A stretch of 64,000 nucleotides of DNA, taken from positions 6,758,001-6,822,000 of the forward strand of contig NZ_CP108055.1 of assembly GCF_036174265.1 (NCBI RefSeq), read 5' to 3'. The first letter of the stretch is position 1, and every line of letters begins with the position of its first letter. This stretch comes from Streptomyces sp. NBC_00285 (lineage in GTDB: Bacteria; Actinomycetota; Actinomycetes; Streptomycetales; Streptomycetaceae). Positions 1 to 64,000 of the stretch are shown piece after piece. The notes under the pieces were generated by a model that saw only the letters and a program-made list of their open reading frames with translations, searched no databases and was not told the DNA's origin. A program made the position numbers and the translations under genes.

Positions 1-561
1 CAGGAGACGGAAGTCCCCGGTGTCCAGCGGGATGTCGACGTCGGTGGAGGAGCGCAGGACCCGGTAGTAGAGGTGGGCGGTGGCCCGCTTGAACGCGGTG
101 TCCTGCCTGGACCGCCGGCGCGCGTGCACGATCTCGGCACCCGCCCGCCAGGCGTCGACCAGCTCCAGGCTGACCTTCGGCGGGTCCTGGAGGTCGGTGT
201 CCATCACGATCACCGCGTCGCCCTGCGCGAGGTCGAGCCCGGCGGTGATGGCGATCTGGTGCCCGAAGTTGCGGGCGAAGTCGACGACCCGGACCCGTTC
301 GTCGTTCTTGGCGAGATCCCTGAGGATCGCCAGTGAGCCGTCGCCGGAGCCGTCGTTGACGTACAGCAGCTCGTAGTCGAACTCGGGGCGTTCGGCAAGG
401 GCCGCGGCCAGCGCGGTGTGGAACGCCTGGATGCCGTCTTCCTCGTCGTAGACGGGGAGGACGTACGAGACGAGGGATCGGCGGACGGGCTGCCGTTCCG
501 GCGGTGCCGGCTGCGCCGGGACGACATCGGGTATGCGTGGTCGAACGTCCTGCTGGGCCAT
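1..561 (-). CDS. family 2 glycosyltransferase, 3' part cut by window edge
   Basis: Only the first 187 codons lie in the window; the C-terminus is beyond position 1. After a Pro/Gln-rich leader of about 27 residues the fold begins with SYVLPVYDEE, followed by YVNDGSGDGS, FARNFGHQ and a DTDLQDPP acidic motif. This is the pattern of DPM1/GtrB/ArnC-like GT2 enzymes that load a sugar onto a polyprenyl phosphate. The usual C-terminal membrane helices cannot be seen here. The start is ATG 561, with TAGCTT six bases upstream (568-573), suggesting a leaderless mRNA. It is the last visible gene of the leftward glycopolymer set. Family is clear; the donor sugar is unknown. Confidence 0.88.
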   Translation of the reverse strand, partial: MAQQDVRPRIPDVVPAQPAPPERQPVRRSLVSYVLPVYDEEDGIQAFHTALAAALAERPEFDYELLYVNDGSGDGSLAILRDLAKNDERVRVVDFARNFGHQIAITAGLDLAQGDAVIVMDTDLQDPPKVSLELVDAWRAGAEIVHARRRSRQDTAFKRATAHLYYRVLRSSTDVDIPLDTGDFRLL

Positions 562-669
562 TGGGAGAAGCTATGGAAGGTCTGTGAACGTCCGTCGAAC
601 TGGCCGTGGCCGGGAGCCGTCCGCCCCCTTTCGCTTCCCTCCCACCTCTGCCTCCGGCCGGCCGGCGGG

Positions 670-1521
670 TCAGTCGTTCGGCGTGAACAGCAGGTTCCGC
701 GTCTTGGGCGGCCGGGGCGCGTACCAGGGGACGAGTGTGCCGTCGTGCTCGGTGATCCAGTGGCAGTCGTAGCCGAGGGAGTCGAACTCGGCGAGGAGGA
801 TCTGCATGTCCACGTCCCGCAGCGCTTCGAGCAGCACGGTCGGCCGGTCGCGCTTGAGGACCTGGCGGGCTCCCTCCAGGACCGACAGCTCGTGCCCCTC
901 GACGTCGATCTTCATGAGGTCCAGCTTGGTCTCGGCGAACACCTCGTCGAGGCACAGCAGACGGATCCGCTTGTGTTCGGCGTCGGCCGCGCCGCCTTCC
1001 AGGGTCGAGCCCGTGGACAGGAGGTTGCCCGCGAAGCGGACGCTGATCTCGGCCCAGCCGGCCGCGCTGGACACGCCCGCCTGGTGGAGTCTGATGTTCT
1101 GGGCGCCGTTCGACCGGACGTTCACCGACAGCCGGGCGTGGATCTGGTCCACGGGCTCGAAGGAGTGCACCTTCGCCTTCGGGTTGGCGAGGGCGGCGAT
1201 CATGGAGAAGTAGCCGACGTGCGCCCCGACGTCCGCGATCGTCGCGCTCGTCGCGCTCGTCGCGGCGAGCCGGGACCAGGTGGCGAGGCTGCCGGGCTCG
1301 TAGCCGAACCGGCCGTTCCACAGCGTGTCCAGGCCGACCGCGTCGTCATTCACGCAGAACATCAGAAAAGGCGGGCAGTAAGGGGAGTCGATCTCCACAT
1401 AGCCGCGATAAGGGAACTTCTTCCGGTGGATCCGGATGATGTCGCTGGTGGCCACCGGCCGGACCGATGGTGCGTGCGCCAGCATGCGGGCGTTGGATTC
1501 TTCGAGCTGGGTGATACGCAT
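670..1521 (-). CDS. FkbM-family SAM-dependent methyltransferase
   Basis: A 283-residue class I methyltransferase of the FkbM type, which O-methylates sugars or polyketides. The SAM-binding loop reads ADVGAHVGYFS, followed by HSFEPV and the characteristic MKIDVEGHE motif that binds the metal or substrate. The start is placed at ATG 1521 because TACGAT lies six bases upstream and TGTGAC 18 bases further, while an in-frame ATG at 1569 runs into the upstream gene's terminator. In a nonulosonate polymer locus it could add an O-methyl group to a glycan residue (inference). Family is secure, substrate is not. Confidence 0.88.
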   Translation of the reverse strand: MRITQLEESNARMLAHAPSVRPVATSDIIRIHRKKFPYRGYVEIDSPYCPPFLMFCVNDDAVGLDTLWNGRFGYEPGSLATWSRLAATSATSATIADVGAHVGYFSMIAALANPKAKVHSFEPVDQIHARLSVNVRSNGAQNIRLHQAGVSSAAGWAEISVRFAGNLLSTGSTLEGGAADAEHKRIRLLCLDEVFAETKLDLMKIDVEGHELSVLEGARQVLKRDRPTVLLEALRDVDMQILLAEFDSLGYDCHWITEHDGTLVPWYAPRPPKTRNLLFTPND

Positions 1522-1527
1522 TCCGCG

Positions 1528-1557
1528 ATCGTAGGGGCGCCCCGTGGGATTGTCACA
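1528..1557 (-). promoter_or_regulatory. promoter of the FkbM methyltransferase gene
   Basis: On the minus strand, TGTGAC (1557-1552) and TACGAT (1533-1528) are separated by 18 bases. The -10 hexamer ends six bases before ATG 1521, so the transcript would be leaderless. The upstream gene's terminator at 1573-1610 supports an independent promoter here. Confidence 0.5.
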
Positions 1558-1572
1558 GGTCCTGCACATATC

Positions 1573-1610
1573 GAAAAGGCCAGGTCAGTAGCTTATGACC
1601 TGGCCTTTTC
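1573..1610 (-). terminator. hairpin terminator after the polysialyltransferase-like gene
   Basis: Perfect 15-bp arms (GAAAAGGCCAGGTCA at 1573-1587 and its complement at 1596-1610) surround an 8-base loop. The arms end in A4 and T4 runs, so it could act on either strand. It follows the gene ending at 1657. Confidence 0.8.
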
Positions 1611-1656
1611 CGAAGGGGTCGCACACGGGATTCCCGTCGTTCACCCATTGTTTCGC

Positions 1657-3000
1657 TCAGCGTTTCACGGCCTTCTTCAAAGCCCGCGCCCTGCGCACCA
1701 TCCGGCGCGCGGTCGCGTTGTGGGGCAGGAAGCCCAGGCGCTTCGGGATGCCGCCGGGCAGACCGAGCGAGGTCAGGCGCTTCTTCCTGAAGTAGCGCCG
1801 GGTGCGCGGGCCGAGGTGCTTGGCGAGATAGCGTTCCGCGGCCGGGCGCAGTGATGGGTGGATCTGCGGCTGCAGAGTGAAACTCAGCGCTGCGACCAGG
1901 GCGTTGAGCGTGTCGGCCGGGACCGACTCCTCCCCCTTGCGGCCCTCCAGGTCCGGCAGTACCGCGTCGGCCAGCACCACCGGGACCCGGTTGCTGTTCT
2001 GGTAGGGCGTCAGCCGCTGCAGCAGCTGGTCGGTGCCGATGCGGGCGGCCGGCAGGTCGTAGAGCGCGGAGGCCGTGAACAGCGCGGTGGAGAAGCAGCC
2101 GACGACCAGCGCGGGCCGGGCCTCCTCGAACAGCACCTCGGCGAGCACGGGCGTGTCCAGGACGGTGAGGTCCACGCCGAGCGACTCGGCCTCGGCCTCC
2201 AGGGCGCGGCTGAAACGGGCCGGCGCGCTGGGGTGCGGCTTGAAGACGACCGAGCGGTGCCCCTTGGCCACCGCGCCCTTCAGCATCCGTACGTGCAGGT
2301 CCTCCTCCTCTTGTGGGGAGAGGATGTCCAGCGCGGAGAGGTACTGGCCGAGCAGCAGCGCCGCGTTGTCCGGCAGTGGCGGCAACTCCTCGACGGCCGC
2401 GGTGAGTTCACCCATCGCCTTCAGGAAGGCGGACGTCGGCACCACGACCGGCGGCACGTCGAACTCGGTCAGCAGCATCGGCGTGAGGCCCGCGATCAGG
2501 TCCAGGTGGAGCAGCCGCCGCACCCGCGTGCCGACCAGCGGGTCGAGCTTGTTGCGGGTGGGGCCGTAGCTCATCAGGCCGTCGGCGTAGACGTCGATGG
2601 GGGCGCCGGTGAACAGCTGGGCCACGGCGAGGGCGGGGGTGACCTGGATGGACTCCATGACCAGTTCGACACGGTCGTCGCCGAGTCCCCACAGCAGGCG
2701 CAGATAGCGCTCGAAGAGGGGGACGTCGTCCGGGCGGGGGGTCCAGGCGCCCGGGTGGAAGGGGCAGATGGCCTCGTTCCAGGACAGCACCGCGTCGAAG
2801 TGGTCGCGCAGCGGCGCGAAGCCCGGCATCTCGTCCAGCGGCGTCGAGGTCTCCGGTGTCGCCGTGTTGTTGAACACCAGCAGCACCCGGCGCTCGGCAT
2901 CCTCGAAGAGGTCGGAGTCGATCGCGGCGGCCAGCGTGACCGCGCCGTACAGCGTGGACGCGCAGAAGATCTGCGTGGTGTGAGGGGTACGGGGGGACAT
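1657..3000 (-). CDS. polysialyltransferase-family glycosyltransferase
   Basis: A 447-residue protein resembling the alpha-2,8-polysialyltransferase (POLYST) family, which extends nonulosonic acid chains from CMP donors. It begins with a Rossmann-like segment (QIFCASTLYGAVTLAA). It carries VVFKPHPSAP near the middle and a GCFSTALFTAS loop, both typical of GT-B enzymes using nucleotide-activated nonulosonates. The basic C-terminus is common in membrane-associated transferases. The start ATG at 3000 overlaps the stop of the upstream glycosyltransferase (TGATG), indicating translational coupling. Nearby neuA- and neuB-like genes support a role in building a Kdn- or sialate-like wall polymer. Linkage and acceptor cannot be told from the sequence. 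Confidence 0.72.
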   Translation of the reverse strand: MSPRTPHTTQIFCASTLYGAVTLAAAIDSDLFEDAERRVLLVFNNTATPETSTPLDEMPGFAPLRDHFDAVLSWNEAICPFHPGAWTPRPDDVPLFERYLRLLWGLGDDRVELVMESIQVTPALAVAQLFTGAPIDVYADGLMSYGPTRNKLDPLVGTRVRRLLHLDLIAGLTPMLLTEFDVPPVVVPTSAFLKAMGELTAAVEELPPLPDNAALLLGQYLSALDILSPQEEEDLHVRMLKGAVAKGHRSVVFKPHPSAPARFSRALEAEAESLGVDLTVLDTPVLAEVLFEEARPALVVGCFSTALFTASALYDLPAARIGTDQLLQRLTPYQNSNRVPVVLADAVLPDLEGRKGEESVPADTLNALVAALSFTLQPQIHPSLRPAAERYLAKHLGPRTRRYFRKKRLTSLGLPGGIPKRLGFLPHNATARRMVRRARALKKAVKR

Positions 3001-3986
3001 CACGCGGCCGCCTTGGTAGAGGTGACCCGCCGCCGCAGTCGCCGCAGTGCGGCGGAGCGACGCAGGTCCATGGTGTCGAGTACGTCCCCGAGCGCGTCCT
3101 GCGGCATCCGTTTGATGGCCGCCGCGCACATCGCCCGCAGCTGCCTGGCCACGGACGGCTCCCACTTGGACTCGTCGGAGAGATGGTGGGCCATGATCGC
3201 GCAGTAGGTGCGCACCGCCTTGGGCAGCAGCCGGTCGGCGTCCGGGTCCGCGGCCGTCTCCTCGATGACCTGGTCGAAGGCACGGATGAAGTCGAGCTGG
3301 CGGGCGTCACCGATCTGGGTGAGGGAGGAGGCCACCCCACGCCGGTAGAACACGCCCAGCAGGCTCACCACGGCGAACGACTCGGCCTCGCGGTGCAGTT
3401 TCCAGATCCACGGCCGGTCCTCGGCCGTGCGCAGCCCGTCGGTGAAGTGCAGCAGGCCCCTGTCGAGGAGACGGCGGTGGTAGGCGCCCGCCCACGCGTA
3501 CGCGTAGTCCACGGACGTCGAGCGGTCGGCGGGCAGGATCGACTCCCGCGGGTTCAGCACCTCGTTCCGCCGCCCGATCGGCACCCGGTGCACGGTGCGG
3601 GCGCGCGCGACGGTCTGCACATGGTCGGTGCGCACGAAGTCGCAACCCAACCCCTCGATGGCGGCGACCAGTTCCGTGAGATAGCCCGGCGCGAGCCAGT
3701 CGTCGCCGTCCAGGAACGTCAGGTACTCGCCCCGCGCCGCGTCCAGGCCGGTGTTGCGCGCGGTGGCGAGCCCTCCGTTCGTCTCGTGGTGGATGACCTG
3801 CACCTGGGCGACGTCCGAGAGCTCCTCGGCCGCACGGTCGAGAATCGCCGGAGTTTCGTCCTTTGATTTGTCGTTCACCAGCACGAACTCGAAATCTCGC
3901 CGCGCATTCAGGCGAAGACTCCGGAGGGTGTCCGGGGCGTATTGCTGCACGTTGTAGAACGGCACGATGACGGAGAGCTTGGGCAC
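3000..3986 (-). CDS. family 2 glycosyltransferase (GT-A)
   Basis: A 328-residue GT2 enzyme. It starts PKLSVIVPFYNVQQY, with VNDKSKDETP, NGGLATARNTG and the DXD-type LDGDDW metal/nucleotide-sugar motif, then an acceptor region with RTAEDRPWIWK. The reading frame continues upstream to an ATG at 4070 with a plausible GGGAAG site. Third-position GC collapses there, so GTG 3986 is preferred; it lies seven bases after TAGCGT. It is coupled to the downstream polysialyltransferase-like gene by a TGATG overlap. It likely transfers a sugar during synthesis of the surface polymer. Donor is unknown. Confidence 0.85.
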   Translation of the reverse strand: MPKLSVIVPFYNVQQYAPDTLRSLRLNARRDFEFVLVNDKSKDETPAILDRAAEELSDVAQVQVIHHETNGGLATARNTGLDAARGEYLTFLDGDDWLAPGYLTELVAAIEGLGCDFVRTDHVQTVARARTVHRVPIGRRNEVLNPRESILPADRSTSVDYAYAWAGAYHRRLLDRGLLHFTDGLRTAEDRPWIWKLHREAESFAVVSLLGVFYRRGVASSLTQIGDARQLDFIRAFDQVIEETAADPDADRLLPKAVRTYCAIMAHHLSDESKWEPSVARQLRAMCAAAIKRMPQDALGDVLDTMDLRRSAALRRLRRRVTSTKAAA

Positions 3987-3993
3987 CCGCAAA

Positions 3994-4177
3994 ACGCTAG
4001 AAGGCGGTCTGGCAGCGGAACTTTCCGGCAAAGAGACTGTGGGTGAACTCGGTGTGTCGGAACGGTGCATCCCGTGTACTTCCCGGTCTTCGGCGGGCCA
4101 GTTCGGCTCTCGGTGGGCTTTTGTTAACTTCTCGTTGATTCGCGGTTGGGCAGGACCTTGAAATTGGTTCCTAGCGT
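3994..4177. promoter_or_regulatory. divergent leaderless promoter pair
   Basis: Two TAGCGT hexamers face away from each other: 3999-3994 on the minus strand and 4172-4177 on the plus strand. Each is followed by exactly seven bases and then a GTG start codon (3986 minus, 4185 plus). The intervening stretch is relatively AT-rich and non-coding. No convincing -35 hexamer is seen for either. Confidence 0.55.
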
Positions 4178-4184
4178 CTTCGTC

Positions 4185-5528
4185 GTGCCGCCAAGTACAT
4201 CGAAGCCACTTCGAATCGCCGTCCTCGCGGACTCCGACACCCGCTGGAAATGGGGTGCGCTGACCGCCGACCGCATCGCCCCGGGTCCGTCCATGGAAGC
4301 CGGACCGCGAGGCGGGGCGCAAGTCGGTCTCGCGCTGGACGGATTCCTGCTGCGCGGCCGGGCCACGCCCACCGCACGCCAGCTCGAAGAGGTCGGGGTG
4401 CGCGCGGACTCCCTGCGGGAGGTCACCGCCGTCGAGTTCCTGCGCGCCATGGCCGAGACGTCGTACGACATCGTCGTCCTGGCCCTGGTCGGCGGCGGTG
4501 TGCAGGCGATGCTGCACGGGCTGAAGCGCGTGTGGGAGGGCCTCGAAAAGCGCCCCGTCGTCGTCACCGGCTACGTCGGCGTCGTCTACGAGAAGCTCGC
4601 CGACGGCCTCCTCCTGCGGCACGGAGCCGACCTCGTCCTCGCCAACTCCCGCCAGGACGCCGAGCGTTTCCGCGCGGTGTACGAGGGAGTGGGCGCGGAC
4701 GCCTCGTCCGTGACCGAGGTGGCGCTGCCGTTCCTCGGGGGCGCGGCGTACGAAGGCGAACACGACCCGTACACCGTGGTGTTCGCGGTCCAGCCCTCGG
4801 TGCCGGACAACCGCAGGGACCGGGTGTACCTGCTGCAGCGGCTCGTGGCCCACGCCCGGCTGCATCCCGAGCGCGAGGTGCTGCTGAAGCTGCGCTCCAG
4901 GCCCGGCGAACACACCACTCACATCGAGGAGTTGCCGTACCAGAAGCTGGTCCAGCGGCTCGACCCGCCGGCCAACTTCCGCCTGGTGTACGGAAACATG
5001 GGCGAGGTCCTCGACCGCACCGACCTGCTGGTCACGATCAGCTCCACGGCCGCGCTGGAGTCGCTGCACCGCCGTATCCCCACGGTCGTCCTGACCGATC
5101 TGGGCGTGCGGGAAGTCCTGGGCAACCACCACTTCGTGGGCTCCGGCTGCCTCGCCTCCTGGGACCAGCTCGACGAGGGGTACCGCCCGGTGCCCGACGA
5201 GGAGTGGGTGGGCCGGCAGGGCGTCGCCGTCGACGGCTCGTACGCGCAGGCCTTCGACGCAGCCCGCGAGCGCATCACCAAGCTGCTGGCCTCGCCCGAA
5301 CGGCCCCCGCTGACCCCGTACTACACGCCCACGACGGCCCCCGGCTACGTCCCTGGCATCCTCGCCCGCCACCACCTCGGCCCCGACGGCACGCCGTTGC
5401 CGGGCGCCCCCGCCCACGACAAGGAGCCGGGCCCGGTCCGCCAGATCGTCCGCCGCGCGGCACGCGGCGCCTACCGGCACGGGGTTCAGCGGGTGGCTCC
5501 GGTGATCCGGCGGATGGGGGAGCTGTGA
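4185..5528 (+). CDS. DUF6716-type putative glycosyltransferase
   Basis: A 447-residue protein of the actinobacterial DUF6716 family of putative glycosyltransferases found in nonulosonate loci. It opens with a Rossmann-like strand (LRIAVLADSDTRWKWG). It carries VVVTGYVGVVYEKLADG in the first half, and LLVTISSTAALESLHRRIP in the second, a GT-B type nucleotide-binding loop. The C-terminal 40 residues are basic. GTG 4185 is preferred over an upstream TTG because codon bias begins there and a -10 hexamer precedes it by seven bases. The neuA-HAD fusion gene follows 35 bp downstream on the same strand. Activity is inferred from family and context only. Confidence 0.7.
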   Translation: MPPSTSKPLRIAVLADSDTRWKWGALTADRIAPGPSMEAGPRGGAQVGLALDGFLLRGRATPTARQLEEVGVRADSLREVTAVEFLRAMAETSYDIVVLALVGGGVQAMLHGLKRVWEGLEKRPVVVTGYVGVVYEKLADGLLLRHGADLVLANSRQDAERFRAVYEGVGADASSVTEVALPFLGGAAYEGEHDPYTVVFAVQPSVPDNRRDRVYLLQRLVAHARLHPEREVLLKLRSRPGEHTTHIEELPYQKLVQRLDPPANFRLVYGNMGEVLDRTDLLVTISSTAALESLHRRIPTVVLTDLGVREVLGNHHFVGSGCLASWDQLDEGYRPVPDEEWVGRQGVAVDGSYAQAFDAARERITKLLASPERPPLTPYYTPTTAPGYVPGILARHHLGPDGTPLPGAPAHDKEPGPVRQIVRRAARGAYRHGVQRVAPVIRRMGEL

Positions 5529-5563
5529 CCACCTTCCAAGGCCCTTCCCAAGGAGCAGACCCG

Positions 5564-6829
5564 ATGTCCAACCCGCAGACGAGCCAAGGCCCTTCGGTGC
5601 GCCGGGTGCTCGCGGTGATTCCCGCGCGCGGCGGCTCCAAGGGCGTGCCCGCGAAGAACCTCGCTCCCGTCGGGGGAGTGCCGCTGGTGGCGCGGGCGGT
5701 GCGCGAGTGCCTGGCCACCCGGCTGGTGACAGACGTCCTGGTCTCCACCGACGACCAGGCGATCGCCGCCGCCGCCCGTGAGGCCGGCGCCGAGGTGGTG
5801 CTGCGGCCCGCCGCCATCGCCGGTGACACGGCGACCTCGGAGGCCGCCGTCCTGCACGCCATGGACGCCCACGAGGCCCTGCACGGCGCCGCCGTCGACG
5901 TGGTGGTGTTCGTGCAGTGCACGAGCCCGTTCATCGTCCGCGAGGACATCGACGGGGTCGCCGCCGCGATCGCCGAGAACGGCGCCGACACGGCCGTCAC
6001 CGTCGCCCCCTTCCACGGCTTCGTGTGGCGCGACGCGGACACCGAGGCCGACGCCGGCACGGTCACCGAGGCCGACGCGGCCACCGGCGGCGGCTACGGC
6101 GTCAACCACGACAAGTCCTACCGCCCCCGCCGCCAGGACCGCCCCCAGGACTTCCTGGAGACCGGCGCCGCCTACGCGATGGACGCACCGGGCTTCCGCA
6201 AGCACCGGCACCGCTTCTTCGGCCGCACCGAACTGGTCCGCACCGACCCCGCGCGCGTGCTGGAGATCGACGACCCGCACGACCTGGCCCGCGCCCGCGC
6301 CCTGGCCCCCCTGTTCGACGCGGACCGCGCAGGCTCACTGCCGACCGCCGACGACGTGGACGCGGTCGTACTGGACTTCGACGGCACCCAGACCGACGAC
6401 CGGGTGCTGATCGACGCCGATGGAAAGGAGTTCGTCTCCGTGCACCGCGGGGACGGCCTCGGCATCGCCGCCCTGCGCAAGAGCGGCCTGAAGATGCTGA
6501 CCCTCTCCACGGAGCAGAACCCGGTCGTCGCCGCCCGGGCCCGGAAACTCAAGATCCCGGTCCTGCACGGCATCGACCGGAAGGACCTCGCACTGAAGCA
6601 GTGGTGCGAGGAGCAGGGCATCGCGCCCGAGCGCGTGCTCTACGTCGGCAACGACGTCAACGACCTCCCGTGCTTCGCCCTCGTGGGCTGGCCCGTGGCG
6701 GTCGCGAGCGCCCACGACGTGGTACGCGGCGCCGCCCGTGCGGTCACCACCGTCCCCGGTGGCGACGGCGCGATCCGAGAGATCGCCAGCTGGATCCTCG
6801 GCCCCTCTCTCGACTCCCTCGACAGTTAA
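5564..6829 (+). CDS. neuA: bifunctional acylneuraminate cytidylyltransferase / HAD phosphatase
   Basis: A 421-residue fusion. Residues about 15-240 are a CMP-sialate/CMP-Kdo synthetase domain with the IPARGGSKG signature, the S-T-D-D segment and a VQCTSPF motif. Residues about 265-421 are a HAD phosphatase like KdsC, with DFDGT at 271-275, STEQNP (motif II) and GNDVNDLP (motif IV). The pair would dephosphorylate a nonulosonate-9-phosphate and activate it with CTP. The same fusion is known in vertebrate CMAS, where the HAD part is largely structural; here the catalytic Asps are present. The start ATG 5564 has AAGGAG eight bases upstream. It precedes neuB by 14 bp. Confidence 0.9.
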   Translation: MSNPQTSQGPSVRRVLAVIPARGGSKGVPAKNLAPVGGVPLVARAVRECLATRLVTDVLVSTDDQAIAAAAREAGAEVVLRPAAIAGDTATSEAAVLHAMDAHEALHGAAVDVVVFVQCTSPFIVREDIDGVAAAIAENGADTAVTVAPFHGFVWRDADTEADAGTVTEADAATGGGYGVNHDKSYRPRRQDRPQDFLETGAAYAMDAPGFRKHRHRFFGRTELVRTDPARVLEIDDPHDLARARALAPLFDADRAGSLPTADDVDAVVLDFDGTQTDDRVLIDADGKEFVSVHRGDGLGIAALRKSGLKMLTLSTEQNPVVAARARKLKIPVLHGIDRKDLALKQWCEEQGIAPERVLYVGNDVNDLPCFALVGWPVAVASAHDVVRGAARAVTTVPGGDGAIREIASWILGPSLDSLDS

Positions 6830-6843
6830 GGAACGTTCCCGCC

Positions 6844-7785
6844 ATGTCTGTTAACTCCCGCCTGCGCACCTTCGGCACCGAGCGCATCGCCGGTCCCGGC
6901 CAGCCCGTCTACATCTGCGGCGAGATCGGCATCAACCACAACGGCGAGCTGGAGAACGCCTTCAAGCTCATCGACGTGGCCGCCGAGGCCGGCTGCGACG
7001 CCGTGAAGTTCCAGAAGCGCACCCCCGAGATCTGCACCCCGCGCGACCAGTGGGACATCGAGCGCGACACCCCCTGGGGCCGGATGACGTACATCGACTA
7101 CCGCCACCGCGTGGAGTTCGGCGAGGACGAGTACCGCCAGATCGACGAGTACTGCAAGAGCCGGAACATCGCCTGGTTCGCCTCCCCGTGGGACACCGAG
7201 GCCGTCGCCTTCCTGGAGAAGTTCGACGTGCCCGCCCACAAGGTGGCCTCCGCCTCCCTCACCGACGACGAGCTCCTGCGCGCCCTGCGCGAGACGGGCC
7301 GCACGATCATCCTGTCCTCCGGCATGTCGACCCCGAAGCAGATCCGCCACGCGGTCGAGGTCCTCGGCTCGGAGAACATCCTGCTCTGCCACGCCACGTC
7401 GACCTACCCGGCCAAGGCCGAGGAGCTCAACCTGCGCGTCATCAACACCCTCCAGGACGAGTACCCGAACGTCCCGATCGGCTACTCCGGCCACGAGACC
7501 GGCCTGCAGACCACCCTCGCGGCGGTCGCCCTCGGCGCCACCTTCGTCGAGCGCCACATCACCCTGGACCGCGCCATGTGGGGCTCCGACCAGGCCGCGT
7601 CGGTGGAGCCGCAGGGCCTTCAGAGGCTCGTGAGGGACATCCGCACCATCGAGGCCTCCCTCGGCGACGGCGTCAAGAAGGTCTACGACTCCGAGCTCGG
7701 CCCCATGAAGAAGCTGCGCCGCGTCTCGGGCGTCGTCGCCGAGGCGGAGATCGCCGCCGCCGCGGGCGAGCCGGTCTCGGTCTGA
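6844..7785 (+). CDS. neuB: NeuB-type N-acetylneuraminate/Kdn synthase lacking a full SAF domain
   Basis: A 313-residue PEP-condensing synthase of the NeuB family. It keeps the CGEIGINHNG active-site strand (25-34), VKFQKRTPE, LSSGMSTP, HATSTYP, GYSGHE and VERHITLDRAMWGSDQ, which covers the whole TIM barrel. Typical NeuB proteins run to 340-360 residues and end in an antifreeze-like SAF domain. This one stops at the start of that domain, shortly after the LGPMKKLRRV segment. The stop is followed at once by a strong hairpin, so no missing exon is apparent. Together with the upstream fusion it would make and activate a nonulosonic acid. Sialic acid and Kdn cannot be told apart by sequence; Kdn is favoured from what I recall of the S. 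coelicolor teichulosonic acid locus. Confidence 0.9.
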   Translation: MSVNSRLRTFGTERIAGPGQPVYICGEIGINHNGELENAFKLIDVAAEAGCDAVKFQKRTPEICTPRDQWDIERDTPWGRMTYIDYRHRVEFGEDEYRQIDEYCKSRNIAWFASPWDTEAVAFLEKFDVPAHKVASASLTDDELLRALRETGRTIILSSGMSTPKQIRHAVEVLGSENILLCHATSTYPAKAEELNLRVINTLQDEYPNVPIGYSGHETGLQTTLAAVALGATFVERHITLDRAMWGSDQAASVEPQGLQRLVRDIRTIEASLGDGVKKVYDSELGPMKKLRRVSGVVAEAEIAAAAGEPVSV

Positions 7786-7795
7786 CCCACCAGGT

Positions 7796-7832
7796 ACCGG
7801 GTCCCCGGCGGCTGTCCGCCCGGGGACCCGGT
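7796..7832 (+). terminator. hairpin after neuB
   Basis: Arms ACCGGGTCCCCGG (7796-7808) and its exact complement (7820-7832) surround an 11-base loop. There is no U-tract. The next gene starts only 17 bp later, so this may attenuate transcription rather than fully terminate it. Confidence 0.7.
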
Positions 7833-7849
7833 GTTCGTCACCCGCGCCC

Positions 7850-8947
7850 ATGAGCGCCTTACGACGGGACGGTCGTACGTCGATGAGCCCCCGCGCCGGG
7901 AACACCGGCTCCCACACTCTCGCCTTCGTCGAGAGCCCGGTCCAGCTGCTGAACGTGCTGGAATGGGCGCACGCCCACGCGCCCGGCGCGGAGCTCACCC
8001 TCGTCGTGCTGGCCCCGACCGATCCCATGACCCGCGGCCAGCTGCGCCGGATGGCGGAACTCGCCCGCGGCGAGGGCCACGAGGTCCGCTGGGAGGAGGC
8101 CAGAGGCGGCCCCGCGGCCCCCTTCCAGACCATCGGGGGCCTCGCGGGCAGACTCCGCAAGGCCGACCGGATCGTCCTGGGCGACCCCTTCTCCCGCTAC
8201 GTACAGCTGCTGCTGACCATCACCAAGGCCCCCGACCTCGTCGTCGTCGACGACGGCACGGCCACCATGGAGTTCGTGGCCCAACTCGCCCGCGGTGAAC
8301 GCCTCGTGCGCTGGCACCGCAAGGGCGGCCGTCCCAGCCCCCGGGACCTGGCCTTCGCCCCGGTCTCGGCGGCGGCCCGCAAGCGCCTGACACCGGGTGA
8401 GGGGCGCGCGGTGCAGATCTTCTCCTCCATGCCGATGGAGGAGACGCCCGCCGGGGTGACGGTCTCCTCCAACACCTTCGCCTGGACCCGCTCCCGCTTC
8501 GGCCCGCCCCGCATCACCAAGGGCGCCGACATGGTGGGCACTTCGCTGGTGGAGACGGGCGTGGTGGACGGCGAGCGCTATCTGGAGGCGGTGACCGGCC
8601 TCGCCAAGACCCACGGCACGACCCGCTACTTCGCCCACCGCCGTGAGTCCACGGACAAGCTCCACCGGCTGGCCGTGGAGACGGGCCTGGAGATCGTCCG
8701 CCCCGACCTCCCCCTGGAACTGATCGCCCGCCGGGGCCCCATCGGCCGTACGATCCTCAGCTTCCCGTCGACAGTTGTCCACACCCTCCCCCTGGCCCTG
8801 GCCGGCACGGACGTCCGCGTCTCGGTCTGCGACATCGACCCGGACTGGCTGACGGCGACGGCGTCGCCCCGCGCGCAGGGGTTCCTGTCGGGGGTCACGG
8901 GGACGGCGAAGGGTGTGCACCGGCTGTCGGCGGTGGTGGCGGGCTGA
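7850..8947 (+). CDS. sialyltransferase-like protein of the nonulosonate locus, function uncertain
   Basis: A 365-residue protein. The N-terminal segment TLAFVESPVQLLNVLEW and a later YFAHRREST resemble GT52/polysialyltransferase-type GT-B proteins, in which a similar motif binds the nucleotide sugar. I do not recognise a closer family. ATG 7850 opens the longest frame and makes codon 4 a TTA (7859-7861), the leucine codon read by the bldA tRNA. An in-frame ATG at 7883 would exclude it; neither has a clear Shine-Dalgarno. It follows the neuB hairpin closely and probably depends on read-through. A role in transferring the CMP-activated sugar is inference. Confidence 0.65.
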   Translation: MSALRRDGRTSMSPRAGNTGSHTLAFVESPVQLLNVLEWAHAHAPGAELTLVVLAPTDPMTRGQLRRMAELARGEGHEVRWEEARGGPAAPFQTIGGLAGRLRKADRIVLGDPFSRYVQLLLTITKAPDLVVVDDGTATMEFVAQLARGERLVRWHRKGGRPSPRDLAFAPVSAAARKRLTPGEGRAVQIFSSMPMEETPAGVTVSSNTFAWTRSRFGPPRITKGADMVGTSLVETGVVDGERYLEAVTGLAKTHGTTRYFAHRRESTDKLHRLAVETGLEIVRPDLPLELIARRGPIGRTILSFPSTVVHTLPLALAGTDVRVSVCDIDPDWLTATASPRAQGFLSGVTGTAKGVHRLSAVVAG

Positions 8948-8981
8948 GCCTCCTCGGCTTCGGTCGGGTGGCCGAAAACGC

Positions 8982-8997
8982 CTGAGCCGCTGCTCAG
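8982..8997 (+). terminator. short hairpin after the sialyltransferase-like gene
   Basis: CTGAGC (8982-8987), a 4-base loop and GCTCAG (8992-8997), followed by CTTC. It marks the boundary between the glycopolymer locus and the toxin island. Confidence 0.45.
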
Positions 8998-9025
8998 CTT
9001 CATCGTCTAGCATCGTCGTTCACTT

Positions 9026-9466
9026 GTGCGACGTTCGACGATGGCTACGACGGGGGCGGCTGGCGTGAGTGCCGAGGCGTTGCGGGAACGGCTGACGGAA
9101 CTGACGGCGACCGGGCAGGGTGATCTGCGGGCGCTGGTGGGGGAGTTCCGGCGCAGCGAGGTGCTGGTGCCGGTGGTGGACGGCTCGTTGCTGTCGGCGG
9201 AGTCGGGCGGCATCCGGTGGCTGTTTGCGTTCACGGATGTCGCGGCGCTGGAACGGTTCGCCGAGGCGCGAGGTGAGGCCGCACCCGACTGGGTGCCGGT
9301 GTTCGGGGCGCGGTTGCTGGACCAGGTGATCCCGAGGGTGGACGGTCCGACGGGCATCGCGGTGGACGCGGGCAGCCCAACAGGGTTCGTCCTGCCGCCG
9401 GTTGAGGGGATCGTGCCGGACGCGGTCGCCGTGGATGCCACTCCGGAAGGGGCTGGGGCGGCATGA
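9026..9466 (+). CDS. SseB-domain protein, first gene of the RHS toxin operon
   Basis: A protein of 146 residues (141 if ATG 9041 is used) resembling the SseB N-terminal domain. It has a LVPVVDGSLLSAE strand-loop and then GGIRWLFAFTDVAALERFA, which matches the family's 'value, then target name' layout. No catalytic residues are expected. In actinobacteria such small proteins often precede WXG100-like and RHS genes and are thought to act as accessory or chaperone proteins. The stop overlaps the next start (ATGA at 9463-9466), so the two are translationally coupled. Start choice is uncertain: TAGCAT lies at 9008-9013 and there is no clear ribosome site. Confidence 0.68.
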   Translation: MRRSTMATTGAAGVSAEALRERLTELTATGQGDLRALVGEFRRSEVLVPVVDGSLLSAESGGIRWLFAFTDVAALERFAEARGEAAPDWVPVFGARLLDQVIPRVDGPTGIAVDAGSPTGFVLPPVEGIVPDAVAVDATPEGAGAA

Positions 9467-10065
9467 GTGACGGCTACCAGGTCGATCCGGAGGCGATGCA
9501 GCGGATCACCCAAGGCATCAACCAGGCGATGGCGGAGCTGAAGGAGTTCGGCTTCGACATCGAGGCGAACCTGGGCCGCGGCTTCGACGACCTCTCGCTG
9601 ACCGGCCTGGAGGCGGGAGACGACGGTCTTCAGCAGGTCTTCGGGGACTTTTGCGACCGCTGGGGCTGGGGTGTGCGCTCGTTGATGGGGGACGCGAACG
9701 AGTTCGCGGGCCGACTGGGGTTGTCGGCGGGGATCTACCACGAGCAGGAGCAGTACGTCTCGGACACGTTGAAGACGGTGTGGACCGCCGGCACCGGCAA
9801 CCCCTACCTCTCCCCGGAGGAGGTCAAGGCGCGTTCCTGGTCAGAGACGTTGAAGGACAACCCGGTCTCGCAGGTGGCGAACGCGGACTACAGCGCGGAG
9901 TCCTTCACGTCCGGCCAGGACGAGGTGAAGGCGGCCTGGTCGCAGGCGGCGGAAGACGTTTCGACATCGACGGTGACACCGGACGCGTTCCTGGACCCGG
10001 ACACGGACTGGCAGTGGAGCGGGCCGCCCTCTGCGGACTCCTCGAAGTCGGAGGGTGAGGGCTGA
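9463..10065 (+). CDS. WXG100/ESX-like helical partner of the RHS toxin
   Basis: A 200-residue acidic, mostly helical protein. It starts MSDGYQVDPEAMQRITQGI, and the heptad-like N-terminal half (about 1-100) with a DRWGWG turn near residue 65 resembles the long ESX/WXG-type proteins that partner large secreted toxins. The C-terminal 60 residues are Ser/Asp-rich and low in complexity. It overlaps the upstream SseB-like gene by 4 bp and the downstream RHS gene by 1 bp (TGATG), so all three are probably made together. A role as targeting factor or chaperone for the RHS protein is inferred from position and size. Confidence 0.65.
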   Translation: MSDGYQVDPEAMQRITQGINQAMAELKEFGFDIEANLGRGFDDLSLTGLEAGDDGLQQVFGDFCDRWGWGVRSLMGDANEFAGRLGLSAGIYHEQEQYVSDTLKTVWTAGTGNPYLSPEEVKARSWSETLKDNPVSQVANADYSAESFTSGQDEVKAAWSQAAEDVSTSTVTPDAFLDPDTDWQWSGPPSADSSKSEGEG

Positions 10066-13000
10066 TGGGCTTCGGGGATGTGGTCGACGGGCTCGGCGAC
10101 GGGCTGGAGAGCGCGGCCGGCGGTCTGAACAAGGGTGTCGGCGAGGCGGTCGACTGGGGCGCGGACAAGACGGCGGGACTGCTGTCGGACGTGGGCGCGG
10201 ACGGCGCGGCCGAGAAGGTCCGCGACTTCGGCGAGAGCGTGAACAACCGCCTGGGCGGCACGGTTTCCGAACGCGCGCTGGGCGAGACCGAGGACCCGAA
10301 GGAACTGATCCACGGCAGCGCGGGGGCGCTCCGCGAACGGGCCGGACATCTACGGAAGTTCGCAGCCGCCTTCGAGAACGTCGGCCAGGGCATGCGCTCG
10401 CTGGACCCGGGCGAGTGGCGGGGCCAGGCGGCGGACGCCTTCCGCGCCAAGTTCGACGTACAGCCGAAGCAGTGGCTGACGGCGGCGGACGCGTGCACGG
10501 CGGCGTCCGGGGCTTTGGAGGCGTACGCGGACATGGTGGGGTGGGCCCAGCAGCAGGCGCAGGCGGCGATCGACGCCTACCGCGCCGCGCAGGACGCCTC
10601 CCGGCGGGCGGCGGAGTCCTACGACGCGAAGGTGACGGCGTACAACCAGGCGGCCGACCGCTACAACGCGACCGCCGAGGCGGGCCGGGACCCGGGCGTG
10701 AAACCGACAGCGCCCGGCGATTTCGTCGACCCGGGCACGGCGGCCCGTGCGGATGCGCAGGACATCCTCACGCATGCCCGCCGCCAGCGCACGGACTCCG
10801 CCGACGAGGCCCGCCGCCGCATATCGGCGGCCCTGGAGTCGGCCCCGCCGAAGCCGGAATTCACGGACCGCATGGCCGCCGACGCGACCGACCTGTTCGT
10901 CGGCACCCAGCTCAACTCGGTCCACGTCCTGGGCGGCCTCCTGCGCGGCGGCACGGACATGCTGAAACTGGCCCGTACGGCCAACCCCCTGGACCCCTAC
11001 AACCTGACCCACCCCGGCGAGTGGTCGAAGAACTCCAGCATGTTGCTGGCAGGCCTGGTCGGCACGGCGGCCCACCCGGAACGCCTGCCGATGTCGCTGC
11101 TGGGCACGGGGTGGTCCAGCGACCCGGGCGACTCGGCGGGCTATCTGTTCTCGAACCTGATCGGGGGGAAGGGCGCGGGCGGCGTGGGCCGGGCAGCCGC
11201 GCGTGATGCTCTGCGCGGAGTTGGCAGGGACGCCGCAACGAGCGCCGCACGCAGAAGCGTCGGCAGTGGGCTGCGGGACGTCGCCCGGCAACTGTGGTGC
11301 AAGACGTTGGGTGGTGATCCGATTGACATGGCCACCGGACGTATGTCCCTGCCGCAGACGGATGTGACCCTGCCCGCCCGGCTGCCATTGTTCTTCTCCC
11401 GCCAGTTCGAGTCGTCGTACCGGGCGGGCCGCTGGTTCGGCCCGTGCTGGACGTCGACGGCCGACCAGCGCCTGGAGATCGACGCGGAAGGTGCCGTCTT
11501 CGTCCGCGGGGACGGCTCCTTGCTGGCATATCCGCACCCGGCCCCCGGCGTCCCGACCCTGCCCCTGGCCGGCGAAAGCCACCCACTGACGGTAGACGCC
11601 TACGGCGATTACACCGTCACCGACCCGGAAACCGGGCGCATCTGGGACTTCGCGGGCCCGGGCGGCGACGGCAACGGCATCGCCCTGCTCTCCCAGATCA
11701 TCGACCGCTCGGGCCAGTGGTTGACTTTCGAGTACGACGCCGAGGGCGCCCCGACCGGGATCGTGCACTCGGCCGGCTACCACCTGAAGATCACCACCGA
11801 GGGCGGCCGGATAACAGCCCTGCACCTGGCCTCGGCCGCAGACATCGAGCTGGTCCGCTTCGGTTATGACGCGGGGGGCCACCTGTCGACGGTGACGAAG
11901 TCCTCCGGCCTGCCCACCCGCTTCGCCAACGACACCCTCGGCCGTATCACCGCCTGGACGGATACGAACAGCTCGTCGTACCACTACGCCTACGACGACG
12001 AGGACCGCTGCACCGCGCAGGGCGGCCAGAAGGGCCACCTGCGCTACACCTACACATATGGCGACCCCGACCCGATCTCCGGCAATCGGATCGTCACGGC
12101 GGTCGATTCGCTGGGGCACAGCACGCGATACGAGATCAACAGCGACCTGCAAGTGGCAGCGCTGACAGCCCCGGACGGCGCTACGACGTACACCACTTAC
12201 GACCAGGCCAACCGCCCGCTCACCGTCACCGATCCGCTGGGCCGCACGCGCAGTTACACCTACGACGAGGTGGGCCGCACGGTTCTGGCCATCCGTCCCG
12301 ACGGTCGCTACACCAGCATCGCCTACAACGACCAGGGCCTGCCTGTCACGGTGGCCGGTGCCGACGGCACGCATGTCACTCAACGGTTCGATGCGTACGG
12401 CAACTGCACCGCCGTGACGGACGCGTCCGCGGCAACCACCCACTTCGCCTACGACGACCGTGGCCACCTCGAATCCGTCACCAACGCTCTCGGGGAGGTC
12501 GCACTGGTCCGCTGCAACGCCGGGGGCCTGACCCTGGAGATCACCGACCCGTTGGGCGCGGTGACACGCTACGAACGCGACGCCTTCGGCCGCCCGGTGA
12601 CGATCACGGATCCGACCGGAGCGGTGACCCACCTGGAGTGGACGGTGGAGGGCCGCCTGACTCGCCGTACAGCCGCGGACGGCACAAGCGAATCGTGGAC
12701 GTACGACGGCGAGGGCAACTGCACCACCCACACCGATGCCCTGGGCGCAGTCTCGCGCTATGAATACACCCACTTCGACTTGATGTCCGCCCGCACCGGC
12801 CCGGACGGCACCCGCTACACCTTCGACCACGACACAGAACTACGCCTGACCAGGGTGACCAACCCGCAGGGTCTGACCTGGAATTACGAGTACGACTCAG
12901 TGGGCCGCCTGACGGCGGAGACCGACTTCGACGACCGGACGCTGACCTATGGACACGACACGATCGGCCAACTGATAGCCACAACCACCGTATCGGGCGA

Positions 13001-14762
13001 GACCGTTCACCTCGAGCGTGACCTTCTGGGCCAGGTGATCCGCAAGGAAGTGGCAGGAGCGGTCACGACGTTCGAGTACGATCCGCCGGGTGCTCTGATC
13101 CGGGCAACGGGACCGGACGCGGTGGTGACCGTGCAGAGGGACACCATGGGACGTGCGCTGGCCGAGACGGTCAATGGCCGCTCCCTCACCTACGGTTACG
13201 ACGAGTTGGGCCGCTGCATCAGCCGCACCACTCCCGCCGGCGCCACAAGCACCTGGACCTATGACGCGGCCGGTAACCGTACTGCCATGGTGGCGTCGGG
13301 CCGCACCCTCACCTTCACGCACGACGAGGCAGGCCGTGAACTGTCCCGCAACGTGGCCGAGTCCCTGACCCTGACCCACGCTTTCGACTCCCTCGGGCGC
13401 CTGACGGAACAGGACGTCGTCGCCCCGACTGGTCACCGCCTCCAGCACCGCGCCTACACCTACCGAGCGGATGGCAACCTGACCGCCGTCGACGACCATC
13501 TGAACGGTGCACGCCGCTTCGAACTCGATGCGGTGGGCCGGGTCACCACGGTCCATGCGGCGAACTGGACAGAGACGTACGCCTACGACGAGGTGGGCAA
13601 CCAGACACGGGCTGCCTGGCCGTCCACTCACCCGGGCCAAGGGGCGACGGGTGACCGCGCTTACACCGGCACCCGCATCACCCGTGCGGGCAGCGTCCGC
13701 TACGAATACGACGCGGCCGGCCGGATGAGCCTCCGCCAGAAGACCCGGTTGTCCCGCAGACCGGACACCTGGCATTACGAATGGGACGCAGAAAACCGCC
13801 TGACGTCGGCCACCACACCGGATGGCACCTGTTGGCGGTACACCTACGACCCCCTGGGCCGCCGCACGGCAAAGCTCCGCCTCGCAAGCGACGGCAAGAC
13901 AGTCATCGAGCGAGTCGACTTCGTCTGGGACGGCACCACCCTGTGCGAGCAGACCACTACCTCGGCGTCCCTGCCCAACCCTGTCACCTTGACCTGGGAC
14001 CACCAGGGCCTGCACCCGATCGCTCAAACCGAACGCATCAACGCGGCCGACGCGCCCCAGCAGGAGATCGACTCCCGCTTCTTCGCCATCGTCACCGACC
14101 TTGTCGGAACCCCTCTGGAACTGGTGGACGAACGCGGTGACATCGCGTGGCGCAAGCGCTCGACCTTGTGGGGCAAGACAGCCTGGCCCACCGACAGCAG
14201 CGCGTACACCCCTCTACGCTTTCCCGGGCAGTACTACGACCCCGAAACCAGCCTGCATTACAACTACTTCCGCCACTACGACCCTGAAACGGCCCGTTAC
14301 GCCACCCCTGACCCCCTCGGTCTGGCCCCCGCCGACAACCCCGTCGCGTACGTCCACAACCCTCATACCTGGACCGATTCCCTCGGCCTCTCCCCATATC
14401 GTGACCTGGGTTTGCGGGAAGACGCCATGAAGGCGATCAGGAAGCTTGAAAACATCAAGAAGGATCCGATTGGGGAGATAAACTCGCAGCCCAATCACAA
14501 CCATTACAATGCGGCTAGGCGTGAAGCGCAAGGCGAGGTCGTGGCACGCAAGCCTGACGGCACGCCCTTCGATCATATTGCGGATTTGAAGGGGGCACGC
14601 AATGGCCTGGACAATGTGAGGTTGGCTCTTGAGCGAGAGCTGGAGAAGCCGCCCGCAGGTATAACTGGACGTGGCATGGAAATTCTGATCAAGAAACGCA
14701 AGGAAGCCATTGAAGAGCTTGACCGGCTGAACGGCTTCCTGCACTCCATAGGTCATCGGTGA
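10065..14762 (+). CDS. RHS-repeat polymorphic toxin with Ntox28-like tip
   Basis: A 1565-residue secreted toxin. Residues about 1-100 are a Gly/Asp-rich lead. About 85-200 form an ESX-like helical domain with a WRG turn at W117. A DUF6531 segment begins near 415 (DPIDMATGRMSL). Many YD/RHS repeats follow to about 1330, then the RHS core (LRFPGQYYDPET ... DPLGL) at about 1383-1425. The last ~120 residues differ in base and codon use and carry RREAQGEVVARKPDGTPFDH and a helical tail, resembling polymorphic toxin type 28. The RHS shell would encapsulate and release the tip, probably after T7SS-like export. The downstream CdiI-like gene is the likely immunity protein. Tip family assignment is by eye. 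Confidence 0.85.
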   Translation: MGFGDVVDGLGDGLESAAGGLNKGVGEAVDWGADKTAGLLSDVGADGAAEKVRDFGESVNNRLGGTVSERALGETEDPKELIHGSAGALRERAGHLRKFAAAFENVGQGMRSLDPGEWRGQAADAFRAKFDVQPKQWLTAADACTAASGALEAYADMVGWAQQQAQAAIDAYRAAQDASRRAAESYDAKVTAYNQAADRYNATAEAGRDPGVKPTAPGDFVDPGTAARADAQDILTHARRQRTDSADEARRRISAALESAPPKPEFTDRMAADATDLFVGTQLNSVHVLGGLLRGGTDMLKLARTANPLDPYNLTHPGEWSKNSSMLLAGLVGTAAHPERLPMSLLGTGWSSDPGDSAGYLFSNLIGGKGAGGVGRAAARDALRGVGRDAATSAARRSVGSGLRDVARQLWCKTLGGDPIDMATGRMSLPQTDVTLPARLPLFFSRQFESSYRAGRWFGPCWTSTADQRLEIDAEGAVFVRGDGSLLAYPHPAPGVPTLPLAGESHPLTVDAYGDYTVTDPETGRIWDFAGPGGDGNGIALLSQIIDRSGQWLTFEYDAEGAPTGIVHSAGYHLKITTEGGRITALHLASAADIELVRFGYDAGGHLSTVTKSSGLPTRFANDTLGRITAWTDTNSSSYHYAYDDEDRCTAQGGQKGHLRYTYTYGDPDPISGNRIVTAVDSLGHSTRYEINSDLQVAALTAPDGATTYTTYDQANRPLTVTDPLGRTRSYTYDEVGRTVLAIRPDGRYTSIAYNDQGLPVTVAGADGTHVTQRFDAYGNCTAVTDASAATTHFAYDDRGHLESVTNALGEVALVRCNAGGLTLEITDPLGAVTRYERDAFGRPVTITDPTGAVTHLEWTVEGRLTRRTAADGTSESWTYDGEGNCTTHTDALGAVSRYEYTHFDLMSARTGPDGTRYTFDHDTELRLTRVTNPQGLTWNYEYDSVGRLTAETDFDDRTLTYGHDTIGQLIATTTVSGETVHLERDLLGQVIRKEVAGAVTTFEYDPPGALIRATGPDAVVTVQRDTMGRALAETVNGRSLTYGYDELGRCISRTTPAGATSTWTYDAAGNRTAMVASGRTLTFTHDEAGRELSRNVAESLTLTHAFDSLGRLTEQDVVAPTGHRLQHRAYTYRADGNLTAVDDHLNGARRFELDAVGRVTTVHAANWTETYAYDEVGNQTRAAWPSTHPGQGATGDRAYTGTRITRAGSVRYEYDAAGRMSLRQKTRLSRRPDTWHYEWDAENRLTSATTPDGTCWRYTYDPLGRRTAKLRLASDGKTVIERVDFVWDGTTLCEQTTTSASLPNPVTLTWDHQGLHPIAQTERINAADAPQQEIDSRFFAIVTDLVGTPLELVDERGDIAWRKRSTLWGKTAWPTDSSAYTPLRFPGQYYDPETSLHYNYFRHYDPETARYATPDPLGLAPADNPVAYVHNPHTWTDSLGLSPYRDLGLREDAMKAIRKLENIKKDPIGEINSQPNHNHYNAARREAQGEVVARKPDGTPFDHIADLKGARNGLDNVRLALERELEKPPAGITGRGMEILIKKRKEAIEELDRLNGFLHSIGHR
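13950..14391 (+). repeat. RHS core repeat, copy A (inside the full toxin gene)
   Basis: About 442 bp encoding the last part of the RHS shell. It is colinear, with no gaps seen, with copy B at 16598-17039. The encoded peptides are roughly three-quarters identical and diverge fully just after the DPLGL...LGL(S/T)P segment, where toxin tips are swapped. Confidence 0.85.
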
Positions 14763-14803
14763 CGGAGAAAAGCAATGCGAATCCACTATGAAAGGATCCG
14801 ATG

Positions 14804-15220
14804 ATGTCGCAATCTGTCGATCGCACCAAGTCCCTTGAACAACTGGATGGCGAACGCTGGGGAGACCCGCCTGCCGATGCGACGTCACTGGTCAGAACGG
14901 TCCACGAGTGGCGCCGACGACCTATCGGAACGCTGGAACCCGATGAGCTGGCACGTTTGATCGGCCAGGATGTTGGCTTGCCGTGGCTGCTCCCTCTGGC
15001 GGTGGAGATTCTTCGGGACGAAGCGCTTAAACAGCCTGCTGGTGGCTTCATCGACGGTGACTTGCTTTATGCGGTGGTCACGAGAAGTTCGGAAGTATGG
15101 ATGGCTCATCCCGAGCTCGCGCGCGAGCTAAAAGGAGCCGTAACCTTGCTGACCGATCTGTCGGCCTATGAGAAGCGCGAGGTTGAGGCGTTTTTGGCAG
15201 CGTTTCCTGAGAGCTCGTAA
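14804..15220 (+). CDS. CdiI-type contact-dependent inhibition immunity protein
   Basis: A 138-residue acidic, helical protein resembling the CdiI_2 immunity family. It has KSLEQLDGERWGDPP, ATSLVRTVHEWRRRP, LARLIGQDVGLPWLLPLAVEIL and a C-terminal helical pair. It should bind and neutralise the tip of the RHS toxin encoded 42 bp upstream. ATG 14804 is preferred over ATG 14801 because AAAGGA (14791-14796) is then seven bases away. The final Ser-Ser-stop is read from the left inverted repeat of the IS remnant starting at 15211, so the native C-terminus was probably altered by that insertion. Confidence 0.78.
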   Translation: MSQSVDRTKSLEQLDGERWGDPPADATSLVRTVHEWRRRPIGTLEPDELARLIGQDVGLPWLLPLAVEILRDEALKQPAGGFIDGDLLYAVVTRSSEVWMAHPELARELKGAVTLLTDLSAYEKREVEAFLAAFPESS

Positions 15221-15444
15221 CGCGATCTTGTTGAACGGTCCTGGTCGGGCGTGACTGTTGCGACGGTCTGATCGTTCGGGTGGGTGCGACGGCTCGGCCG
15301 TGGATCGTGGACGACGACTTGTGGGCGCTGATCGAGCCGTTACTGCCGCCTTGGCCCGAGCGGCACCTTCGTCTCCCTGGCATGCAGCCTCATCTGCTGG
15401 CGACGCCTCAAAAAGGCCCCCACCCGTAATCCTGTTACGAGCTC
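15211..15444. mobile_element. internally deleted IS5-family-like element (MITE-like)
   Basis: About 234 bp bounded by perfect 11-bp inverted repeats, GAGCTCGTAAC at 15211-15221 and its complement at 15434-15444. Between them lie the first ~28 codons and last ~28 codons of a transposase in different frames, so the middle of the IS is missing. No clear target duplication is visible. The left end supplies the stop codon of the CdiI-like gene. Confidence 0.65.
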
Positions 15445-15448
15445 ATAG
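15280..15448 (+). pseudogene. IS5-family transposase remnant
   Basis: From GTG 15280 the frame gives RPWIVDDDLWALIEPLLPPW, the typical N-terminus of actinobacterial IS5/IS4-like DDE transposases. About 80 bp on, in another frame, VSLACSLICWRRLKKA is the typical C-terminus of the same family, ending with TAG at 15446-15448 just past the inverted repeat. The catalytic core is absent, so it is non-functional. Confidence 0.7.
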
Positions 15449-15554
15449 AGGAATCAAGATCACCGTCCGCTACCAGGCCACTGTGGCCGGTCGCGATGAT
15501 CAACGAATGGATATGAGTGGTCTGACGCGCCCATGGTCGCTAGCCTCACCGGCT

Positions 15555-16190
15555 ATGAAGCAGCGGCAGCAGAAGAAGCTCTCTCACCGCCTTTTCGAGG
15601 CAATCCTGTCAGGTGACGCCAGGAGCGCGAGGACCCTGCTGCGCAGTGGAGCAAGTCCGGAGAGAAGGAGCATCGACGGCACCACGCCTCTGTACCTGGC
15701 ATCGGTTCAGGGAGAGGCTGAGGTGGCCTGCTTGCTCATGGAGGCCGGGGCTTCCCCTGACGCTGAAAGCAGCGGCCCCGGCTCGGAGGGCACCCCGCTG
15801 TGCGCAGCAGCTTGCTGGGGACATACCGCAACGGTCCGGGAACTGTTGGCGCATGGCGCCGATCCCACCCTCCGCGAAGACCACGGCGCAGGCTGGTCCC
15901 CGCTGGACTGGGCGGACAATGGCCTCCACCCCGACACTGTCGAAATCCTCAGGGCAGCAGGAGCACGATGCGGGTCGAACAGTGACGGAATATCGCTATC
16001 GCGATGTCCACACAGACGGACGATATGTGTACGACCCGGCGATGAGATCAGATCCAATCCCTTACGGCGATTACGAGAGAGTAATTCGTCTACTCAATCC
16101 AGGAAAGAAACTTGTGGTCCAAAATGGCAAATATTCCGATCCCCTTCGGTGACGAGCGAAGGGATTCCTGAATGTCGACTCGCAGCATGA
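15555..16190 (+). CDS. ankyrin-repeat protein with anomalous C-terminal tail
   Basis: A 211-residue frame. Residues about 10-142 form four ankyrin-type helix pairs (LLRSGASPERRSIDGTTPLYLAS, then VACLLMEAGASPD, VRELLAHGADPT, DTVEILRAAGA). Ankyrin proteins are frequent immunity partners in polymorphic-toxin islands. The family would normally end near residue 143. Beyond about 15970 the frame loses codon bias and overlaps another small gene (15982), so the tail looks like read-through into foreign sequence after a recombination. TAGCCT at 15541-15546 lies eight bases before ATG 15555, suggesting a leaderless mRNA. Which toxin it guards is unknown. Confidence 0.62.
   Translation: MKQRQQKKLSHRLFEAILSGDARSARTLLRSGASPERRSIDGTTPLYLASVQGEAEVACLLMEAGASPDAESSGPGSEGTPLCAAACWGHTATVRELLAHGADPTLREDHGAGWSPLDWADNGLHPDTVEILRAAGARCGSNSDGISLSRCPHRRTICVRPGDEIRSNPLRRLRESNSSTQSRKETCGPKWQIFRSPSVTSEGIPECRLAA
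15982..16152 (+). CDS. small protein or toxin-tip remnant, unknown
   Basis: GTG 15982 opens a 56-codon frame beginning VTEYRYRDVHTDGRYVYDP and ending KLVVQNGKYSDPLR. It is rich in aromatic and basic residues and looks like a genuine folded peptide, unlike the overlapping ankyrin frame. I do not recognise a family. It may be the surviving 3' end of an orphan toxin tip, with the next gene as its immunity partner (inference). Local GC content is well below the window average. Confidence 0.35.
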   Translation: MTEYRYRDVHTDGRYVYDPAMRSDPIPYGDYERVIRLLNPGKKLVVQNGKYSDPLR

Positions 16191-16372
16191 AAGCCATGCA
16201 GTCTCTCGGCAGGTTTGGAGAGCTTGCATGGTTCTCATTGCCCGCAGAAATTCACCCTGTATACGGCTACTTGCAGATTCCGTACATCGGTTGGCGTTAT
16301 AAGGCGCCCAGCGAAGAGATCTCGCAGTTCATCGAAGATTCCGTTGAGGGATTGACGACTCAGGTTGAGTAG
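16172..16372 (+). CDS. hypothetical 66-residue protein, possible immunity gene
   Basis: ATG 16172 has AAGGGA eight bases upstream. The product is 66 residues, with a central SLPAEIHPVYGYLQIPYIGW segment and an acidic C-terminus, and shows no family I recognise. It lies 19 bp after the 56-codon frame and may be its partner. After its TAG the same frame stays open for about 65 codons to 16575, with a protein-like HFINTRDQKFCRIALSDLDL stretch, so it could be a broken longer gene. Confidence 0.4.
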   Translation: MSTRSMKAMQSLGRFGELAWFSLPAEIHPVYGYLQIPYIGWRYKAPSEEISQFIEDSVEGLTTQVE

Positions 16373-16591
16373 AAACTCGACACTACGAGAAGGAACTGGC
16401 TTCTGCTACCTTCCCGAATTCTGCATGAAGCGGGCGGGCTTGAGAATCCAGCCTTTGCGGAAGTTGTCCACTTCATCAACACCCGGGATCAGAAATTCTG
16501 TCGTATTGCCTTGTCGGATCTTGATTTGATCATCGGTCATATGCAAGAAGTCCCCGCGTCGGACAACTGAAACAACGCGGCTCACATGTAA

Positions 16592-17467
16592 ACACGACAG
16601 ACCAGCACGTCCCTGTCCCTCCCCAACCCGGTCACGCTGACGTGGGACCACCAGGGCCGACAGCCGATCGCCCAGACGGAACGCATCACGGCCGTAGACG
16701 CCCCGCAGGACGAGATCGACTCCCGCTTCTTCGCAATCGTCACGGACCTGGTCGGCAAACCGCCCGAACTCATCGACGAACAGGGCGATATCGCCTGGCG
16801 CACCCGGAGCACCCTCTGGGGCACCACGGTGTGGACGGCGGACAGCACCGCCTATACGCCGCTCCGCTTCCCGGGCCAGTACTTCGACCCCGAAACCGGA
16901 CTTCACTACAACTACTTCCGCTACTACGACCCCGAGACGGCGCGCTACACCACGTCTGACCCGCTGGGCCTCACCCCCGCGCCCAACCCCGCCACCTACG
17001 TAGACAACCCTCTGACCTGGGCTGACCCCCTTGGTCTCACGCCATGCATCCCGAAGGGCGAAAGAGGCAACCCGTTTGAAAGGCGTGCGGATGCGGAAGA
17101 AGCAGCGTTTGAGGTGGCGGGAGTGCCGTACGGAACGACCCCGGACGCAGAGTGGGTTGTCATGGGGGACAAGACACTCAAGAACATGCCCGGTCACGTC
17201 TACTCTCCTGACGAAACCCACTGGGGAAATTTCCGTCAATTCGAGACCGAGAACGGGTCCCGCGTGATCGTGGAACACACGCACGATCCGGCAGGACCAC
17301 ATTTCCATGCCAGTGCGCCGAAGGGTCGCACGCTTGAAGACCAGACGCGAAGCGAAGTGAATTTCGGTTGGGATAGGACGGTGAAAGGTTACAGGACCAT
17401 GGAGAGGTACAGGGCGCTCGACAAGCCAGGGGGAGATCACCATTTCTTCCACAATGGAGGGAATTAA
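16592..17467 (+). pseudogene. orphan RHS core plus alternative toxin tip
   Basis: Immediately after an in-frame TAA (16589-16591) the sequence encodes the end of an RHS shell (16598-17039), colinear with the full toxin, then a new ~140-residue tip. There is no start codon at its 5' end; an internal GTG at 16829 gives the longest initiable frame. The tip has ERRADAEEAAFEVAG, a VIVEHTHDPAGPHFHASAPK block and a C-terminal DHHFFH, so several His and a Glu could form a metal-dependent nuclease centre (HNH/EHHH-like, uncertain). Such promoterless tips serve as donors for replacing the tip of the upstream RHS gene. The immunity gene follows with a TAATG overlap. Confidence 0.75.
16598..17039 (+). 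repeat. RHS core repeat, copy B (orphan)
   Basis: Colinear with 13950-14391 at a constant offset of 2648 bp; encodes the YNYFRYYDPETARY and DPLGL landmarks. It gives the homology needed for tip exchange, which would delete 14.4-17.0 kb. Confidence 0.85.
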
Positions 17468-17913
17468 TGTCCCGGCATGAGAAGGTCTTGCTTGAGAAAC
17501 TTCAGGTAAGCGGCCTGGAAGTAATCGAAATCTCTGGCAATCAGCCACCCCCTTCTGTTGATCAGGCGTGGATGTCGATTGCAAACTTTGAAGTGCGGCC
17601 AGTTGCCAGCACTCCCCTGGGGGGAGAAGACATTGCCTCGCGGCTGAACTCTCTCTGGCTTCAGAATGCCCGGCTGTCTGGAGTGATTTCCGAAGACGGC
17701 TCTTTCCTGATCACGATTGTCAGCACGGGAAGCCATGAAGTCGGATGGGTGCGCGTTCGCTGGACACCGGAATTCGATGTGTCACGCCTGATTGATGACC
17801 AAGGAAAGGTGGAATTTGTTTCTCGGTCAATCAGTGGGCACCACATTTGCGGCGTAACGGCTGAGGAATACCAGTACTGGATTGTCAGCCTGGATGTCAG
17901 CGAACCCCTGTAG
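17467..17913 (+). CDS. probable immunity protein for the orphan RHS tip
   Basis: A 148-residue acidic protein. Features are a hydrophobic core pattern with LEVIEISGNQPPP near the N-terminus, several beta-rich stretches (SFLITIVSTGSHEVGWVRVRW) and a terminal WIVSLDVSEPL. I do not recognise its family. Its ATG overlaps the stop of the orphan tip (TAATG), the usual arrangement for toxin and cognate immunity genes. Codon use is lower in GC than the chromosome average, as for the rest of the island. Function is inferred from position. Confidence 0.6.
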   Translation: MSRHEKVLLEKLQVSGLEVIEISGNQPPPSVDQAWMSIANFEVRPVASTPLGGEDIASRLNSLWLQNARLSGVISEDGSFLITIVSTGSHEVGWVRVRWTPEFDVSRLIDDQGKVEFVSRSISGHHICGVTAEEYQYWIVSLDVSEPL

Positions 17914-17926
17914 TGATGGGATCTCG

Positions 17927-18020
17927 TCACTTCCACTGCGCGAGGTCGGCGGTGAAGTCGGCGTAGGAGCGGTTTCGGCTGGGGTCGCAGGAGGTGACGT
18001 AGCCGTGGGTGACTAGGGTG
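17927..18020 (-). pseudogene. 3' remnant of an unidentified gene
   Basis: On the minus strand about 30 codons with normal Streptomyces codon bias read THGYVTSCDPSRNRSYADF and end at TGA 17929-17927. An in-frame stop lies just upstream, and the next gene begins there on the other strand. It looks like the severed tail of a gene, marking a recombination junction. No family recognised. Confidence 0.35.
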
Positions 18021-18027
18021 ATGGGTC

Positions 18028-18240
18028 ATGGTGAAGAAAACTCGCGAGGAATTGGTTCGCATGGTTCAACATCTCATCGATGCTGGTCTTCCCGAAGGGG
18101 AGGAGGACCGAATGATTGAGGAGTTGAAGTCGAGTGTCTTGCATCCTCGTGTTATCGACCTGATCTATTACAACACCCCCAAGCTGGGAGCCGAGGAAGT
18201 GGTGGACAAGGCTCTCACCTACCGCCCCATCGAGTTGTAG
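18028..18240 (+). CDS. colicin/pyocin immunity-like protein
   Basis: A 70-residue protein resembling bacteriocin (colicin E DNase type) immunity proteins. It has a short N-terminal helix (REELVRMVQHLIDAG), an acidic loop, then HPRVIDLIYYN, matching the DLIYYP landmark that contacts the nuclease, and EEVVDKALTYRPIEL. The family inhibits HNH nucleases. It has no adjacent full toxin, so it is an orphan immunity gene or could protect against the orphan tip. ATG 18028 lies eight bases after TAGGGT, suggesting a leaderless mRNA. Confidence 0.7.
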   Translation: MVKKTREELVRMVQHLIDAGLPEGEEDRMIEELKSSVLHPRVIDLIYYNTPKLGAEEVVDKALTYRPIEL

Positions 18241-18250
18241 GTGGAATCTC

Positions 18251-18703
18251 TTGCTTCAGGGCGACACTCCTCCGTGGATCCGTGTAATTTCCGCGGACGC
18301 TAACATTCCTATCATCGATGCTCTACCACCCACCGGCTCCGCCTTTATCGCAAGAATGCAAGGGCTGGAAATGTCGGATACTGACGGTGTTTTTAATCAG
18401 TTTTATGAAAATCTGCGCCTTCCGAGTTATTTCGGGTGGAGCTGGAACGCTTTGCGTGATTGCATTGAGGATCTAAACTGGATCAGTACAACCCGCTATC
18501 GGCTGATCATTGAGGACGCAGATTCTATTCTGGCCAGCAGTCCTGATGAGCGTCGCACTCTTTTCCGGATACTTTCGGGTGCCGCTGAATACTGGGCGAG
18601 GAAGCCTGACTTTCCTGAGAGGACGAAGGTCACCTTCTCTGTCTTGCTCCTGTGTCCTCCTGAGGCGTGCGCAGAGTTCCGCAAGGAGCTCGCTGAAGAC
18701 TGA
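18251..18703 (+). CDS. barstar-family ribonuclease inhibitor
   Basis: A 150-residue protein with a barstar fold. The N-terminal PWIRVISADANIPIIDALPP strand is followed by FNQFYENLRLPSYFGWSWNALRDCIEDL, the barstar signature that plugs the RNase active site. Actinobacterial barstars of this length are common orphan immunity genes. TTG 18251 is the only possible start near the upstream stop (18240), from which it is separated by 10 bp. It probably forms an operon with the colicin-immunity-like gene. Lower GC fits island membership. Confidence 0.8.
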   Translation: MLQGDTPPWIRVISADANIPIIDALPPTGSAFIARMQGLEMSDTDGVFNQFYENLRLPSYFGWSWNALRDCIEDLNWISTTRYRLIIEDADSILASSPDERRTLFRILSGAAEYWARKPDFPERTKVTFSVLLLCPPEACAEFRKELAED

Positions 18704-19108
18704 CGCCACTCCTGCCTGCAGTTCGACAACGTGAAGTAGATGTTGATGCGATCAACCTCTGCTTCGGGCGGGATGAATCCCCTTTCGATGGGTATTCTTT
18801 ACGACGCACTCCTGGGAAGCACCTGAAGCACAGCTTCCCCATACTGTTCTGGGCGCCTTACAAAAGTTGTCGCCACGCCCCGGTCTGTTGATGTGGGCAT
18901 GTATCCACGGTCTTCCTGTCGGAGAACTGGCGCAAAGGACCAGCGCAGTGCTCCCGGTACTCCAGCAGTAGATCGTGATCTTCATGGTCGAGGGCTGCCT
19001 GGCGGCGGTAGAACGTGTATCGGAAGTGGATCAAGGCGGTGAGTGATGGCCGGCCATGGTCCGCAGCTAGGATCACTGGCCTGACACCGACCTGAGGAGG
19101 TAGGTGAA
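18704..19108. other. 405-bp stretch without a recognised gene
   Basis: Codon bias is weak in all frames. A minus-strand frame across 19040-18858 contains IHFRYTFYRRQAALDHEDHD, which looks protein-like but has no convincing start and no family I recognise. It may be gene debris at the right boundary of the toxin island. A strong ribosome site (GAGGAGG, 19094-19100) at the end belongs to the next gene. Confidence 0.4.
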
Positions 19109-19807
19109 TTGGCCGCCGTGGTGCTCGTTCACGGCCTGTATCACCGTCCCGAGCACTTCGCCGTGGTGGCAGAACGCTTGCGGACCGCAGGAACCGAGGT
19201 TGTCGTTCCCGAGCTCCACCGGGGCTCATTGCCCGCTGACACAGCCGCGGTCCAGGCAGCTATTGACTCGCTGCAGGAGCCTCCGATTGTGCTCGGTCAC
19301 TCCTACGGCGGGTCAGTGATCACTGGGGTGTGCGGAGCGGGACACCTGGTCTACCTGGCGGCCTTCGTTCCGGATGTCGGCGAGAGCGCGGCCGGTCTGG
19401 GAGGGGCGTCCCCGCACCTCCAGGACGCGGTCAACCCCGAGCCCGACGGCTCGACCAGCCTGCACCCCGACCGGGCTGCCGACACTCTCTACGGCGACTG
19501 TCCCCAAGCTCTCGCCGCCTGGGCGGTTGGCCTGCTGCGTGCGCAAGCCCCCGGCTGTGGGCGAGGAGTCCCAGAGCGCCACAGCTGGAAGCACACTCCC
19601 TCCACCTATGTCGTCTGTGGACGGGACCGGGCCATCGACCCGGTCCTGCAGCGGAAGATGGCCTCGCGCTGCAGCGACGTGCGCGAGTGGCAGACGGGCC
19701 ATTCCCCGTTCGTAGGACAGCCTGATCTCATCGTTGAACTCCTGCAGGAACTGCTCGCCACCGACACCCCACGCAGGCGAGACGAAGGAGTCACAACCAC
19801 TCGTTGA
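19109..19807 (+). CDS. alpha/beta-fold hydrolase
   Basis: A 232-residue alpha/beta hydrolase. It has an N-terminal VVLVHGLYHRPEHF oxyanion segment, the nucleophile elbow GHSYGG with Ser65, a cap region, then VVCGRDRAIDP carrying the acid and a GHSPFVGQP His motif. The fold matches salicylate-esterase/EstC-like small hydrolases. Start is TTG 19109, supported by GAGGAGG eight bases upstream, an unusually strong site for a TTG. It stands alone, convergent with the merR-like gene. Substrate is unknown. Confidence 0.83.
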   Translation: MAAVVLVHGLYHRPEHFAVVAERLRTAGTEVVVPELHRGSLPADTAAVQAAIDSLQEPPIVLGHSYGGSVITGVCGAGHLVYLAAFVPDVGESAAGLGGASPHLQDAVNPEPDGSTSLHPDRAADTLYGDCPQALAAWAVGLLRAQAPGCGRGVPERHSWKHTPSTYVVCGRDRAIDPVLQRKMASRCSDVREWQTGHSPFVGQPDLIVELLQELLATDTPRRRDEGVTTTR

Positions 19808-19977
19808 CGGCTGAGATGAAGACGGCCGTCTCGTAGAGGACGGCGAGCCGGGGCAGATTTGGTTGCTGCGTACGGCACGCATGTCGGGGCGCAGCGAGAG
19901 CCAGCCGACTGTCCGCGGGTGCACGGTGATGCCCGTGGTCCTGGACCAGCCGGAGGCCTTCGCGTAGGACCAGCTGC

Positions 19978-20355
19978 CTACGGGTGCGTGTCCGTGATCG
20001 CGATGACTCCGTCGAGGTGGTCCAGGGCGCCCTGCAGGTCGTCGATCTTGGCCTGGATACGCCCGCGTTCGGCTCGCAGCATGGCTCGTTGCTCGGCGTC
20101 GGTGTGCCCGGAGTCCCAGCACGGCAGGAGTTCGCTGATCCTTCGGCTGGTGAGGCCGGCGGCGAACATCTGCTGGAAGAAGCGGACCAGGGGGATGGCG
20201 TCCTGCCGGTACAGGCGCTGGCCGGACGGGCTGCGCTCCGCGATGAGCAGCCCCTGCTGCTCGTAGTAGCGCACGGCGCGCACCGAGACACCGGCACCTC
20301 GTGCCACCTCGCCGATGCGGATCAACCGCTCGGCCGCGACGTCTGTGACGGTCAT
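19978..20355 (-). CDS. MerR-family transcriptional regulator
   Basis: A 125-residue regulator. The N-terminal winged helix-turn-helix reads RIGEVARGAGVSVRAVRYYEQQGLL, followed by the GQRLYRQDAIPLVRFFQQMFAAGL dimer segment and a coiled-coil (about 85-115). It has no conserved Cys triad, so it is not an obvious metal sensor. ATG 20355 has GAGGA a few bases upstream. It is divergent from a short-chain dehydrogenase gene whose promoter has the overlong spacer typical of MerR activation. Activation of that gene, and perhaps autoregulation, is the likely role. Confidence 0.85.
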   Translation of the reverse strand: MTVTDVAAERLIRIGEVARGAGVSVRAVRYYEQQGLLIAERSPSGQRLYRQDAIPLVRFFQQMFAAGLTSRRISELLPCWDSGHTDAEQRAMLRAERGRIQAKIDDLQGALDHLDGVIAITDTHP

Positions 20356-20392
20356 GGTGATTCCTCTCACCCCTGGCCCTGACGACCAGCGC

Positions 20393-20424
20393 TTGCCTCT
20401 GACGTTAGCGTCAGGTTTTAGCGT
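20393..20424 (+). promoter_or_regulatory. MerR-type promoter with operator in a long spacer
   Basis: TTGCCT (20393-20398) and TAGCGT (20419-20424) are 20 bases apart instead of 17-18. The spacer contains the palindrome CTGACGTTAGCGTCAG (20399-20414; 6-bp arms, 4-base centre). This is the geometry MerR-family activators correct by DNA distortion. TAGCGT ends seven bases before ATG 20432. Confidence 0.7.
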
Positions 20425-20431
20425 ACCGGCC

Positions 20432-21160
20432 ATGGACATCAACAACTCAGTTGCCCTTGTCACCGGAGCCAACCGCGGCCTGGGCCGCGCCTTCGCCCAG
20501 CGTCTGCTCGAAAGGGGCGCCCGCAAGGTCTACGCGACGGCCCGCCGACCGGAGACCGTGGACCTGCCCGGGGTCGAGGTACTGCCCCTCGACATCTCCG
20601 ACCCCGCATCCGTGAGGGCCGCCGCCGAGGCCGCCCCGGACGTCTCGCTGCTCATCAACAACGCGGGAATCAATACGGGGACCGACCTGGTGACCGGTTC
20701 GCTGGACGCGGTGCGGCACGAGCTGGAGACCAACACGTTCGGCCACCTGGGAATGATCCGGGAGTTCGCGCCAACGCTCGCCAGGAACGGCGGGGGCGCG
20801 ATCGTCAACGTCCTCTCCGCCATGTCGTGGTTCGGGGGCGCGGGCGCCAACGCTTACCACCTGACCAAGGCCGCCGCCTGGGCCATGACCAACGGCGTCC
20901 GCCTTGAGCTCGCCGAGCAGGGCACGCTCGTCACAGCGGTACACCTCGGCCTGGCCGACACCGACATGGCGGCGGGCTGGCCCGTGGACAAGCTGGCGCC
21001 GTCGGACCTGGCCGACGCGGCGCTCGACGGTGTCGAGGCGGGCTCCGCCGAGGTCCTCGCCGACCAGTGGAGTCGGGACATCAAGTCCCGTCTGCCGCTG
21101 ACGCCGGAAGAGTTCAACGCCGCGATGGACCGCGCCCTGGCGGCGCTGATGGCGACCTGA
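20432..21160 (+). CDS. short-chain dehydrogenase/reductase (SDR)
   Basis: A 242-residue classical SDR. It has the TGANRGLG dinucleotide-binding motif (about 11-18), LDISD, NNAG near 75, and catalytic Y142-x3-K146 (YHLTK) preceded by the serine segment LSAMS. It reduces or oxidises a carbonyl/alcohol with NAD(P)(H); the substrate is not evident. The start ATG 20432 lies seven bases after a -10 hexamer, so the mRNA is probably leaderless. Control by the divergent MerR regulator is strongly suggested by the promoter layout. Confidence 0.88.
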   Translation: MDINNSVALVTGANRGLGRAFAQRLLERGARKVYATARRPETVDLPGVEVLPLDISDPASVRAAAEAAPDVSLLINNAGINTGTDLVTGSLDAVRHELETNTFGHLGMIREFAPTLARNGGGAIVNVLSAMSWFGGAGANAYHLTKAAAWAMTNGVRLELAEQGTLVTAVHLGLADTDMAAGWPVDKLAPSDLADAALDGVEAGSAEVLADQWSRDIKSRLPLTPEEFNAAMDRALAALMAT

Positions 21161-21222
21161 GGGGCCCCTCGGGCCGCACGGACTTCGGTCGGCTGCTTCT
21201 CCAACGGCCGCTCGAACTCCGC

Positions 21223-21326
21223 TACTTGAGGTTGAACTCGTGGTTTCGTGGCACCGATCTCGCGGGTCCGATGGCCATGTCAGGCCGGTCTCGGCGAGGC
21301 AGCCGTCCATGAGTTCAACCTCAGTA
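21223..21326. repeat. imperfect 20-bp inverted repeat in a gene-free stretch
   Basis: TACTTGAGGTTGAACTCGTGG (21223-21243, one base longer than its partner) and the complement of TACTGAGGTTGAACTCATGG (21307-21326) face each other across 63 bp. The region between the SDR and methyltransferase genes (21161-21399) has no gene I can support. The repeats may be operators of a lost gene or the ends of a small mobile element. Confidence 0.5.
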
Positions 21327-21399
21327 CCGCAAAGCAGCTCTTACGAAGATTGGATCTACCTTCGGCCCTGGCCGAGCTTCTGGCACGCCGAAGCCGGTA

Positions 21400-22080
21400 T
21401 CACGTGCCAGCGACGCTCTCCTGCGCCGGTTTCCTCGCCACCAGGAACGCCCGGGCGTACTTCTCCTCGTTCAACGTTTCCCGCAGTACCCGGACGATCA
21501 CCTGGAGGCCCGCCTCCGTGAGGTGTTCCGCCACCTCGTCCGGGGTGCGCCAGTGGTAGTCGAGGGAGATCTCTTGGCCGAAGCGCTCGGTGAGGTGGAG
21601 GTGGCCGCCGCCGGGCTCGTACTGGAAGCCGATCAGGGCGTGCGCACCTGGCTTCAGGACGCGGTGGAACTCGGCGAACGCCCTCGGGAGGTGGTCGTCG
21701 GGGACGTGGATGATCGAGTAGAGGGCGGTGATCCCGTTCAGGGTTTCGGCCGGCAGGTCCAGGGACGTCATCGAACCCACGTGGAAGCGCAGGGAAGGGT
21801 GGGCCCGGCGGGCCAGTTCCACCATCCGCGGTGAGACGTCCACGCCGAAGACCTGGAGTCCGAGCGCGGAGAGCCGGGCGGTGACGTGGCCGGGGCCGCT
21901 GCCCACGTCCGCCACCGGGCCGGTGCCCTGTTCCCTCACCAGCTCCGCGAAGCCGTTGATCTGAACTCTGTCCAGCAGCGGGATGCCGGCCCAGTCCGAG
22001 AACTGCTCGGTGTAGGCATCGGCGATCGTGTCGTACGCGGTTCGGGTGGCCCGTATGAAGTCGGGGGTCTCGGCGTTCAC
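21400..22080 (-). CDS. class I SAM-dependent methyltransferase
   Basis: A 226-residue methyltransferase with the glycine-rich SAM motif ADVGSGPGHVTARL, the acidic strand VFGVDVSP and the SIIHVPDDHLPRAFAEFHRVLKPGA core, as in the UbiE/Methyltransf_11/25 group. The substrate is not evident. The start is placed at GTG 22080 rather than GTG 22089 because TAGGGT lies exactly seven bases upstream (22093-22088), as at other leaderless genes here. It stands alone between the SDR gene and the DUF397 gene. Confidence 0.85.
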   Translation of the reverse strand: MNAETPDFIRATRTAYDTIADAYTEQFSDWAGIPLLDRVQINGFAELVREQGTGPVADVGSGPGHVTARLSALGLQVFGVDVSPRMVELARRAHPSLRFHVGSMTSLDLPAETLNGITALYSIIHVPDDHLPRAFAEFHRVLKPGAHALIGFQYEPGGGHLHLTERFGQEISLDYHWRTPDEVAEHLTEAGLQVIVRVLRETLNEEKYARAFLVARKPAQESVAGT

Positions 22081-22155
22081 GCGCTGCACCCTAGCGGGGC
22101 GACTCGGGGCGGCGGGTGGGAAGTTGCGGAGCGCCGCGTGGAGTTTTCCTGGCGG

Positions 22156-22368
22156 TCATCGGGCGGTGGACTGCGGCGACTTCAGCGTTTCGAGGAAGGC
22201 GGTGAAGGCTCCGGTCGGGAAGGTGAGGTTGGCCCCGGCCGGGGTCTTGGAGTCGCGGATGGCTATGTGGGTGGGGGAGTTCGCTATCTCGACGCAGGAG
22301 TCGCCGTCGCCGGGGCCTGAGTAGGACGACTTCCGCCAGTTGCCGGGGGTGTCCATGGGGTGCCTCAC
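22156..22368 (-). CDS. DUF397 small regulatory protein
   Basis: A 70-residue protein (66 if ATG 22356 is used) of the DUF397 family. It has NWRKSSYSGPGDGDSCVEIA, IAIRDSKTPAG and a terminal helical segment. These small Streptomyces proteins pair with XRE-DUF5753 regulators in WhiJ/AbaA-like developmental or antibiotic-control loci. The GTG start overlaps the regulator stop by four bases (GTGA), so it is translationally coupled. Molecular role is not established; the partner may be inhibited or modulated by it. Confidence 0.88.
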   Translation of the reverse strand: MRHPMDTPGNWRKSSYSGPGDGDSCVEIANSPTHIAIRDSKTPAGANLTFPTGAFTAFLETLKSPQSTAR

Positions 22369-23216
22369 AGCTCTTTCGCCAGTCTGTGGATGAAGTCCCG
22401 CGACCGCTCCGGGGCGAGCGACACGGCCTTCACTTTACGGAAGAGCGTTCGAAAAGCGCCGAGTTGGGCTTCGGCATCGATGAAGGTCGCACCGTGAGGA
22501 CCGTCCCGTACGACCGTGTCCAGCCTGGGTACCGCTCCACCCGCATATGTCATGGCGCCCGCGGCACCTGCGAACTCTTCCAGGGTGAAAGGGATGACGC
22601 GGACAGTGATGTGGTCCGCTTCGGAGAGCTGAAGGACGCGGAAGAGCTGGGCTCGCGAGGCGGCGCGGTTGCTGACCATGATGCGCAGCGCTGCTTCGTG
22701 GATGACGGCTTCGTACGGCTTGGGGGTGGAGCCTTCGAGGATCACCTTGCGTCGCATTCGGTGTTCGACGCGCAACTCCAGCGCATCCTGGGGAAGTTCG
22801 GGAACCCGGTAGGCGTATACGGCGCGGGCGTAGTCCTCCGTCTGGAGCGGGCCGGGGATGTACAGGAACTGAGCCTCCCGCAACGAGGTGGCGTGGTGCT
22901 CCAGTTCGGCGAGGTCGAGGAACGGCGAGGGCAACTGCCCTCGGTACTCCTCCCACCAGCCGCGGCTCCGGTCGGTCGCCATGACCATCAGGGCGCCGAT
23001 CAATTCGCTGTCTGAGCAGGAGTAGTTGGCGGCGAGAAGGCGCAGGCGCTTCTCGCTCACACCCGAGACACCCGACTCGATCTGACTGATCTGGACGGAG
23101 TTCACTCCGAGCAGCGCCGCTGCCTCGCGGGCGCTCAGGTCTGCCGCCTCGCGGAGCCTGCGCAACTCGACCGCCAGACGCATCTGCCGGGCTGTGGGCT
23201 CGCGCTTGGTCCCCAT
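22365..23216 (-). CDS. XRE-family regulator with DUF5753 domain (WhiJ-like)
   Basis: A 283-residue regulator. Residues about 10-70 are a Cro/C1-type helix-turn-helix (LREAADLSAREAAALLGVNS then QISQIESG). From about 90 to the end is DUF5753, with FLYIPGPLQTEDYARAVY and ERSRDFIHRLAKEL. This is the WhiJ/SCO4441-like family, present in dozens of copies in Streptomyces and usually linked to a DUF397 gene and an ATP-binding protein, both present here on either side. Start is ATG 23216. Short palindromes in the divergent gap (GTGCCTGTGGGCAC at 23238-23251; CTTAAATCTAAG at 23291-23302) are candidate operators. Confidence 0.9.
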   Translation of the reverse strand: MGTKREPTARQMRLAVELRRLREAADLSAREAAALLGVNSVQISQIESGVSGVSEKRLRLLAANYSCSDSELIGALMVMATDRSRGWWEEYRGQLPSPFLDLAELEHHATSLREAQFLYIPGPLQTEDYARAVYAYRVPELPQDALELRVEHRMRRKVILEGSTPKPYEAVIHEAALRIMVSNRAASRAQLFRVLQLSEADHITVRVIPFTLEEFAGAAGAMTYAGGAVPRLDTVVRDGPHGATFIDAEAQLGAFRTLFRKVKAVSLAPERSRDFIHRLAKEL

Positions 23217-23439
23217 CGACCACCCTTCGATTCAACGTGCCTGTGGGCACGACTCGTTCGGGTTCAGATTACGCGATCGGCTTGCCGTTTCTTAAATCTA
23301 AGGTCTACTTTCGGTGGTGCGACGCACACTCTGCGGAACAGCGGAATCCCGGAAGCGCACCGTCCCGTCCTGCCATGACGCCTGCGGCATTGCCACCGCC
23401 TGCCTACCGCATCCCCGATCACCGAAACGGAGCTGCTGC

Positions 23440-23847
23440 ATGCCCGAAAACGAGCCGGAACCCTGGGAATACACCCTGTACATCCCCAACGACCCCCGAG
23501 CCGTCACCGTCAGCCGCCGCACCCTCCGGCTCATCCTCACCATGCACGGCCTGATCCGCCTGGTCGACACCGCTGAGCTGCTCGCGACGGAGCTGGTCTC
23601 CAACGCCGTACGGCACACCAAGGGGCCGGCCGCGCTCAGGGTGCGTCACGCGGCGGCGGTGTTGCGGATCGGGGCCTGGGACGCGGATCCCGAACCTCCC
23701 GAACCGCCGGGGGAGTTCGAGCCGCACGCCGAGGAGGGCCGAGGGCTGGCGCTGGTGCGGGCCTGTGCCGATCTGTGGGGATGGCAGCCCTTGTCCAGGG
23801 GCGGCAATCGAGGAAAGTACGTGTGGTGCGAACTGGCCGCGGCTTAG
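23440..23847 (+). CDS. ATP-binding (RsbW/HATPase_c-like) regulatory protein
   Basis: A 135-residue GHKL-type ATPase domain. ELLATELVSNAVRHT forms the N-box, an ADPEPPEPP loop and EEGRGLALVRACADLWGW give the G-box region. These are anti-sigma-factor-like single domains typical of Streptomyces. ATG 23440 with CGGAG upstream is chosen because the upstream extension lacks codon bias. Divergent from the XRE-DUF5753 gene, it completes the triad XRE-DUF5753/DUF397/ATPase. Target protein is unknown. Confidence 0.87.
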   Translation: MPENEPEPWEYTLYIPNDPRAVTVSRRTLRLILTMHGLIRLVDTAELLATELVSNAVRHTKGPAALRVRHAAAVLRIGAWDADPEPPEPPGEFEPHAEEGRGLALVRACADLWGWQPLSRGGNRGKYVWCELAAA

Positions 23848-23881
23848 TGGCCGACCCCGGGCGTCCTTCGGGGGTCGGCCA
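23848..23881 (+). terminator. hairpin terminator after the ATP-binding gene
   Basis: TGGCCGACCCC (23848-23858) pairs with its exact complement at 23871-23881 across a 12-base loop, immediately after the stop codon. Confidence 0.7.
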
Positions 23882-23932
23882 AGCTGCAAGGGCAACGGGC
23901 ATGGCAGGCAAGCCACTTCCGGAGCCGGCCCG

Positions 23933-24790
23933 TCAGCCCCGCAGGTCGGACAGGTCCTCGTCGCTGAGGCTGAGCTCGTTCGCCGCGAGGTTCTCCATCA
24001 GGTGTTCAAGGGAACCGGTACCCGGAATCGCCAGCACCGTCGGCGAGGTCGCCAGCAGCGAGGCGATCGCAACCTGCGCTGAGGTCGCGCCCAGACGTGC
24101 CGCGACCTTGTCGAGCCGTTCGGCGTCGGGCGTGCCGCCGCCGATTCCGCCGCCGAGCGGGAAGTACGGAACGTAAGCGATGCCCGCTTCCTCGCTTTCC
24201 GCCAGCAGTGCCATGTCACCGGTGTGCCGGTTCTGCACCGCCGCGACGGGTGCGATCGCCCGGGCCTCGGCGAGTTGGGCGGCGTCGACGTTGCTGACGC
24301 CCAGGTGCCGGATCAGCCCCTCCGCGCGGAGTGCGGCCAGGACGGCGAACCGTTCGGCGATCGACTCGCCACCCGGCCCGGTCATCCCGCCGACCCGCAG
24401 ATAGACCAGGTCGAGCCGGTCGAGACCGAGACAGCGCAGATCCGCCTCGACCAGGCCGCGCAGCTGATCAGCCGTCGCCTGCCCGCTCGGCACGCCGTTC
24501 GGCCCGGGCAACGGCCCCACCTTCGTCGCGATCACCAGGTCGTCACGGTAGGGGGCCAGTGCCGTACGGATCAGCTCGTTGGCCCACACCGTGTCCCTGC
24601 CGTAGAAGCCGGCCGTGTCGATGTGGTTCACGCCCAGTTCCACGGCCCGGCGGAGCACCGCGATGCCCGTACCGGGATCTCGCGCAGGACCGGCGAAGGT
24701 GCCCATCGCCAGGCGCATCGCGCCGAATCCGAGCCGATTGATCGTCAGCTCTCCGCCGAGGGAGAAAGTTTTGATCGCCATGACGCTCAT
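23933..24790 (-). CDS. aldo/keto reductase
   Basis: A TIM-barrel aldo/keto reductase of about 285 residues. It has LGFGAMRLAMG, DTAGFYG with the catalytic Tyr, IATKVG with the Lys, GVSNVD and IPGTGSLEHLMEN at the C-terminus, which binds NADP. The position after YLRVGG, where most AKRs have His, appears altered: the family's LHR/QxH motif reads LVYLRVG here. Several ATGs lie near the start; 24790 or 24781 are most likely. It is divergent from a helix-turn-helix regulator across a 16-bp perfect palindrome. Substrate is unknown. Confidence 0.86.
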   Translation of the reverse strand: MSVMAIKTFSLGGELTINRLGFGAMRLAMGTFAGPARDPGTGIAVLRRAVELGVNHIDTAGFYGRDTVWANELIRTALAPYRDDLVIATKVGPLPGPNGVPSGQATADQLRGLVEADLRCLGLDRLDLVYLRVGGMTGPGGESIAERFAVLAALRAEGLIRHLGVSNVDAAQLAEARAIAPVAAVQNRHTGDMALLAESEEAGIAYVPYFPLGGGIGGGTPDAERLDKVAARLGATSAQVAIASLLATSPTVLAIPGTGSLEHLMENLAANELSLSDEDLSDLRG

Positions 24791-24822
24791 GGTGTCCGCC
24801 GCCATGACTCCCACCGAGCTCG

Positions 24823-24838
24823 TGGCAGCTTGCTGCCA
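24823..24838. promoter_or_regulatory. 16-bp palindrome, candidate operator
   Basis: TGGCAGCTTGCTGCCA has 7-bp arms and a 2-base centre. It lies between the divergent aldo/keto reductase and regulator genes and overlaps the likely regulator promoter (CAGACT at 24837-24842). Confidence 0.55.
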
Positions 24839-24848
24839 GACTGGCGGG

Positions 24849-25514
24849 ATGCGGAACGAAGAGGTGTTCTCAGTGCGCGGAGATGAGGAGTTGATCGCGC
24901 GCGCGGGTCATCTCTTCGAGTCCGCGCGGACCGAGTTCCTGTGCGCCGCCCGGGATCTCAGGACCTGGTCGCAACCCGGGGCCAGGGCCGCGGTGCGGAA
25001 CCGGATACGCGCGGCGGGTCCCGCTGCCTTCACCCCTCGGAAGCTGCTCAGCCCGGTGGCACTCGCCGACGAGGAGGCCCGCGCGCACCTGCGGCTGGTG
25101 CGGAGCAAGGGCGCTCTCGTTCGGATCAGCCCATCCCCGCTGCCGCACGAGACCATCCTCATCGACCGGCGGGTGATGATCCTTGCCGGCCGGGAGACCC
25201 CCACCGGCCGCGAGTACACCGTGACGACGTCACAGATCCTGGTCGACGGCGTCCACTCGCTGTTCCGGGCGATCTGGGACGCCGCCGTCGATCTCGAGAC
25301 CTATCTGCGCAGCGACGTCCCGCACCTCGACGCCGACGGCAGCATGATCCTCAAAGCCCTCGCTTCGGGCCTCACCGACGCATCGGCGGCCAAACGGCTC
25401 GGCGTCTCCCTGCGCACCTACCGACGGCGCGTGGCCGAGTTGATGGCCGAACTCGAGGCCGACTCCCGCTTCCAGGCCGGGCTGCGTGCAGGCGAGCTGG
25501 GGCTGCCCCGCTGA
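24849..25514 (+). CDS. LuxR-type/TrmB-like helix-turn-helix regulator
   Basis: A 221-residue protein. The N-terminal two-thirds resembles a phospholipase-D-like or TrmB-type sensor segment (HETILIDRRVMILAGRE). The last 65 residues carry a LuxR-like helix-turn-helix (MILKALASGLTDASAAKRLGVSLRTYRRRVAELM). It probably regulates the divergent aldo/keto reductase and itself through the palindrome between them. ATG 24849 is chosen because codon bias begins there; it lies six bases after a CAGACT -10-like hexamer. The signal sensed is unknown. Confidence 0.8.
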   Translation: MRNEEVFSVRGDEELIARAGHLFESARTEFLCAARDLRTWSQPGARAAVRNRIRAAGPAAFTPRKLLSPVALADEEARAHLRLVRSKGALVRISPSPLPHETILIDRRVMILAGRETPTGREYTVTTSQILVDGVHSLFRAIWDAAVDLETYLRSDVPHLDADGSMILKALASGLTDASAAKRLGVSLRTYRRRVAELMAELEADSRFQAGLRAGELGLPR

Positions 25515-25515
25515 C

Positions 25516-25785
25516 CTAGGAAGAACCAGTCGGCCGAGGGCGGTCCCCGCTCGGCGGCTCCTCCGTCCAGGTGAATCCCGCCAGGCCCGCCGGCGGGGTC
25601 CGTGAGGACTCGTCCAGCGGCGCCGGCACGTGGCGTCGGCGTACCAGCCACACCAGCGAGGACAGCAGCCAGCCCGCCGCGATCATGATGACCAGCGTTC
25701 CCAGGATCAGCGCCGCCGAGCCCAGGAAGCCGAACTTCGTCAGCATCCAGGGAATCTGATCCTCACCGCATCCGCACGCGTTCAT
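25516..25785 (-). CDS. small single-span membrane protein, unknown
   Basis: An 89-residue protein. MNACGCGEDQIPWML precedes one long hydrophobic helix (about 16-47, ALILGTLVIMIAAGWLLSSL). A basic stop-transfer RRR and a Pro-rich cytoplasmic tail follow. I do not recognise a family. Convergent with the helix-turn-helix gene, ending one base after its stop. ATG 25785 is chosen because upstream codons lack bias. Confidence 0.55.
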   Translation of the reverse strand: MNACGCGEDQIPWMLTKFGFLGSAALILGTLVIMIAAGWLLSSLVWLVRRRHVPAPLDESSRTPPAGLAGFTWTEEPPSGDRPRPTGSS

Positions 25786-26081
25786 GGGGGGAAGGCTTCC
25801 CAGCTCACGCCGGTCGATCGCGCTGCGTGGCGCAATCGTCGCGCGGTGGTGATGATTCCGGGACCCCGTTGCCGTTCCGCACCGGTTCCACCCTCGCGGA
25901 GTTCCGAAAGGTGAACAGATCAGCATGCGAAAGCGTAGGCATGGTATGCGTGGACAAACGGGGTTCCTACCCATCTCCATCCACCCCCATGCGTCGAGCG
26001 GCCAAAATTTCTTCCTCTTGGAGGTTGAACTTTTGTTGATCGAGGGTCGGTCGGCCACTCCCGCGTCCTACGCTTAAGAGG

Positions 26082-27314
26082 GTGAAGCAACTGATGTCAC
26101 CAGAGGCCGAGGTCGATCTTCCCGGGGAAGCCGCGCTTCCCGGTGCGCTGAGCGACGAACTGCACGCCGAACTCGTGCTGTTCCGGCGTGACTTGCACAT
26201 GCACCCGGAGCTCGGCAACCAGGAGTTCCGCACCACCGCGGCGATCAAGGAGCGGCTGGAGAAGGCCGGGCTGAAGCCGCGCGTGCTCGCCGTCGGGACC
26301 GGCCTCGTCTGTGACATCGGGGAGTGGGACGGCGAGCGGCCCATGCTCGCCCTGCGCGCCGACATCGACGGCCTGCCCATCCCGGACATGAAGACCGAGT
26401 GCTCGTACCGGTCGACCGTGCCCGACCGGGCACACGCGTGCGGACACGACGTTCACACGACCGTGGTGCTGGGTGCGGGGCTCGTCCTCGCCGACCTCCA
26501 GAAGAGGGGACTGCTGCCGCGGCCCGTGCGGCTGCTCTTCCAGCCCGCCGAGGAGGTGCTGCCCGGCGGTGCCGCCGACGCCATCGAGTGCGGGGTGCTG
26601 GAGGGCGTCGGCAAGATCCTCGCCGTGCACTGCGACCCGAGGGTCGACGCCGGGCGGATCGGGCTCAAGGCCGGTGCGATCACCTCTGCCTGCGACCGGC
26701 TGGAGATCTCCCTCGACGGTCCCGGTGGGCACACCGCCCGGCCGCATCTGACGACCGACCTCGTCACCGCCGCCGCCCGTGTCGTCACCGACGTGCCCGC
26801 GGTCGTCGGCCGGCGGGTCGACACCCGTGCCGGCCTCGCCGTGACCTGGGGGCGGATCGAGTCGGGGCACGCCCCCAATGTCATCCCGCAGCACGCCGAG
26901 CTCTCCGGGACCGTGCGCTGTCTGGACCTCGACACCTGGCGGCAGGCCCCGGACATCGTCGTCGCGGCGATCGACGAGGTCGCCAATCTGCACGGCGCCA
27001 AGTCGGAGATCAACTACGTCCGCGGTGTCCCGCCCGTCGTCAACGACGCGGACGTCACCGGGCTGATCCGCGAGGCCATGACCGCCCGGCGCGGCGCCGA
27101 CTCCGTGGAGAGCACCGAGCAGAGCCTCGGCGGGGAGGACTTCTCCTGGTACCTGGAGCACGTGCCGGGCGCCATGGCGCGGCTCGGGGTCCGTCCTCCG
27201 GGGGAGCGGACCGTGCGCGACCTGCACCAGGGTGACTTCGACGCCGACGAGTCGGCGATCACGGTCGGTGTCGAACTGTTCACGGCGGCGGCACTGCTGG
27301 ACGCCGCGAAGTGA
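26082..27314 (+). CDS. M20-family amidohydrolase
   Basis: A 410-residue metallopeptidase-family amidohydrolase (HipO/IAL-like). It has RRDLHMHPELG, the LRADIDGLPI strand and HACGHDVHT with metal ligands. FQPAEEVLPGGA supplies the catalytic Glu, and GGEDFSWYLEHVPG the C-terminal His/Glu region. The lid domain lies about 200-310. The family hydrolyses N-acyl amino acids or related amides; substrate is not shown. GTG 26082 lies seven bases after TACGCT, so a leaderless mRNA is likely. It ends at a strong terminator before the nucleoside block. Confidence 0.88.
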   Translation: MKQLMSPEAEVDLPGEAALPGALSDELHAELVLFRRDLHMHPELGNQEFRTTAAIKERLEKAGLKPRVLAVGTGLVCDIGEWDGERPMLALRADIDGLPIPDMKTECSYRSTVPDRAHACGHDVHTTVVLGAGLVLADLQKRGLLPRPVRLLFQPAEEVLPGGAADAIECGVLEGVGKILAVHCDPRVDAGRIGLKAGAITSACDRLEISLDGPGGHTARPHLTTDLVTAAARVVTDVPAVVGRRVDTRAGLAVTWGRIESGHAPNVIPQHAELSGTVRCLDLDTWRQAPDIVVAAIDEVANLHGAKSEINYVRGVPPVVNDADVTGLIREAMTARRGADSVESTEQSLGGEDFSWYLEHVPGAMARLGVRPPGERTVRDLHQGDFDADESAITVGVELFTAAALLDAAK

Positions 27315-27326
27315 TCCGGGCGTGAC

Positions 27327-27350
27327 GAACGGCCTCTTCGGAGGCCGTTC
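27327..27350 (+). terminator. hairpin terminator with TTCG tetraloop
   Basis: GAACGGCCTC and its complement form a 10-bp stem closed by TTCG, a very stable tetraloop, 13 bases after the amidohydrolase stop codon. Confidence 0.85.
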
Positions 27351-27486
27351 CGCCGACCGGCGCAACATGCTCGTAAGCCAATCGTGCGCACATCGAAATC
27401 CCGGTGTGCGACGCCCGTAGAGCCTCAGTTCAGACGGTGTTTGCCTCGAATCGATAACGGCTTCGGGAGAGGTCTGTTTCCGACAT

Positions 27487-27502
27487 CTACGCGCGTTACG
27501 AT
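27487..27502 (+). promoter_or_regulatory. nucleoside-regulon operator and -10 upstream of the lipoprotein gene
   Basis: CTACGCGCGTTA (27487-27498) matches the palindrome CTACGCGCGTAG at 10 of 12 positions and runs into a TACGAT -10 hexamer (27497-27502). About 100 bases of leader follow before GTG 27603. The rest of 27351-27602 has no other feature I can support. Confidence 0.55.
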
Positions 27503-27602
27503 GCCGCGAAGCCGACGCCGCAGGGGCGTCCAGGCCCGGGCACTGGCATGGTGCTCACATGAAGCGCCGACAAGGCGCTCAGGTCAGGTGAAGGAGCCTC
27601 CC

Positions 27603-28667
27603 GTGCGCCGGGTAGCCAAGCTTTCCGCTGCGTGTATCGCAACCGCAGCTCTCGCACTGACTGCCACAGCCTGTGGCAGCACCTCCTCCGAGAACGACAG
27701 CCCGTCCTCCTCCTCGTCTTCGGACGGCGGCAAGGGCAGCATCAAGATCGGCCTCGCCTACGACGTCGGCGGCCGTGGCGACCGCTCCTTCAACGACTCC
27801 GCCGCGCGCGGTGCCGACAAGGCCGAGAAGGAGTTCGGCGGTTCCATCAAGGAACTGACCGCCAAGAGCTCCGACACCGAGGCCGACCGCGAGCAGCGCC
27901 TGACCGACCTCGCCGACGCCGGCTACAACCCGATCGTCGCCATCGGCTTCTCCTACGCCACCTCGGTCGACAAGGTCGCCGCCAAGTACCCGAAGGTCAA
28001 CTTCGGCCTCATCGACGCGGTCGCGACCGCCAAGAACGTCGACAGCATCACCTTCACCGAGGAGCAGGGTTCCTACCTGGCCGGTGTCGCCGCGGCGCTG
28101 AAGACAAAGAAGGACCACGTCGGCTTCATCGGCGGCGTGGACACCCCGCTGATCAAGAAGTTCGAGGCGGGCTACGCCCAGGGCGTCAAGGACACCAACC
28201 CCAAGGTCAAGGTCGACGTCCAGTACCTGACCCACGGCTCGGACTTCTCCGGATTCGCCAGCCCCGACAAGGGCAAGGAGGCCGCGTCCGGCATGCTCGA
28301 CAACGGCGCGGACGTCATCTACGCCGCCGCCGGCTCCTCCGGCAACGGCTCGATCGAGGCCGTCTCCGGCGTCAAGGGCGCCTGGGCCATCGGCGTGGAC
28401 TCGGACCAGTACAACATCCAGGGTCTGAGCAAGTACAAGGCGTCGATCCTCACCTCGATGGTCAAGAACGTCGACGTCGGCGTCTACGACTTCATCAAGT
28501 CCGTCAAGGACGGCAAGCCGCTGACCGGCAACCAGATCTACTCCCTCGCCAAGGGCGGTGTCGGCCTGGCCACCAGCGGTGGCTTCATCGACGACATCCA
28601 GACCCAGCTGGACGCCGCGAAGAAGAAGATCGTCGACGGCACCATCAAGGTCAAGACCACCACGTGA
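27603..28667 (+). CDS. BMP/PnrA-family nucleoside-binding lipoprotein
   Basis: A 354-residue substrate-binding lipoprotein of the Med/BMP (PnrA) family, which captures purine and pyrimidine nucleosides outside the membrane. The signal peptide ends in the lipobox LTATAC (Cys24), followed by a Ser-rich linker (about 25-45). The mature part has GLAYDVGGRGDRSFNDSA, IGFSYATSVDKVA, VGFIGGVDTPLIKKFEAGY and GVDSDQYN, all typical of the family. GTG 27603 has AAGGAG six bases upstream. It is separated from the ABC genes by hairpins, which may let the binding protein be made in excess. Confidence 0.93.
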   Translation: MRRVAKLSAACIATAALALTATACGSTSSENDSPSSSSSSDGGKGSIKIGLAYDVGGRGDRSFNDSAARGADKAEKEFGGSIKELTAKSSDTEADREQRLTDLADAGYNPIVAIGFSYATSVDKVAAKYPKVNFGLIDAVATAKNVDSITFTEEQGSYLAGVAAALKTKKDHVGFIGGVDTPLIKKFEAGYAQGVKDTNPKVKVDVQYLTHGSDFSGFASPDKGKEAASGMLDNGADVIYAAAGSSGNGSIEAVSGVKGAWAIGVDSDQYNIQGLSKYKASILTSMVKNVDVGVYDFIKSVKDGKPLTGNQIYSLAKGGVGLATSGGFIDDIQTQLDAAKKKIVDGTIKVKTTT

Positions 28668-28673
28668 CCTGAC

Positions 28674-28731
28674 GGTTCCCGCGGGAACCGCGGCTCGGCG
28701 AGGGGGCGTTCACCCACCCCCTCGCCGAGCC
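28674..28731 (+). terminator. two consecutive hairpins between lipoprotein and ABC genes
   Basis: A 16-bp palindrome GGTTCCCGCGGGAACC (28674-28689) is followed by a 15-bp stem (28692-28706 with 28717-28731, 10-base loop). Together they should stop most transcripts from the lipoprotein gene. Confidence 0.8.
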
Positions 28732-28748
28732 ATAACAATGTGTCAACT

Positions 28749-28760
28749 CTACGCGTGTAG
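28749..28760 (+). promoter_or_regulatory. nucleoside-regulon operator upstream of the ABC transporter operon
   Basis: CTACGCGTGTAG differs from CTACGCGCGTAG at one position. It overlaps the -35 region expected for a TAGCGT hexamer at 28776-28781. Confidence 0.65.
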
Positions 28761-28835
28761 CACCGAGTTGCCGCGCTAGCGTCGCCGACGCCTGCCCTCC
28801 CCTATGCAGCCCCTTTCCCCCGAGGAGAGTGCGCC

Positions 28836-30395
28836 ATCAACGCGTCCAGCCCTCCAGCTGCCGTCGAACTGCGCGGCATCACCAAGCGATTCCCCGGCGT
28901 CGTCGCCAACAAGGACATCGACATCACCGTCCGCACGGGCACCGTGCACGCCCTGTGCGGTGAGAACGGCGCCGGCAAGTCCACCCTGATGAAGATCCTC
29001 TACGGCATGCAGCAGCCGGACGAGGGCACCATCACGGTGAACGGCGAGACGGTCACCTTCAGCAACCCCGCCGACGCCATCGCCCGCGGCATCGGCATGG
29101 TGCACCAGCACTTCATGCTGGCCGACAACCTCACCGTCCTCGAGAACGTCGTCCTCGGTGCGGAGAAGCTGTACGGCATCGGCGGCAAGGCCCGCGCGAA
29201 GATCAAGGAGGTCTCCGACGCGTACGGCCTGAACGTACGCCCGGACGTCCTGCTGGAGGAGCTCGGCGTCGCCGACCGCCAGCGGGTGGAGATCCTCAAG
29301 GTCCTCTACCGCGGCGCCAAGACCCTCATCCTCGACGAGCCCACCGCCGTCCTCGTGCCGCAGGAGGTCGACGCCCTCTTCGACAACCTGCGCGGGATGA
29401 AGGCCGAGGGCCTCACGGTCATCTTCATCTCCCACAAGCTGGGCGAAGTCCTGTCCGTGGCCGACGAGATCACCGTCATCCGCCGCGGCACCACCGTCGG
29501 CACGGTCGAGCCGGCCGGCACCACCACCAAGCAGCTCGCCGAGCTGATGGTCGGCAGCGAACTGCCCACGCCGGAGACCGAGGAGTCGACGGTCACCGAC
29601 GTCCCGCTGCTGAAGCTGGACGGACTGCGCCTGGCCCAGACCGACCTCGACGGCGTCGAGCGCGTCGTCCTCGACGACATCACCTTCACCATCCACCAGG
29701 GTGAGGTCCTCGGCATCGCCGGCGTGGAGGGCAACGGCCAGTCGGAACTGGTCGAGGCGATCATGGGCATCCGTGACCCGGACGCCGGCGTCATCACGCT
29801 GGGCGACACCGACATCTCCCACGTCCCCACCCGCCGCCGCCGCGAGGCCGGCGTCGGTTACATCCCGGAGGACCGTCACCGCCACGGCCTGCTCCTGGAA
29901 GCCCCGCTGTGGGAGAACCGCATCCTCGGCCACGTCACCGAGAGGCCCAACTCCCGCGGCCAGCTGCTCGACATCAAGGCGGCCCGCACCGACACCGAGC
30001 GCATCATCGAGGCGTACGACGTCCGTACCCCCGGCATCGACGTCACCGCCGCCTCCCTGTCCGGCGGCAACCAGCAGAAGCTGATCGTCGGCCGCGAGAT
30101 GAGCCACGCGCCCAAGCTGCTCATCGCCGCCCACCCCACCCGCGGTGTGGACGTCGGCGCGCAGGCCGCGATCTGGGACCACATCCGCGAGGCCCGCCGC
30201 GAGGGCCTGGCCGTGCTGCTGATCTCCGCCGACCTGGACGAGCTCATCGGCCTCTCCGACACCCTGCGGGTGATGTACCGCGGCCGTCTGGTCGCCGACG
30301 CCGACCCCGCCACGATCACCCCCGAGGAGCTCGGCTCCGCCATGACGGGTGCGGCCACCGGCCACCTGGAGCACGCAGAGGACGACGCCCGATGA
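28836..30395 (+). CDS. nucleoside ABC importer ATPase, apparent ATC start codon
   Basis: A tandem ABC ATPase of the CUT2/BmpB type (519 residues if started at ATC 28836). The first cassette has ELRGITKRFPGVVANKDID, Walker A at 42-50 (GENGAGKST) and LILDEPTAVL. The second has a degenerate Walker A (GVEGNGQSE), LSGGNQQKL and AAHPTRGVD. No ATG, GTG or TTG lies in frame upstream of Walker A except GTG 28944, which would delete the first two strands. GAGGAG (28822-28827) sits eight bases before ATC 28836, so non-canonical initiation is the best explanation. It overlaps the first permease gene by ATGA. Confidence 0.9.
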   Translation: MNASSPPAAVELRGITKRFPGVVANKDIDITVRTGTVHALCGENGAGKSTLMKILYGMQQPDEGTITVNGETVTFSNPADAIARGIGMVHQHFMLADNLTVLENVVLGAEKLYGIGGKARAKIKEVSDAYGLNVRPDVLLEELGVADRQRVEILKVLYRGAKTLILDEPTAVLVPQEVDALFDNLRGMKAEGLTVIFISHKLGEVLSVADEITVIRRGTTVGTVEPAGTTTKQLAELMVGSELPTPETEESTVTDVPLLKLDGLRLAQTDLDGVERVVLDDITFTIHQGEVLGIAGVEGNGQSELVEAIMGIRDPDAGVITLGDTDISHVPTRRRREAGVGYIPEDRHRHGLLLEAPLWENRILGHVTERPNSRGQLLDIKAARTDTERIIEAYDVRTPGIDVTAASLSGGNQQKLIVGREMSHAPKLLIAAHPTRGVDVGAQAAIWDHIREARREGLAVLLISADLDELIGLSDTLRVMYRGRLVADADPATITPEELGSAMTGAATGHLEHAEDDAR

Positions 30396-31519
30396 AGAAG
30401 CTGACCCAACGCATCGACAGGGAGCGGCTGCTCCTGGGCCTCGCGGCGCCGCTGCTCGCGATCGTCGCCGCGCTCGTCGTCACCACCCTGGTGATCCTCG
30501 CCACCGGCAAGAACCCGGGCGCCGCGTTCAGCGACATGCTGACCTACGGCACCGCCAGCGACAGCCAGGTCTACATCCTCAACAAGGCGACGACGTACTA
30601 CCTGGCGGGCGTCGCGGTGGCCATCGGCTTCCGCATGAACCTGTTCAACATCGGCGTCGACGGCCAGTACCGGATCGCCGCGTTCTTCGCCGCCGTCCTC
30701 GGCGGCGCACTGACCACGCCCGGCTGGATCTCCATCCCGCTGATCATCCTGTGCGCCATGGGCACCGGCGCCGTGTGGGCGGCCATCGCGGGCATCCTCA
30801 AGGTGACCCGCGGGGTCAGCGAGGTCATCTCGACGATCATGCTCAACTCGATCGCCACCGCGATCATCGCCTACCTGCTCCAGCCCGGAAAACTCGCCGA
30901 ACTCCAGGCCGGCGGCACGGTCGTCTCCACCAAGCCGCTGCCGAAGTCGTCGTACTTCTTCCAGATCGACACTGGCGCGGCCGGCGAGCTGTGGGGCTTC
31001 ATCGTCATCGCCGTGCTCGTCGGGGTGGCGTACTGGTTCGTCCTTGGCCGCACCCGGTTCGGCTTCGACCTGCGCACCGTCGGCCAGTCCGAGTCGGCCG
31101 CCGCCGCGAGCGGTGTGTCCGTGAAGAAGATGATCGCCACCAGCATGGTCATCTCGGGCGCGGTGGCCGGTCTCATCGGCATGCCGACCCTGCTCAACGA
31201 CAGCCACCAGTTCAGCAACGACTTCCCGACCGGCATCGGCTTCACGGGTATCGCCATCGCGCTGCTCGGCCGCAACAACCCGGTGGGCATCGCGCTGGGC
31301 GCGCTGCTGTGGGGCTTCCTGGAGCGCACCACCAACCACCTCGAGTTCGAGGGCTACGACAAGGAAATCCTCGGCGTCATCCAGGGCGTCATCGTCCTGT
31401 GCGTCGTCATCGCCTATGAGGTCGTACGCCGCTACGGCCTGAAGCGCCAGCAGCAGCGGGTCGGCGCCGAGCTCGCCGCCCAGGCCGCGGCCCCGACCCA
31501 GAAGCAGGAGGTGGCGTGA
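30392..31519 (+). CDS. nucleoside ABC importer permease 1
   Basis: A 375-residue inner-membrane permease of the branched-chain/CUT2-like family (PnrC/BmpC type). There are about nine hydrophobic helices. The family's cytoplasmic coupling region lies near LRTVGQSESAAAASGVSVKK, and FTGIAIALLGRNNPVGI lies near the C-terminus. ATG 30392 overlaps the ATPase stop (ATGA). It pairs with the second permease encoded immediately downstream to form the heterodimeric channel. Confidence 0.9.
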   Translation: MKKLTQRIDRERLLLGLAAPLLAIVAALVVTTLVILATGKNPGAAFSDMLTYGTASDSQVYILNKATTYYLAGVAVAIGFRMNLFNIGVDGQYRIAAFFAAVLGGALTTPGWISIPLIILCAMGTGAVWAAIAGILKVTRGVSEVISTIMLNSIATAIIAYLLQPGKLAELQAGGTVVSTKPLPKSSYFFQIDTGAAGELWGFIVIAVLVGVAYWFVLGRTRFGFDLRTVGQSESAAAASGVSVKKMIATSMVISGAVAGLIGMPTLLNDSHQFSNDFPTGIGFTGIAIALLGRNNPVGIALGALLWGFLERTTNHLEFEGYDKEILGVIQGVIVLCVVIAYEVVRRYGLKRQQQRVGAELAAQAAAPTQKQEVA

Positions 31520-32805
31520 TGACTGCCACGATGACCGACACACCGCCGCCCGCGGCGCCCAAGGCGGACAACGCCGGCCCCCGTTCGGGCCGTTCGGTCG
31601 GCCAGATCCTGATGATCGTCGCCGGCGCGCTGCTGCTCGTCGCCGCGGTCCGGGTCATCTCCGGCTCCGACCAGCTCACCTCCGAGGGCCAGGTCTCCGC
31701 CGCGCTCAGCCTCGCCGTGCCGATCGGCCTCGCGGGCCTGGCCGGTCTGTGGTCCGAGCGGTCCGGCGTCGTCAACATCGGCCTCGAAGGCATGATGATC
31801 CTCGGCACCTTCGGCGCCGGCTGGATCGGCTGGCAGACCAACCCCTGGCTCGGCCTGCTGTGCGGCATCGGCTTCGGAGTCGTCGGCGGCCTGGTGCACG
31901 CGGTCGCGACCGTCACCTTCGGCGTCGACCACATCGTCTCCGGTGTCGCGATCAACCTGCTCGCGGTGGGCACCACCCAGTACCTCGCCAAGCTCTTCTT
32001 CACCGAGGGCAAGGCGGCCGACGCGGGTGCCAACCCCAAGCAGTCCCCGCCCGTGGACTCGCTGCCCACCTTCGACGTACCGGGCCTGTCGAGCGGACTG
32101 CACTCCATCGAGAACCACCACTGGTTCCTGATCTCCGACATCGCCGGCATCCTCGGCGGCTTCGTCACCGACCTGTCCGTGGTGACGGTCCTGGTGATCG
32201 CGCTGTTCGTGGGCAGCTGGTGGCTGCTGTGGCGCACCCCGTTCGGTCTGCGCCTGCGCTCCTGCGGTGAGAACCCGATCGCCGCGGAGTCCCTCGGCGT
32301 CAACGTCTACCGGTACAAGTACGCGGCCGTGGCCGTCTCAGGTGGCCTCGCCGGCCTCGGCGGCGCCTTCCTGGCGCTCGTCACCTCGCACACCTACCTG
32401 GAGGGCCAGACCGGCGGACGCGGCTACATCGGTCTCGCCGCCATGATCTTCGGCAACTGGCGGCCCGGCGGCCTCGCCATGGGCGCGGGCCTGTTCGGCT
32501 ACTCCGACGCACTGCAGCTGCGCAACGGCGGCGAGACCGTCCACGCGCTGCTCCTGCTGCTGTTCGTGCTGCTCATCGCGATGGCCGGCTGGAAGCTGTA
32601 CAAGAAGGCACTGGTCCAGGGCGTGATCAGCGCGGTCGTGGCCGTGGCGGTCCTGGTCTGGTACCTGACCACCGACGAGGTCCCCAGCGACTTCGTGGGC
32701 GCCACCCCGTACGTCGTCACACTGCTGGTGCTGTCGCTGTCCGCGCAGCGCCTGCGGATGCCCAAGGCGGACGGCATGCGCTACCGGAAGGGCCAGGGCA
32801 AGTGA
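31519..32805 (+). CDS. nucleoside ABC importer permease 2
   Basis: A 428-residue permease of the same family. A hydrophilic Pro-rich N-terminus is followed by about ten helices with WSERSGVVNIGLEGMMILG and the coupling segment LRSCGENPIAAESLGVNV. GRGYIGLAAMIFGNWRPGG is a strong family mark. ATG 31519 is favoured over GTG 31516 because AGGAGGT (31505-31511) is seven bases upstream. It shares one base with the upstream stop (TGATG) and overlaps cdd downstream (GTGA). Confidence 0.9.
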   Translation: MTATMTDTPPPAAPKADNAGPRSGRSVGQILMIVAGALLLVAAVRVISGSDQLTSEGQVSAALSLAVPIGLAGLAGLWSERSGVVNIGLEGMMILGTFGAGWIGWQTNPWLGLLCGIGFGVVGGLVHAVATVTFGVDHIVSGVAINLLAVGTTQYLAKLFFTEGKAADAGANPKQSPPVDSLPTFDVPGLSSGLHSIENHHWFLISDIAGILGGFVTDLSVVTVLVIALFVGSWWLLWRTPFGLRLRSCGENPIAAESLGVNVYRYKYAAVAVSGGLAGLGGAFLALVTSHTYLEGQTGGRGYIGLAAMIFGNWRPGGLAMGAGLFGYSDALQLRNGGETVHALLLLLFVLLIAMAGWKLYKKALVQGVISAVVAVAVLVWYLTTDEVPSDFVGATPYVVTLLVLSLSAQRLRMPKADGMRYRKGQGK

Positions 32806-33194
32806 CGGACATCGACTGGGAGGCGCTGCGGGCGGCGGCCCGAGCCGCCATGTCCCGGGCGTACGCCCCGTACTCCGGCTACCCGGTCGGCGTGGCGGCC
32901 CTGGTCGACGACGGCCGTACGATCACCGGCTGCAACGTCGAGAACGCCTCCTACGGCGTCGGCCTGTGCGCCGAGTGCGGTCTGGTCTCGGAGCTGCAGA
33001 ACACCGGGGGCGGGCGCCTCACCCACTTCACGTGCGTGGACGGGCGGGGCGAGGTCCTCGTCCCCTGCGGCCGCTGCCGCCAGCTGCTGTACGAGTTCGG
33101 CGGACCCGACCTGATCATGGAGACCCCGGCGGGCATCCTGCCGCTGTCGGAGATGCTCCCGCAGGCCTTCGGGCCGGACCATCTCACCAAGTAA
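32802..33194 (+). CDS. cdd: cytidine deaminase
   Basis: A 130-residue homotetrameric-type cytidine/deoxycytidine deaminase. Zinc ligands are C56 in CAE (with catalytic Glu58) and C89/C92 in PCGRC. The substrate segment GCNVENASYG is intact. It converts imported cytidine and deoxycytidine to uridine forms for phosphorolysis. The GTG start overlaps the permease stop by four bases, tying deamination to uptake in one transcript. Confidence 0.95.
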   Translation: MTDIDWEALRAAARAAMSRAYAPYSGYPVGVAALVDDGRTITGCNVENASYGVGLCAECGLVSELQNTGGGRLTHFTCVDGRGEVLVPCGRCRQLLYEFGGPDLIMETPAGILPLSEMLPQAFGPDHLTK

Positions 33195-33202
33195 CTCCCG
33201 CG

Positions 33203-33245
33203 CGGCCCCTCCGAGCCGGTCATGCCCCATGGCCCGGAGGGGCCG
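33203..33245 (+). terminator. hairpin between cdd and deoA
   Basis: CGGCCCCTCCG (33203-33213) pairs with its exact complement (33235-33245) over a 21-base loop. deoA begins 29 bases later without an obvious own promoter, so the hairpin probably attenuates or stabilises mRNA. Confidence 0.65.
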
Positions 33246-33273
33246 TCGCTTTGAACGTTCTGGAAGGAAAGCC

Positions 33274-34566
33274 ATGGCGCTGTTGTCGATGGATGTCATC
33301 TCCGTGATCCGTACCAAGCGGGACCGCGGTGAACTCAGCGACGAGCAGATCGACTGGGTCATCGACGCGTACACCCGCGGAGAGGTCGCCGACGAACAGA
33401 TGTCCGCGCTCGCGATGGCGATCCTGCTCAACGGCATGAACCGCCGTGAGATCGCCCGCTGGACGGCCGCGATGATCGCCTCCGGCGAGCGCATGGACTT
33501 CTCCTCGCTGTCCCGCCCGACCGCCGACAAGCACTCCACGGGCGGCGTCGGCGACAAGATCACGCTGCCGCTTGCGCCCCTGGTGGCGGCCTGCGGCGCG
33601 GCCGTGCCCCAGCTCTCGGGCCGGGGCCTCGGCCACACCGGCGGCACCCTGGACAAGCTGGAGTCGATCCCCGGCTGGCGCGCGCTGCTGTCCAACGAGG
33701 AGATGCTGAACGTCCTCGACACCACCGGCGCGGTGATCTGCGCTGCGGGCGACGGCCTGGCCCCCGCCGACAAGAAGCTGTACGCCCTGCGGGACGTCAC
33801 CGGCACGGTCGAGGCGATCCCCCTGATCGCCTCCTCCATCATGTCGAAGAAGATCGCGGAGGGGACGGGGTCCCTGGTCCTGGACGTGAAGGTCGGCACC
33901 GGCGCCTTCATGAAGACCATCGAGGACGCCCGCGAGCTGGCGTCGACGATGGTCGGCCTGGGCACGGACCACGGCGTGAAGACGGTGGCCCTGCTGACGG
34001 ACATGTCGACCCCGCTGGGCCTGACGGCGGGCAACGCCCTTGAGATCCGCGAGTCGGTGGAGGTCCTGGCGGGCGGCGGCCCCTCCGACGTGGTCGAGCT
34101 GACCCTCGCCCTGGCCCGCGAGATGCTGGCCGCGGCGGGCGTCCGTGACGTCGACCCGGCGAAGGCCCTGGCCGACGGCTCGGCGATGGACGTGTGGCGC
34201 CGGATGATCGCGGCCCAGGGCGGCGACCCGGACGCCTCGTTGCCGGTGGCCCGCGAGCAGCACGTCATCAGGGCCACGACCTCGGGCGTCCTGACCCGGC
34301 TCGACGCCTACGGCATCGGCGTCGCCGCCTGGCGCCTCGGCGCGGGCCGGGCCCGCAAGGAGGACCCGGTTCAGGCGGGCGCGGGCGTGGAGATGCACGC
34401 CAAGCCCGGCGACACGGTGACGGAGGGCCAGCCCCTCCTGACCCTCCACACCGACACCCCGGAACGCTTCGAGTACGCCCTGAAGTCGATCGAGGGTTCC
34501 TACGACATCGCGGCGGCGGGTACGGCTTTCACGGCGTCGCCGGTGGTGCTGGAGCGCATCGCCTGA
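33274..34566 (+). CDS. deoA: thymidine phosphorylase
   Basis: A 430-residue pyrimidine nucleoside phosphorylase. The signature SGRGLGHTGGTLDKLESIPG is complete, and the phosphate-binding KHSTGGVGDK and the C-terminal alpha/beta domain are present. It splits thymidine and deoxyuridine to base and deoxyribose-1-phosphate. ATG 33274 has GGAAGGAAA just upstream. It is probably co-transcribed from the ABC promoter through cdd, and feeds the mutase and aldolase encoded 16-21 kb to the right. Confidence 0.95.
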   Translation: MALLSMDVISVIRTKRDRGELSDEQIDWVIDAYTRGEVADEQMSALAMAILLNGMNRREIARWTAAMIASGERMDFSSLSRPTADKHSTGGVGDKITLPLAPLVAACGAAVPQLSGRGLGHTGGTLDKLESIPGWRALLSNEEMLNVLDTTGAVICAAGDGLAPADKKLYALRDVTGTVEAIPLIASSIMSKKIAEGTGSLVLDVKVGTGAFMKTIEDARELASTMVGLGTDHGVKTVALLTDMSTPLGLTAGNALEIRESVEVLAGGGPSDVVELTLALAREMLAAAGVRDVDPAKALADGSAMDVWRRMIAAQGGDPDASLPVAREQHVIRATTSGVLTRLDAYGIGVAAWRLGAGRARKEDPVQAGAGVEMHAKPGDTVTEGQPLLTLHTDTPERFEYALKSIEGSYDIAAAGTAFTASPVVLERIA

Positions 34567-34585
34567 CCTGGCCCCTCGTGCGGGT

Positions 34586-34619
34586 GAACGGGATCGGTGG
34601 ACCACCGCCGGTCCCGTTC
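34586..34619 (+). terminator. hairpin terminator after deoA
   Basis: GAACGGGATCGG (34586-34597) pairs with CCGGTCCCGTTC (34608-34619) with one mismatch. Confidence 0.7.
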
Positions 34620-34701
34620 GGCATGTGCGCCGCCCTCATGGACGAGCTCTTCCCCAGCCCGTCGCACTCACCGCTGACACCGCCGACACCGCGGGGTTCG
34701 C

Positions 34702-35625
34702 TCACCCCAACAACGCCGCCACGACCACCAGCACCGGCACCGACAACACCGTCGACACCAGGATCGAGTCCCTGGCCAGGCGCTCTCCCACGCCGTAGGT
34801 CGACGCGTACGTGTACAGGTTCTGCGCGGCCGGCAGAGCCGACGTCACCACCACGTCTAGGAGTTGGGCTCCGTGGAGGCCGAAGACACCGGCCGCCAGC
34901 GCCCAGGCCGCCGCCGGCTGCCCCACCGCCTTCAGCGCGACCGAGAGCAGGACGAGCTGCCGGTCCGGACCCCGGCCGGGCATCGTGCTGCCGCACAGGG
35001 AGATGCCGAAGGCGAGGAGGACCGCCGGGACCGACATGCCGCCGATGAGGGTGACGGGGTCCATCACCGCGGCCGGGATGTGCACTCCCGTCGCCGAGAC
35101 CGCGACCCCGGCCAGCGAGCCGACCGCGATCGGGTTGCGCAGAGGAGTCAGCAGCCGCCGCCACAGGGGGCCCCTGTCGCCCTCGCCCGACGCGAGATCC
35201 AGGACCGTCAACGCCACCGGGGTCACCCCGACCAGCTGGAACAGCAGCACCGGCGCCACCAGCGACGCGTCGCCCAGGACGTACACCGCGATCGGGATGC
35301 CGAGATTGCCCGAGTTGACGTAGGACGAGCACAGCGCGCCGATCGTCGTACGGCCGACTCCCCAGCCGCGTACGACACCCACCGCCACGAAGATCCCCGC
35401 CGCCGCGGCCGTGCTCAGTGCCGTCACCAGGAGACGGCTGGAGAAGATCACCGACAGGTCGGCCCGCGCCAGCGTGGTGAACAGCAGGGCCGGGGACGCC
35501 ACATGGAACGCCAGCTTGGTCAGGACCTCCCGGCCCTGGTCGCCGAGGTAACCACGCAGCCCGATGAGATAGCCCACCCCGATGACGACCGCGATCACCG
35601 CGAAGCCGGTCAGCACCCCCTGCAC
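34702..35625 (-). CDS. AEC-family (auxin efflux carrier-like) transporter
   Basis: A 307-residue membrane protein with ten hydrophobic helices. It has the AEC pattern FHVASPALLFTTLAR in the first half and a second repeat with PAVLLAFGISLCG and VVTSALPAAQNLYTYASTY near the end. Bacterial AEC members export dicarboxylates or small organic anions; no substrate is evident. GTG 35625 is chosen, with GGGGAG five bases upstream; the longer frame lacks codon bias. It stands alone, convergent with deoA. Confidence 0.85.
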   Translation of the reverse strand: MQGVLTGFAVIAVVIGVGYLIGLRGYLGDQGREVLTKLAFHVASPALLFTTLARADLSVIFSSRLLVTALSTAAAAGIFVAVGVVRGWGVGRTTIGALCSSYVNSGNLGIPIAVYVLGDASLVAPVLLFQLVGVTPVALTVLDLASGEGDRGPLWRRLLTPLRNPIAVGSLAGVAVSATGVHIPAAVMDPVTLIGGMSVPAVLLAFGISLCGSTMPGRGPDRQLVLLSVALKAVGQPAAAWALAAGVFGLHGAQLLDVVVTSALPAAQNLYTYASTYGVGERLARDSILVSTVLSVPVLVVVAALLG

Positions 35626-35742
35626 GGAGACTCCCCGGAGGTGAAGAGGGCGTGGCACAGCCAGGGAGATGCTGATGGGTGGCGCATACAGGCAACCCTC
35701 GGGGGCAGAGGGCCCCCAGGTCAACGTGATCCTGCGTGACCG

Positions 35743-36129
35743 ATGAGTTACGCCCGCCCGCCCGGTCTACCGCTCGTGGACGCCATGACACCCGCCGTAC
35801 TCATGCTGGCAGGCCCCGTCACCCGGGACGAGGTGACGGGGCTGAGCGACGAGGTCCGGGCGCTGTTGCGGACGTCCGGCACCGGGGTCGTGGTGTGCGA
35901 TGTCGCCGGGCTCGGGCCGCCGGGGCTCGGGACCGTCGACCTGCTCGCCCGGCTCCAGCTCGCGGCGCGCCGCGCCGGGGGCCGGATCAGGCTGCGCGAT
36001 CCCGACCCCGGGCTACACGCCCTTCTCGATCTCGTCGGCCTCCGCTTCGAGGTGGAGGGGCAGACCGAACAGGGGGAACCAGCGCTGGGTGTCGAGGAAG
36101 AAGTGGAACCCGGTGAGCCGGCCGTCTGA
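35743..36129 (+). CDS. STAS-domain protein
   Basis: A 128-residue STAS-like (anti-anti-sigma type) protein. It has a strand TPAVLMLAGPVTRDEV, the VVVCDVAGLGPPGLGTVDLLARLQ helix-loop and GGRIRLRDPDPGLHALLDLVGL. The phosphorylatable Ser/Thr of SpoIIAA is replaced in the loop by GPPGLGT, so it may not be a classic phospho-switch. The final 39 codons overlap the 3' end of the convergent sigma factor gene. ATG 35743 or 35785 could start it. Partner unknown. Confidence 0.72.
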   Translation: MSYARPPGLPLVDAMTPAVLMLAGPVTRDEVTGLSDEVRALLRTSGTGVVVCDVAGLGPPGLGTVDLLARLQLAARRAGGRIRLRDPDPGLHALLDLVGLRFEVEGQTEQGEPALGVEEEVEPGEPAV

Positions 36130-37026
36130 GATCTCGAGCACCTGCACCGCCCACGGGCTGTAACCGCCCTTCTCCGGGTCCGGCTTGTACTGGGCGAACC
36201 CCGGCAGCCCGTTGACCTGGACGGGCAGCAGACGCGAGCCCTCGCAGGCCGAGCCCAGGGTCGTCATGAAGCCCGTGATGTCGTCGTGGCCCGTCAGCCA
36301 CAGGTCGAACGGCGGCATCGACATGATCGCGTCCTCGTGGAGGAGGGCCGTCAGCGCCGTCATGTCATACCCCTCGAACGCCTTCACATAGCGGTCCAGG
36401 AGCTTTTGCTGCTCCTCGTCCAGTGGGTCGGACACGGCCGCGTCGGCGCCGTGCTCCTCCCGCTCGGCGAGGGTGGCGCGGGCCCGCTGGAGGGCGCTGT
36501 TGACCGAGGCGACGGAGGTGTCGAGCAGCTCGGCGACCTCGCTCGCCTTCCAGGCCAGCACCTCACGCAGGATCAGCACCGCACGCTGCTTGGGCGGCAG
36601 TTGCTGAAGGGCGGCCATGAACGCGAGCCGCACGGTCTCCTTCGCGACCGCCGCATCGGCCGGGTCCTCGACCGTCGGCAGGATGCGGTTGTCCGGCATC
36701 GGCTCCAGCCAGGTGTGATCGGGGCGGGGGGAGAGAGCGGCCTGGGTGAGGGGCGTCGACTCCGAGAGGTCCATCGGACGGGCGCGCTTGTTGCCCGCCG
36801 TCAGCATGTCCAGGCAGACGTTCGTCGCGATCCGGTACAGCCATGAGCGGAGGCTGGAACGGCCCTCGAACTTCTCGTAGTTCCGCCAGGCCCGCACCAT
36901 CGTGTCCTGCACGGCGTCCTCGGCCTCGAAGGAGGAGCCGAGCATGCGGTAGCAGTACCCCGTCAGCTCGGTGCGGTGCTTCTCGAGCCTCACGTCGAGG
37001 TCCGTCGTCGTCGCCGTGCCGTCCAT
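36013..37026 (-). CDS. ECF sigma factor with SnoaL-like C-terminal domain
   Basis: A 337-residue ECF sigma factor resembling the TIGR02960 (SigG/SigX5) group. Region 2 reads YRMLGSSFEAEDAVQDTMVRAWRNY. A linker with HTWLEPMPDNR follows, then region 4 LPPKQRAVLILREVLAWKASEVAELL. Residues about 215-330 form an NTF2/SnoaL-like domain that in this group modulates sigma activity in place of an anti-sigma factor. ATG 37026 follows a GGGTGGG-rich site. Its last 117 bp overlap the STAS gene on the other strand. Confidence 0.9.
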   Translation of the reverse strand: MDGTATTTDLDVRLEKHRTELTGYCYRMLGSSFEAEDAVQDTMVRAWRNYEKFEGRSSLRSWLYRIATNVCLDMLTAGNKRARPMDLSESTPLTQAALSPRPDHTWLEPMPDNRILPTVEDPADAAVAKETVRLAFMAALQQLPPKQRAVLILREVLAWKASEVAELLDTSVASVNSALQRARATLAEREEHGADAAVSDPLDEEQQKLLDRYVKAFEGYDMTALTALLHEDAIMSMPPFDLWLTGHDDITGFMTTLGSACEGSRLLPVQVNGLPGFAQYKPDPEKGGYSPWAVQVLEISDGRLTGFHFFLDTQRWFPLFGLPLHLEAEADEIEKGV

Positions 37027-37151
37027 CGTCCACCCACCCCTGTGGCCCTGCTGTGTCGCGCCTCTGCGCCCAGTACTTGGAAGCTACCGCAGGGGTCTGA
37101 CAATGGCGTGCCGAGTGAACAAATCTGCAGCTCAGACCCCATCCCGTCCCT

Positions 37152-37234
37152 GGGGCTGCGCCCCCGAACCCCCATCGGCCCTGAAATCAGCCCCTCCGGC
37201 GTTCGAGGAGCGGGGGTTCGAGGGCGCAGCCCCC
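37152..37234. repeat. REP-like palindromic intergenic element
   Basis: A 22-23-bp inverted repeat starting GGGGCTGCGCCC and ending GGGCGCAGCCCC, with one mismatch or bulge, encloses a CCCTCCGGCG...-type loop. This is a widespread Streptomyces intergenic repeat. It sits between the MFS gene's stop and the sigma gene's promoter and should terminate MFS transcripts. Confidence 0.75.
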
Positions 37235-37251
37235 GAAGGACGCGGCCCCGC

Positions 37252-38532
37252 TCAAGCCGTCGCGAGCCGCCGCTCGACCCTCGCCGCGCGCGTACCGAGG
37301 ACGGTGATCGACACCACGCCGAGCACCGCCAGCAGCCCGACCCCCACGGTCCCGCCCCAGCCACCCGCGTGGAAGGCGACCGCACCGACCGTGCTGCCCG
37401 CGCTGGAGCCGACGTAGTAGGCGGACTGGTAGAGCGCCGAAGCTTGGGCGCGCCCGTGCGTGGCCGTCTTGCTGACCGCCGAGGACGCCACCGCGTGCCC
37501 CGCGAAGAACCCGCCGGTGATCAGGACCAGGCCGAGCAGGACGACCCACAGGGAGCCGGACAGGGACAGGACCAGCCCCGTCGCCGTCGTCCCGCCCGCC
37601 GCGTACAGCGCGCCCCGGCGGCCCAGGCGTCCGACCAACCGCCCGGCCGTCGACGCGGACACCGTGCCCACCAGGTAGACCAGGAAGATCGAGCCGATGA
37701 TGCCCTGGGGGAGCGAGAAGGGCGCCTCGGTCAGGCGGTAGCCGATCACCGTGTAGACGCCGCCGAAGACCGTCATGAACAGGGCGCCGATCGCGTACAG
37801 CCGGCGCAGCAGCGGGTCGCGCAGGTGTCCACGGACCGTGCCGAGCAGTACGCCCGGCCGCAGCGAGCCCGCCACGAAGTGCTTCGGCGCCGGGAGCAGC
37901 AGGCGGAACGCCACCGCACACGCCACCGCGATCGCGCCGATGACCCCCACGGCCACCCGCCAGCCCCACTCCTGGGCGACCCAGCCGGTGATGACCCGGC
38001 CGCTCATACCGCCGACGCTGTTACCGGCGACGAACAGGCCGATCGCCGTGACCAGGGCCTTCGGGCGGACCTCCTCGGCGAGATACGCCGTCGCGGAGGC
38101 GGGCAGCCCGGCCAGGGCCGCCCCCTGCACGGCCCGCAGCGCGACCAGGGCGGGCAGCGAGGGCGCGAAGGGGACCAGGACCCCGACGGCCACCGCGACC
38201 GCCAGCGAGGCCGTCATGACCGTACGGCGTCCGAAGCGCTCGGAGAGGGCACTCATCGGCAGCACGAACAGCGCGAGTCCGCCCGTCGCAGCCGCCACCG
38301 TCCAGCTCGCGTCGCCCGCCGACACCCCGAACTCGCCGGAGATCAGCGGGAGGAGGGCCTGTGTGGAGTACAGCAGAGCGAAGGTCGCGACACCGGCGAG
38401 GAAGAGGGCGAAGCTCATCCGGCGGTAGCCGGGGCCGCCCGGGGTCAGCCGGGAGTCGGTGACGGAGGCGGCGGAGGCAGGGACAACAGGGACGGCGCCC
38501 ACGCGGGTGGGCGCCTCGGTACTGGCAGGCAT
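37252..38532 (-). CDS. MFS transporter (drug/sugar efflux type)
   Basis: A 426-residue major facilitator with 12 predicted helices. It starts with a polar 37-residue N-terminus. The family motif A region reads LSERFGRRTVM after helix 2, and GNSVGGMSGRVITGW is motif C-like. The YNFRL-like loop and GHAVASSAVSKTA fit the AraJ/YnfM efflux group. It is divergent from a LysR regulator 63 bp away, a typical regulator-efflux pair. Substrate unknown. Confidence 0.88.
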   Translation of the reverse strand: MPASTEAPTRVGAVPVVPASAASVTDSRLTPGGPGYRRMSFALFLAGVATFALLYSTQALLPLISGEFGVSAGDASWTVAAATGGLALFVLPMSALSERFGRRTVMTASLAVAVAVGVLVPFAPSLPALVALRAVQGAALAGLPASATAYLAEEVRPKALVTAIGLFVAGNSVGGMSGRVITGWVAQEWGWRVAVGVIGAIAVACAVAFRLLLPAPKHFVAGSLRPGVLLGTVRGHLRDPLLRRLYAIGALFMTVFGGVYTVIGYRLTEAPFSLPQGIIGSIFLVYLVGTVSASTAGRLVGRLGRRGALYAAGGTTATGLVLSLSGSLWVVLLGLVLITGGFFAGHAVASSAVSKTATHGRAQASALYQSAYYVGSSAGSTVGAVAFHAGGWGGTVGVGLLAVLGVVSITVLGTRAARVERRLATA

Positions 38533-38560
38533 GCCTCGAAGTTACGTACGGCTCCGCTCA

Positions 38561-38588
38561 TCCGTCCAATGCACGGATTCGCCATAAT
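38561..38588. promoter_or_regulatory. LysR-type operator and promoter in the MFS/LysR gap
   Basis: TCCGT (38561-38565) and ACGGA (38573-38577) form an interrupted palindrome with a T-N11-A-like layout. CATAAT (38583-38588), one change from the -10 consensus, ends seven bases before the LysR start codon. Confidence 0.5.
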
Positions 38589-38595
38589 CGTTCCT

Positions 38596-39546
38596 ATGGA
38601 GCATCAGCAGAGGTCACAGGCGCGTCTGTCACCGTCCAGTGACACACAAGACATGGTGATGTCGCTGGCCCCGCGGCTCGCCTACTTCGCCGGGGTCGCC
38701 CGCACCGAGCACGTCACCCGCGCCGCGCAGGAGATGGACGTACCCCAGTCGACGCTCTCCCGCGCGATGGTCCGCCTGGAGCAGGACCTGGGTGTCGACC
38801 TGTTCGCCCGCATCGGCCGCACGGTCTCCCTCACCCCCGCGGGGCGCACCTTCCTCGCCTCCGTCGAACGGGCCCTCGCGGAGGTCGGGCGCGCCGCCGA
38901 CGAGGTCCGCGCGGACGCCGACCCGGCCACCGGCAAGGTCGCCTTCGGCTTCCTGCACACCATGGGTTCGGAAACCGTTCCCGGTCTCATCCGGGCGTTC
39001 CGCGCCGACCACCCGCGCGTCCGCTTCAGCCTGGTCCAGAACTACGGTGAGGCGATGATCGAGCGGTTGCGGGCGGGGGAGCTGGACCTGTGCCTGACCT
39101 CCCCGGTCCCGGACGCCCCCGACCTGGTCGCCCGCCGCCTCGACGAGCAGAAGCTGCGGCTCGTGGTCCCCGCCGACCACCGCCTCGCGGCCCGCAGACG
39201 CGTCCGCCTGGCCGAGGCCGCCGACGAGTCCTTCGTGACCCTGGAACCCGGCTACGGCCTGCGCCGCATCACCGACGACCTCTGCCAGGAAGCCGGATTC
39301 AAGCCGCGGATCGCCTTCGAGGGCGAGGAGGCGGAGACGTTGCGGGGCCTGGTGGCGGCGGGACTCGGGGTGGCGCTGCTCCCACCGCCGGCCTTCCCCC
39401 GCCCCGGAGTGGTGGAGTTGACGGTCACAGCCCCGAGGGCCGCACGGGAGATCGGCGTCGCCTGGCTGGACGGCCACCCGGACACACCCCCGGTGGCCGC
39501 CTTCAAGAAGTTCCTGCTGTCGAGAAGGGGCAACCTGCTGCCCTAG
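38596..39546 (+). CDS. LysR-family transcriptional regulator
   Basis: A 316-residue LysR regulator. The N-terminal winged helix includes AAQEMDVPQSTLSRAMVRLEQDLG and LFARIGRTVSLTPAG. The effector domain (about 115-310) begins VAFGFLHTMGSETVP and has LVPADHRLA and EAETLRGLVAAGLGVALLPP. It is divergent from, and probably controls, the MFS gene. ATG 38596 is leaderless by position. Effector is unknown. Confidence 0.92.
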   Translation: MEHQQRSQARLSPSSDTQDMVMSLAPRLAYFAGVARTEHVTRAAQEMDVPQSTLSRAMVRLEQDLGVDLFARIGRTVSLTPAGRTFLASVERALAEVGRAADEVRADADPATGKVAFGFLHTMGSETVPGLIRAFRADHPRVRFSLVQNYGEAMIERLRAGELDLCLTSPVPDAPDLVARRLDEQKLRLVVPADHRLAARRRVRLAEAADESFVTLEPGYGLRRITDDLCQEAGFKPRIAFEGEEAETLRGLVAAGLGVALLPPPAFPRPGVVELTVTAPRAAREIGVAWLDGHPDTPPVAAFKKFLLSRRGNLLP

Positions 39547-39566
39547 GGAGTGCGGCCCCGACCCGC

Positions 39567-40322
39567 CTACCGTCGACGCCCGAACCCGGAGGCGAGCGGC
39601 ATCCGCAGCCCCAGCGGCGGCGGAGCGGCAAGGGCGTCCTGCACCGGCCGCGACAACGCCCGCCCGAACAGCGCCCCCATCACGAAGTCCTCGGCCAGCG
39701 CCTGCACTTCGGCCCGGTACTGGTGCAGCGCGTGCCCGTCGGAGTGCACCTCGAACCGGCACACCTCCCGGTTCGCCTTCTTCGCCCGGGACGCCAGCCG
39801 GAACGACAACTCGGGATCGGTGCGCTGGTCGTTCGTGCCGTGCACGACCAGCACCCGCCGCCCCACGAGCTGCTTCACCGGTTCGGGAGTGGCCGCCATG
39901 TCCTCCTCGGGCAGCCAAGGCGCGATCGCCACAACGGAGTTGACGGCCTCGTGGCCGCCCGCCCGCAACGCGGCCCGCCCGCCCATGCCGATGCCGACCA
40001 GGGCCACGGGGACGTCGCCGTATCGCCGTACGATCTCGTCCGCGGCCCAGGTCGCGTCGTGCGCGAGATGCGCCTCGCCGCCGTTCCATCCCCGGTAGCG
40101 GTAGTGCACGACGTGCGCCGCGAGCCCGTCCTTGTGCCCCGCCCGGGTCAGTCGTCGGCCCAACGCCCTTATGGCGGAGGGAAGTCGTACCGAGGAGGGC
40201 CTGCGCAGAGAGGTTTCGCCGCCGCCCGGAAGGAGCAGCACCACCCCGCTCACCGCCGCCGGCTCCGGGCCGAGTGTCCTGCCCAGTCGGGCGCTGCGAA
40301 CCGGCGTCGCTTGCTGTGCCAT
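39567..40322 (-). CDS. alpha/beta-hydrolase-fold protein without nucleophile Ser
   Basis: A 251-residue alpha/beta hydrolase resembling dienelactone-hydrolase-like proteins. It has VVLLLPGGGETS, VVHYRYRGWN, LVVHGTNDQRTDP with the acid and a final HSDGHALH with His. The nucleophile elbow reads GIGMGG at 110-115, with Gly112 where Ser or Cys normally sits, so hydrolysis by the usual mechanism looks impossible. Base composition is normal, so this is not a decaying gene. It may be a non-enzymatic or binding member. It is divergent from add with 113 bp between. Confidence 0.78.
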   Translation of the reverse strand: MAQQATPVRSARLGRTLGPEPAAVSGVVLLLPGGGETSLRRPSSVRLPSAIRALGRRLTRAGHKDGLAAHVVHYRYRGWNGGEAHLAHDATWAADEIVRRYGDVPVALVGIGMGGRAALRAGGHEAVNSVVAIAPWLPEEDMAATPEPVKQLVGRRVLVVHGTNDQRTDPELSFRLASRAKKANREVCRFEVHSDGHALHQYRAEVQALAEDFVMGALFGRALSRPVQDALAAPPPLGLRMPLASGFGRRR

Positions 40323-40407
40323 GACAGAACAGTGTCAGAAGGCCGGGTGGACGACACGGGGCGGGGCGGTCACCGTTACGTATCGGCGGATTCGTACAGC
40401 GGGTGAT

Positions 40408-40429
40408 CTACGCGCGTAGGCGTTAGAGT
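40408..40429 (+). promoter_or_regulatory. add promoter with nucleoside-regulon operator
   Basis: A perfect CTACGCGCGTAG palindrome (40408-40419) lies in the promoter spacer, five bases upstream of TAGAGT (40424-40429). ATG 40436 follows six bases later. Confidence 0.75.
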
Positions 40430-40435
40430 GCGAAA

Positions 40436-41599
40436 ATGACGAGCCAGACTGACCGGACGGGGAACGCCCCGAGCTCGGACCAGATCCGCCGAGCACCCAA
40501 GGTTCTGCTGCACGATCACCTCGACGGCGGGCTGCGCCCCGGCACCGTCGTCGACCTCGCCCGGGAGGCCGGGTACTCCGGGCTCCCCGAGACCGACGCG
40601 GACCGGCTGGGCGTCTGGTTCCGCGAGGCCGCCGACTCCGGTTCGCTGGAGCGGTACCTGGAGACCTTCTCGCACACCGTCGGCGTCATGCAGACCCGCG
40701 AGGCCCTCGTCCGGGTCGCCGCCGAGTGCGCCGAGGACCTCGCCGAGGACGGCGTCGTCTACGCCGAGGTGCGGTACGCCCCCGAACAGCATCTCGAAAA
40801 GGGCCTGACCCTCGAAGAGGTCGTCGAGGCCGTCAACGAGGGCTTCCGGGAAGGCGAGCGAAGGGCCAGGGCGAACGGTCACCGCATCCGCGTCGGCGCC
40901 CTGCTCACCGCCATGCGGCACGCGGCCCGCGCCCTGGAGATCGCCGAACTCGCCAACCGCTACCGGGACCTGGGTGTGGTGGGCTTCGACATCGCGGGCG
41001 CCGAGGCCGGGTTCCCGCCCACCCGGCACCTCGACGCCTTCGAGTACCTCAAGCGCGAGAACAACCACTTCACCATCCACGCAGGCGAGGCCTTCGGGCT
41101 GCCGTCCATCTGGCAGGCCCTGCAGTGGTGCGGCGCCGACCGGCTCGGGCACGGTGTGCGCATCATCGACGACATCCAGGTCCACGAGGACGGCACGGTC
41201 AAGCTCGGCCGGCTCGCCTCGTACGTCCGGGACAAGCGGATCCCGCTGGAGCTGTGCCCCAGCTCCAACCTCCAGACCGGGGCCGCGTCCTCGTACGCCG
41301 AGCACCCGATCGGACTGCTCCGGCGGCTGCACTTCAGGGCGACCGTGAACACCGACAACCGACTGATGTCCGGGACCGGAATGAGCCGGGAATTCGAGCA
41401 CCTTGTCGACGCGTTCGGTTATACGCTCGATGATCTGCAGTGGTTCTCCGTCAATGCGATGAAATCAGCGTTCATTCCTTTCGATGAACGACTCGCGATG
41501 ATCAGTGACGTCATCAAGCCCGGATACGCCGAGCTGAAGTCCGAATGGCTGTTCCAGCAGACCGCCTCCACCAGCGGTTCTGTGGTCGAGGGTGGCTGA
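40436..41599 (+). CDS. add: adenosine deaminase
   Basis: A 387-residue zinc deaminase that turns adenosine and deoxyadenosine into inosine forms. HDHLDG at 26-31 supplies two zinc His. [10 protein letters not shown] gives zinc His and catalytic Glu, GHGVRI the base-contacting His, and NTDNRL the zinc Asp region. Length is slightly above the usual 340-360 because of a short N-terminal extension and a Ser-rich tail. The promoter carries the shared nucleoside operator, linking it to the transporter and phosphorylase genes. Confidence 0.95.
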
Positions 41600-41619
41600 C
41601 CGGGGGGAACTCGGCGGCA

Positions 41620-41658
41620 CGAAATGCGGGCGGGTGTTCACAATCCGTCCGCATTTCG
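41620..41658 (+). terminator. hairpin terminator after add
   Basis: CGAAATGCGGGCGGGT (41620-41635) pairs with 41643-41658, the two differences being G-U compatible. The loop is seven bases. Confidence 0.7.
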
Positions 41659-41736
41659 ATGTTTGCGGTGGACCGGTTCACATGTTTACGGTCGTGGGCC
41701 GCTCTTCCCCGTAAACCCATTTCGAGGACGCATTTC

Positions 41737-42096
41737 ATGAAGCAGTCTGCTGCCAAGACCCTCGGTGTCGCCGCCCTCGGTGCCGCCTTCGCCGCCGTCG
41801 GCGCGGGTGCCGCGAACGCCGCTCCGGCGGTCCCGGACGCCACTCAGGCGCTCGGCTCCGTCAGCCAGGGGCTCCCCACCGAGAACGTCACCAAGGCGCT
41901 GCCGGGTGCCGGTGAGGCGCTGGCGCAGGCCCAGCCGGCGCTCGGTGCGGGTCTCGCCGCCGCGCAGCCCGCCGCCCAGAAGGTGCTCGCCGACGGCCCG
42001 ACCGCGCCCGTCGCCGGTCTCCTCGGCGGCCTGCCGATCGGCAAGGTCCTGCCCGGCGGCAGCGGCACCGGCCTGAACGGCCTGCCGCTCGGCTGA
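41737..42096 (+). CDS. small secreted protein, unknown
   Basis: A 119-residue protein with a Sec signal peptide (MKQSAAKTLGVAALGAAFA, cleavage likely after GAANA near residue 28). A low-complexity Ala/Gly/Pro/Leu mature part follows with repeated LPxxxx and GGLP segments and no Cys. It ends LNGLPLG. I do not recognise a family, but a similar small secreted protein is encoded at 47926, on the other side of afsQ. ATG 41737 has GAGGACG upstream. A structural or cell-envelope role is possible. Confidence 0.7.
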   Translation: MKQSAAKTLGVAALGAAFAAVGAGAANAAPAVPDATQALGSVSQGLPTENVTKALPGAGEALAQAQPALGAGLAAAQPAAQKVLADGPTAPVAGLLGGLPIGKVLPGGSGTGLNGLPLG

Positions 42097-42116
42097 GTCG
42101 TACCGCTCCTCGCACG

Positions 42117-42162
42117 CGCCGGTGGGGCGCACCCCGAGATCTCGGGGTGCGCCCCACCGGCG
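42117..42162. terminator. perfect 46-base palindrome, bidirectional terminator
   Basis: Two exact 23-base arms centred on AGATCT, with no loop. It lies between the convergent secreted-protein and PspC-like genes, 21 bases after one stop and 18 before the other. Confidence 0.85.
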
Positions 42163-42179
42163 TACGTGTGCGGGTGCGG

Positions 42180-42380
42180 TTACCAGGAGGCCTGCGCCTT
42201 CTCCTCCGAGGGGAACAGGATCCACAGCGCGATGTAGACCAGGAACTGCGGACCCGGCAGCAGACAGGACACCAGGAAGATCACGCGCATGGTGGTCGCC
42301 GAGGTGCCGAAGCGCCGTGCCAGCGCGGCACACACTCCGCCGATCATGCGGCCGTCGGTGGGGCGGGCAAGGCGGGACAT
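42180..42380 (-). CDS. small PspC-domain membrane protein
   Basis: A 66-residue protein made of a single PspC domain. It has RPTDGRMIGGVCAALARRFG, then one long hydrophobic helix (MRVIFLVSCLLPGPQFLVYI) and a polar end with FPSEEK. PspC-type proteins sense or respond to membrane stress. Start is ATG 42380. It stands alone, convergent with the secreted-protein gene. Confidence 0.88.
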   Translation of the reverse strand: MSRLARPTDGRMIGGVCAALARRFGTSATTMRVIFLVSCLLPGPQFLVYIALWILFPSEEKAQASW

Positions 42381-42472
42381 TGCGGCTCCTTCGTGAGCGT
42401 CGGTGGTCGGGTCCGGGTGACCCTTTCCGACTGGTTCCAACGCTACGGAGGCGAGCGGATCGAGGCGTCGCT

Positions 42473-43021
42473 CTACGGTGCGACCCCGACCCTGGGAATC
42501 GTCGGGGTCAGACCCTGAGCCGACTCCTCCTGGCGGGCGGCGGTGCGCCGGTGGCGCTCCGTCCCACGGCGGATCCAGTGGCGGGCCGCCGGCACCACCG
42601 CGACGTGCGCGAGGGCCACGCCGGCGGTGTTCAGGAGCAGCGAGTCGATGTCGAGGACCTGGCCGGGGACCCCGGTCTGCAGCAGCGCGATGCCCAGGGA
42701 GATCAGGGCCCCCGCGGCGGATGTGCGGATCAGGGAGCCGAGCGGGGAGGCGTGGAGCCTGCCGTGCACCATCGGGAGCAAGAAGCCCAGCGGCGCGAGC
42801 AGCGCGAGGCCCGCACCGAGACGGCGGGCCGCCTCCTGCCCGCCGAGGGCGAGGTCGGCGCGGATACCGGCGAGCGGGTGCAGGTTGGGCGGGACGACCC
42901 ACGGTACGTCCAGGGGTCGCAGCGTGAACCAGGCGACGAACGCGAGGTGTGTGACCAGGAGGACACCTCCTGCCACACGGACGCGAAGGGCGGCACTGCC
43001 GCCGACGAAGCCTTGATGCAC
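42473..43021 (-). CDS. VanZ-family membrane protein
   Basis: About 182 residues with four or five hydrophobic helices and the VanZ landmarks WFTLRPLDVPWV and LNTAGVALAHV. VanZ proteins are membrane proteins linked in some species to glycopeptide tolerance; function here is unknown. The start is uncertain: GTG 43021 is the first codon with clear bias, but the ribosome site is poor. A GTTCCGGAAC palindrome lies upstream at 43053-43062. Confidence 0.72.
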   Translation of the reverse strand: MHQGFVGGSAALRVRVAGGVLLVTHLAFVAWFTLRPLDVPWVVPPNLHPLAGIRADLALGGQEAARRLGAGLALLAPLGFLLPMVHGRLHASPLGSLIRTSAAGALISLGIALLQTGVPGQVLDIDSLLLNTAGVALAHVAVVPAARHWIRRGTERHRRTAARQEESAQGLTPTIPRVGVAP

Positions 43022-43114
43022 GACCCCCAAGACGCCACGTTCGGCACGATCGGTTCCGGAACACCCCGAGGTACCTGGGTGAGGCCTGCGCCACACGTGC
43101 CCGCCGCGCCCGCG

Positions 43115-43714
43115 TCAGCCGCCCGTCACCTCGGTCGACGGGGGCTGTGTGCTGCCCGGCCGGGAGCGGACCTCGTCGGTGCACTCGTAGCGGCGCAGCG
43201 GGGTCGCGGGGCCGCCGAGGACCACCGAACCGTCGCCCTCGGCGGCGGCCGAGTCGGAGAACGTGCACACGACCTGGGCGAGGGCGTAGGCGGACAGCTC
43301 GGCGGGCGGGGTGCTCAGCCGGAGCGTGTCCTCGGGGTCCTTGGGGCGCGGCCCGCTCACGGTCGTGGCGCCGCGGATGTACGTCTGGTAGCCGGCCTCG
43401 CGCTCGGCGGTCGACGGGGCCTTGGCGAGCTGGTCCAGGAGCCCCTGTGCGACCAGCACCCGCCGCTCGGAGTCCGCCGTGCCGTCCGGCACCCGCAAGG
43501 TCCGGTCCACGGCCACCAAGGACGCCCCGCACAGCAGGAACACCTGCACGGCAAGCCCCTGCGACGCCTGCGCCGCGACATCCGGTTCGGACAGCGAACA
43601 CCGCACCCGGGAGGGCGCGGGCCCGAAGTCGGTGGGCACCTCCGTGGAACGGATCCCGCACCCGGCGAGCAGAGGAGCGAGCACGAGGAGCGCCGCCAGA
43701 CGTCGTACGTTCAT
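43115..43714 (-). CDS. AfsQ-associated lipoprotein
   Basis: A 199-residue lipoprotein. The signal peptide ends LLAGC with lipidated Cys19. The mature part has SRVRCSLSEPD, FLLCGASLVAVDRTLRVPDG and VVCTFSD, a GerMN/LpqB-like sporulation-and-spore-germination type fold. Its ATG overlaps the afsQ2 stop (ATGA at 43711-43714), so it is the third gene of the afsQ1-afsQ2 operon. It may modulate sensing by AfsQ2 at the cell surface (inference). Confidence 0.82.
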   Translation of the reverse strand: MNVRRLAALLVLAPLLAGCGIRSTEVPTDFGPAPSRVRCSLSEPDVAAQASQGLAVQVFLLCGASLVAVDRTLRVPDGTADSERRVLVAQGLLDQLAKAPSTAEREAGYQTYIRGATTVSGPRPKDPEDTLRLSTPPAELSAYALAQVVCTFSDSAAAEGDGSVVLGGPATPLRRYECTDEVRSRPGSTQPPSTEVTGG

Positions 43715-45288
43715 CGGGCGTCCCCCTTCTTCGAGGCGTCGTCCTTCATGTCCGCGAGGAGTTCCTCGGCCAGTTCCGAGGCGTCCCGGGGGATGCGCAG
43801 GGTGAACACGGCACCTCCCTCGGGGGAGTTGGCCGCGGTGATCCCGCCACCGTGGATGTGGGCGTTCTCCAGGGCGATCGAGAGGCCGAGGCCGCTGCCC
43901 TCGGAGCGAGGGCGGGAGGCGCTGGCCTTGTAGAAGCGGTCGAACACGTGCGGGAGGACGTCCTCGGGGATGCCGGGGCCGTGGTCGCGCACCCCGATGA
44001 CGACCTCGTCGGCCGCGGCACGCACCGAGACCCGCACCGGGGAGCCGCCGTGCTTCAGGGCGTTGCCGATCAGGTTGGCCAGGATGACGTCGAGGCGGCG
44101 CGGGTCGAGACGGGCGTGGATGCCGCGCTCGGCGTCCAGGTCCACCGCGTCCAGCCACGCCCGCGCGTCGATGCACGCGGTGATCTGGTCGGCCAGGTCC
44201 ACGTCGTCGAGCACCAGCCGGGCCGTGCCCGCGTCGAAGCGGGTGACCTCCATGAGGTTCTCGACGAGGCTGTTGAGGCGGCGCGTCTCGCTGACCACCA
44301 GGCGCACGGCGGGCTCGATCATCGGGTCCATCGACCCGGACTCCGCCTCCAGCTCCTCCTCCAGGATCTCCGTCACGGCGGTGATCGCGGTGAGAGGGGT
44401 GCGCAGTTCGTGACTCATGTCGGCGACGAACCTCCGCGACGCGTTGTCGCGCGCGGCCATGTCGTCGACCCGTTTCTCCAGGGCCTCGGCCGCGTGGTTG
44501 AACGTCCGTGACAGATCCGCGAGTTCGTCCGTTCCGGACACCTGCAGCCGGGTGTCCAGCCTGCCCTCGCCGAGCCGGCGCGCGGCGACCCCGAGCCGTT
44601 GCACCGGCTTCAGTACGGTCGTGGCGGCGGCCTGCGCGAGCAGCGCGGAGCCGATCAGGGCGAGCCCGGTGGCGATACCCAGCGACCAGGCAAGGGAGTT
44701 GAGGTCCTTGGCCTCCGGCTCCAGGGACGTGAGCATGTAACCGGTCGGCCCGCCCCCGATCACCCTCGTACCGGCGACCAGGTACGGGGTGTCGTGGTTG
44801 ACGACCCGCTGCCAGTACAGGTGATACGCGTACGTGTTGGCGGAGTCGACGGCCTGCTTCTCGTTCACCGCCTCGCGCAGCGACACGGGCACGTCCTGGA
44901 GCGTGAAACCGTCCAGGGCGCCCGAATTGCCGTACACCGTCCGGCCCTTGGTGCCGTCGGAGACCAGCAGCACGCTGAAGCGCTGGCTGCTGCCCGCCAT
45001 CTGCCCGGCCGCCTGCTGGAGTTCGCCCTGTGTGGGGTGCTCGGGCAGCGCGCCCGCGCGGTTCTGCATCTCCTGCTGGAAGTCCCGCAGCACCGCGTCC
45101 TGGGCGCGGGTGAGCACCGCCTCGCGGTTGAGCCAGTACGCGATCCCGGACGCGGAAACGGCGGCGGTCAGCGCCACCAGGCCGAACACGACCACGAGAC
45201 GCAGCCGCAGACTGGTGAAGCGCAGCCCTGACCACACACCCTTGCGAGCCGCGAACCAGTCGCGGAAGCCCCCTTGTGCTTCGGTCAC
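43711..45288 (-). CDS. afsQ2: sensor histidine kinase AfsQ2
   Basis: A 525-residue two-pass membrane kinase. TM1 is about 30-52, followed by an extracytoplasmic sensor of about 150 residues and TM2 about 202-222. A HAMP domain comes next, then the DHp box MSHELRTPLT with phospho-acceptor His293. The ATPase has LIGNALKHGG (N box), DHGPGIP (G1) and GSGLGLSIA (G2). AfsQ1/Q2 in S. coelicolor responds to nitrogen status (glutamate medium) and affects antibiotic production. The start overlaps the afsQ1 stop (GTGA). Confidence 0.93.
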   Translation of the reverse strand: MTEAQGGFRDWFAARKGVWSGLRFTSLRLRLVVVFGLVALTAAVSASGIAYWLNREAVLTRAQDAVLRDFQQEMQNRAGALPEHPTQGELQQAAGQMAGSSQRFSVLLVSDGTKGRTVYGNSGALDGFTLQDVPVSLREAVNEKQAVDSANTYAYHLYWQRVVNHDTPYLVAGTRVIGGGPTGYMLTSLEPEAKDLNSLAWSLGIATGLALIGSALLAQAAATTVLKPVQRLGVAARRLGEGRLDTRLQVSGTDELADLSRTFNHAAEALEKRVDDMAARDNASRRFVADMSHELRTPLTAITAVTEILEEELEAESGSMDPMIEPAVRLVVSETRRLNSLVENLMEVTRFDAGTARLVLDDVDLADQITACIDARAWLDAVDLDAERGIHARLDPRRLDVILANLIGNALKHGGSPVRVSVRAAADEVVIGVRDHGPGIPEDVLPHVFDRFYKASASRPRSEGSGLGLSIALENAHIHGGGITAANSPEGGAVFTLRIPRDASELAEELLADMKDDASKKGDAR

Positions 45289-45962
45289 TGAGGCGTGTCC
45301 AGCCGGTAGCCCACGCCCCGCACGGTACGGATCAGCGTCGGGGACGACGGCACGTCCTCGACCTTGGCGCGCAGCCGCTGCACACAGGCGTCCACCAGGC
45401 GCGAGTCACCGAGGTAGTCGTGCTCCCACACCAGCCGCAGCAACTGCTGCCGCGACAGGGCCTGGCCGGGCCTGCGGCTCAGCTCCAGGAGCAGCCTCAG
45501 CTCGGTGGGGGTGAGCTGCAGGTCCTCGCCGTTCTTCGTGACGGTCATCGCCGCGCGGTCGATGACCAGGGAGCCGAAGCTCGCCGCGTCGGTCGACTCG
45601 CGTTCCCCGCGGCGCAGCACGGCCCGGATGCGGGCGTCCAGCACCCGCCCCTGGATCGGCTTGACGACATAGTCGTCGGCGCCGGACTCCAGTCCGACGA
45701 CGATGTCGATGTCGTCGCTGCGCGCGGTCAGCAGAATGATCGGCAGCTGGTCCGTGCGCCGGATACGCCGGCACACCTCGAACCCGTCGATGCCGGGCAG
45801 CATCACGTCCAGCACGATCAGGTCGGGCCGCTGCTCACGGAGCAGTTTCAGACCGTCCTCACCGGTGGCAGCGGTGGCAACCCGGTGGCCCTGGCGCGTA
45901 AGGGACAGCTCCAGGGCCGTGCGGATGGCGTCGTCGTCCTCGATCAGCAACAGGGAAGGCAC
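45285..45962 (-). CDS. afsQ1: response regulator AfsQ1
   Basis: A 225-residue OmpR/PhoB-type regulator. The receiver has acidic pocket EDDD near 8-11, phospho-acceptor Asp52 (LIVLDVMLPG), a Thr and a Lys in KPIQ. The C-terminal winged helix (about 130-222) ends TLIRTVRGVGYRLD. GTG 45962 gives the length I recall for S. coelicolor AfsQ1. It probably binds the GTGAC repeat at 46069-46084 to control sigQ and itself. Confidence 0.95.
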   Translation of the reverse strand: MPSLLLIEDDDAIRTALELSLTRQGHRVATAATGEDGLKLLREQRPDLIVLDVMLPGIDGFEVCRRIRRTDQLPIILLTARSDDIDIVVGLESGADDYVVKPIQGRVLDARIRAVLRRGERESTDAASFGSLVIDRAAMTVTKNGEDLQLTPTELRLLLELSRRPGQALSRQQLLRLVWEHDYLGDSRLVDACVQRLRAKVEDVPSSPTLIRTVRGVGYRLDTPQ

Positions 45963-46068
45963 GGGCTCATTCTGGCCCATGGAGGGGGTGCTGTTCGACC
46001 TGTGGGCCGCGGCAGTCCCTAAGGCATTCATCAATGACCCTCCTGTGCAATTCCTGAGACGGGCCCCT

Positions 46069-46084
46069 GTGACAGGTCTGTGAC
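46069..46084. promoter_or_regulatory. AfsQ1 binding site between afsQ1 and sigQ
   Basis: GTGAC-AGGTCT-GTGAC fits the published AfsQ1 consensus GTNAC-N6-GTNAC exactly. It lies in the divergent gap between afsQ1 (start 45962) and sigQ (start 46216). Confidence 0.8.
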
Positions 46085-46215
46085 AGTCGGCGGACACAGC
46101 GATGAAGTGGCGGCGGCAGAGTTCTCGGCACAGGCAAGGAAGCACCGCGGAACACCAGCGGCGGACCGGAACCTGAGCAAGCCGAACACCGGAAGTCCAC
46201 GACGGGGGGCGCGAG

Positions 46216-46959
46216 ATGAACACGCTGCACAGCACCAGCACTAGCGCAGTGATCACGCGTCTCCACGACGTGAACGGGGGCCGGGGTTCCGAGAAGTCCG
46301 GTGCCGTGGGCGGGCGGGGGTGCGCTCGCGGCGCTGGGCGTCAGCACACCGGGTACATGTCGGTGGTTGACAGCGGTACGGGGGAAGCGCACGGGGGATC
46401 GTCGTACAGGGAGGACACGGGGGAGCGGCATTCGCTGTCGGAGGCGGAGTTCACCGCCTACGTCCAGGAGCGCCGCGCCTCCCTGTACGCCACCGCGTAC
46501 CACCTGACCGGTGACCGCTTCGAGGCCGAGGACCTGCTGCAGAGCGCGCTGTTCTCGACGTACCGGGCGTGGGAGCGGATCAGTGACAAGGCCGCGGTCG
46601 GGGGCTACCTCCGCCGCACCATGACCAACCTGCACATCAGCGCGTGGCGCCGCCGCAAGCTGAACGAGTACCCGACCGAGGAACTGCCGGAGACGCCCGG
46701 CGACACGGACGCGATGCGCGGCACCGAACTGCGCGCGGTCCTGTGGCAGGCGCTCGCCCGGCTCCCCGAACTCCAGCGCACGATGCTGGTCCTTCGTTAC
46801 TACGAGGGCCGCACCGACCCGGAGATCGCGGAGATCCTCGACATCAGTGTCGGCACGGTGAAGTCCAGCATCTGGCGGTCACTCCGCCGGCTGCGCGAGG
46901 ACGAGGTCCTCAGCTTCGGCCGTGACGAGGAGAACGCCTTCGGGGAGCTCGTCGCCTGA
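46216..46959 (+). CDS. sigQ: RNA polymerase sigma factor SigQ (SigE-type ECF)
   Basis: A 247-residue ECF sigma factor. A variable Gly/Ser-rich N-terminal lead (about 1-75) precedes region 2 (LYATAYHLTGDRFEAEDLLQSA). Region 4 reads LPELQRTMLVLRYYEGRTDPEIAEILD and VGTVKSSIWRSLRRLRE. In S. coelicolor sigQ is divergent from afsQ1 and antagonises antibiotic production under AfsQ1 control, the same layout as here. ATG 46216 opens the frame; downstream starts (for example M48) are possible. Confidence 0.92.
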   Translation: MNTLHSTSTSAVITRLHDVNGGRGSEKSGAVGGRGCARGAGRQHTGYMSVVDSGTGEAHGGSSYREDTGERHSLSEAEFTAYVQERRASLYATAYHLTGDRFEAEDLLQSALFSTYRAWERISDKAAVGGYLRRTMTNLHISAWRRRKLNEYPTEELPETPGDTDAMRGTELRAVLWQALARLPELQRTMLVLRYYEGRTDPEIAEILDISVGTVKSSIWRSLRRLREDEVLSFGRDEENAFGELVA

Positions 46960-46994
46960 GGGTGGGGGAAGCAAGGAACCGGGGGAACGGGGGA

Positions 46995-47026
46995 CCCGGG
47001 TACTGGCTGGGGGGCCGGTACCCGGG
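46995..47026 (+). terminator. hairpin terminator after sigQ
   Basis: CCCGGGTACTGGC (46995-47007) pairs with GCCGGTACCCGGG (47014-47026), one mismatch, six-base loop. The rest of 46960-47160 is strongly G-rich on the plus strand and holds no gene I can support. Confidence 0.7.
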
Positions 47027-47160
47027 ACGGGGACAACGGGGAACGGTGGCGCGGGGGAGCGCCATCACGGGGGAAGCACCAAGAAGCGGGGCTGGAGGAC
47101 CGGGGGGTCCGTCCAGTCCTGCTTCTCTGTGTCCTACGGTGCCGAAGGCGCCGTCGGTGT

Positions 47161-47796
47161 TCAGTGCGCCGGAGTCGCCGCCGGACGGCGGCCCGCTCCC
47201 GCGGCGGCGAGGCGGCCCAGCGCCTCGTCCTTGTCGCAGCGGTGGGCGCCCAGCGCGGTCTGGCGGGCGATGATCGAGCGCTCCAGACGCATCAGCCGCC
47301 AGCCGCGGCGCAGCAGGAACGACACCGACTTGCGGCCCTCACGCAGATCCCGCAGGAAGCGGCGGCGGAAGGTGCGCACCGGACCCCGGCTCAGGCACAG
47401 CGCGTCGGCCAGCACACCGAGTTCCTGGCAGCGGGTGACGATCTCGGCGGCGAAGATGCCCTCCGCGATGAACAGCGGGGTCCGGCCCATGTCGACCGCC
47501 TCCTCGCCGGTGCGGGCGCTGAGCGAGATGTCGTAGACCGGGATCTTCGTACGGCCCGTGCGGCACAGCTCCACGATGGCCGTCACCGCGGTGTCCGCGT
47601 CCCACGATCCGGGGTGGTCCCAGTCGATGTCGGAGCTCCCCGCTACCTGCGGCAGCGTCGGGTCGTCGCCCTCCTTGTAGAAGTCGTCGAGCCTGAGGAC
47701 CGGAAGACCGGACCGGGCCGAGAGGAGGGACTTGCCGGAGCCGGAGGGGCCGCAGAGCAGCACGACTCGGGTCGGTATGGGTGGTTGGGGACTCAC
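47161..47796 (-). CDS. uridine kinase-like P-loop kinase
   Basis: A 211-residue P-loop kinase related to uridine kinase and phosphoribulokinase. It has Walker A GPSGSGKS (about 16-23), VLRLDDFYKEGDD binding the nucleoside, DWDHPGSWD and PLFIAEGIFAAE. It could phosphorylate uridine or cytidine, which would fit the salvage genes around it, but specificity is unproven. GTG 47796 follows a CAGACT hexamer by eight bases. No nucleoside operator was seen upstream. Confidence 0.82.
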   Translation of the reverse strand: MSPQPPIPTRVVLLCGPSGSGKSLLSARSGLPVLRLDDFYKEGDDPTLPQVAGSSDIDWDHPGSWDADTAVTAIVELCRTGRTKIPVYDISLSARTGEEAVDMGRTPLFIAEGIFAAEIVTRCQELGVLADALCLSRGPVRTFRRRFLRDLREGRKSVSFLLRRGWRLMRLERSIIARQTALGAHRCDKDEALGRLAAAGAGRRPAATPAH

Positions 47797-47925
47797 GGGT
47801 CACCAGTCTGGGGCATTCACCTGCTGTTCATCGACCCCGCGGGTCGGCTTTGAAGCGCGCGTCACACCTCAACTACCCTTCGTGTCGTCCTGATTACCCC
47901 TCGTATGGAGAAGGTGGCAGAAACG

Positions 47926-48321
47926 ATGGCCCGACATGAGACTCCGACCGCCCGGCGCGCACTGGTCGCCCTCGCGACCGCGGGAGTGGCGCTCGGCGCC
48001 GGTGCGGGAGCGGCCTCCGCCGCGGAACCTGCCCTCGACCTGGTGCACACCCGGCCGACCTCGCTGGGCAACGTCGACCCCCAGGCCGGGCTGCAGTCCC
48101 TCACCGGCACGGTCGGCTACGTGACCGGTCCGGTCGCCGGTCTCAAGCCCAACCCGCTGGCGGGGACGGGAGTCGACCCGCTGGACAACGGCGCCGGCAC
48201 GCAGCTCGCCGACTTCCAGCCGCTGGCCACGCAGGCGCTGACCGGTCCGGTCGCTCAGGCGCAGTCGATCGGTTCGATGCCGGTGGTGGGGCAGGTCGCG
48301 GGGCTTCTCGGGAACGGGTGA
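47926..48321 (+). CDS. small secreted protein, unknown
   Basis: A 131-residue protein with a Sec-type signal peptide (RRALVALATAGVALGAGAGA, cleavage likely after AASA near residue 37) and a Pro/Gly/Leu-rich mature part. ATG 47926 is chosen after GGAGAAGG; ATG 47905 would add seven residues. The composition and short GG/LP patches resemble the secreted protein at 41737. I do not recognise a family. It may be anchored in or released from the envelope. Confidence 0.65.
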   Translation: MARHETPTARRALVALATAGVALGAGAGAASAAEPALDLVHTRPTSLGNVDPQAGLQSLTGTVGYVTGPVAGLKPNPLAGTGVDPLDNGAGTQLADFQPLATQALTGPVAQAQSIGSMPVVGQVAGLLGNG

Positions 48322-48384
48322 CGTGGGCGGAGAGCGGCGGGGAACTGCCGACCGGCGCCGACGGCGGGTGCGCCGTGGCTGGTC

Positions 48385-48401
48385 GCGCAGTTCCCCGCGC
48401 C
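48385..48401. repeat. REP-like 17-mer, copy 1
   Basis: GCGCAGTTCCCCGCGCC, also found at 55686-55702 and inverted at 55881-55897. Here it pairs imperfectly with GGCGGGGAACTGCCG around 48342-48357, forming a hairpin between convergent genes. Confidence 0.7.
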
Positions 48402-48424
48402 TCTCCGAGCGGCCTTCGGCCTGC

Positions 48425-49333
48425 TCAGTACGCCGAGCCCGACGCGCCCAGCGAACCCGTCGGGTGCCAGACCGTCTTCGTCTCCAGGAAGGCCGTCAGA
48501 CGGTCGGTGCCCGGAGTCGCCGTCCAGTTGTCCACAGGCTGTGGACGCAGGACGCGCTTCAGGTTGTCCGCCGCCGCGATCTCCAGCTCCTTGGCCAGGA
48601 TCTCGTCCGCGCCCGCCAGGTCGATCGCGTTGACGTCCTGGTGGGACGCCAGGGTGGGCGCGATCTCCGCCGTACGGCCCGAGAGGACGTTGACCACGCC
48701 TCCGGGGACGTCCGAGGTGGCCAGGACCTCGCCCAGCGAGAGGGCGGGGAGGGGGGACCTCTCGGAGGCCACGACGATCGCCGTGTTGCCCGTCGCGATC
48801 ACCGGGGCCAGTACCGAGACCAGGCCCAGGAACGACGACTCCTGCGGGGCCAGTACGGCCACCACGCCGGTCGGCTCCGGGGAGGACAGGTTGAAGTACG
48901 GGCCCGCGACCGGGTTGCCGCCGCCCACCACCTGGGCGATCTTGTCGGTCCAGCCCGCGTACCAGACCCAGCGGTCGACGGCCGCCTCGACCTGCTCGGC
49001 CGCCCTGGCCTTCGACAGGCCCTCGGCGTCGGCCACCTCCTGGACGAACTGCGCCCTGCGGCCCTCCAGCATCTCCGCGACGCGGTACAGGACCTGGCCG
49101 CGGTTGTACGCCGTCGCGCCGGACCAGCCGCCGACCGCCTTGCGCGCGGCCACGACCGCGTCACGGGCGTCCTTGCGGGAGGACTGCGGTGCGTTCGCCA
49201 GCCACTTGCCCTTTGCGTCGGTCACCTCGTACACCCGGCCGCTCTCGGAACGCGGGAACTTGCCCCCGACGTACAGCTTGTAGGTCTTGAAGACCGACAG
49301 ACGCGGCTCGGTCTTCTCGTTCTTCTCAGACAT
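48425..49333 (-). CDS. half-length aldehyde dehydrogenase-family protein
   Basis: A 302-residue protein with only the N-terminal, NAD-binding half of an aldehyde dehydrogenase. It has YKLYVGGKFPRSESGR, QVEAAVDRWVWYAGW, GVVAVLAPQESSFLGLVS and VPGGVVNVLSGR, then stops after about 45 more residues. The catalytic domain with the active-site Cys is missing. Its start overlaps the full-length enzyme's stop by eight bases (ATGTCTGA), so both are made together, possibly as a heteromer. Conserved length of this partner in actinobacteria is from memory. Not a fragment caused by a frameshift: the stop is clean and followed by an intergenic repeat. Confidence 0.85.
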   Translation of the reverse strand: MSEKNEKTEPRLSVFKTYKLYVGGKFPRSESGRVYEVTDAKGKWLANAPQSSRKDARDAVVAARKAVGGWSGATAYNRGQVLYRVAEMLEGRRAQFVQEVADAEGLSKARAAEQVEAAVDRWVWYAGWTDKIAQVVGGGNPVAGPYFNLSSPEPTGVVAVLAPQESSFLGLVSVLAPVIATGNTAIVVASERSPLPALSLGEVLATSDVPGGVVNVLSGRTAEIAPTLASHQDVNAIDLAGADEILAKELEIAAADNLKRVLRPQPVDNWTATPGTDRLTAFLETKTVWHPTGSLGASGSAY

Positions 49334-50762
49334 CGAGGTACGCCTCCAGGCCGTGGCGGCCGCCCTCGCGGCCGAAGCCCGACTCCTTGTAGCCGCCGAA
49401 CGGCGACGTCGGGTCGAACTTGTTGAACGTGTTGGACCAGACGACCCCGGCCCGGAGTTTGTTCGCCACCGCCAGGATCCGCGAACCCTTCTCCGTCCAG
49501 ATGCCCGCCGAGAGGCCGTACTGGGTGTTGTTGGCCTTGGCGACGGCCTCGTCCGGGGTGCGGAAGGTCAGCACGGACAGGACCGGGCCGAAGATCTCGT
49601 CCCTGGCGATGGTGTGCGCCTGGGTGACGTTGGTGAAGAGCGTCGGGGCGAACCAGTAGCCGGAGGACGGGAGTTCACACTCCGGCGACCAGGGTTCGGC
49701 GCCCTCGGCCGTGCCCTTCTCGACGAGCGAGGTGATCCGCGCGAGCTGCTCGGCGGAGTTGATCGCGCCGATGTCGGTGTTCTTGTCGAGCGGGTCGCCC
49801 AGGCGAAGGGTGGACAGGCGGCGCTTGAGGGAGTCCAGCAGCTCGTCCTGGATCGACTCCTGGACGAGGAGGCGGGAGCCCGCGCAGCAGACCTGGCCCT
49901 GGTTGAAGAAGATGCCGGTGACGATCCCCTCCACCGCCTGGTCGATCGGGGCGTCGTCGAAGACGATGTTGGCGCCCTTGCCGCCCAGTTCCAGGGTGAG
50001 CTTCTTACGGGTGCCCGCGACGGTCCGCGCGATCTCCTTGCCGACGCCCGTGGAGCCGGTGAAGGCCACCTTGTTGACGTCCGGGTGCGCGACGAGCGCG
50101 GCCCCAGTGTCGCCGTAGCCCGGAAGGATGTTGACGACGCCCTTGGGCAGGCCGGCCTGGCGGCAGATGTCCGCGAAGAAGAGCGCGGACAGGGGAGTGG
50201 TCTCCGCGGGCTTCAGCACCACCGTGTTGCCGGTGGCGAGGGCCGGGGCGATCTTCCACGCCAGCATCAGGAGCGGGAAGTTCCAGGGGATGACCTGGCC
50301 GGCGACGCCGAGGGGCTTCGGGCTTGCGCCGAATCCGGCGTGCTCCAGCTTGTCGGCCCAGCCCGCGTAGTAGAAGAAGTGCGCGGCGACCAGGGGCAGG
50401 TCGGTGTCGCGGGTCTCCTTGATGGGCTTGCCGTTGTCCAGGGTCTCCAGGACGGCCAGCTCGCGGCTGCGTTCCTGGATGATCCGGGCGATGCGGAACA
50501 GGTACTTGGCGCGCTCGGAGCCCGGCAGCGCCGACCACTTCTCGAAGGCCCTGCGGGCGGCCGCCACCGCGCGGTCGACGTCCGCCTCGCCCGCCTGGGC
50601 GATCTCGGACAGGACCTCCTCGGTGGACGGCGAGACGGTCTTGAAGACCTTGCCTTCGGCCGCCTCCACGAACTCGCCGTCGATGAACAGGCCGTAGGAG
50701 GGGGCGATGTCGACGACCGAGCGGGACTCGGGCGCCGGGGCGTACTCAAAAACGGAAGCCAT
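49326..50762 (-). CDS. aldehyde dehydrogenase (NAD-dependent)
   Basis: A 478-residue full aldehyde dehydrogenase. It has YFYYAGWADKLEH-like substrate lead, PWNFPLLMLAWKIAPALATGN, GSTGVGKEI, the catalytic Glu in LELGGKGANIVF and the active-site Cys in FFNQGQVCCAGSRL. EIFGPVLSV and PFGGYKESGFGREGG complete the fold. Encoded five bases after deoC, it probably oxidises acetaldehyde released by the aldolase. The half-length paralogue follows in the operon. Confidence 0.93.
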   Translation of the reverse strand: MASVFEYAPAPESRSVVDIAPSYGLFIDGEFVEAAEGKVFKTVSPSTEEVLSEIAQAGEADVDRAVAAARRAFEKWSALPGSERAKYLFRIARIIQERSRELAVLETLDNGKPIKETRDTDLPLVAAHFFYYAGWADKLEHAGFGASPKPLGVAGQVIPWNFPLLMLAWKIAPALATGNTVVLKPAETTPLSALFFADICRQAGLPKGVVNILPGYGDTGAALVAHPDVNKVAFTGSTGVGKEIARTVAGTRKKLTLELGGKGANIVFDDAPIDQAVEGIVTGIFFNQGQVCCAGSRLLVQESIQDELLDSLKRRLSTLRLGDPLDKNTDIGAINSAEQLARITSLVEKGTAEGAEPWSPECELPSSGYWFAPTLFTNVTQAHTIARDEIFGPVLSVLTFRTPDEAVAKANNTQYGLSAGIWTEKGSRILAVANKLRAGVVWSNTFNKFDPTSPFGGYKESGFGREGGRHGLEAYLDV

Positions 50763-50767
50763 GGTGA

Positions 50768-51733
50768 TCAGTCCACCGTCACGTAGTCGGGGCCGGAGTA
50801 GCGGCCGGTGGCCAGCTTCTGACGCTGCATCAGCAGGTCGTTCAGGAGCGAGGAGGCGCCGAAGCGGAACCAGTGGTTGTCCAGCCAGTCCTCGCCGACG
50901 GTCTCGTTGACCAGCACGAGGAACTTGACCGCGTCCTTGGTCGTACGGATGCCGCCGGCCGGCTTCACACCCACCTGCACCCCGGTCTGGGCGCGGAAGT
51001 CGCGCACCGCCTCCAGCATGAGGAGGGTGTTGGGGGGAGTGGCGTTGACCGCGACCTTGCCGGTGGACGTCTTGATGAAGTCCGCGCCCGCCAGCATGCC
51101 GAGCCAGCTCGCGCGGCGGATGTTGTCGTACGTCGACAGCTCGCCGGTCTCGAAGATGACCTTGAGCCGGGCGGCCGTCCCGCAGACCTCGCGGACGGCG
51201 ACGATCTCCTCGTACACCTTCAGATACCGGCCCGAGAGGAACGCCCCGCGGTCGATGACCATGTCGACCTCGTCGGCACCGGCGGACACGGCGTCGCGCA
51301 CGTCGGCGAGCTTCACGTCCAGGGCGGCACGGCCGGCCGGGAAGGCGGTGGCCACGGAGGCGATCTTGACGCCGGAACCGGCGACGGCCTCCTTCGCGAC
51401 GGCCACCATGTCGGGATAGACGCAGACGGCCGCCGTCGCCGGGGCCGTGCGGTCGGTCGGGTCGGGGCGGACCGCCTTGGCGCCGAGCGCCCGGACCTTG
51501 CCCGGGGTGTCCGCGCCTTCCAGCGTCGTCAGGTCGACCATCGAGATGGCGAGGTCGATGGCGTACGCCTTCGCGGTCGTCTTGATGGAACGCGTACCGA
51601 GCGAGGCGGCACGCGCCTCCAGTCCGACCGCGTCCACGCCGGGCAGCCCGTGAAGGAACCGGCGCAGCGTGCTGTCGGACGCGGTCACGTCCGTGAGCGG
51701 ATGTACGGCTGATGCAGTGGTGGGCATGGTCAC
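50768..51733 (-). CDS. deoC: deoxyribose-phosphate aldolase
   Basis: A 321-residue class I aldolase splitting 2-deoxyribose-5-phosphate to glyceraldehyde-3-phosphate and acetaldehyde. AAVCVYPDMV, VATAFPAGRAALDVKLADV, GADEVDMVIDRGAFLSG and the Schiff-base Lys in DFIKTSTGK are all present, with VKPAGGIRT. It is about 60-100 residues longer than E. coli DeoC, as in other actinobacterial long forms. GTG 51733 follows TATGCT by six bases; ATG 51727 is the alternative. The promoter carries a perfect nucleoside operator. Confidence 0.94.
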   Translation of the reverse strand: MTMPTTASAVHPLTDVTASDSTLRRFLHGLPGVDAVGLEARAASLGTRSIKTTAKAYAIDLAISMVDLTTLEGADTPGKVRALGAKAVRPDPTDRTAPATAAVCVYPDMVAVAKEAVAGSGVKIASVATAFPAGRAALDVKLADVRDAVSAGADEVDMVIDRGAFLSGRYLKVYEEIVAVREVCGTAARLKVIFETGELSTYDNIRRASWLGMLAGADFIKTSTGKVAVNATPPNTLLMLEAVRDFRAQTGVQVGVKPAGGIRTTKDAVKFLVLVNETVGEDWLDNHWFRFGASSLLNDLLMQRQKLATGRYSGPDYVTVD

Positions 51734-51739
51734 CAGCCG

Positions 51740-51758
51740 AGCATATCTACGCGCGTAG
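51740..51758 (-). promoter_or_regulatory. deoC promoter with nucleoside-regulon operator
   Basis: A perfect CTACGCGCGTAG (51747-51758) lies one base upstream of TATGCT (51745-51740 on the minus strand), which precedes GTG 51733 by six bases. Occupancy would block the promoter core. Confidence 0.75.
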
Positions 51759-51873
51759 CGGCTGTATAGCCCGGAGAAATGGATTCATCGGGGCACAACG
51801 GACCGCACCCGGCCGGCGGCGCGGGGGCACCCGCACGCGAACACCGTCCCGAGCGGCGCCTAGTATCGCGAAC

Positions 51874-52533
51874 ATGACGACCGCACCCCCGGAATCCAGG
51901 GACCGCATCTACCGCTCACCCTTGGCGCTGATCGGCGGCTTTCTCCTTCTCGTCATCATCGGCTGGCTCGGCGTCGACGCGGTTCTCTCCGGTGACGGCC
52001 GCTCCCCCTGGCTGGCCCTCGCCGCCCTGATCCTCGTCGTACCGCTGGTTGTCGCCTTCACCCTGCGCCCGGCCGTCTTCGCGAACCACGACCGCCTGCG
52101 CATCCGCAACCCCTTCCGCGTGATCGTCGTGCCCTGGGGCGAGGTCGAGATGTTCCGCTCCGGGTTCTCCAACGAGGTCCTCGCCACGTCCGGCACCAAG
52201 TACCAGCTGTGGTCGATCCCGGTTTCCCTGCGCGGCCGCAAGAAGGCGGCGCGGCAGACGGCCCGGCAGTCCTCGGGGCGCGGTCCGAGCAGGGGCCTCG
52301 GGCTGTTCGGCGGGGGCATGGAGGCCGACGCCCTCGGCGGCCGGACCCCGGTACCGGAGGGCCCCGCCCGGGCCGAGACCGACCAGATCATGGACGAGCT
52401 GCGCGCGATGCTGGAGGCGCGGGGCAAGGCCAAGACCTCCCAGGGGGAGGTGACCGTGCGGTGGGCGTACGAGATCGCGGGGCCCGCGGTGGCCGGGGCG
52501 CTGCTCCTGGCGATCCTGGTGGCTGTCGGGTGA
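51874..52533 (+). CDS. membrane protein with bacterial PH domain
   Basis: A 219-residue protein. Two helices lie near the N-terminus (about 16-35 and 48-66). A PH-like domain (LRPAVFANHDRLRIRNPFRVIVVPWGEVEMFRSGFSNEV) spans about 65-120, and a Gly-rich linker and a last hydrophobic helix form the end. This is the DUF2581/bPH2-like family, of unknown role in membranes. ATG 51874 follows TAGTAT by seven bases. It is divergent from deoC but has no operator of its own. Confidence 0.82.
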   Translation: MTTAPPESRDRIYRSPLALIGGFLLLVIIGWLGVDAVLSGDGRSPWLALAALILVVPLVVAFTLRPAVFANHDRLRIRNPFRVIVVPWGEVEMFRSGFSNEVLATSGTKYQLWSIPVSLRGRKKAARQTARQSSGRGPSRGLGLFGGGMEADALGGRTPVPEGPARAETDQIMDELRAMLEARGKAKTSQGEVTVRWAYEIAGPAVAGALLLAILVAVG

Positions 52534-52601
52534 CCTCGTAGGGAGTGCCGCTGTCGTCGGGCGGCTTCGGGGCCGTCAGTTTTCTCCGGACCCGCCTGTC
52601 C

Positions 52602-53753
52602 TCACGGCGGGCCCGTCCAGACCAGCGCCATGTACCCGCCCCAGTACGCCGAACCCAGCACCGCCGCCGCCAGGACGAGCGTGCGGTGACGGCGCGGGAT
52701 CCGCAGCAGGCGTACGGCGAGGGGGAGCAGGAGCGGGAAGGCCGGGAGGAGATAGCGGGCCCGGGGGAAGTAGACGCCGCCGCTGCCCAGCACGATCAGC
52801 AGCGTGACGGCCGTGAACACCAGCAACGCCAAGGGCTGCCGGTCCCGGACCGACAGGGCGAAGAGGCCCACCGACACCATGAGGGTGACCGTCACCAGGA
52901 CCAGGAACAGCTCGGGTGCCGAGTCGTACACGAGCAGGCTCCTGAACTGCCGCAGCGTCTCCACGCCGCCGTCCACCTCGTTGCGCCACGTCCGCTGCAC
53001 GGCGAAGTAACCGTCCCAGCGGCCCAGACGCAGCCCCACCCAGCCGACGTACGCGCACCAGCCGAGCGGGGCCAGGACGGCGGCCACGAGCGCGCGCGGC
53101 CGGCGCGGGGTGAGCAGGCACGTCACCGTGACCGCGGCGGCCACCGCGATGCCCGTCGGGCGGGTCAGACCGGCCAGGACCGCGAGACAGGCCGCGGTGA
53201 GCGGGCGGTCGGCGAGCAGCGCGTACAGCGCCCAGGCCGCCAACGCCGTGAACAGGGACTCGGTGTAGCCCATCCACTGCACGAGTCCGACCGGGAGCGC
53301 GGCCCACAGGACGGTCAGCAGGATGCCGGCGCGGCGGCCGTGCAGCCGGTCGCCGACCGCGAAAACACCCCAGGCGGCGACCAGCGAGGCGGCGACGGCG
53401 AGACACAGCCCGGTGGTGGCGCGGCTGCCGGGGGTGACGGCGGCGACGGCCTTGACCAGGACCGGGTACAGCGGGAAGAAGACGAGGTTGTTGCCGCCGT
53501 CCATGCCGCCGAGAGCATGGGCGTAGCCGTGGTCGGCGATGCCCAGGTAGTAGTCGGCGTCCCACTGGGCCGCCAGGATCGGCCAGACGCCGTGGTGCCC
53601 GCGGTGGGCCCACAGGGCGAGGACCACCAGGCCCAGGGCGCGTACGCCGACGTAGGCGAGCAGGGCCCACGCGAGGGCCGGGACGCGGCGGCGGGGTGCG
53701 TCAGGGGCGGTGGCCGCCCGGTGCGGGGTCGGCCGGAGGGCGGTCGAGGACAC
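52602..53753 (-). CDS. polytopic glycosyltransferase (PIG-V/GT39-like)
   Basis: A 383-residue membrane protein with about nine helices. It has the luminal AQWDADYYLGIADHGY near the N-terminus, with an acidic pair typical of polyprenyl-phosphate-sugar transferases of the PIG-V/mannosyltransferase superfamily. FFPLYPVLVK and MGYTESLF follow (Gx(Y/E)TE-like). It probably adds mannose or another sugar from a polyprenyl phosphate donor outside the membrane. GTG 53753 is the apparent start. It is not clearly linked to its neighbours. Confidence 0.8.
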   Translation of the reverse strand: MSSTALRPTPHRAATAPDAPRRRVPALAWALLAYVGVRALGLVVLALWAHRGHHGVWPILAAQWDADYYLGIADHGYAHALGGMDGGNNLVFFPLYPVLVKAVAAVTPGSRATTGLCLAVAASLVAAWGVFAVGDRLHGRRAGILLTVLWAALPVGLVQWMGYTESLFTALAAWALYALLADRPLTAACLAVLAGLTRPTGIAVAAAVTVTCLLTPRRPRALVAAVLAPLGWCAYVGWVGLRLGRWDGYFAVQRTWRNEVDGGVETLRQFRSLLVYDSAPELFLVLVTVTLMVSVGLFALSVRDRQPLALLVFTAVTLLIVLGSGGVYFPRARYLLPAFPLLLPLAVRLLRIPRRHRTLVLAAAVLGSAYWGGYMALVWTGPP

Positions 53754-53958
53754 GGTGACGGGCTCCAGGACTGGCTCGGGGACGGCTTCCCGTCCACCGT
53801 TGCCCGGGCGCCGGGGCAGGCCGTGGAGCCGGGGTCAACAGCCATCTCTAAATCACCCGATGGGGTGCTCCGGGCCCGTACATGGGCCAACGCGGAGACG
53901 AAGTCCAGCCGCCATCAACCGGCATCTGACCGTGGCGCGGAAGGCGAGGGGCTGAACA

Positions 53959-53994
53959 GCCGAGGGGCGGCCCGGACGGGGGCCGCCCCTCGGC
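53959..53994 (-). terminator. hairpin terminator after the phosphosugar mutase gene
   Basis: GCCGAGGGGCGGCCC (53959-53973) pairs exactly with 53980-53994, six-base loop, directly adjoining the mutase stop codon. The rest of 53754-53958 shows no feature I can support. Confidence 0.8.
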
Positions 53995-55626
53995 TCAGAT
54001 GCCGGCCGCCGCCGACAGGTCCTGCTTGATGGAGGTCAGGAGGTCGGCCGCCTCGGTGCGGGCCGTCGGGAGCTCCGCGTGGGTGGCCACCGGGATCACC
54101 ACCTCCAGGTAGCACTTCAGCTTCGGCTCGGTGCCGCTCGGGCGGACGATGACCCGGGCGCCGGTGAGGGTGTAGCGCAGGCCGTCGGTGGGCGGGAGCC
54201 GGTCCGTGCCCCGGGTGAGGTCCTCCGCCCGGGTGACGGGCAGGCCGGCGAGTTCCGTCGGCGGGTGCTCGCGGAGTCGCTCCATCGCCGTGGCGATGAC
54301 CGACAGGTCCTCCACGCGGACCGAGAGCTGGTCGGTGGCGTGCAGCCCGTGCTCCACGGCGATGTCGTCGAGGAGGTCCAGGAGCGTGCGGTCCTGTTCC
54401 TTGAGCTCGGAGGCCAGCTCCGTGATGAGAAGGGCCGCGGTGATGCCGTCCTTGTCGCGCACGCCCTGTGGGTCCACGCAGTAGCCGAGGGCCTCCTCGT
54501 AGCCGTAGCGCAGGCCCTCCACGCGGGCGATCCACTTGAAGCCCGTGAGGGTCTCCTCGTAGGGGAGTCCTGCCTTCTCGGCGATCCGGCCGAGGAGGGA
54601 GGAGGAGACGATCGACTCGGCGAACGTGCCCTGGGCTCCGCGCCTCACGAGGTGAGCGGCGAGCAGGGTGCCGACCTCGTCGCCGCGGAGCATGCGCCAG
54701 TCGCCGTCGGCCCTCACGGCCACCGCGCAGCGGTCCGCGTCCGGGTCGTTCGCGATGATCAGGTCGGGGGCCGTCTCGCGGGCCTTCGCGAAGGCCAGGT
54801 CCATCGCGCCGGGCTCTTCCGGGTTGGGGAAGGCGACGGTCGGGAAGTCGGGGTCGGGGTCGGCCTGTTCGGCGACGAGCTCCGGGGCGGGGAAGCCGGC
54901 GCGGGCGAACGCCGCGAGGAGGGTCTCCTTGCCGACGCCGTGCATCGCGGTGTAGACGGTGCGGGCGGTGCGCGGGGAGTCCGCGGCGAGGACGGCGTCC
55001 GTGCGGGCCAGGTAGGCGTCCAGGACGGCGTCGTCGAGGGTCTGCCAGCCGGTCTCCGGGCGGGGGACGTCGTGCAGGCTCGCGATCGCGTCGATCTCGG
55101 CGGCGATCTCCGCGTCGGCGGGCGGGACGATCTGGGAGCCGTCGCCGAGGTACACCTTGTAGCCGTTGTCGCGGGGCGGGTTGTGGCTCGCGGTCACCTC
55201 CACGCCGGCGACCGCGCCCAGGTGCCTTATGGCGAACGCCAGCACGGGGGTGGGGAGGGGACGGGGGAGGACCGCCGCCCTCAGGCCCGCGCCGGTCATC
55301 ACGGCCGCCGTGTCCCTCGCGAAGTCGGCGGACTTGTGGCGGGCGTCGTAGCCGATGACGACCAGGCCGTCCTCGCTGCCGTGCTTCCTGAGGTACGCCG
55401 CGAGGCCGGCGGCGGCCCGGATGACGACCGCGCGGTTCATGCGCTGGGGGCCGGCGCCGAGTTCGCCGCGCAGGCCGGCGGTGCCGAACTGGAGGGTGCC
55501 GCTGAAGCGTGCGGTGAGCTCGGTGACGTCACCGGCGTCGAGGAGCTTGGCGAGCTCGTCGCGGGTGTCCGGGTCGGGGTCCTCGGCGAGCCAGGTCCTG
55601 GCCCGGGCGATGAGATCGTCGTGCAC
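53995..55626 (-). CDS. phosphohexomutase-family phosphosugar mutase, candidate phosphopentomutase
   Basis: A 543-residue alpha-D-phosphohexomutase. It has GTAGLRGELGAGPQRMN, the phospho-Ser loop VTASHNPPRDNGYKVY, the metal loop NDPDADRC, the sugar loop EEALGYCVD and C-terminal VRPSGTEPKLK. Such enzymes are annotated as phosphomannomutase, but in many actinobacteria the group includes pentose-1-phosphate mutases. Lying beside purine nucleoside phosphorylase and near deoC, with no AlkP-type deoB in the window, it may convert (deoxy)ribose-1-P to 5-P. GTG 55626 has GGAGG six bases upstream. Confidence 0.88.
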   Translation of the reverse strand: MHDDLIARARTWLAEDPDPDTRDELAKLLDAGDVTELTARFSGTLQFGTAGLRGELGAGPQRMNRAVVIRAAAGLAAYLRKHGSEDGLVVIGYDARHKSADFARDTAAVMTGAGLRAAVLPRPLPTPVLAFAIRHLGAVAGVEVTASHNPPRDNGYKVYLGDGSQIVPPADAEIAAEIDAIASLHDVPRPETGWQTLDDAVLDAYLARTDAVLAADSPRTARTVYTAMHGVGKETLLAAFARAGFPAPELVAEQADPDPDFPTVAFPNPEEPGAMDLAFAKARETAPDLIIANDPDADRCAVAVRADGDWRMLRGDEVGTLLAAHLVRRGAQGTFAESIVSSSLLGRIAEKAGLPYEETLTGFKWIARVEGLRYGYEEALGYCVDPQGVRDKDGITAALLITELASELKEQDRTLLDLLDDIAVEHGLHATDQLSVRVEDLSVIATAMERLREHPPTELAGLPVTRAEDLTRGTDRLPPTDGLRYTLTGARVIVRPSGTEPKLKCYLEVVIPVATHAELPTARTEAADLLTSIKQDLSAAAGI

Positions 55627-55685
55627 GGTTGCCTCCGGCGGTTGGGCGGGTTCTATGGTGCGGGTTCGGTGGGGGCGGGCGTTTT

Positions 55686-55897
55686 GCGCAGTTCCCCGCG
55701 CCCCTGTATCGCCTGCGGCGTCGTTGTGGGTCGGGGCCGGGGTGGGGGGTGTCCGTCCTCGGTCCGGCGGCTCGGTTCCTTGAGCAGTGCTCGGTTTCGG
55801 ACGCCGGCCGCTGCGGGCGGACACCCCCCACCCCGTCCCCTTCGCGCCGTCGGCGGCTGCGGGTGCGTCGGGCTTTTAGGGGCGCGGGGAACTGCGC
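55686..55897. repeat. inverted REP-like pair in a 312-bp gene-free stretch
   Basis: GCGCAGTTCCCCGCGCC (55686-55702) is mirrored at 55881-55897. The sequence between and around (55627-55938) has no coding bias I can support. It separates the phosphorylase and mutase genes and could form large hairpins in the transcript. Confidence 0.75.
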
Positions 55898-55938
55898 GAT
55901 CAGCCCCCACCGGGCCGCGGCCGGCCGGCGCCGTACCT

Positions 55939-56763
55939 TCAGAGGCGGTCCAGGACCTGGGCCAGCAGGGAACCCATCCGGGTTGCCGAGTCACGGCCTG
56001 CCTGGAGGACCTCCTCGTGGTTCAGCGGCTCGCCCGTCATGCCCGCCGCGAGGTTGGTGACCAGGGAGATGCCCAGTACCTCCGCACCCGCCTCACGCGC
56101 GGCGATCGCCTCCAGGACCGTCGACATGCCCACCAGGTCCGCGCCGATCACGCGGGCCATGCGGATCTCGGCCGGGGTCTCGTAGTGCGGGCCGGGGAAC
56201 TGGGCGTAGACGCCCTCCTCCAGGCTCGCGTCGATCTCCTTGCACAGGGCGCGCAGGCGGGGGGAGTAGAGGTCCGTGAGGTCGACGAAGTTCGCGCCGA
56301 TGATGGGGGACGTCGCCGTGAGGTTGATGTGGTCGCTGATCAGGACCGGCTGGCCGGGCCGCATGCCCTCGCGGAGGCCGCCGCAGCCGTTGGTGAGGAC
56401 CACCGTCTTGCAGCCGGCGGCGACGGCGGTGCGGACGCCGTGCGCGACGGCGGCGACACCGCGGCCCTCGTAGTAGTGCGTACGGCCCAGGAAGACCAGG
56501 GCGCGCTTGTCGCCCATCTTGTACGAGCGGATCGTGCCGCCGTGTCCCTCCACCGCCGGCGGCGGGAAACCGGGCAGGTCGGTGACCGGGAACTCGGCGT
56601 CGGGTGCACCGAGCGCGTCCACCGCGGGGGCCCAGCCGGAGCCCATCACGAGGGCGACGTCGTGGGTCTCGGCGCCCGTCAGTTCGCGCAGGCGCGTGGC
56701 GGCGGCGTCCGCGGCGGTGTGGGGGTCGCCCTGGATGTCGTCCGGAAGAAGAGATGCGTTCAC
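55939..56763 (-). CDS. purine nucleoside phosphorylase
   Basis: A 274-residue trimeric-type purine nucleoside phosphorylase. It has [13 protein letters not shown], the phosphate-binding [15 protein letters not shown], the active-site [12 protein letters not shown] with VGMSTV, and [10 protein letters not shown]. It splits inosine, guanosine and deoxy forms to base and pentose-1-phosphate. GTG 56763 follows TACCCT by seven bases, so it is probably leaderless. The promoter carries a perfect nucleoside operator. The mutase that would use its product lies next to it. Confidence 0.94.
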
Positions 56764-56770
56764 GCGCCTG

Positions 56771-56800
56771 AGGGTAGCCGGTAGATGCCTACGCGCGTAG
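56771..56800 (-). promoter_or_regulatory. purine nucleoside phosphorylase promoter with nucleoside-regulon operator
   Basis: A perfect CTACGCGCGTAG (56789-56800) covers the -35 position for TACCCT (56776-56771 on the minus strand), which is seven bases from GTG 56763. Confidence 0.75.
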
Positions 56801-56869
56801 ATGGCAGAGCGGACGGGACGGTGATCGTTGCCTTGTCGTTTCCAACCGGGGGCGGGACCGCGGCGCCTT

Positions 56870-57307
56870 TCAGCAGGGGCGCTTGCGCAGTTCCATCACG
56901 TAGTCGTGCGGTGCGCCCGCCGATTCCGCGGCGTCGGCGACCTCGCCCAGGTAGCGCGCGGAGGGCAGACCGCCCTCGTAGCCGTTCAGGACGTACGTCC
57001 AGGCCTGCTCCTCACCCTCCAGGGTGTGGACGCGGACGCGTGTACGGCGGTAGATGTCGAGGCTGACGCCCTCCCAGCGGTCCATGGAGTCCTCGTCGGG
57101 CGGGGCGATCTCGTAGAGCGCGACGAACACCTGGGACAGCGGGTCCTCGACGATCGTTGCGAGGGCGCCCTCCCAGCCCATGTGCTCGCCCCCGAAGGTC
57201 AGCCGCCACCCGTTCAGCCACCCCGTGGCGCGCATCGGCGAGTGCGGGGCACGGCGGGTCATCAGCCGCGCGTCGAGGTTGCCGGCGTAGGCGGCGTAGA
57301 GCGACAT
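56870..57307 (-). CDS. gamma-glutamylcyclotransferase-like protein
   Basis: A 145-residue protein with the gamma-glutamylcyclotransferase/AIG2-like fold. [14 protein letters not shown] begins it, [20 protein letters not shown] follows, and VFVALYEI lies before the DRWEGV segment. The family cleaves gamma-glutamyl peptides or serves other roles; the substrate is unknown. ATG 57307 follows TACCCT by six bases. It is divergent from the quinone reductase gene. Confidence 0.82.
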
Positions 57308-57412
57308 GCGTCGAGGGTACGGCAGCCTTCCCGTGCGTCTCTCCCGTAACGGTGGCATCTCGGGAAGGCCCCCAGGACGTAGCACCCCCGGTCGTACGGG
57401 ACAATGGAGTAC

Positions 57413-58852
57413 GTGACTCGGATCGTGATCATCGGTGGCGGACCCGGCGGATACGAGGCGGCCCTGGTGGCGGCCCAGCTCGGCGCGGAGGTGACCGTCG
57501 TCGACTGCGACGGTCTGGGCGGAGCGTCGGTGCTGACCGACTGCGTGCCGTCGAAGACCCTCATCGCGACGGCCGAGGTCATGACGACCTTCGACTCGTC
57601 GTACGAGGAGCTGGGGATCATCGTCGCCGACGACACCCCACCGCTGGAGCAGGCCGCCCGCGTGGTCGGGGTCGACCTGGGCAAGGTCAACCGGCGTGTG
57701 AAGCGGCTCGCCCTCGCCCAGTCGCACGACATCACCGCCTCCGTGACACGTGCCGGTGCCCGGGTGCTGCGCGGCCGTGGCCGTCTGGAGGGCATGCAGT
57801 CCCTCGACGGTTCGCGCAAGGTCGTCGTGCGGGCCGTCGACGGCAGCGAGGAGACCCTCGTCGCGGATGCCGTGCTCATCGCCACGGGCGGACACCCGCG
57901 TGAGCTGCCCGACGCCCAGCCCGACGGGGAGCGCATCCTCAACTGGACCCAGGTCTACGACCTCACCGAGCTGCCGGACGAGCTCATCGTGGTCGGGTCC
58001 GGTGTGACCGGCGCCGAGTTCGCCGGCGCCTACCAGGCGCTCGGGTCCAAGGTGACGCTGGTCTCCTCGCGGGACCGGGTGCTGCCGGGTGAGGACCCGG
58101 ATGCGGCGGCGGTGCTGGAGGAGGTCTTCCGGCGCCGTGGCATGAACGTCATGGCGCGCTCCCGCGCCGAATCCGCCAAGCGCGTCGGCGACCGGGTCGA
58201 GGTCACCCTCGCGGACGGGCGGGTCATCACCGGGTCGCACTGCCTGATGGCCGTCGGTGCCATTCCCAACAGTGAGGGGATGGGCCTGGAGGAGGCCGGG
58301 GTCAGGGTGCGCGAGTCCGGGCACATCTGGACCGACAAGGTCTCCAGGACCACGGCTCCGGGTGTGTACGCCGCCGGTGACGTCACCGGGGTGTTCGCGC
58401 TCGCCTCCGTCGCCGCCATGCAGGGGCGTATCGCCATGTACCACTTCCTCGGCGACGCGGTGGCCCCGCTGAACCTGAAGACCGTCTCGTCGAACGTCTT
58501 CACCGACCCGGAGATCGCCACCGTCGGCTATTCGCAGGCCGACGTCGACGGCGGGAAGATCGATGCCCGGGTCGTGAAACTGCCCCTGCTGCGCAACCCG
58601 CGCGCGAAGATGCAGGGCATCCGCGACGGCTTCGTCAAGATCTTCTGCCGCCCGGGTACGGGAATCATCGTCGGCGGTGTCGTCGTGGCGCCTCGCGCCT
58701 CGGAACTGATCCATCCCATCTCGATCGCGGTCGACAACAATCTGACGGTCGAACAGATCGCGAACGCCTTCACCGTTTACCCCTCCCTTTCGGGGTCGAT
58801 CGCCGAGGTGGCACGGCAGTTGCACACGCGCAAGGACACCGGCAAAGTCTGA
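57413..58852 (+). CDS. NAD(P)H-quinone dehydrogenase, LpdA-like flavoprotein
   Basis: A 479-residue flavoprotein disulfide reductase family member. It has TRIVIIGGGPGGYEAAL for FAD, VVGSGVTGAEFAGAY for NAD(P), and TAPGVYAAGDVTGVF. The usual CVNVGC redox pair is replaced: the motif reads GGASVLTDCVPSK, with only one Cys, as in M. tuberculosis LpdA (Rv3303c), which reduces quinones. GTG 57413 is chosen over ATG 57404 because GACAAT lies seven bases before it. It may protect against oxidative stress. Confidence 0.87.
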   Translation: MTRIVIIGGGPGGYEAALVAAQLGAEVTVVDCDGLGGASVLTDCVPSKTLIATAEVMTTFDSSYEELGIIVADDTPPLEQAARVVGVDLGKVNRRVKRLALAQSHDITASVTRAGARVLRGRGRLEGMQSLDGSRKVVVRAVDGSEETLVADAVLIATGGHPRELPDAQPDGERILNWTQVYDLTELPDELIVVGSGVTGAEFAGAYQALGSKVTLVSSRDRVLPGEDPDAAAVLEEVFRRRGMNVMARSRAESAKRVGDRVEVTLADGRVITGSHCLMAVGAIPNSEGMGLEEAGVRVRESGHIWTDKVSRTTAPGVYAAGDVTGVFALASVAAMQGRIAMYHFLGDAVAPLNLKTVSSNVFTDPEIATVGYSQADVDGGKIDARVVKLPLLRNPRAKMQGIRDGFVKIFCRPGTGIIVGGVVVAPRASELIHPISIAVDNNLTVEQIANAFTVYPSLSGSIAEVARQLHTRKDTGKV

Positions 58853-59018
58853 CGGCCGAAAGCGATTCCTGCCTGGTCACAGGGAGTTGCCGACCATTCG
58901 CGCGGCATAGGCGGGGAGATTAGGCCCTATACCACTTTCGGTCCTGCGGTGCGAACATCTTCTGCTATTCGGCGCAAACAGCTGAAAGCAGACGGTCGTT
59001 GGCGTTACTGTCAGTTTC

Positions 59019-59978
59019 GTGTTCGCTGCAGAACGTCGCCAATTGATCCTCGAAATGGTGCGAGCCAACGGGGCTGTATCGCTCCGTGAGCTCGCCCGCG
59101 TCGTCCAGACCTCAGAAGTGACCGTACGGCGGGACGTGCGCGCACTGGAGGCAGAAGGACTCCTCGACCGCCGACATGGCGGTGCGGTATTGCCGGGCGG
59201 GTTCACGCGAGAGTCCGGCTTTCCGCAGAAATCACATCTCGCGACCGCCGAGAAGACGGCCATCGCCGATCTCGCCGCGAGCCTCGTCGAAGAAGGCGAG
59301 GCGATCGTGGTGGGAGCGGGTACGACCACACAGGAACTGGCACGCCGGCTCGCCCGGGTCCCCGGACTGACCGTCGTGACCAACTCCCTGCTGGTGGCTC
59401 AGGCGCTCGCCCATGCCAACCGGGTGGAAGTGGTGATGACCGGCGGCACCCTGCGCGGTACCAACTACGCCCTGGTGGGCTCCGGGGCGGAACAGTCGCT
59501 CCAAGGGCTCAGGGTCTCCCGGGCCTTCATCTCCGGGAGCGGGCTCACCGCCGAGCGCGGGCTGTCCACGTCCAACATGCTGTCGGCATCCGTGGACCGG
59601 GCGCTGGTGCAGGCCGCCGCGGAGGTCGTGGTCCTCGCCGACCACACCAAGCTCGGTACGGACACGATGTTCCAGACCGTGCCGACGGACGTGATCACCC
59701 GCCTTGTCACGGACGAGCCCCCGGCCCATGACGACCGGGCCGGCACGGAACTCCAGGCGCTCGCCGACCAGGGGGTGCAGATCGCCGTGGCCGGCGCGTC
59801 GGGAGCGCCGGGGGGTGATCAGGTCCCGGCGCGTCGGCAACAGCGCCGGGACATGCCCCTGCCGGGGCCCCGCCGCGGCCAGGTCGCGGGCGGCCCGACC
59901 CTCCGCACAGCCACCGTCCACGGTGAGCAGCCTCCGGGCGCGGAGCGGGCACGGGTGGCGGACCTGCGCCGGCGGTGA
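59019..59978 (+). CDS. DeoR-family transcriptional regulator
   Basis: A 319-residue repressor. The N-terminal helix-turn-helix includes ERRQLILEMVRANG, LRELARVVQTSEVTVRRDV and DRRHGGAV. The effector domain (about 75-240) has VVGAGTTTQELA and VLADHTKLG. The C-terminal 80 residues are Arg/Pro-rich and may be disordered. Such regulators sense phosphosugars. It is a candidate for the nucleoside operator, but no copy of that palindrome lies in its own promoter. GTG 59019 follows TACTGT by seven bases. Confidence 0.9.
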   Translation: MFAAERRQLILEMVRANGAVSLRELARVVQTSEVTVRRDVRALEAEGLLDRRHGGAVLPGGFTRESGFPQKSHLATAEKTAIADLAASLVEEGEAIVVGAGTTTQELARRLARVPGLTVVTNSLLVAQALAHANRVEVVMTGGTLRGTNYALVGSGAEQSLQGLRVSRAFISGSGLTAERGLSTSNMLSASVDRALVQAAAEVVVLADHTKLGTDTMFQTVPTDVITRLVTDEPPAHDDRAGTELQALADQGVQIAVAGASGAPGGDQVPARRQQRRDMPLPGPRRGQVAGGPTLRTATVHGEQPPGAERARVADLRRR

Positions 59979-60125
59979 GCCGTACGCCACTGACTGGTCG
60001 GACGGTTCTGACGGGTCGACAGTGACCGGCGACTGCCGCGCGCTTTCGCTGTGGCGTCGGTGTCCCGTCATGGCACCGGCCTGATCCGCGGCACCCTGAA
60101 ATCCACTGTCACGGGGACGGGGAAA

Positions 60126-60170
60126 CGAGGCGCCCGGTGGACTGACTGCTCCAGTCCACCGGGCGCCTCG
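60126..60170. terminator. bidirectional hairpin terminator
   Basis: A 19-bp perfect stem (60126-60144 with 60152-60170) and a 7-base loop lie between the convergent deoR-like and accA2-like genes. Confidence 0.85.
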
Positions 60171-60200
60171 CAATGCCGTACAGGAAAAGGCCGTTGAGGC

Positions 60201-61976
60201 TCAGTCCTTGATCTCGCAGATCGGGGCGCCCGAGGTGATGGACGAACCGACTTCGGCGGACAGGCCCTTGATGGTGCCGGACTTGTGCGCGTTGAGGGGC
60301 TGTTCCATTTTCATCGCTTCGAGGACGACGATCAGGTCGCCTTCCTTGACGTCCTGACCTTCCTCGACGGCGATCTTGACGATGGTGCCCTGCATGGGGG
60401 AGGCGAGGGTGTCGCCGGAGGCGGCGGGGCCGGACTTCTTGGCGGCGCGGCGCTTGGGTTTGGCGCCGGCGGCGAGGCCGGTGCGGGCCAGGGACATGCC
60501 CAGCGAGACCGGGAGGGAGACCTCCAGGCGCTTGCCGCCGACCTCGACGACGATGGTCTCGCGGTCGGTGTCCTCGTCGGCCTCGTCGGTGCCGGTGGGG
60601 GCGGCGAACGCGGGGATGTCGTTGACGAACTCGGTTTCGATCCAGCGGGTGTGGACCGTGAAGGGGTCCGCGCTGCCGGTGAGTTCGGGGGCGAACGCGG
60701 GGTCGGTGACGACCTTGCGGTGGAAGGGGATGGCGGTGGCCATGCCCTCGACCTGGAATTCGGCCAGGGCGCGGGCGGCGCGCTGCAGGGCCTGCTCGCG
60801 GGTGGCGCCGGTGACGACGAGTTTGGCGAGCAGGGAGTCCCAGGCGGGGCCGATGACGCTGCCGGACTCGACGCCGGCGTCCAGGCGCACGCCGGGGCCG
60901 GAGGGTCCTTCGAAGCGGGTGACGGTGCCGGGGGCGGGCAGGAAGCCGCGGCCGGGGTCCTCGCCGTTGATGCGGAACTCGAAGGAGTGGCCGCGCAGTT
61001 CGGGGTCGCCGTAGCCGAGGGCTTCGCCGTCGGCGATGCGGAACATCTCGCGCACCAGGTCGATGCCGGCGACCTCTTCGGTGACCGGGTGTTCGACCTG
61101 GAGGCGGGTGTTGACCTCCAGGAAGGAGATCGTGCCGTCGGTGCCGACGAGGAACTCCACCGTGCCGGCGCCGACGTAGCCGGCCTCCTTGAGGATGGCC
61201 TTGGAGGACGCGTACAGCTCGTCGACCTGGGCGTCGGAGAGGAAGGGAGCGGGGGCCTCTTCGACCAGTTTCTGGTGGCGGCGCTGCAGGGAGCAGTCGC
61301 GGGTGGAGACGACGACCACGTTGCCGTGGGAGTCGGCCAGGCACTGGGTCTCCACGTGGCGGGGCTTGTCGAGGTAGCGCTCGACGAAGCACTCACCGCG
61401 CCCGAACGCGGCGACGGCCTCGCGCACGGCGGAGTCGTACAGCTCGGGGACCTCTTCGAGGGTGCGGGCGACCTTCAGGCCGCGTCCGCCACCGCCGAAG
61501 GCGGCCTTGATGGCGATCGGCAGGCCGTGTTCCTCGGCGAAGGCGACGACCTCGTCCGCCCCGGAGACCGGGTCGGGGGTGCCGGCGACCAGGGGGGCAC
61601 CGGCACGCTGGGCGATGTGCCGGGCGGCGACCTTGTCGCCGAGGTCGCGGATGGCCTGCGGGGGCGGGCCGATCCAGATCAGGCCCGCGTCCAGGACTGC
61701 CTGTGCGAACTCGGCGTTCTCGGACAGGAAGCCGTATCCGGGGTGGACGGCGTCAGCGTCCGCCTCACGCGCGGCGCCCAGGACCTTGTCGATGTCCAGA
61801 TAGCTGGTGGCCGGGGTGTCACCGCCCAGGGCGAACGCCTCATCCGCGGCGCGGACATGCAGAGCGTCCCGGTCCGGGTCGGCGTACACGGCCACGCTCG
61901 CGATACCGGCATCCCGGCAGGCCCGGGCAACGCGGACAGCGATTTCGCCACGGTTGGCGATGAGCACCTTGCGCAC
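60201..61976 (-). CDS. accA2: acyl-CoA carboxylase alpha chain (biotin carboxylase-BCCP)
   Basis: A 591-residue biotin-dependent carboxylase subunit. Biotin carboxylase (about 1-450) has [28 protein letters not shown], the ATP loop [12 protein letters not shown] and [13 protein letters not shown] linker and the biotinyl domain (about 510-591) follow with EAMKMEQ and biotinylated Lys556. It makes malonyl- or methylmalonyl-CoA with a beta subunit encoded elsewhere. GTG 61976 is preceded by an AAGGAGGGAG ribosome site. Order matches S. coelicolor accA2 from memory. Confidence 0.94.
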
Positions 61977-62249
61977 GATTGAGGCTCCCTCCTTGAAACA
62001 AGCCGAGTTTAGGGACTGCCGACACGGCTCTTCGACCCGTCCCCTGTGGTGAGCTTGCCCACACGGAGCGTGATACGAGGCTCGCTCGACCGCGAAATCC
62101 CTTGTCGCACCTCGGTAGGCAGGGCTCCTCCCGGAAACCCTAGCCCTCCGCTGTGGCCAAGGTCTCTGTGAGAGCGTGCTGCGGACCACTCCGTTTTTTT
62201 GTGGAGTCCCTACGAATGGCCCAATGATTCTTTGCCCACCGCCGAACCC

Positions 62250-62278
62250 TTGTCCCGCGGTTTACCCGTTAGTAGCGT
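62250..62278 (+). promoter_or_regulatory. housekeeping-type promoter
   Basis: TTGTCC (62250-62255), a 17-base spacer and TAGCGT (62273-62278). About 60 bases of leader follow before GTG 62340. Confidence 0.55.
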
Positions 62279-62339
62279 TCAGGCTGTATCGAACGTACTT
62301 CAGGTAGCAAGAGCACGGCTCGAGAGTGGGTGGGGACCG

Positions 62340-62843
62340 GTGATACGCAGGCCGGTGGCGTGGATCGTGGCGGTCGTCCTCTTCGCGGAGGCATTCGGCA
62401 TCGCCGCGCTGAACTGGTTCCTGGGCGTCGTCGTCGACAACCAGAACATGTCCCTCGCGGGCCTGGACCCCGACGCGATGTCGCTGTCCTCGAAGATCGG
62501 CGGGGTCGTCTTCGGCCTCTTCTTCGCGCTGTGCGGTGTGGTCGCGCTGCTCGTGGCGGTGCGCGACCGCCGCCCGGCCGGCCTCGGACGCATCCTGCTG
62601 ATCAGCATGGCCGTGGTGCACGGCCTGCTCGGTGCGTTCGCCTGGGGCCTGATGGGCCGGCCGCAGTTCCTGTTCATGATGGTCGTGCTCGCACTCATCG
62701 TGCTGCTGCTGATGACCTACGACGCCCAGGACCGGCCCGCCGCCGCGGAACCCGAGGACCCCGAGAACATGGCCCCGGGGGGCGACGGCCGGGGCGACGA
62801 GGGCTCGCCGCTCACACCTCCGCCGGCGCCCACAACTCCGTGA
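62340..62843 (+). CDS. four-helix membrane protein, conserved hypothetical
   Basis: A 167-residue protein with four hydrophobic helices ([69 protein letters not shown]). An acidic, Pro-rich C-terminal tail follows. I do not recognise a functional family. GTG 62340 is the first codon with clear bias. Its last 32 bp overlap the convergent maf gene. Confidence 0.7.
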
Positions 62844-63432
62844 TGCCGACGCCCAGTTCGGCCAGCAGTCGGCGCAGCAGCGGCAGGCTGAGGCCGATCA
62901 CGTTGCCGTGGTCGCCGTCGATGCCCTCGATGAACGGGGCCGAGCGGCCGTCCAGGGTGAACGCCCCCGCGACGTAGAGGGGTTCGCCGGAGGCGACGTA
63001 CGCGGCGATCTCCGCGTCGGTCGGCTCGCCGAAGCGGACGACCGTGGAGGCGACCGCGGAGGCGTACCGGCCGCTCTCGGTGTCGTGGACGCAGTGGCCG
63101 GTCTGGAGTGTGCCCGCGCGCCCGCGCATGGCCTTCCAACGGGCCGTCGCCTCCTCGGTGTCGGCCGGTTTGCCCAGTGCCTCGCCGTCCAGGTCGAGCA
63201 CCGAGTCGCAGCCGATCACCAGTGCACCCCTGACGTCGGGCCTCGCGGCCACGACGGAGGCCTTGGCCTCGGCGAGGGCGAGGGCCAGTTCGGCGGGGGT
63301 GGGGGCGCTGACGGCTTCCTCGTCGACCCCGCTGACGATGACCTCGGGGGTGAGGCCGGCCTGGCGCAGCAGGCCCAGCCGGGCGGGGGACTGGGAGGCG
63401 AGCACGAGTCGGCGGCGCGGCTGATCGGTCAT
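62812..63432 (-). CDS. maf: Maf-family nucleotide pyrophosphatase
   Basis: A 206-residue Maf protein that hydrolyses non-canonical or modified nucleoside triphosphates. It has [43 protein letters not shown] with the metal Asp, [14 protein letters not shown] and the C-terminal [18 protein letters not shown] and [14 protein letters not shown] 63432 follows TACGCT by six bases. It lies between accA2 and a 42-residue membrane protein, matching S. coelicolor gene order from memory. Confidence 0.93.
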
Positions 63433-63450
63433 GCGGTCAGCGTAGTCCGG

Positions 63451-63579
63451 TCAGCGCAGCCCGATCACAATCATGGCGATCACCATGGCCACCGCCATGA
63501 AGATGCTCAAGCGCCGAAGCATGACTTCCATGTCGCGAAGTTCCTTCGGCGGTTCGTTCTCGGGGTCGGACCACAGCAT
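63451..63579 (-). CDS. 42-residue membrane protein, MmpB/AccE-neighbour type
   Basis: ATG 63579 to TGA 63451-63453. The product begins MLWSDPENEPPKELRDME and ends in one hydrophobic helix (about 25-40) plus GLR. GGAA lies a few bases upstream. Similar short proteins next to maf are conserved in Streptomyces and have been named morphogenic membrane protein (MmpB) from memory; I cannot confirm the name. Strong conservation of the acidic N-terminus argues it is real. Confidence 0.7.
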   Translation of the reverse strand: MLWSDPENEPPKELRDMEVMLRRLSIFMAVAMVIAMIVIGLR

Positions 63580-63614
63580 GGGTTCCAGCTTGCGGCGATT
63601 GTGTGGAGGGCGCC

Positions 63615-63630
63615 TGAGTACGCGTACTCA
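63615..63630. promoter_or_regulatory. 16-bp perfect palindrome
   Basis: TGAGTACGCGTACTCA, no loop, in the gap between the small membrane protein and the SGNH hydrolase gene. Differs from the nucleoside operator. Candidate operator for either gene. Confidence 0.5.
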
Positions 63631-63685
63631 ACTCCTCTAAACGGTACTGTGGTTTCATTAAATGTCGACGGGAGGAGCACATGCC

Positions 63686-64000
63686 GTGTTCACCACTGCT
63701 TGGACCGCCTCGCCCCAGCTGCCCAGCGAAGGCTTCACCCCCAACTGGTCCCGGGAGGGCTTCTGGCGCCAGTCGGTGCGCCAGGTCGTCCGGCTGTCGT
63801 CCGGGGGCAGCCGACTGCGGATCCGCCTCTCCCACGCGTACGGCACCTCGCCGGTCCGTCTCGCGGGCGCCACGGTCGGCCGTACCGCGTCGGGGGCGGG
63901 CGTCGAGCCCGGTTCACTGCGCGGGCTCCCGCTCGCCGCCGAGATCCCCGCACAGGGTGAACTCGTCAGCGACGCGGTCGAACTCGCCGTGTCCGCGGGG
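63686..64000 (+). CDS. SGNH/GDSL hydrolase, N-terminal part (cut by window edge)
   Basis: The first 105 codons are present. After FTTAWTASPQLPSEGF the sequence gives FWRQSVRQVVRLSSGG and LRIRLSHAYGTSPVRLAG, the N-terminal beta domain typical of secreted or cytosolic SGNH esterases. The catalytic GDSL block is beyond position 64000. GTG 63686 is chosen with GGAGGAG (63671-63677) eight bases upstream. No signal peptide is obvious. Confidence 0.82.
   Translation, partial: MFTTAWTASPQLPSEGFTPNWSREGFWRQSVRQVVRLSSGGSRLRIRLSHAYGTSPVRLAGATVGRTASGAGVEPGSLRGLPLAAEIPAQGELVSDAVELAVSAG

Follow-up and report, generated by a model that had tools for sequence, protein, structure and literature searches.

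Several transcription factors of the LacI family are already known as nucleoside regulators: CytR, UriR, AdeR, HpxR and the bifidobacterial RbsR2 and RbsR3. In enterobacteria, CytR controls nucleoside uptake and catabolism, and PurR, likewise a LacI-family protein, controls purine synthesis; the operators of both are different from the palindrome analyzed here. AdeR, HpxR and UriR are described as local LacI-family regulators of nucleoside use (PMC4052901). The RbsR2 and RbsR3 regulons of bifidobacteria include nucleoside hydrolase, transporters and ribokinase, and the RbsR3 consensus, TGATAAAACGTTTTATCA, differs from our palindrome (PMC4746261). For Streptomyces, we found no nucleoside regulon in a search of the open-licence literature. 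Within that literature, the 12-bp palindrome itself appears in articles that by title treat other subjects (DNA structure; GapR of Caulobacter), and its 10-bp core combined with the word Streptomyces leads to phage telomeres.

We analyzed a stretch of 64,000 nucleotides from Streptomyces sp. NBC_00285 (the window), for which a first-pass annotation had proposed that a palindrome, CTACGCGCGTAG, defines a nucleoside uptake and catabolism regulon of five units, with a DeoR-family protein encoded at 59019 as the candidate regulator. The regulon proves strongly supported and wider than five units. We assign a probability of roughly 0.87 to the reading in which a LacI-family repressor, encoded outside the window at C1:5091027-5092046 beside glnR, uses CTACGCGCGTAG as its operator.

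Results

Near-exact copies of the palindrome precede nucleoside genes in the window

The features of the nucleoside cluster are as follows.

27487..27498, unstranded: operator variant CTACGCGCGTTA before the PnrA-like lipoprotein gene; same letters in 10/10 other loci
27603..28667, plus strand: PnrA/BMP-type nucleoside-binding lipoprotein gene (PF02608, E 1.4e-62)
28749..28760, unstranded: operator CTACGCGTGTAG before the ABC-cdd-deoA operon; one mismatch
28836..30395, plus strand: ABC transporter ATPase gene (PF00005), probable AUC start at 28836; start region compared
30392..31519, plus strand: first permease gene (PF02653, E 4.2e-45)
31516..32805, plus strand: second permease gene (PF02653)
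32802..33194, plus strand: cytidine deaminase, cdd (PF00383, E 8.6e-13; start inferred)
33229..34566, plus strand: thymidine/pyrimidine-nucleoside phosphorylase, deoA (NF004490, 643.8 bits, cut-off 269)
40408..40419, unstranded: exact operator before add
40436..41599, plus strand: adenosine deaminase, add (NF006847, 643.4 bits, cut-off 412)
49326..50762, minus strand: aldehyde dehydrogenase (PF00171), 5 bp downstream of deoC
50768..51733, minus strand: deoxyribose-phosphate aldolase, deoC (TIGR00126, 178.7 bits, cut-off 117.3)
51747..51758, unstranded: exact operator before deoC
53995..55824, minus strand: phosphohexo/pentomutase-like (PGM/PMM family) gene downstream of pnp (PF02878, PF02879, PF02880, PF00408)
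55939..56763, minus strand: purine nucleoside phosphorylase, pnp (TIGR01698, 341.9 bits, cut-off 302.6)
56789..56800, unstranded: exact operator before pnp
59019..59978, plus strand: DeoR-family regulator, the earlier candidate (PF08220 and PF00455, the DeoRC sensor domain)

A scan of the window placed all five sites where the first-pass annotation had them (27487, 28749, 40408, 51747 and 56789). The 12-mer is indeed exact before add, deoC and pnp, has one mismatch before the ABC-cdd-deoA operon and two before the PnrA-like gene. The further claim that the window holds no other copy stands at up to one mismatch and fails at two, where extra places appear at 24320 and 27409. The palindrome is not in the window by chance: the exact 12-mer occurs three times, compared to none in 100 shuffles, and four places have at most one mismatch, compared to 0.15 expected. 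At up to three mismatches, the window has 24 matches, fewer than the shuffles (mean 44.6), and thus the signal lies only in the near-exact copies and their position.

The sites lie over promoter cores (-35/-10), as judged by eye only, and end 16 bp before the start codon of add, 13 or 19 bp before that of deoC, 25 bp before pnp, 75 bp before the ABC operon and 104 bp before the PnrA gene. The weak PnrA site is taken as real because the letters of CTACGCGCGTTA are kept upstream of the PnrA orthologue in all 10 of the other checkable loci, 38-74 bp from its inferred start; as a control, mononucleotide shuffles give a site with at most two mismatches in 1.4%. The -10 of this promoter, read by eye as TTACGAT, seems to share bases with the right half of the site, and this overlap may explain the fixed TTA. 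A longer symmetric 14-mer, TCTACGCGCGTAGA, was rejected; it is absent from all 119 order genomes and all 396 phylum genomes, and therefore the flanks of the 12-mer form no symmetric 14-mer.

The aldehyde dehydrogenase gene is probably co-transcribed with deoC, and the PGM/PMM-family gene, whose pentose activity is putative, probably with pnp. The ABC ATPase frame at 28836 is without ATG, GTG or TTG near its true start. A region (A)GGAGAGTGCG(C/T)C-ATC recurs in the 13 loci compared (two of which are cut at the left end), and some of them have an in-frame GTG further inside; comparison of these loci suggests that translation probably starts at the conserved AUC codon. In the middle of the cluster, at 43714-46956, lie genes for a sensor kinase, a response regulator and an ECF sigma factor, which we take to be afsQ2, afsQ1 and sigQ.

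The palindrome is conserved in Streptomycetaceae at nucleoside and purine genes

In the family Streptomycetaceae (81 genomes, 17 genera), the exact 12-mer is found in 80 of 81 genomes, with 263 copies versus 42 for the reversed pattern, while all 45 same-genus genomes from a draw on the order have at least two exact copies (176 versus 18 reversed); the two draws have 15 genomes in common, and such ratios overstate the independent support because the loci share ancestry. Two sister families (15 genomes) have three exact copies versus nine reversed. The array of copies repeats over about 25-45 kb in most genomes with listed places.

The first-pass annotation had suggested listing the genes downstream of the palindrome across genomes. 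We scored 57 family loci, one per genome and all from different genomes, counting a gene when its protein match begins between -30 and 350 bp from the site. In 53 of the 57, the site adjoins the beginning of a nucleoside or purine gene: pnp in 20, add in 13, the ABC ATPase gene in 10, a second add in four, purN in three, and deoC, purSQ and 5'-nucleotidase in one each. The other outcomes were one gene for a secreted protein of unknown role and three loci without a gene match. Exact sites away from nucleic-acid genes occur in three of the 57, namely before a gene for a HAD-family hydrolase (L054), inside a long open frame (L082) and by a secreted beta-propeller-like protein (L092). The sister-family loci L048-L050 were excluded from this count; the site of L049 lies inside an IMP dehydrogenase gene, and L050 is similar in look.

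The 10.3-Mb genome of our strain has four exact copies, all at nucleoside genes. Three are in the window, and the fourth, at C1:853991, makes up codons 2-6 of another adenosine deaminase gene, the second add (L041:2949-4010). The same arrangement within the second adenosine deaminase gene is seen at L053, L056, L063, L075, L117 and L118. At up to one mismatch, the bulk count in this genome is not raised (32 places, compared to 35 for the reversed pattern); nucleic-acid genes account for 13 of the 32, among them add, the second add, deoC, pnp and ABC-cdd-deoA. An ExeM/NucH-like secreted nuclease gene (162.5 bits, below the cut-off of 300) has two near-matches 44 bp apart. Near-matches are also found at two secreted 2',3'-cyclic-nucleotide phosphodiesterase/3'-nucleotidase-like genes, which score 388 and 384 bits against a cut-off of 486, and at a 5'-nucleotidase-like gene, a gene for an NCS2-type nucleobase permease, purSQL, and a carbon-nitrogen hydrolase/aminotransferase/PucR-like regulator operon, the last two members of which were named by eye and which is a probable pyrimidine catabolism operon. 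Among the remaining 19 places, 11 were flagged inside open frames, and others adjoin PhoX, an oligopeptide-ABC gene, an M23 peptidase or a secreted protein gene; the near-operator by PhoX lies before the phosphatase gene (L028).

Most of the near-match targets beyond the window recur in other genera. In three small genomes from three genera, for which we read all 50 places with at most one mismatch, near-matches besides the cluster lie upstream of purSQL (L154, L179), permease (L165, L182), nuclease (L157, L174), 5'-nucleotidase (L055, L177) and amidase (L160) genes. Sequence comparison thus strongly supports a predicted regulon that takes in, beyond the units of the window, the secreted nuclease, nucleotidases, the nucleobase permease, purSQL and the probable pyrimidine operon.

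Two further sets of targets were seen. Exact operators precede purN-purH in two other genera, g253 and g254 (L104, L106, L107, L108, L111, L114). In several genera, an operator or near-match lies by genes of a secreted family marked by RVLFDNTKAETAGNADWIIS (L112:2050-3798, L110:2011-3474, L109, L163 and, in our own genome, L013:509-1438); a Pfam search found no full-length match for this family, a candidate new scavenging enzyme.

A LacI-family gene beside glnR co-occurs with the site array

Among the near-matches in the three small genomes was a one-mismatch copy of the palindrome 9 bp before the start of a LacI-family gene (L171; PF00356 and PF13377). The counterpart of this gene in our genome, at C1:5091027-5092046, lies downstream of glnR and 1.7 Mb from the window; its matches to PF00356, PF13377 and PF00532, all above cut-offs, indicate a LacI helix-turn-helix with a periplasmic-binding-type sensor, and its PDB matches are CcpA, RbsR and PurR. 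All 41 family genomes compared have an orthologue (68-86% identity), and 40 of them have a single match at E≤1e-60. The best matches in the sister families are only 33-37% identical, are found in 7 of 15 genomes and come without the site array. Thus, gene and site array co-occur. One genome (G511) has the LacI gene (69%) without an exact site.

The lacI promoter itself has a half-site, CGCGTAGA(A/C)T, over the likely -10 in 80 of 84 distinct promoters, compared to CGCGTAG in 2 of 84 in the control region at -320..-60. The fuller AC.CGCGTAG is found in 25 of 84, so that most have the half-site only. Autoregulation is common, though not universal, among LacI-family repressors. The operator CTACGC-GCGTAG is an even palindrome with a central CG, the form described for most LacI operators (PMC4052901). 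Compared to its relatives, the sensor domain of the candidate has a 4-residue insertion and FDD for FDG.

A glnR match is found on 83 of the 84 lacI loci, and our own glnR was recognized by PF21695 (GlnR_1st). The candidate is apparently the orthologue of S. coelicolor SCO4158, since the gene order is the same as at glnR/sco4159-SCO4158, where the LacI gene lies directly downstream of glnR; the same source suggests that SCO4158 might regulate glnR (PMC9739823). A predicted ArgR site has been listed for SCO4158 (PMC5839063). In the open-licence passages on SCO4158 that we consulted, we found no nucleoside role or assigned target. A 2012 paper reportedly, by its title, connects SCO4158 with pigment.

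Orthology to PurR, CytR or UriR was ruled out by equivalog cut-offs: the candidate scores 156.5 bits against the PurR model (cut-off 501) and 112.6 bits against the corynebacterial UriR model (cut-off 550), and is also far below the cut-off of the CytR model. A second LacI paralogue, 60-63% identical and with the same recognition helix, occurs in some streptomycetes and kitasatosporas (L252, L257, L263, L268, L298), at loci without a glnR match.

The recognition helix covaries with the half-site among relatives

The LacI subfamily shares the helix AVVSYV-x-N-x-GP(R/K). From 94 relative loci (14 from outside Streptomycetaceae and the best 80 of 588), we used the 48 with the subfamily helix and no detected glnR start; tblastn identifies at least five of them as glnR-type, and these were counted as misses. 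The pattern C[AT]ACnCGnGT[AT]G is found in 27 of these 48 loci, which include loci from the best 80 of 588, in 37 copies, compared to 1 of 48 for the reversed pattern; 21 of 48 are without it. A search of the relatives L232, L237-L239 and L241-L243 found no such palindrome. Neighbours of the relatives identified by Pfam include inosine-uridine nucleoside hydrolase (L230, L231, L253, L259, L280), adenosine deaminase (L236), a PfkB sugar kinase (L235) and an ABC ATPase (L233, L236), with a nucleoside-hydrolase-like match below cut-off at L238.

Among the matches listed, all seven gammaproteobacterial loci (Pantoea, Izhakiella, Serratia, Pluralibacter, Providencia and two of Xenorhabdus) have the 12-mer at no more than one mismatch, four of them exactly. 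In Pantoea, Serratia and Providencia, it lies before a transporter-lacI-nucleoside hydrolase row. The enterobacterial relatives found here could be AdeR or HpxR.

In these alignments, base 2 of the half-site varies together with a residue of the recognition helix. Among the matches listed, L after SYV accompanies the half-site CAAC in 35 cases and CTAC in 9, while I or V accompanies CTAC in 30 and CAAC in none. A similar split is seen for the residue before AVVSYV: where it is P or E, CAAC outnumbers CTAC 27:3, and where it is T or V, CTAC outnumbers CAAC 35:7. The Fisher value of 3e-10 for this first table (27:3 versus 7:35), which excludes L308 (A in the helix, 1:1), is only indicative, since the loci share descent. 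The streptomycete LacI has T before AVVSYV, I after SYV and the half-site CTAC.

Discussion

Genome comparison thus shows the site, its conservation, its targets, its co-occurrence with a LacI gene and the same type of operator beside the relatives of that gene. We compared only LacI and DeoR as candidate readers. The DeoR-family protein at 59019, which would read the palindrome in response to deoxyribose- or ribose-phosphate, has pathway logic in its favor, neighbours pnp, carries a DeoRC sensor domain and is matched by an orthologue in every one of the 81 family genomes, with 73-94% identity outside our strain. It is as universal in the family as the LacI protein, and thus presence alone is not decisive. 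The window scan confirmed that its promoter is without a site, known DeoR operators are longer and different, and the loci of its relatives are nearly without the palindrome: the 215,081 bp of 12 loci in other families contain a single loose match to it, and several of these loci lie beside sugar ABC transporters (by eye). The protein, presumably SCO4920-like, is therefore very unlikely to be the reader, and the LacI protein outside the window fits far better on these comparisons.

It is also unlikely, if a little less so, that the palindrome is read by another regulator of the same specificity, either the second LacI paralogue, with which the candidate shares its recognition helix in some strains, or a member of an unrelated family; 40 of 41 family genomes have a single strong LacI match. 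The position of the sites over promoter cores (by eye) and the inherited synteny of the cluster would also be expected of a structural or promoter element, or of a motif spread only by the shared descent of the cluster. Such an origin is extremely improbable, as the palindrome also precedes unlinked operons (purSQL, purNH, nucleotidases and the second add) and is found in identical form in enterobacteria beside relatives of the regulator.

In the preferred reading, a dimer of the LacI protein would bind the site over or between the promoter hexamers and block RNA polymerase. A breakdown product of nucleic acids (nucleoside, base or ribose) would bind the sensor domain and release the repressor, which would switch on, all at once, the secreted nuclease and nucleotidases along with nucleoside import, deamination and phosphorolysis and the degradation of pentoses. 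The repressor may also tune purSQL and, in some genera, purNH. Unlike CytR and PurR, the candidate seems to bring catabolism, a secreted nuclease and some of purine synthesis under one regulator. We consider it likely that one LacI-type repressor beside glnR is a global switch for nucleic-acid scavenging across the family, that it grew from a local repressor of nucleoside operons, that its 12-bp operator is identical in some enterobacteria, and that base 2 of the half-site is determined by whether SYV is followed by L or by I or V. As far as the open-licence literature was searched, the novelty lies in the palindrome, in the role given to this regulator and in how far the regulon extends, and the scope is unusually wide.

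A conserved regulator for which we found no assigned function thereby gains a list of targets and a predicted operator. The covariation of helix and base is a clean case for the rules of LacI recognition, and the position of the gene next to glnR hints at a connection with nitrogen control. It also becomes testable how streptomycetes tie the supply of purines to the reuse of DNA and RNA that come from dead hyphae or soil.
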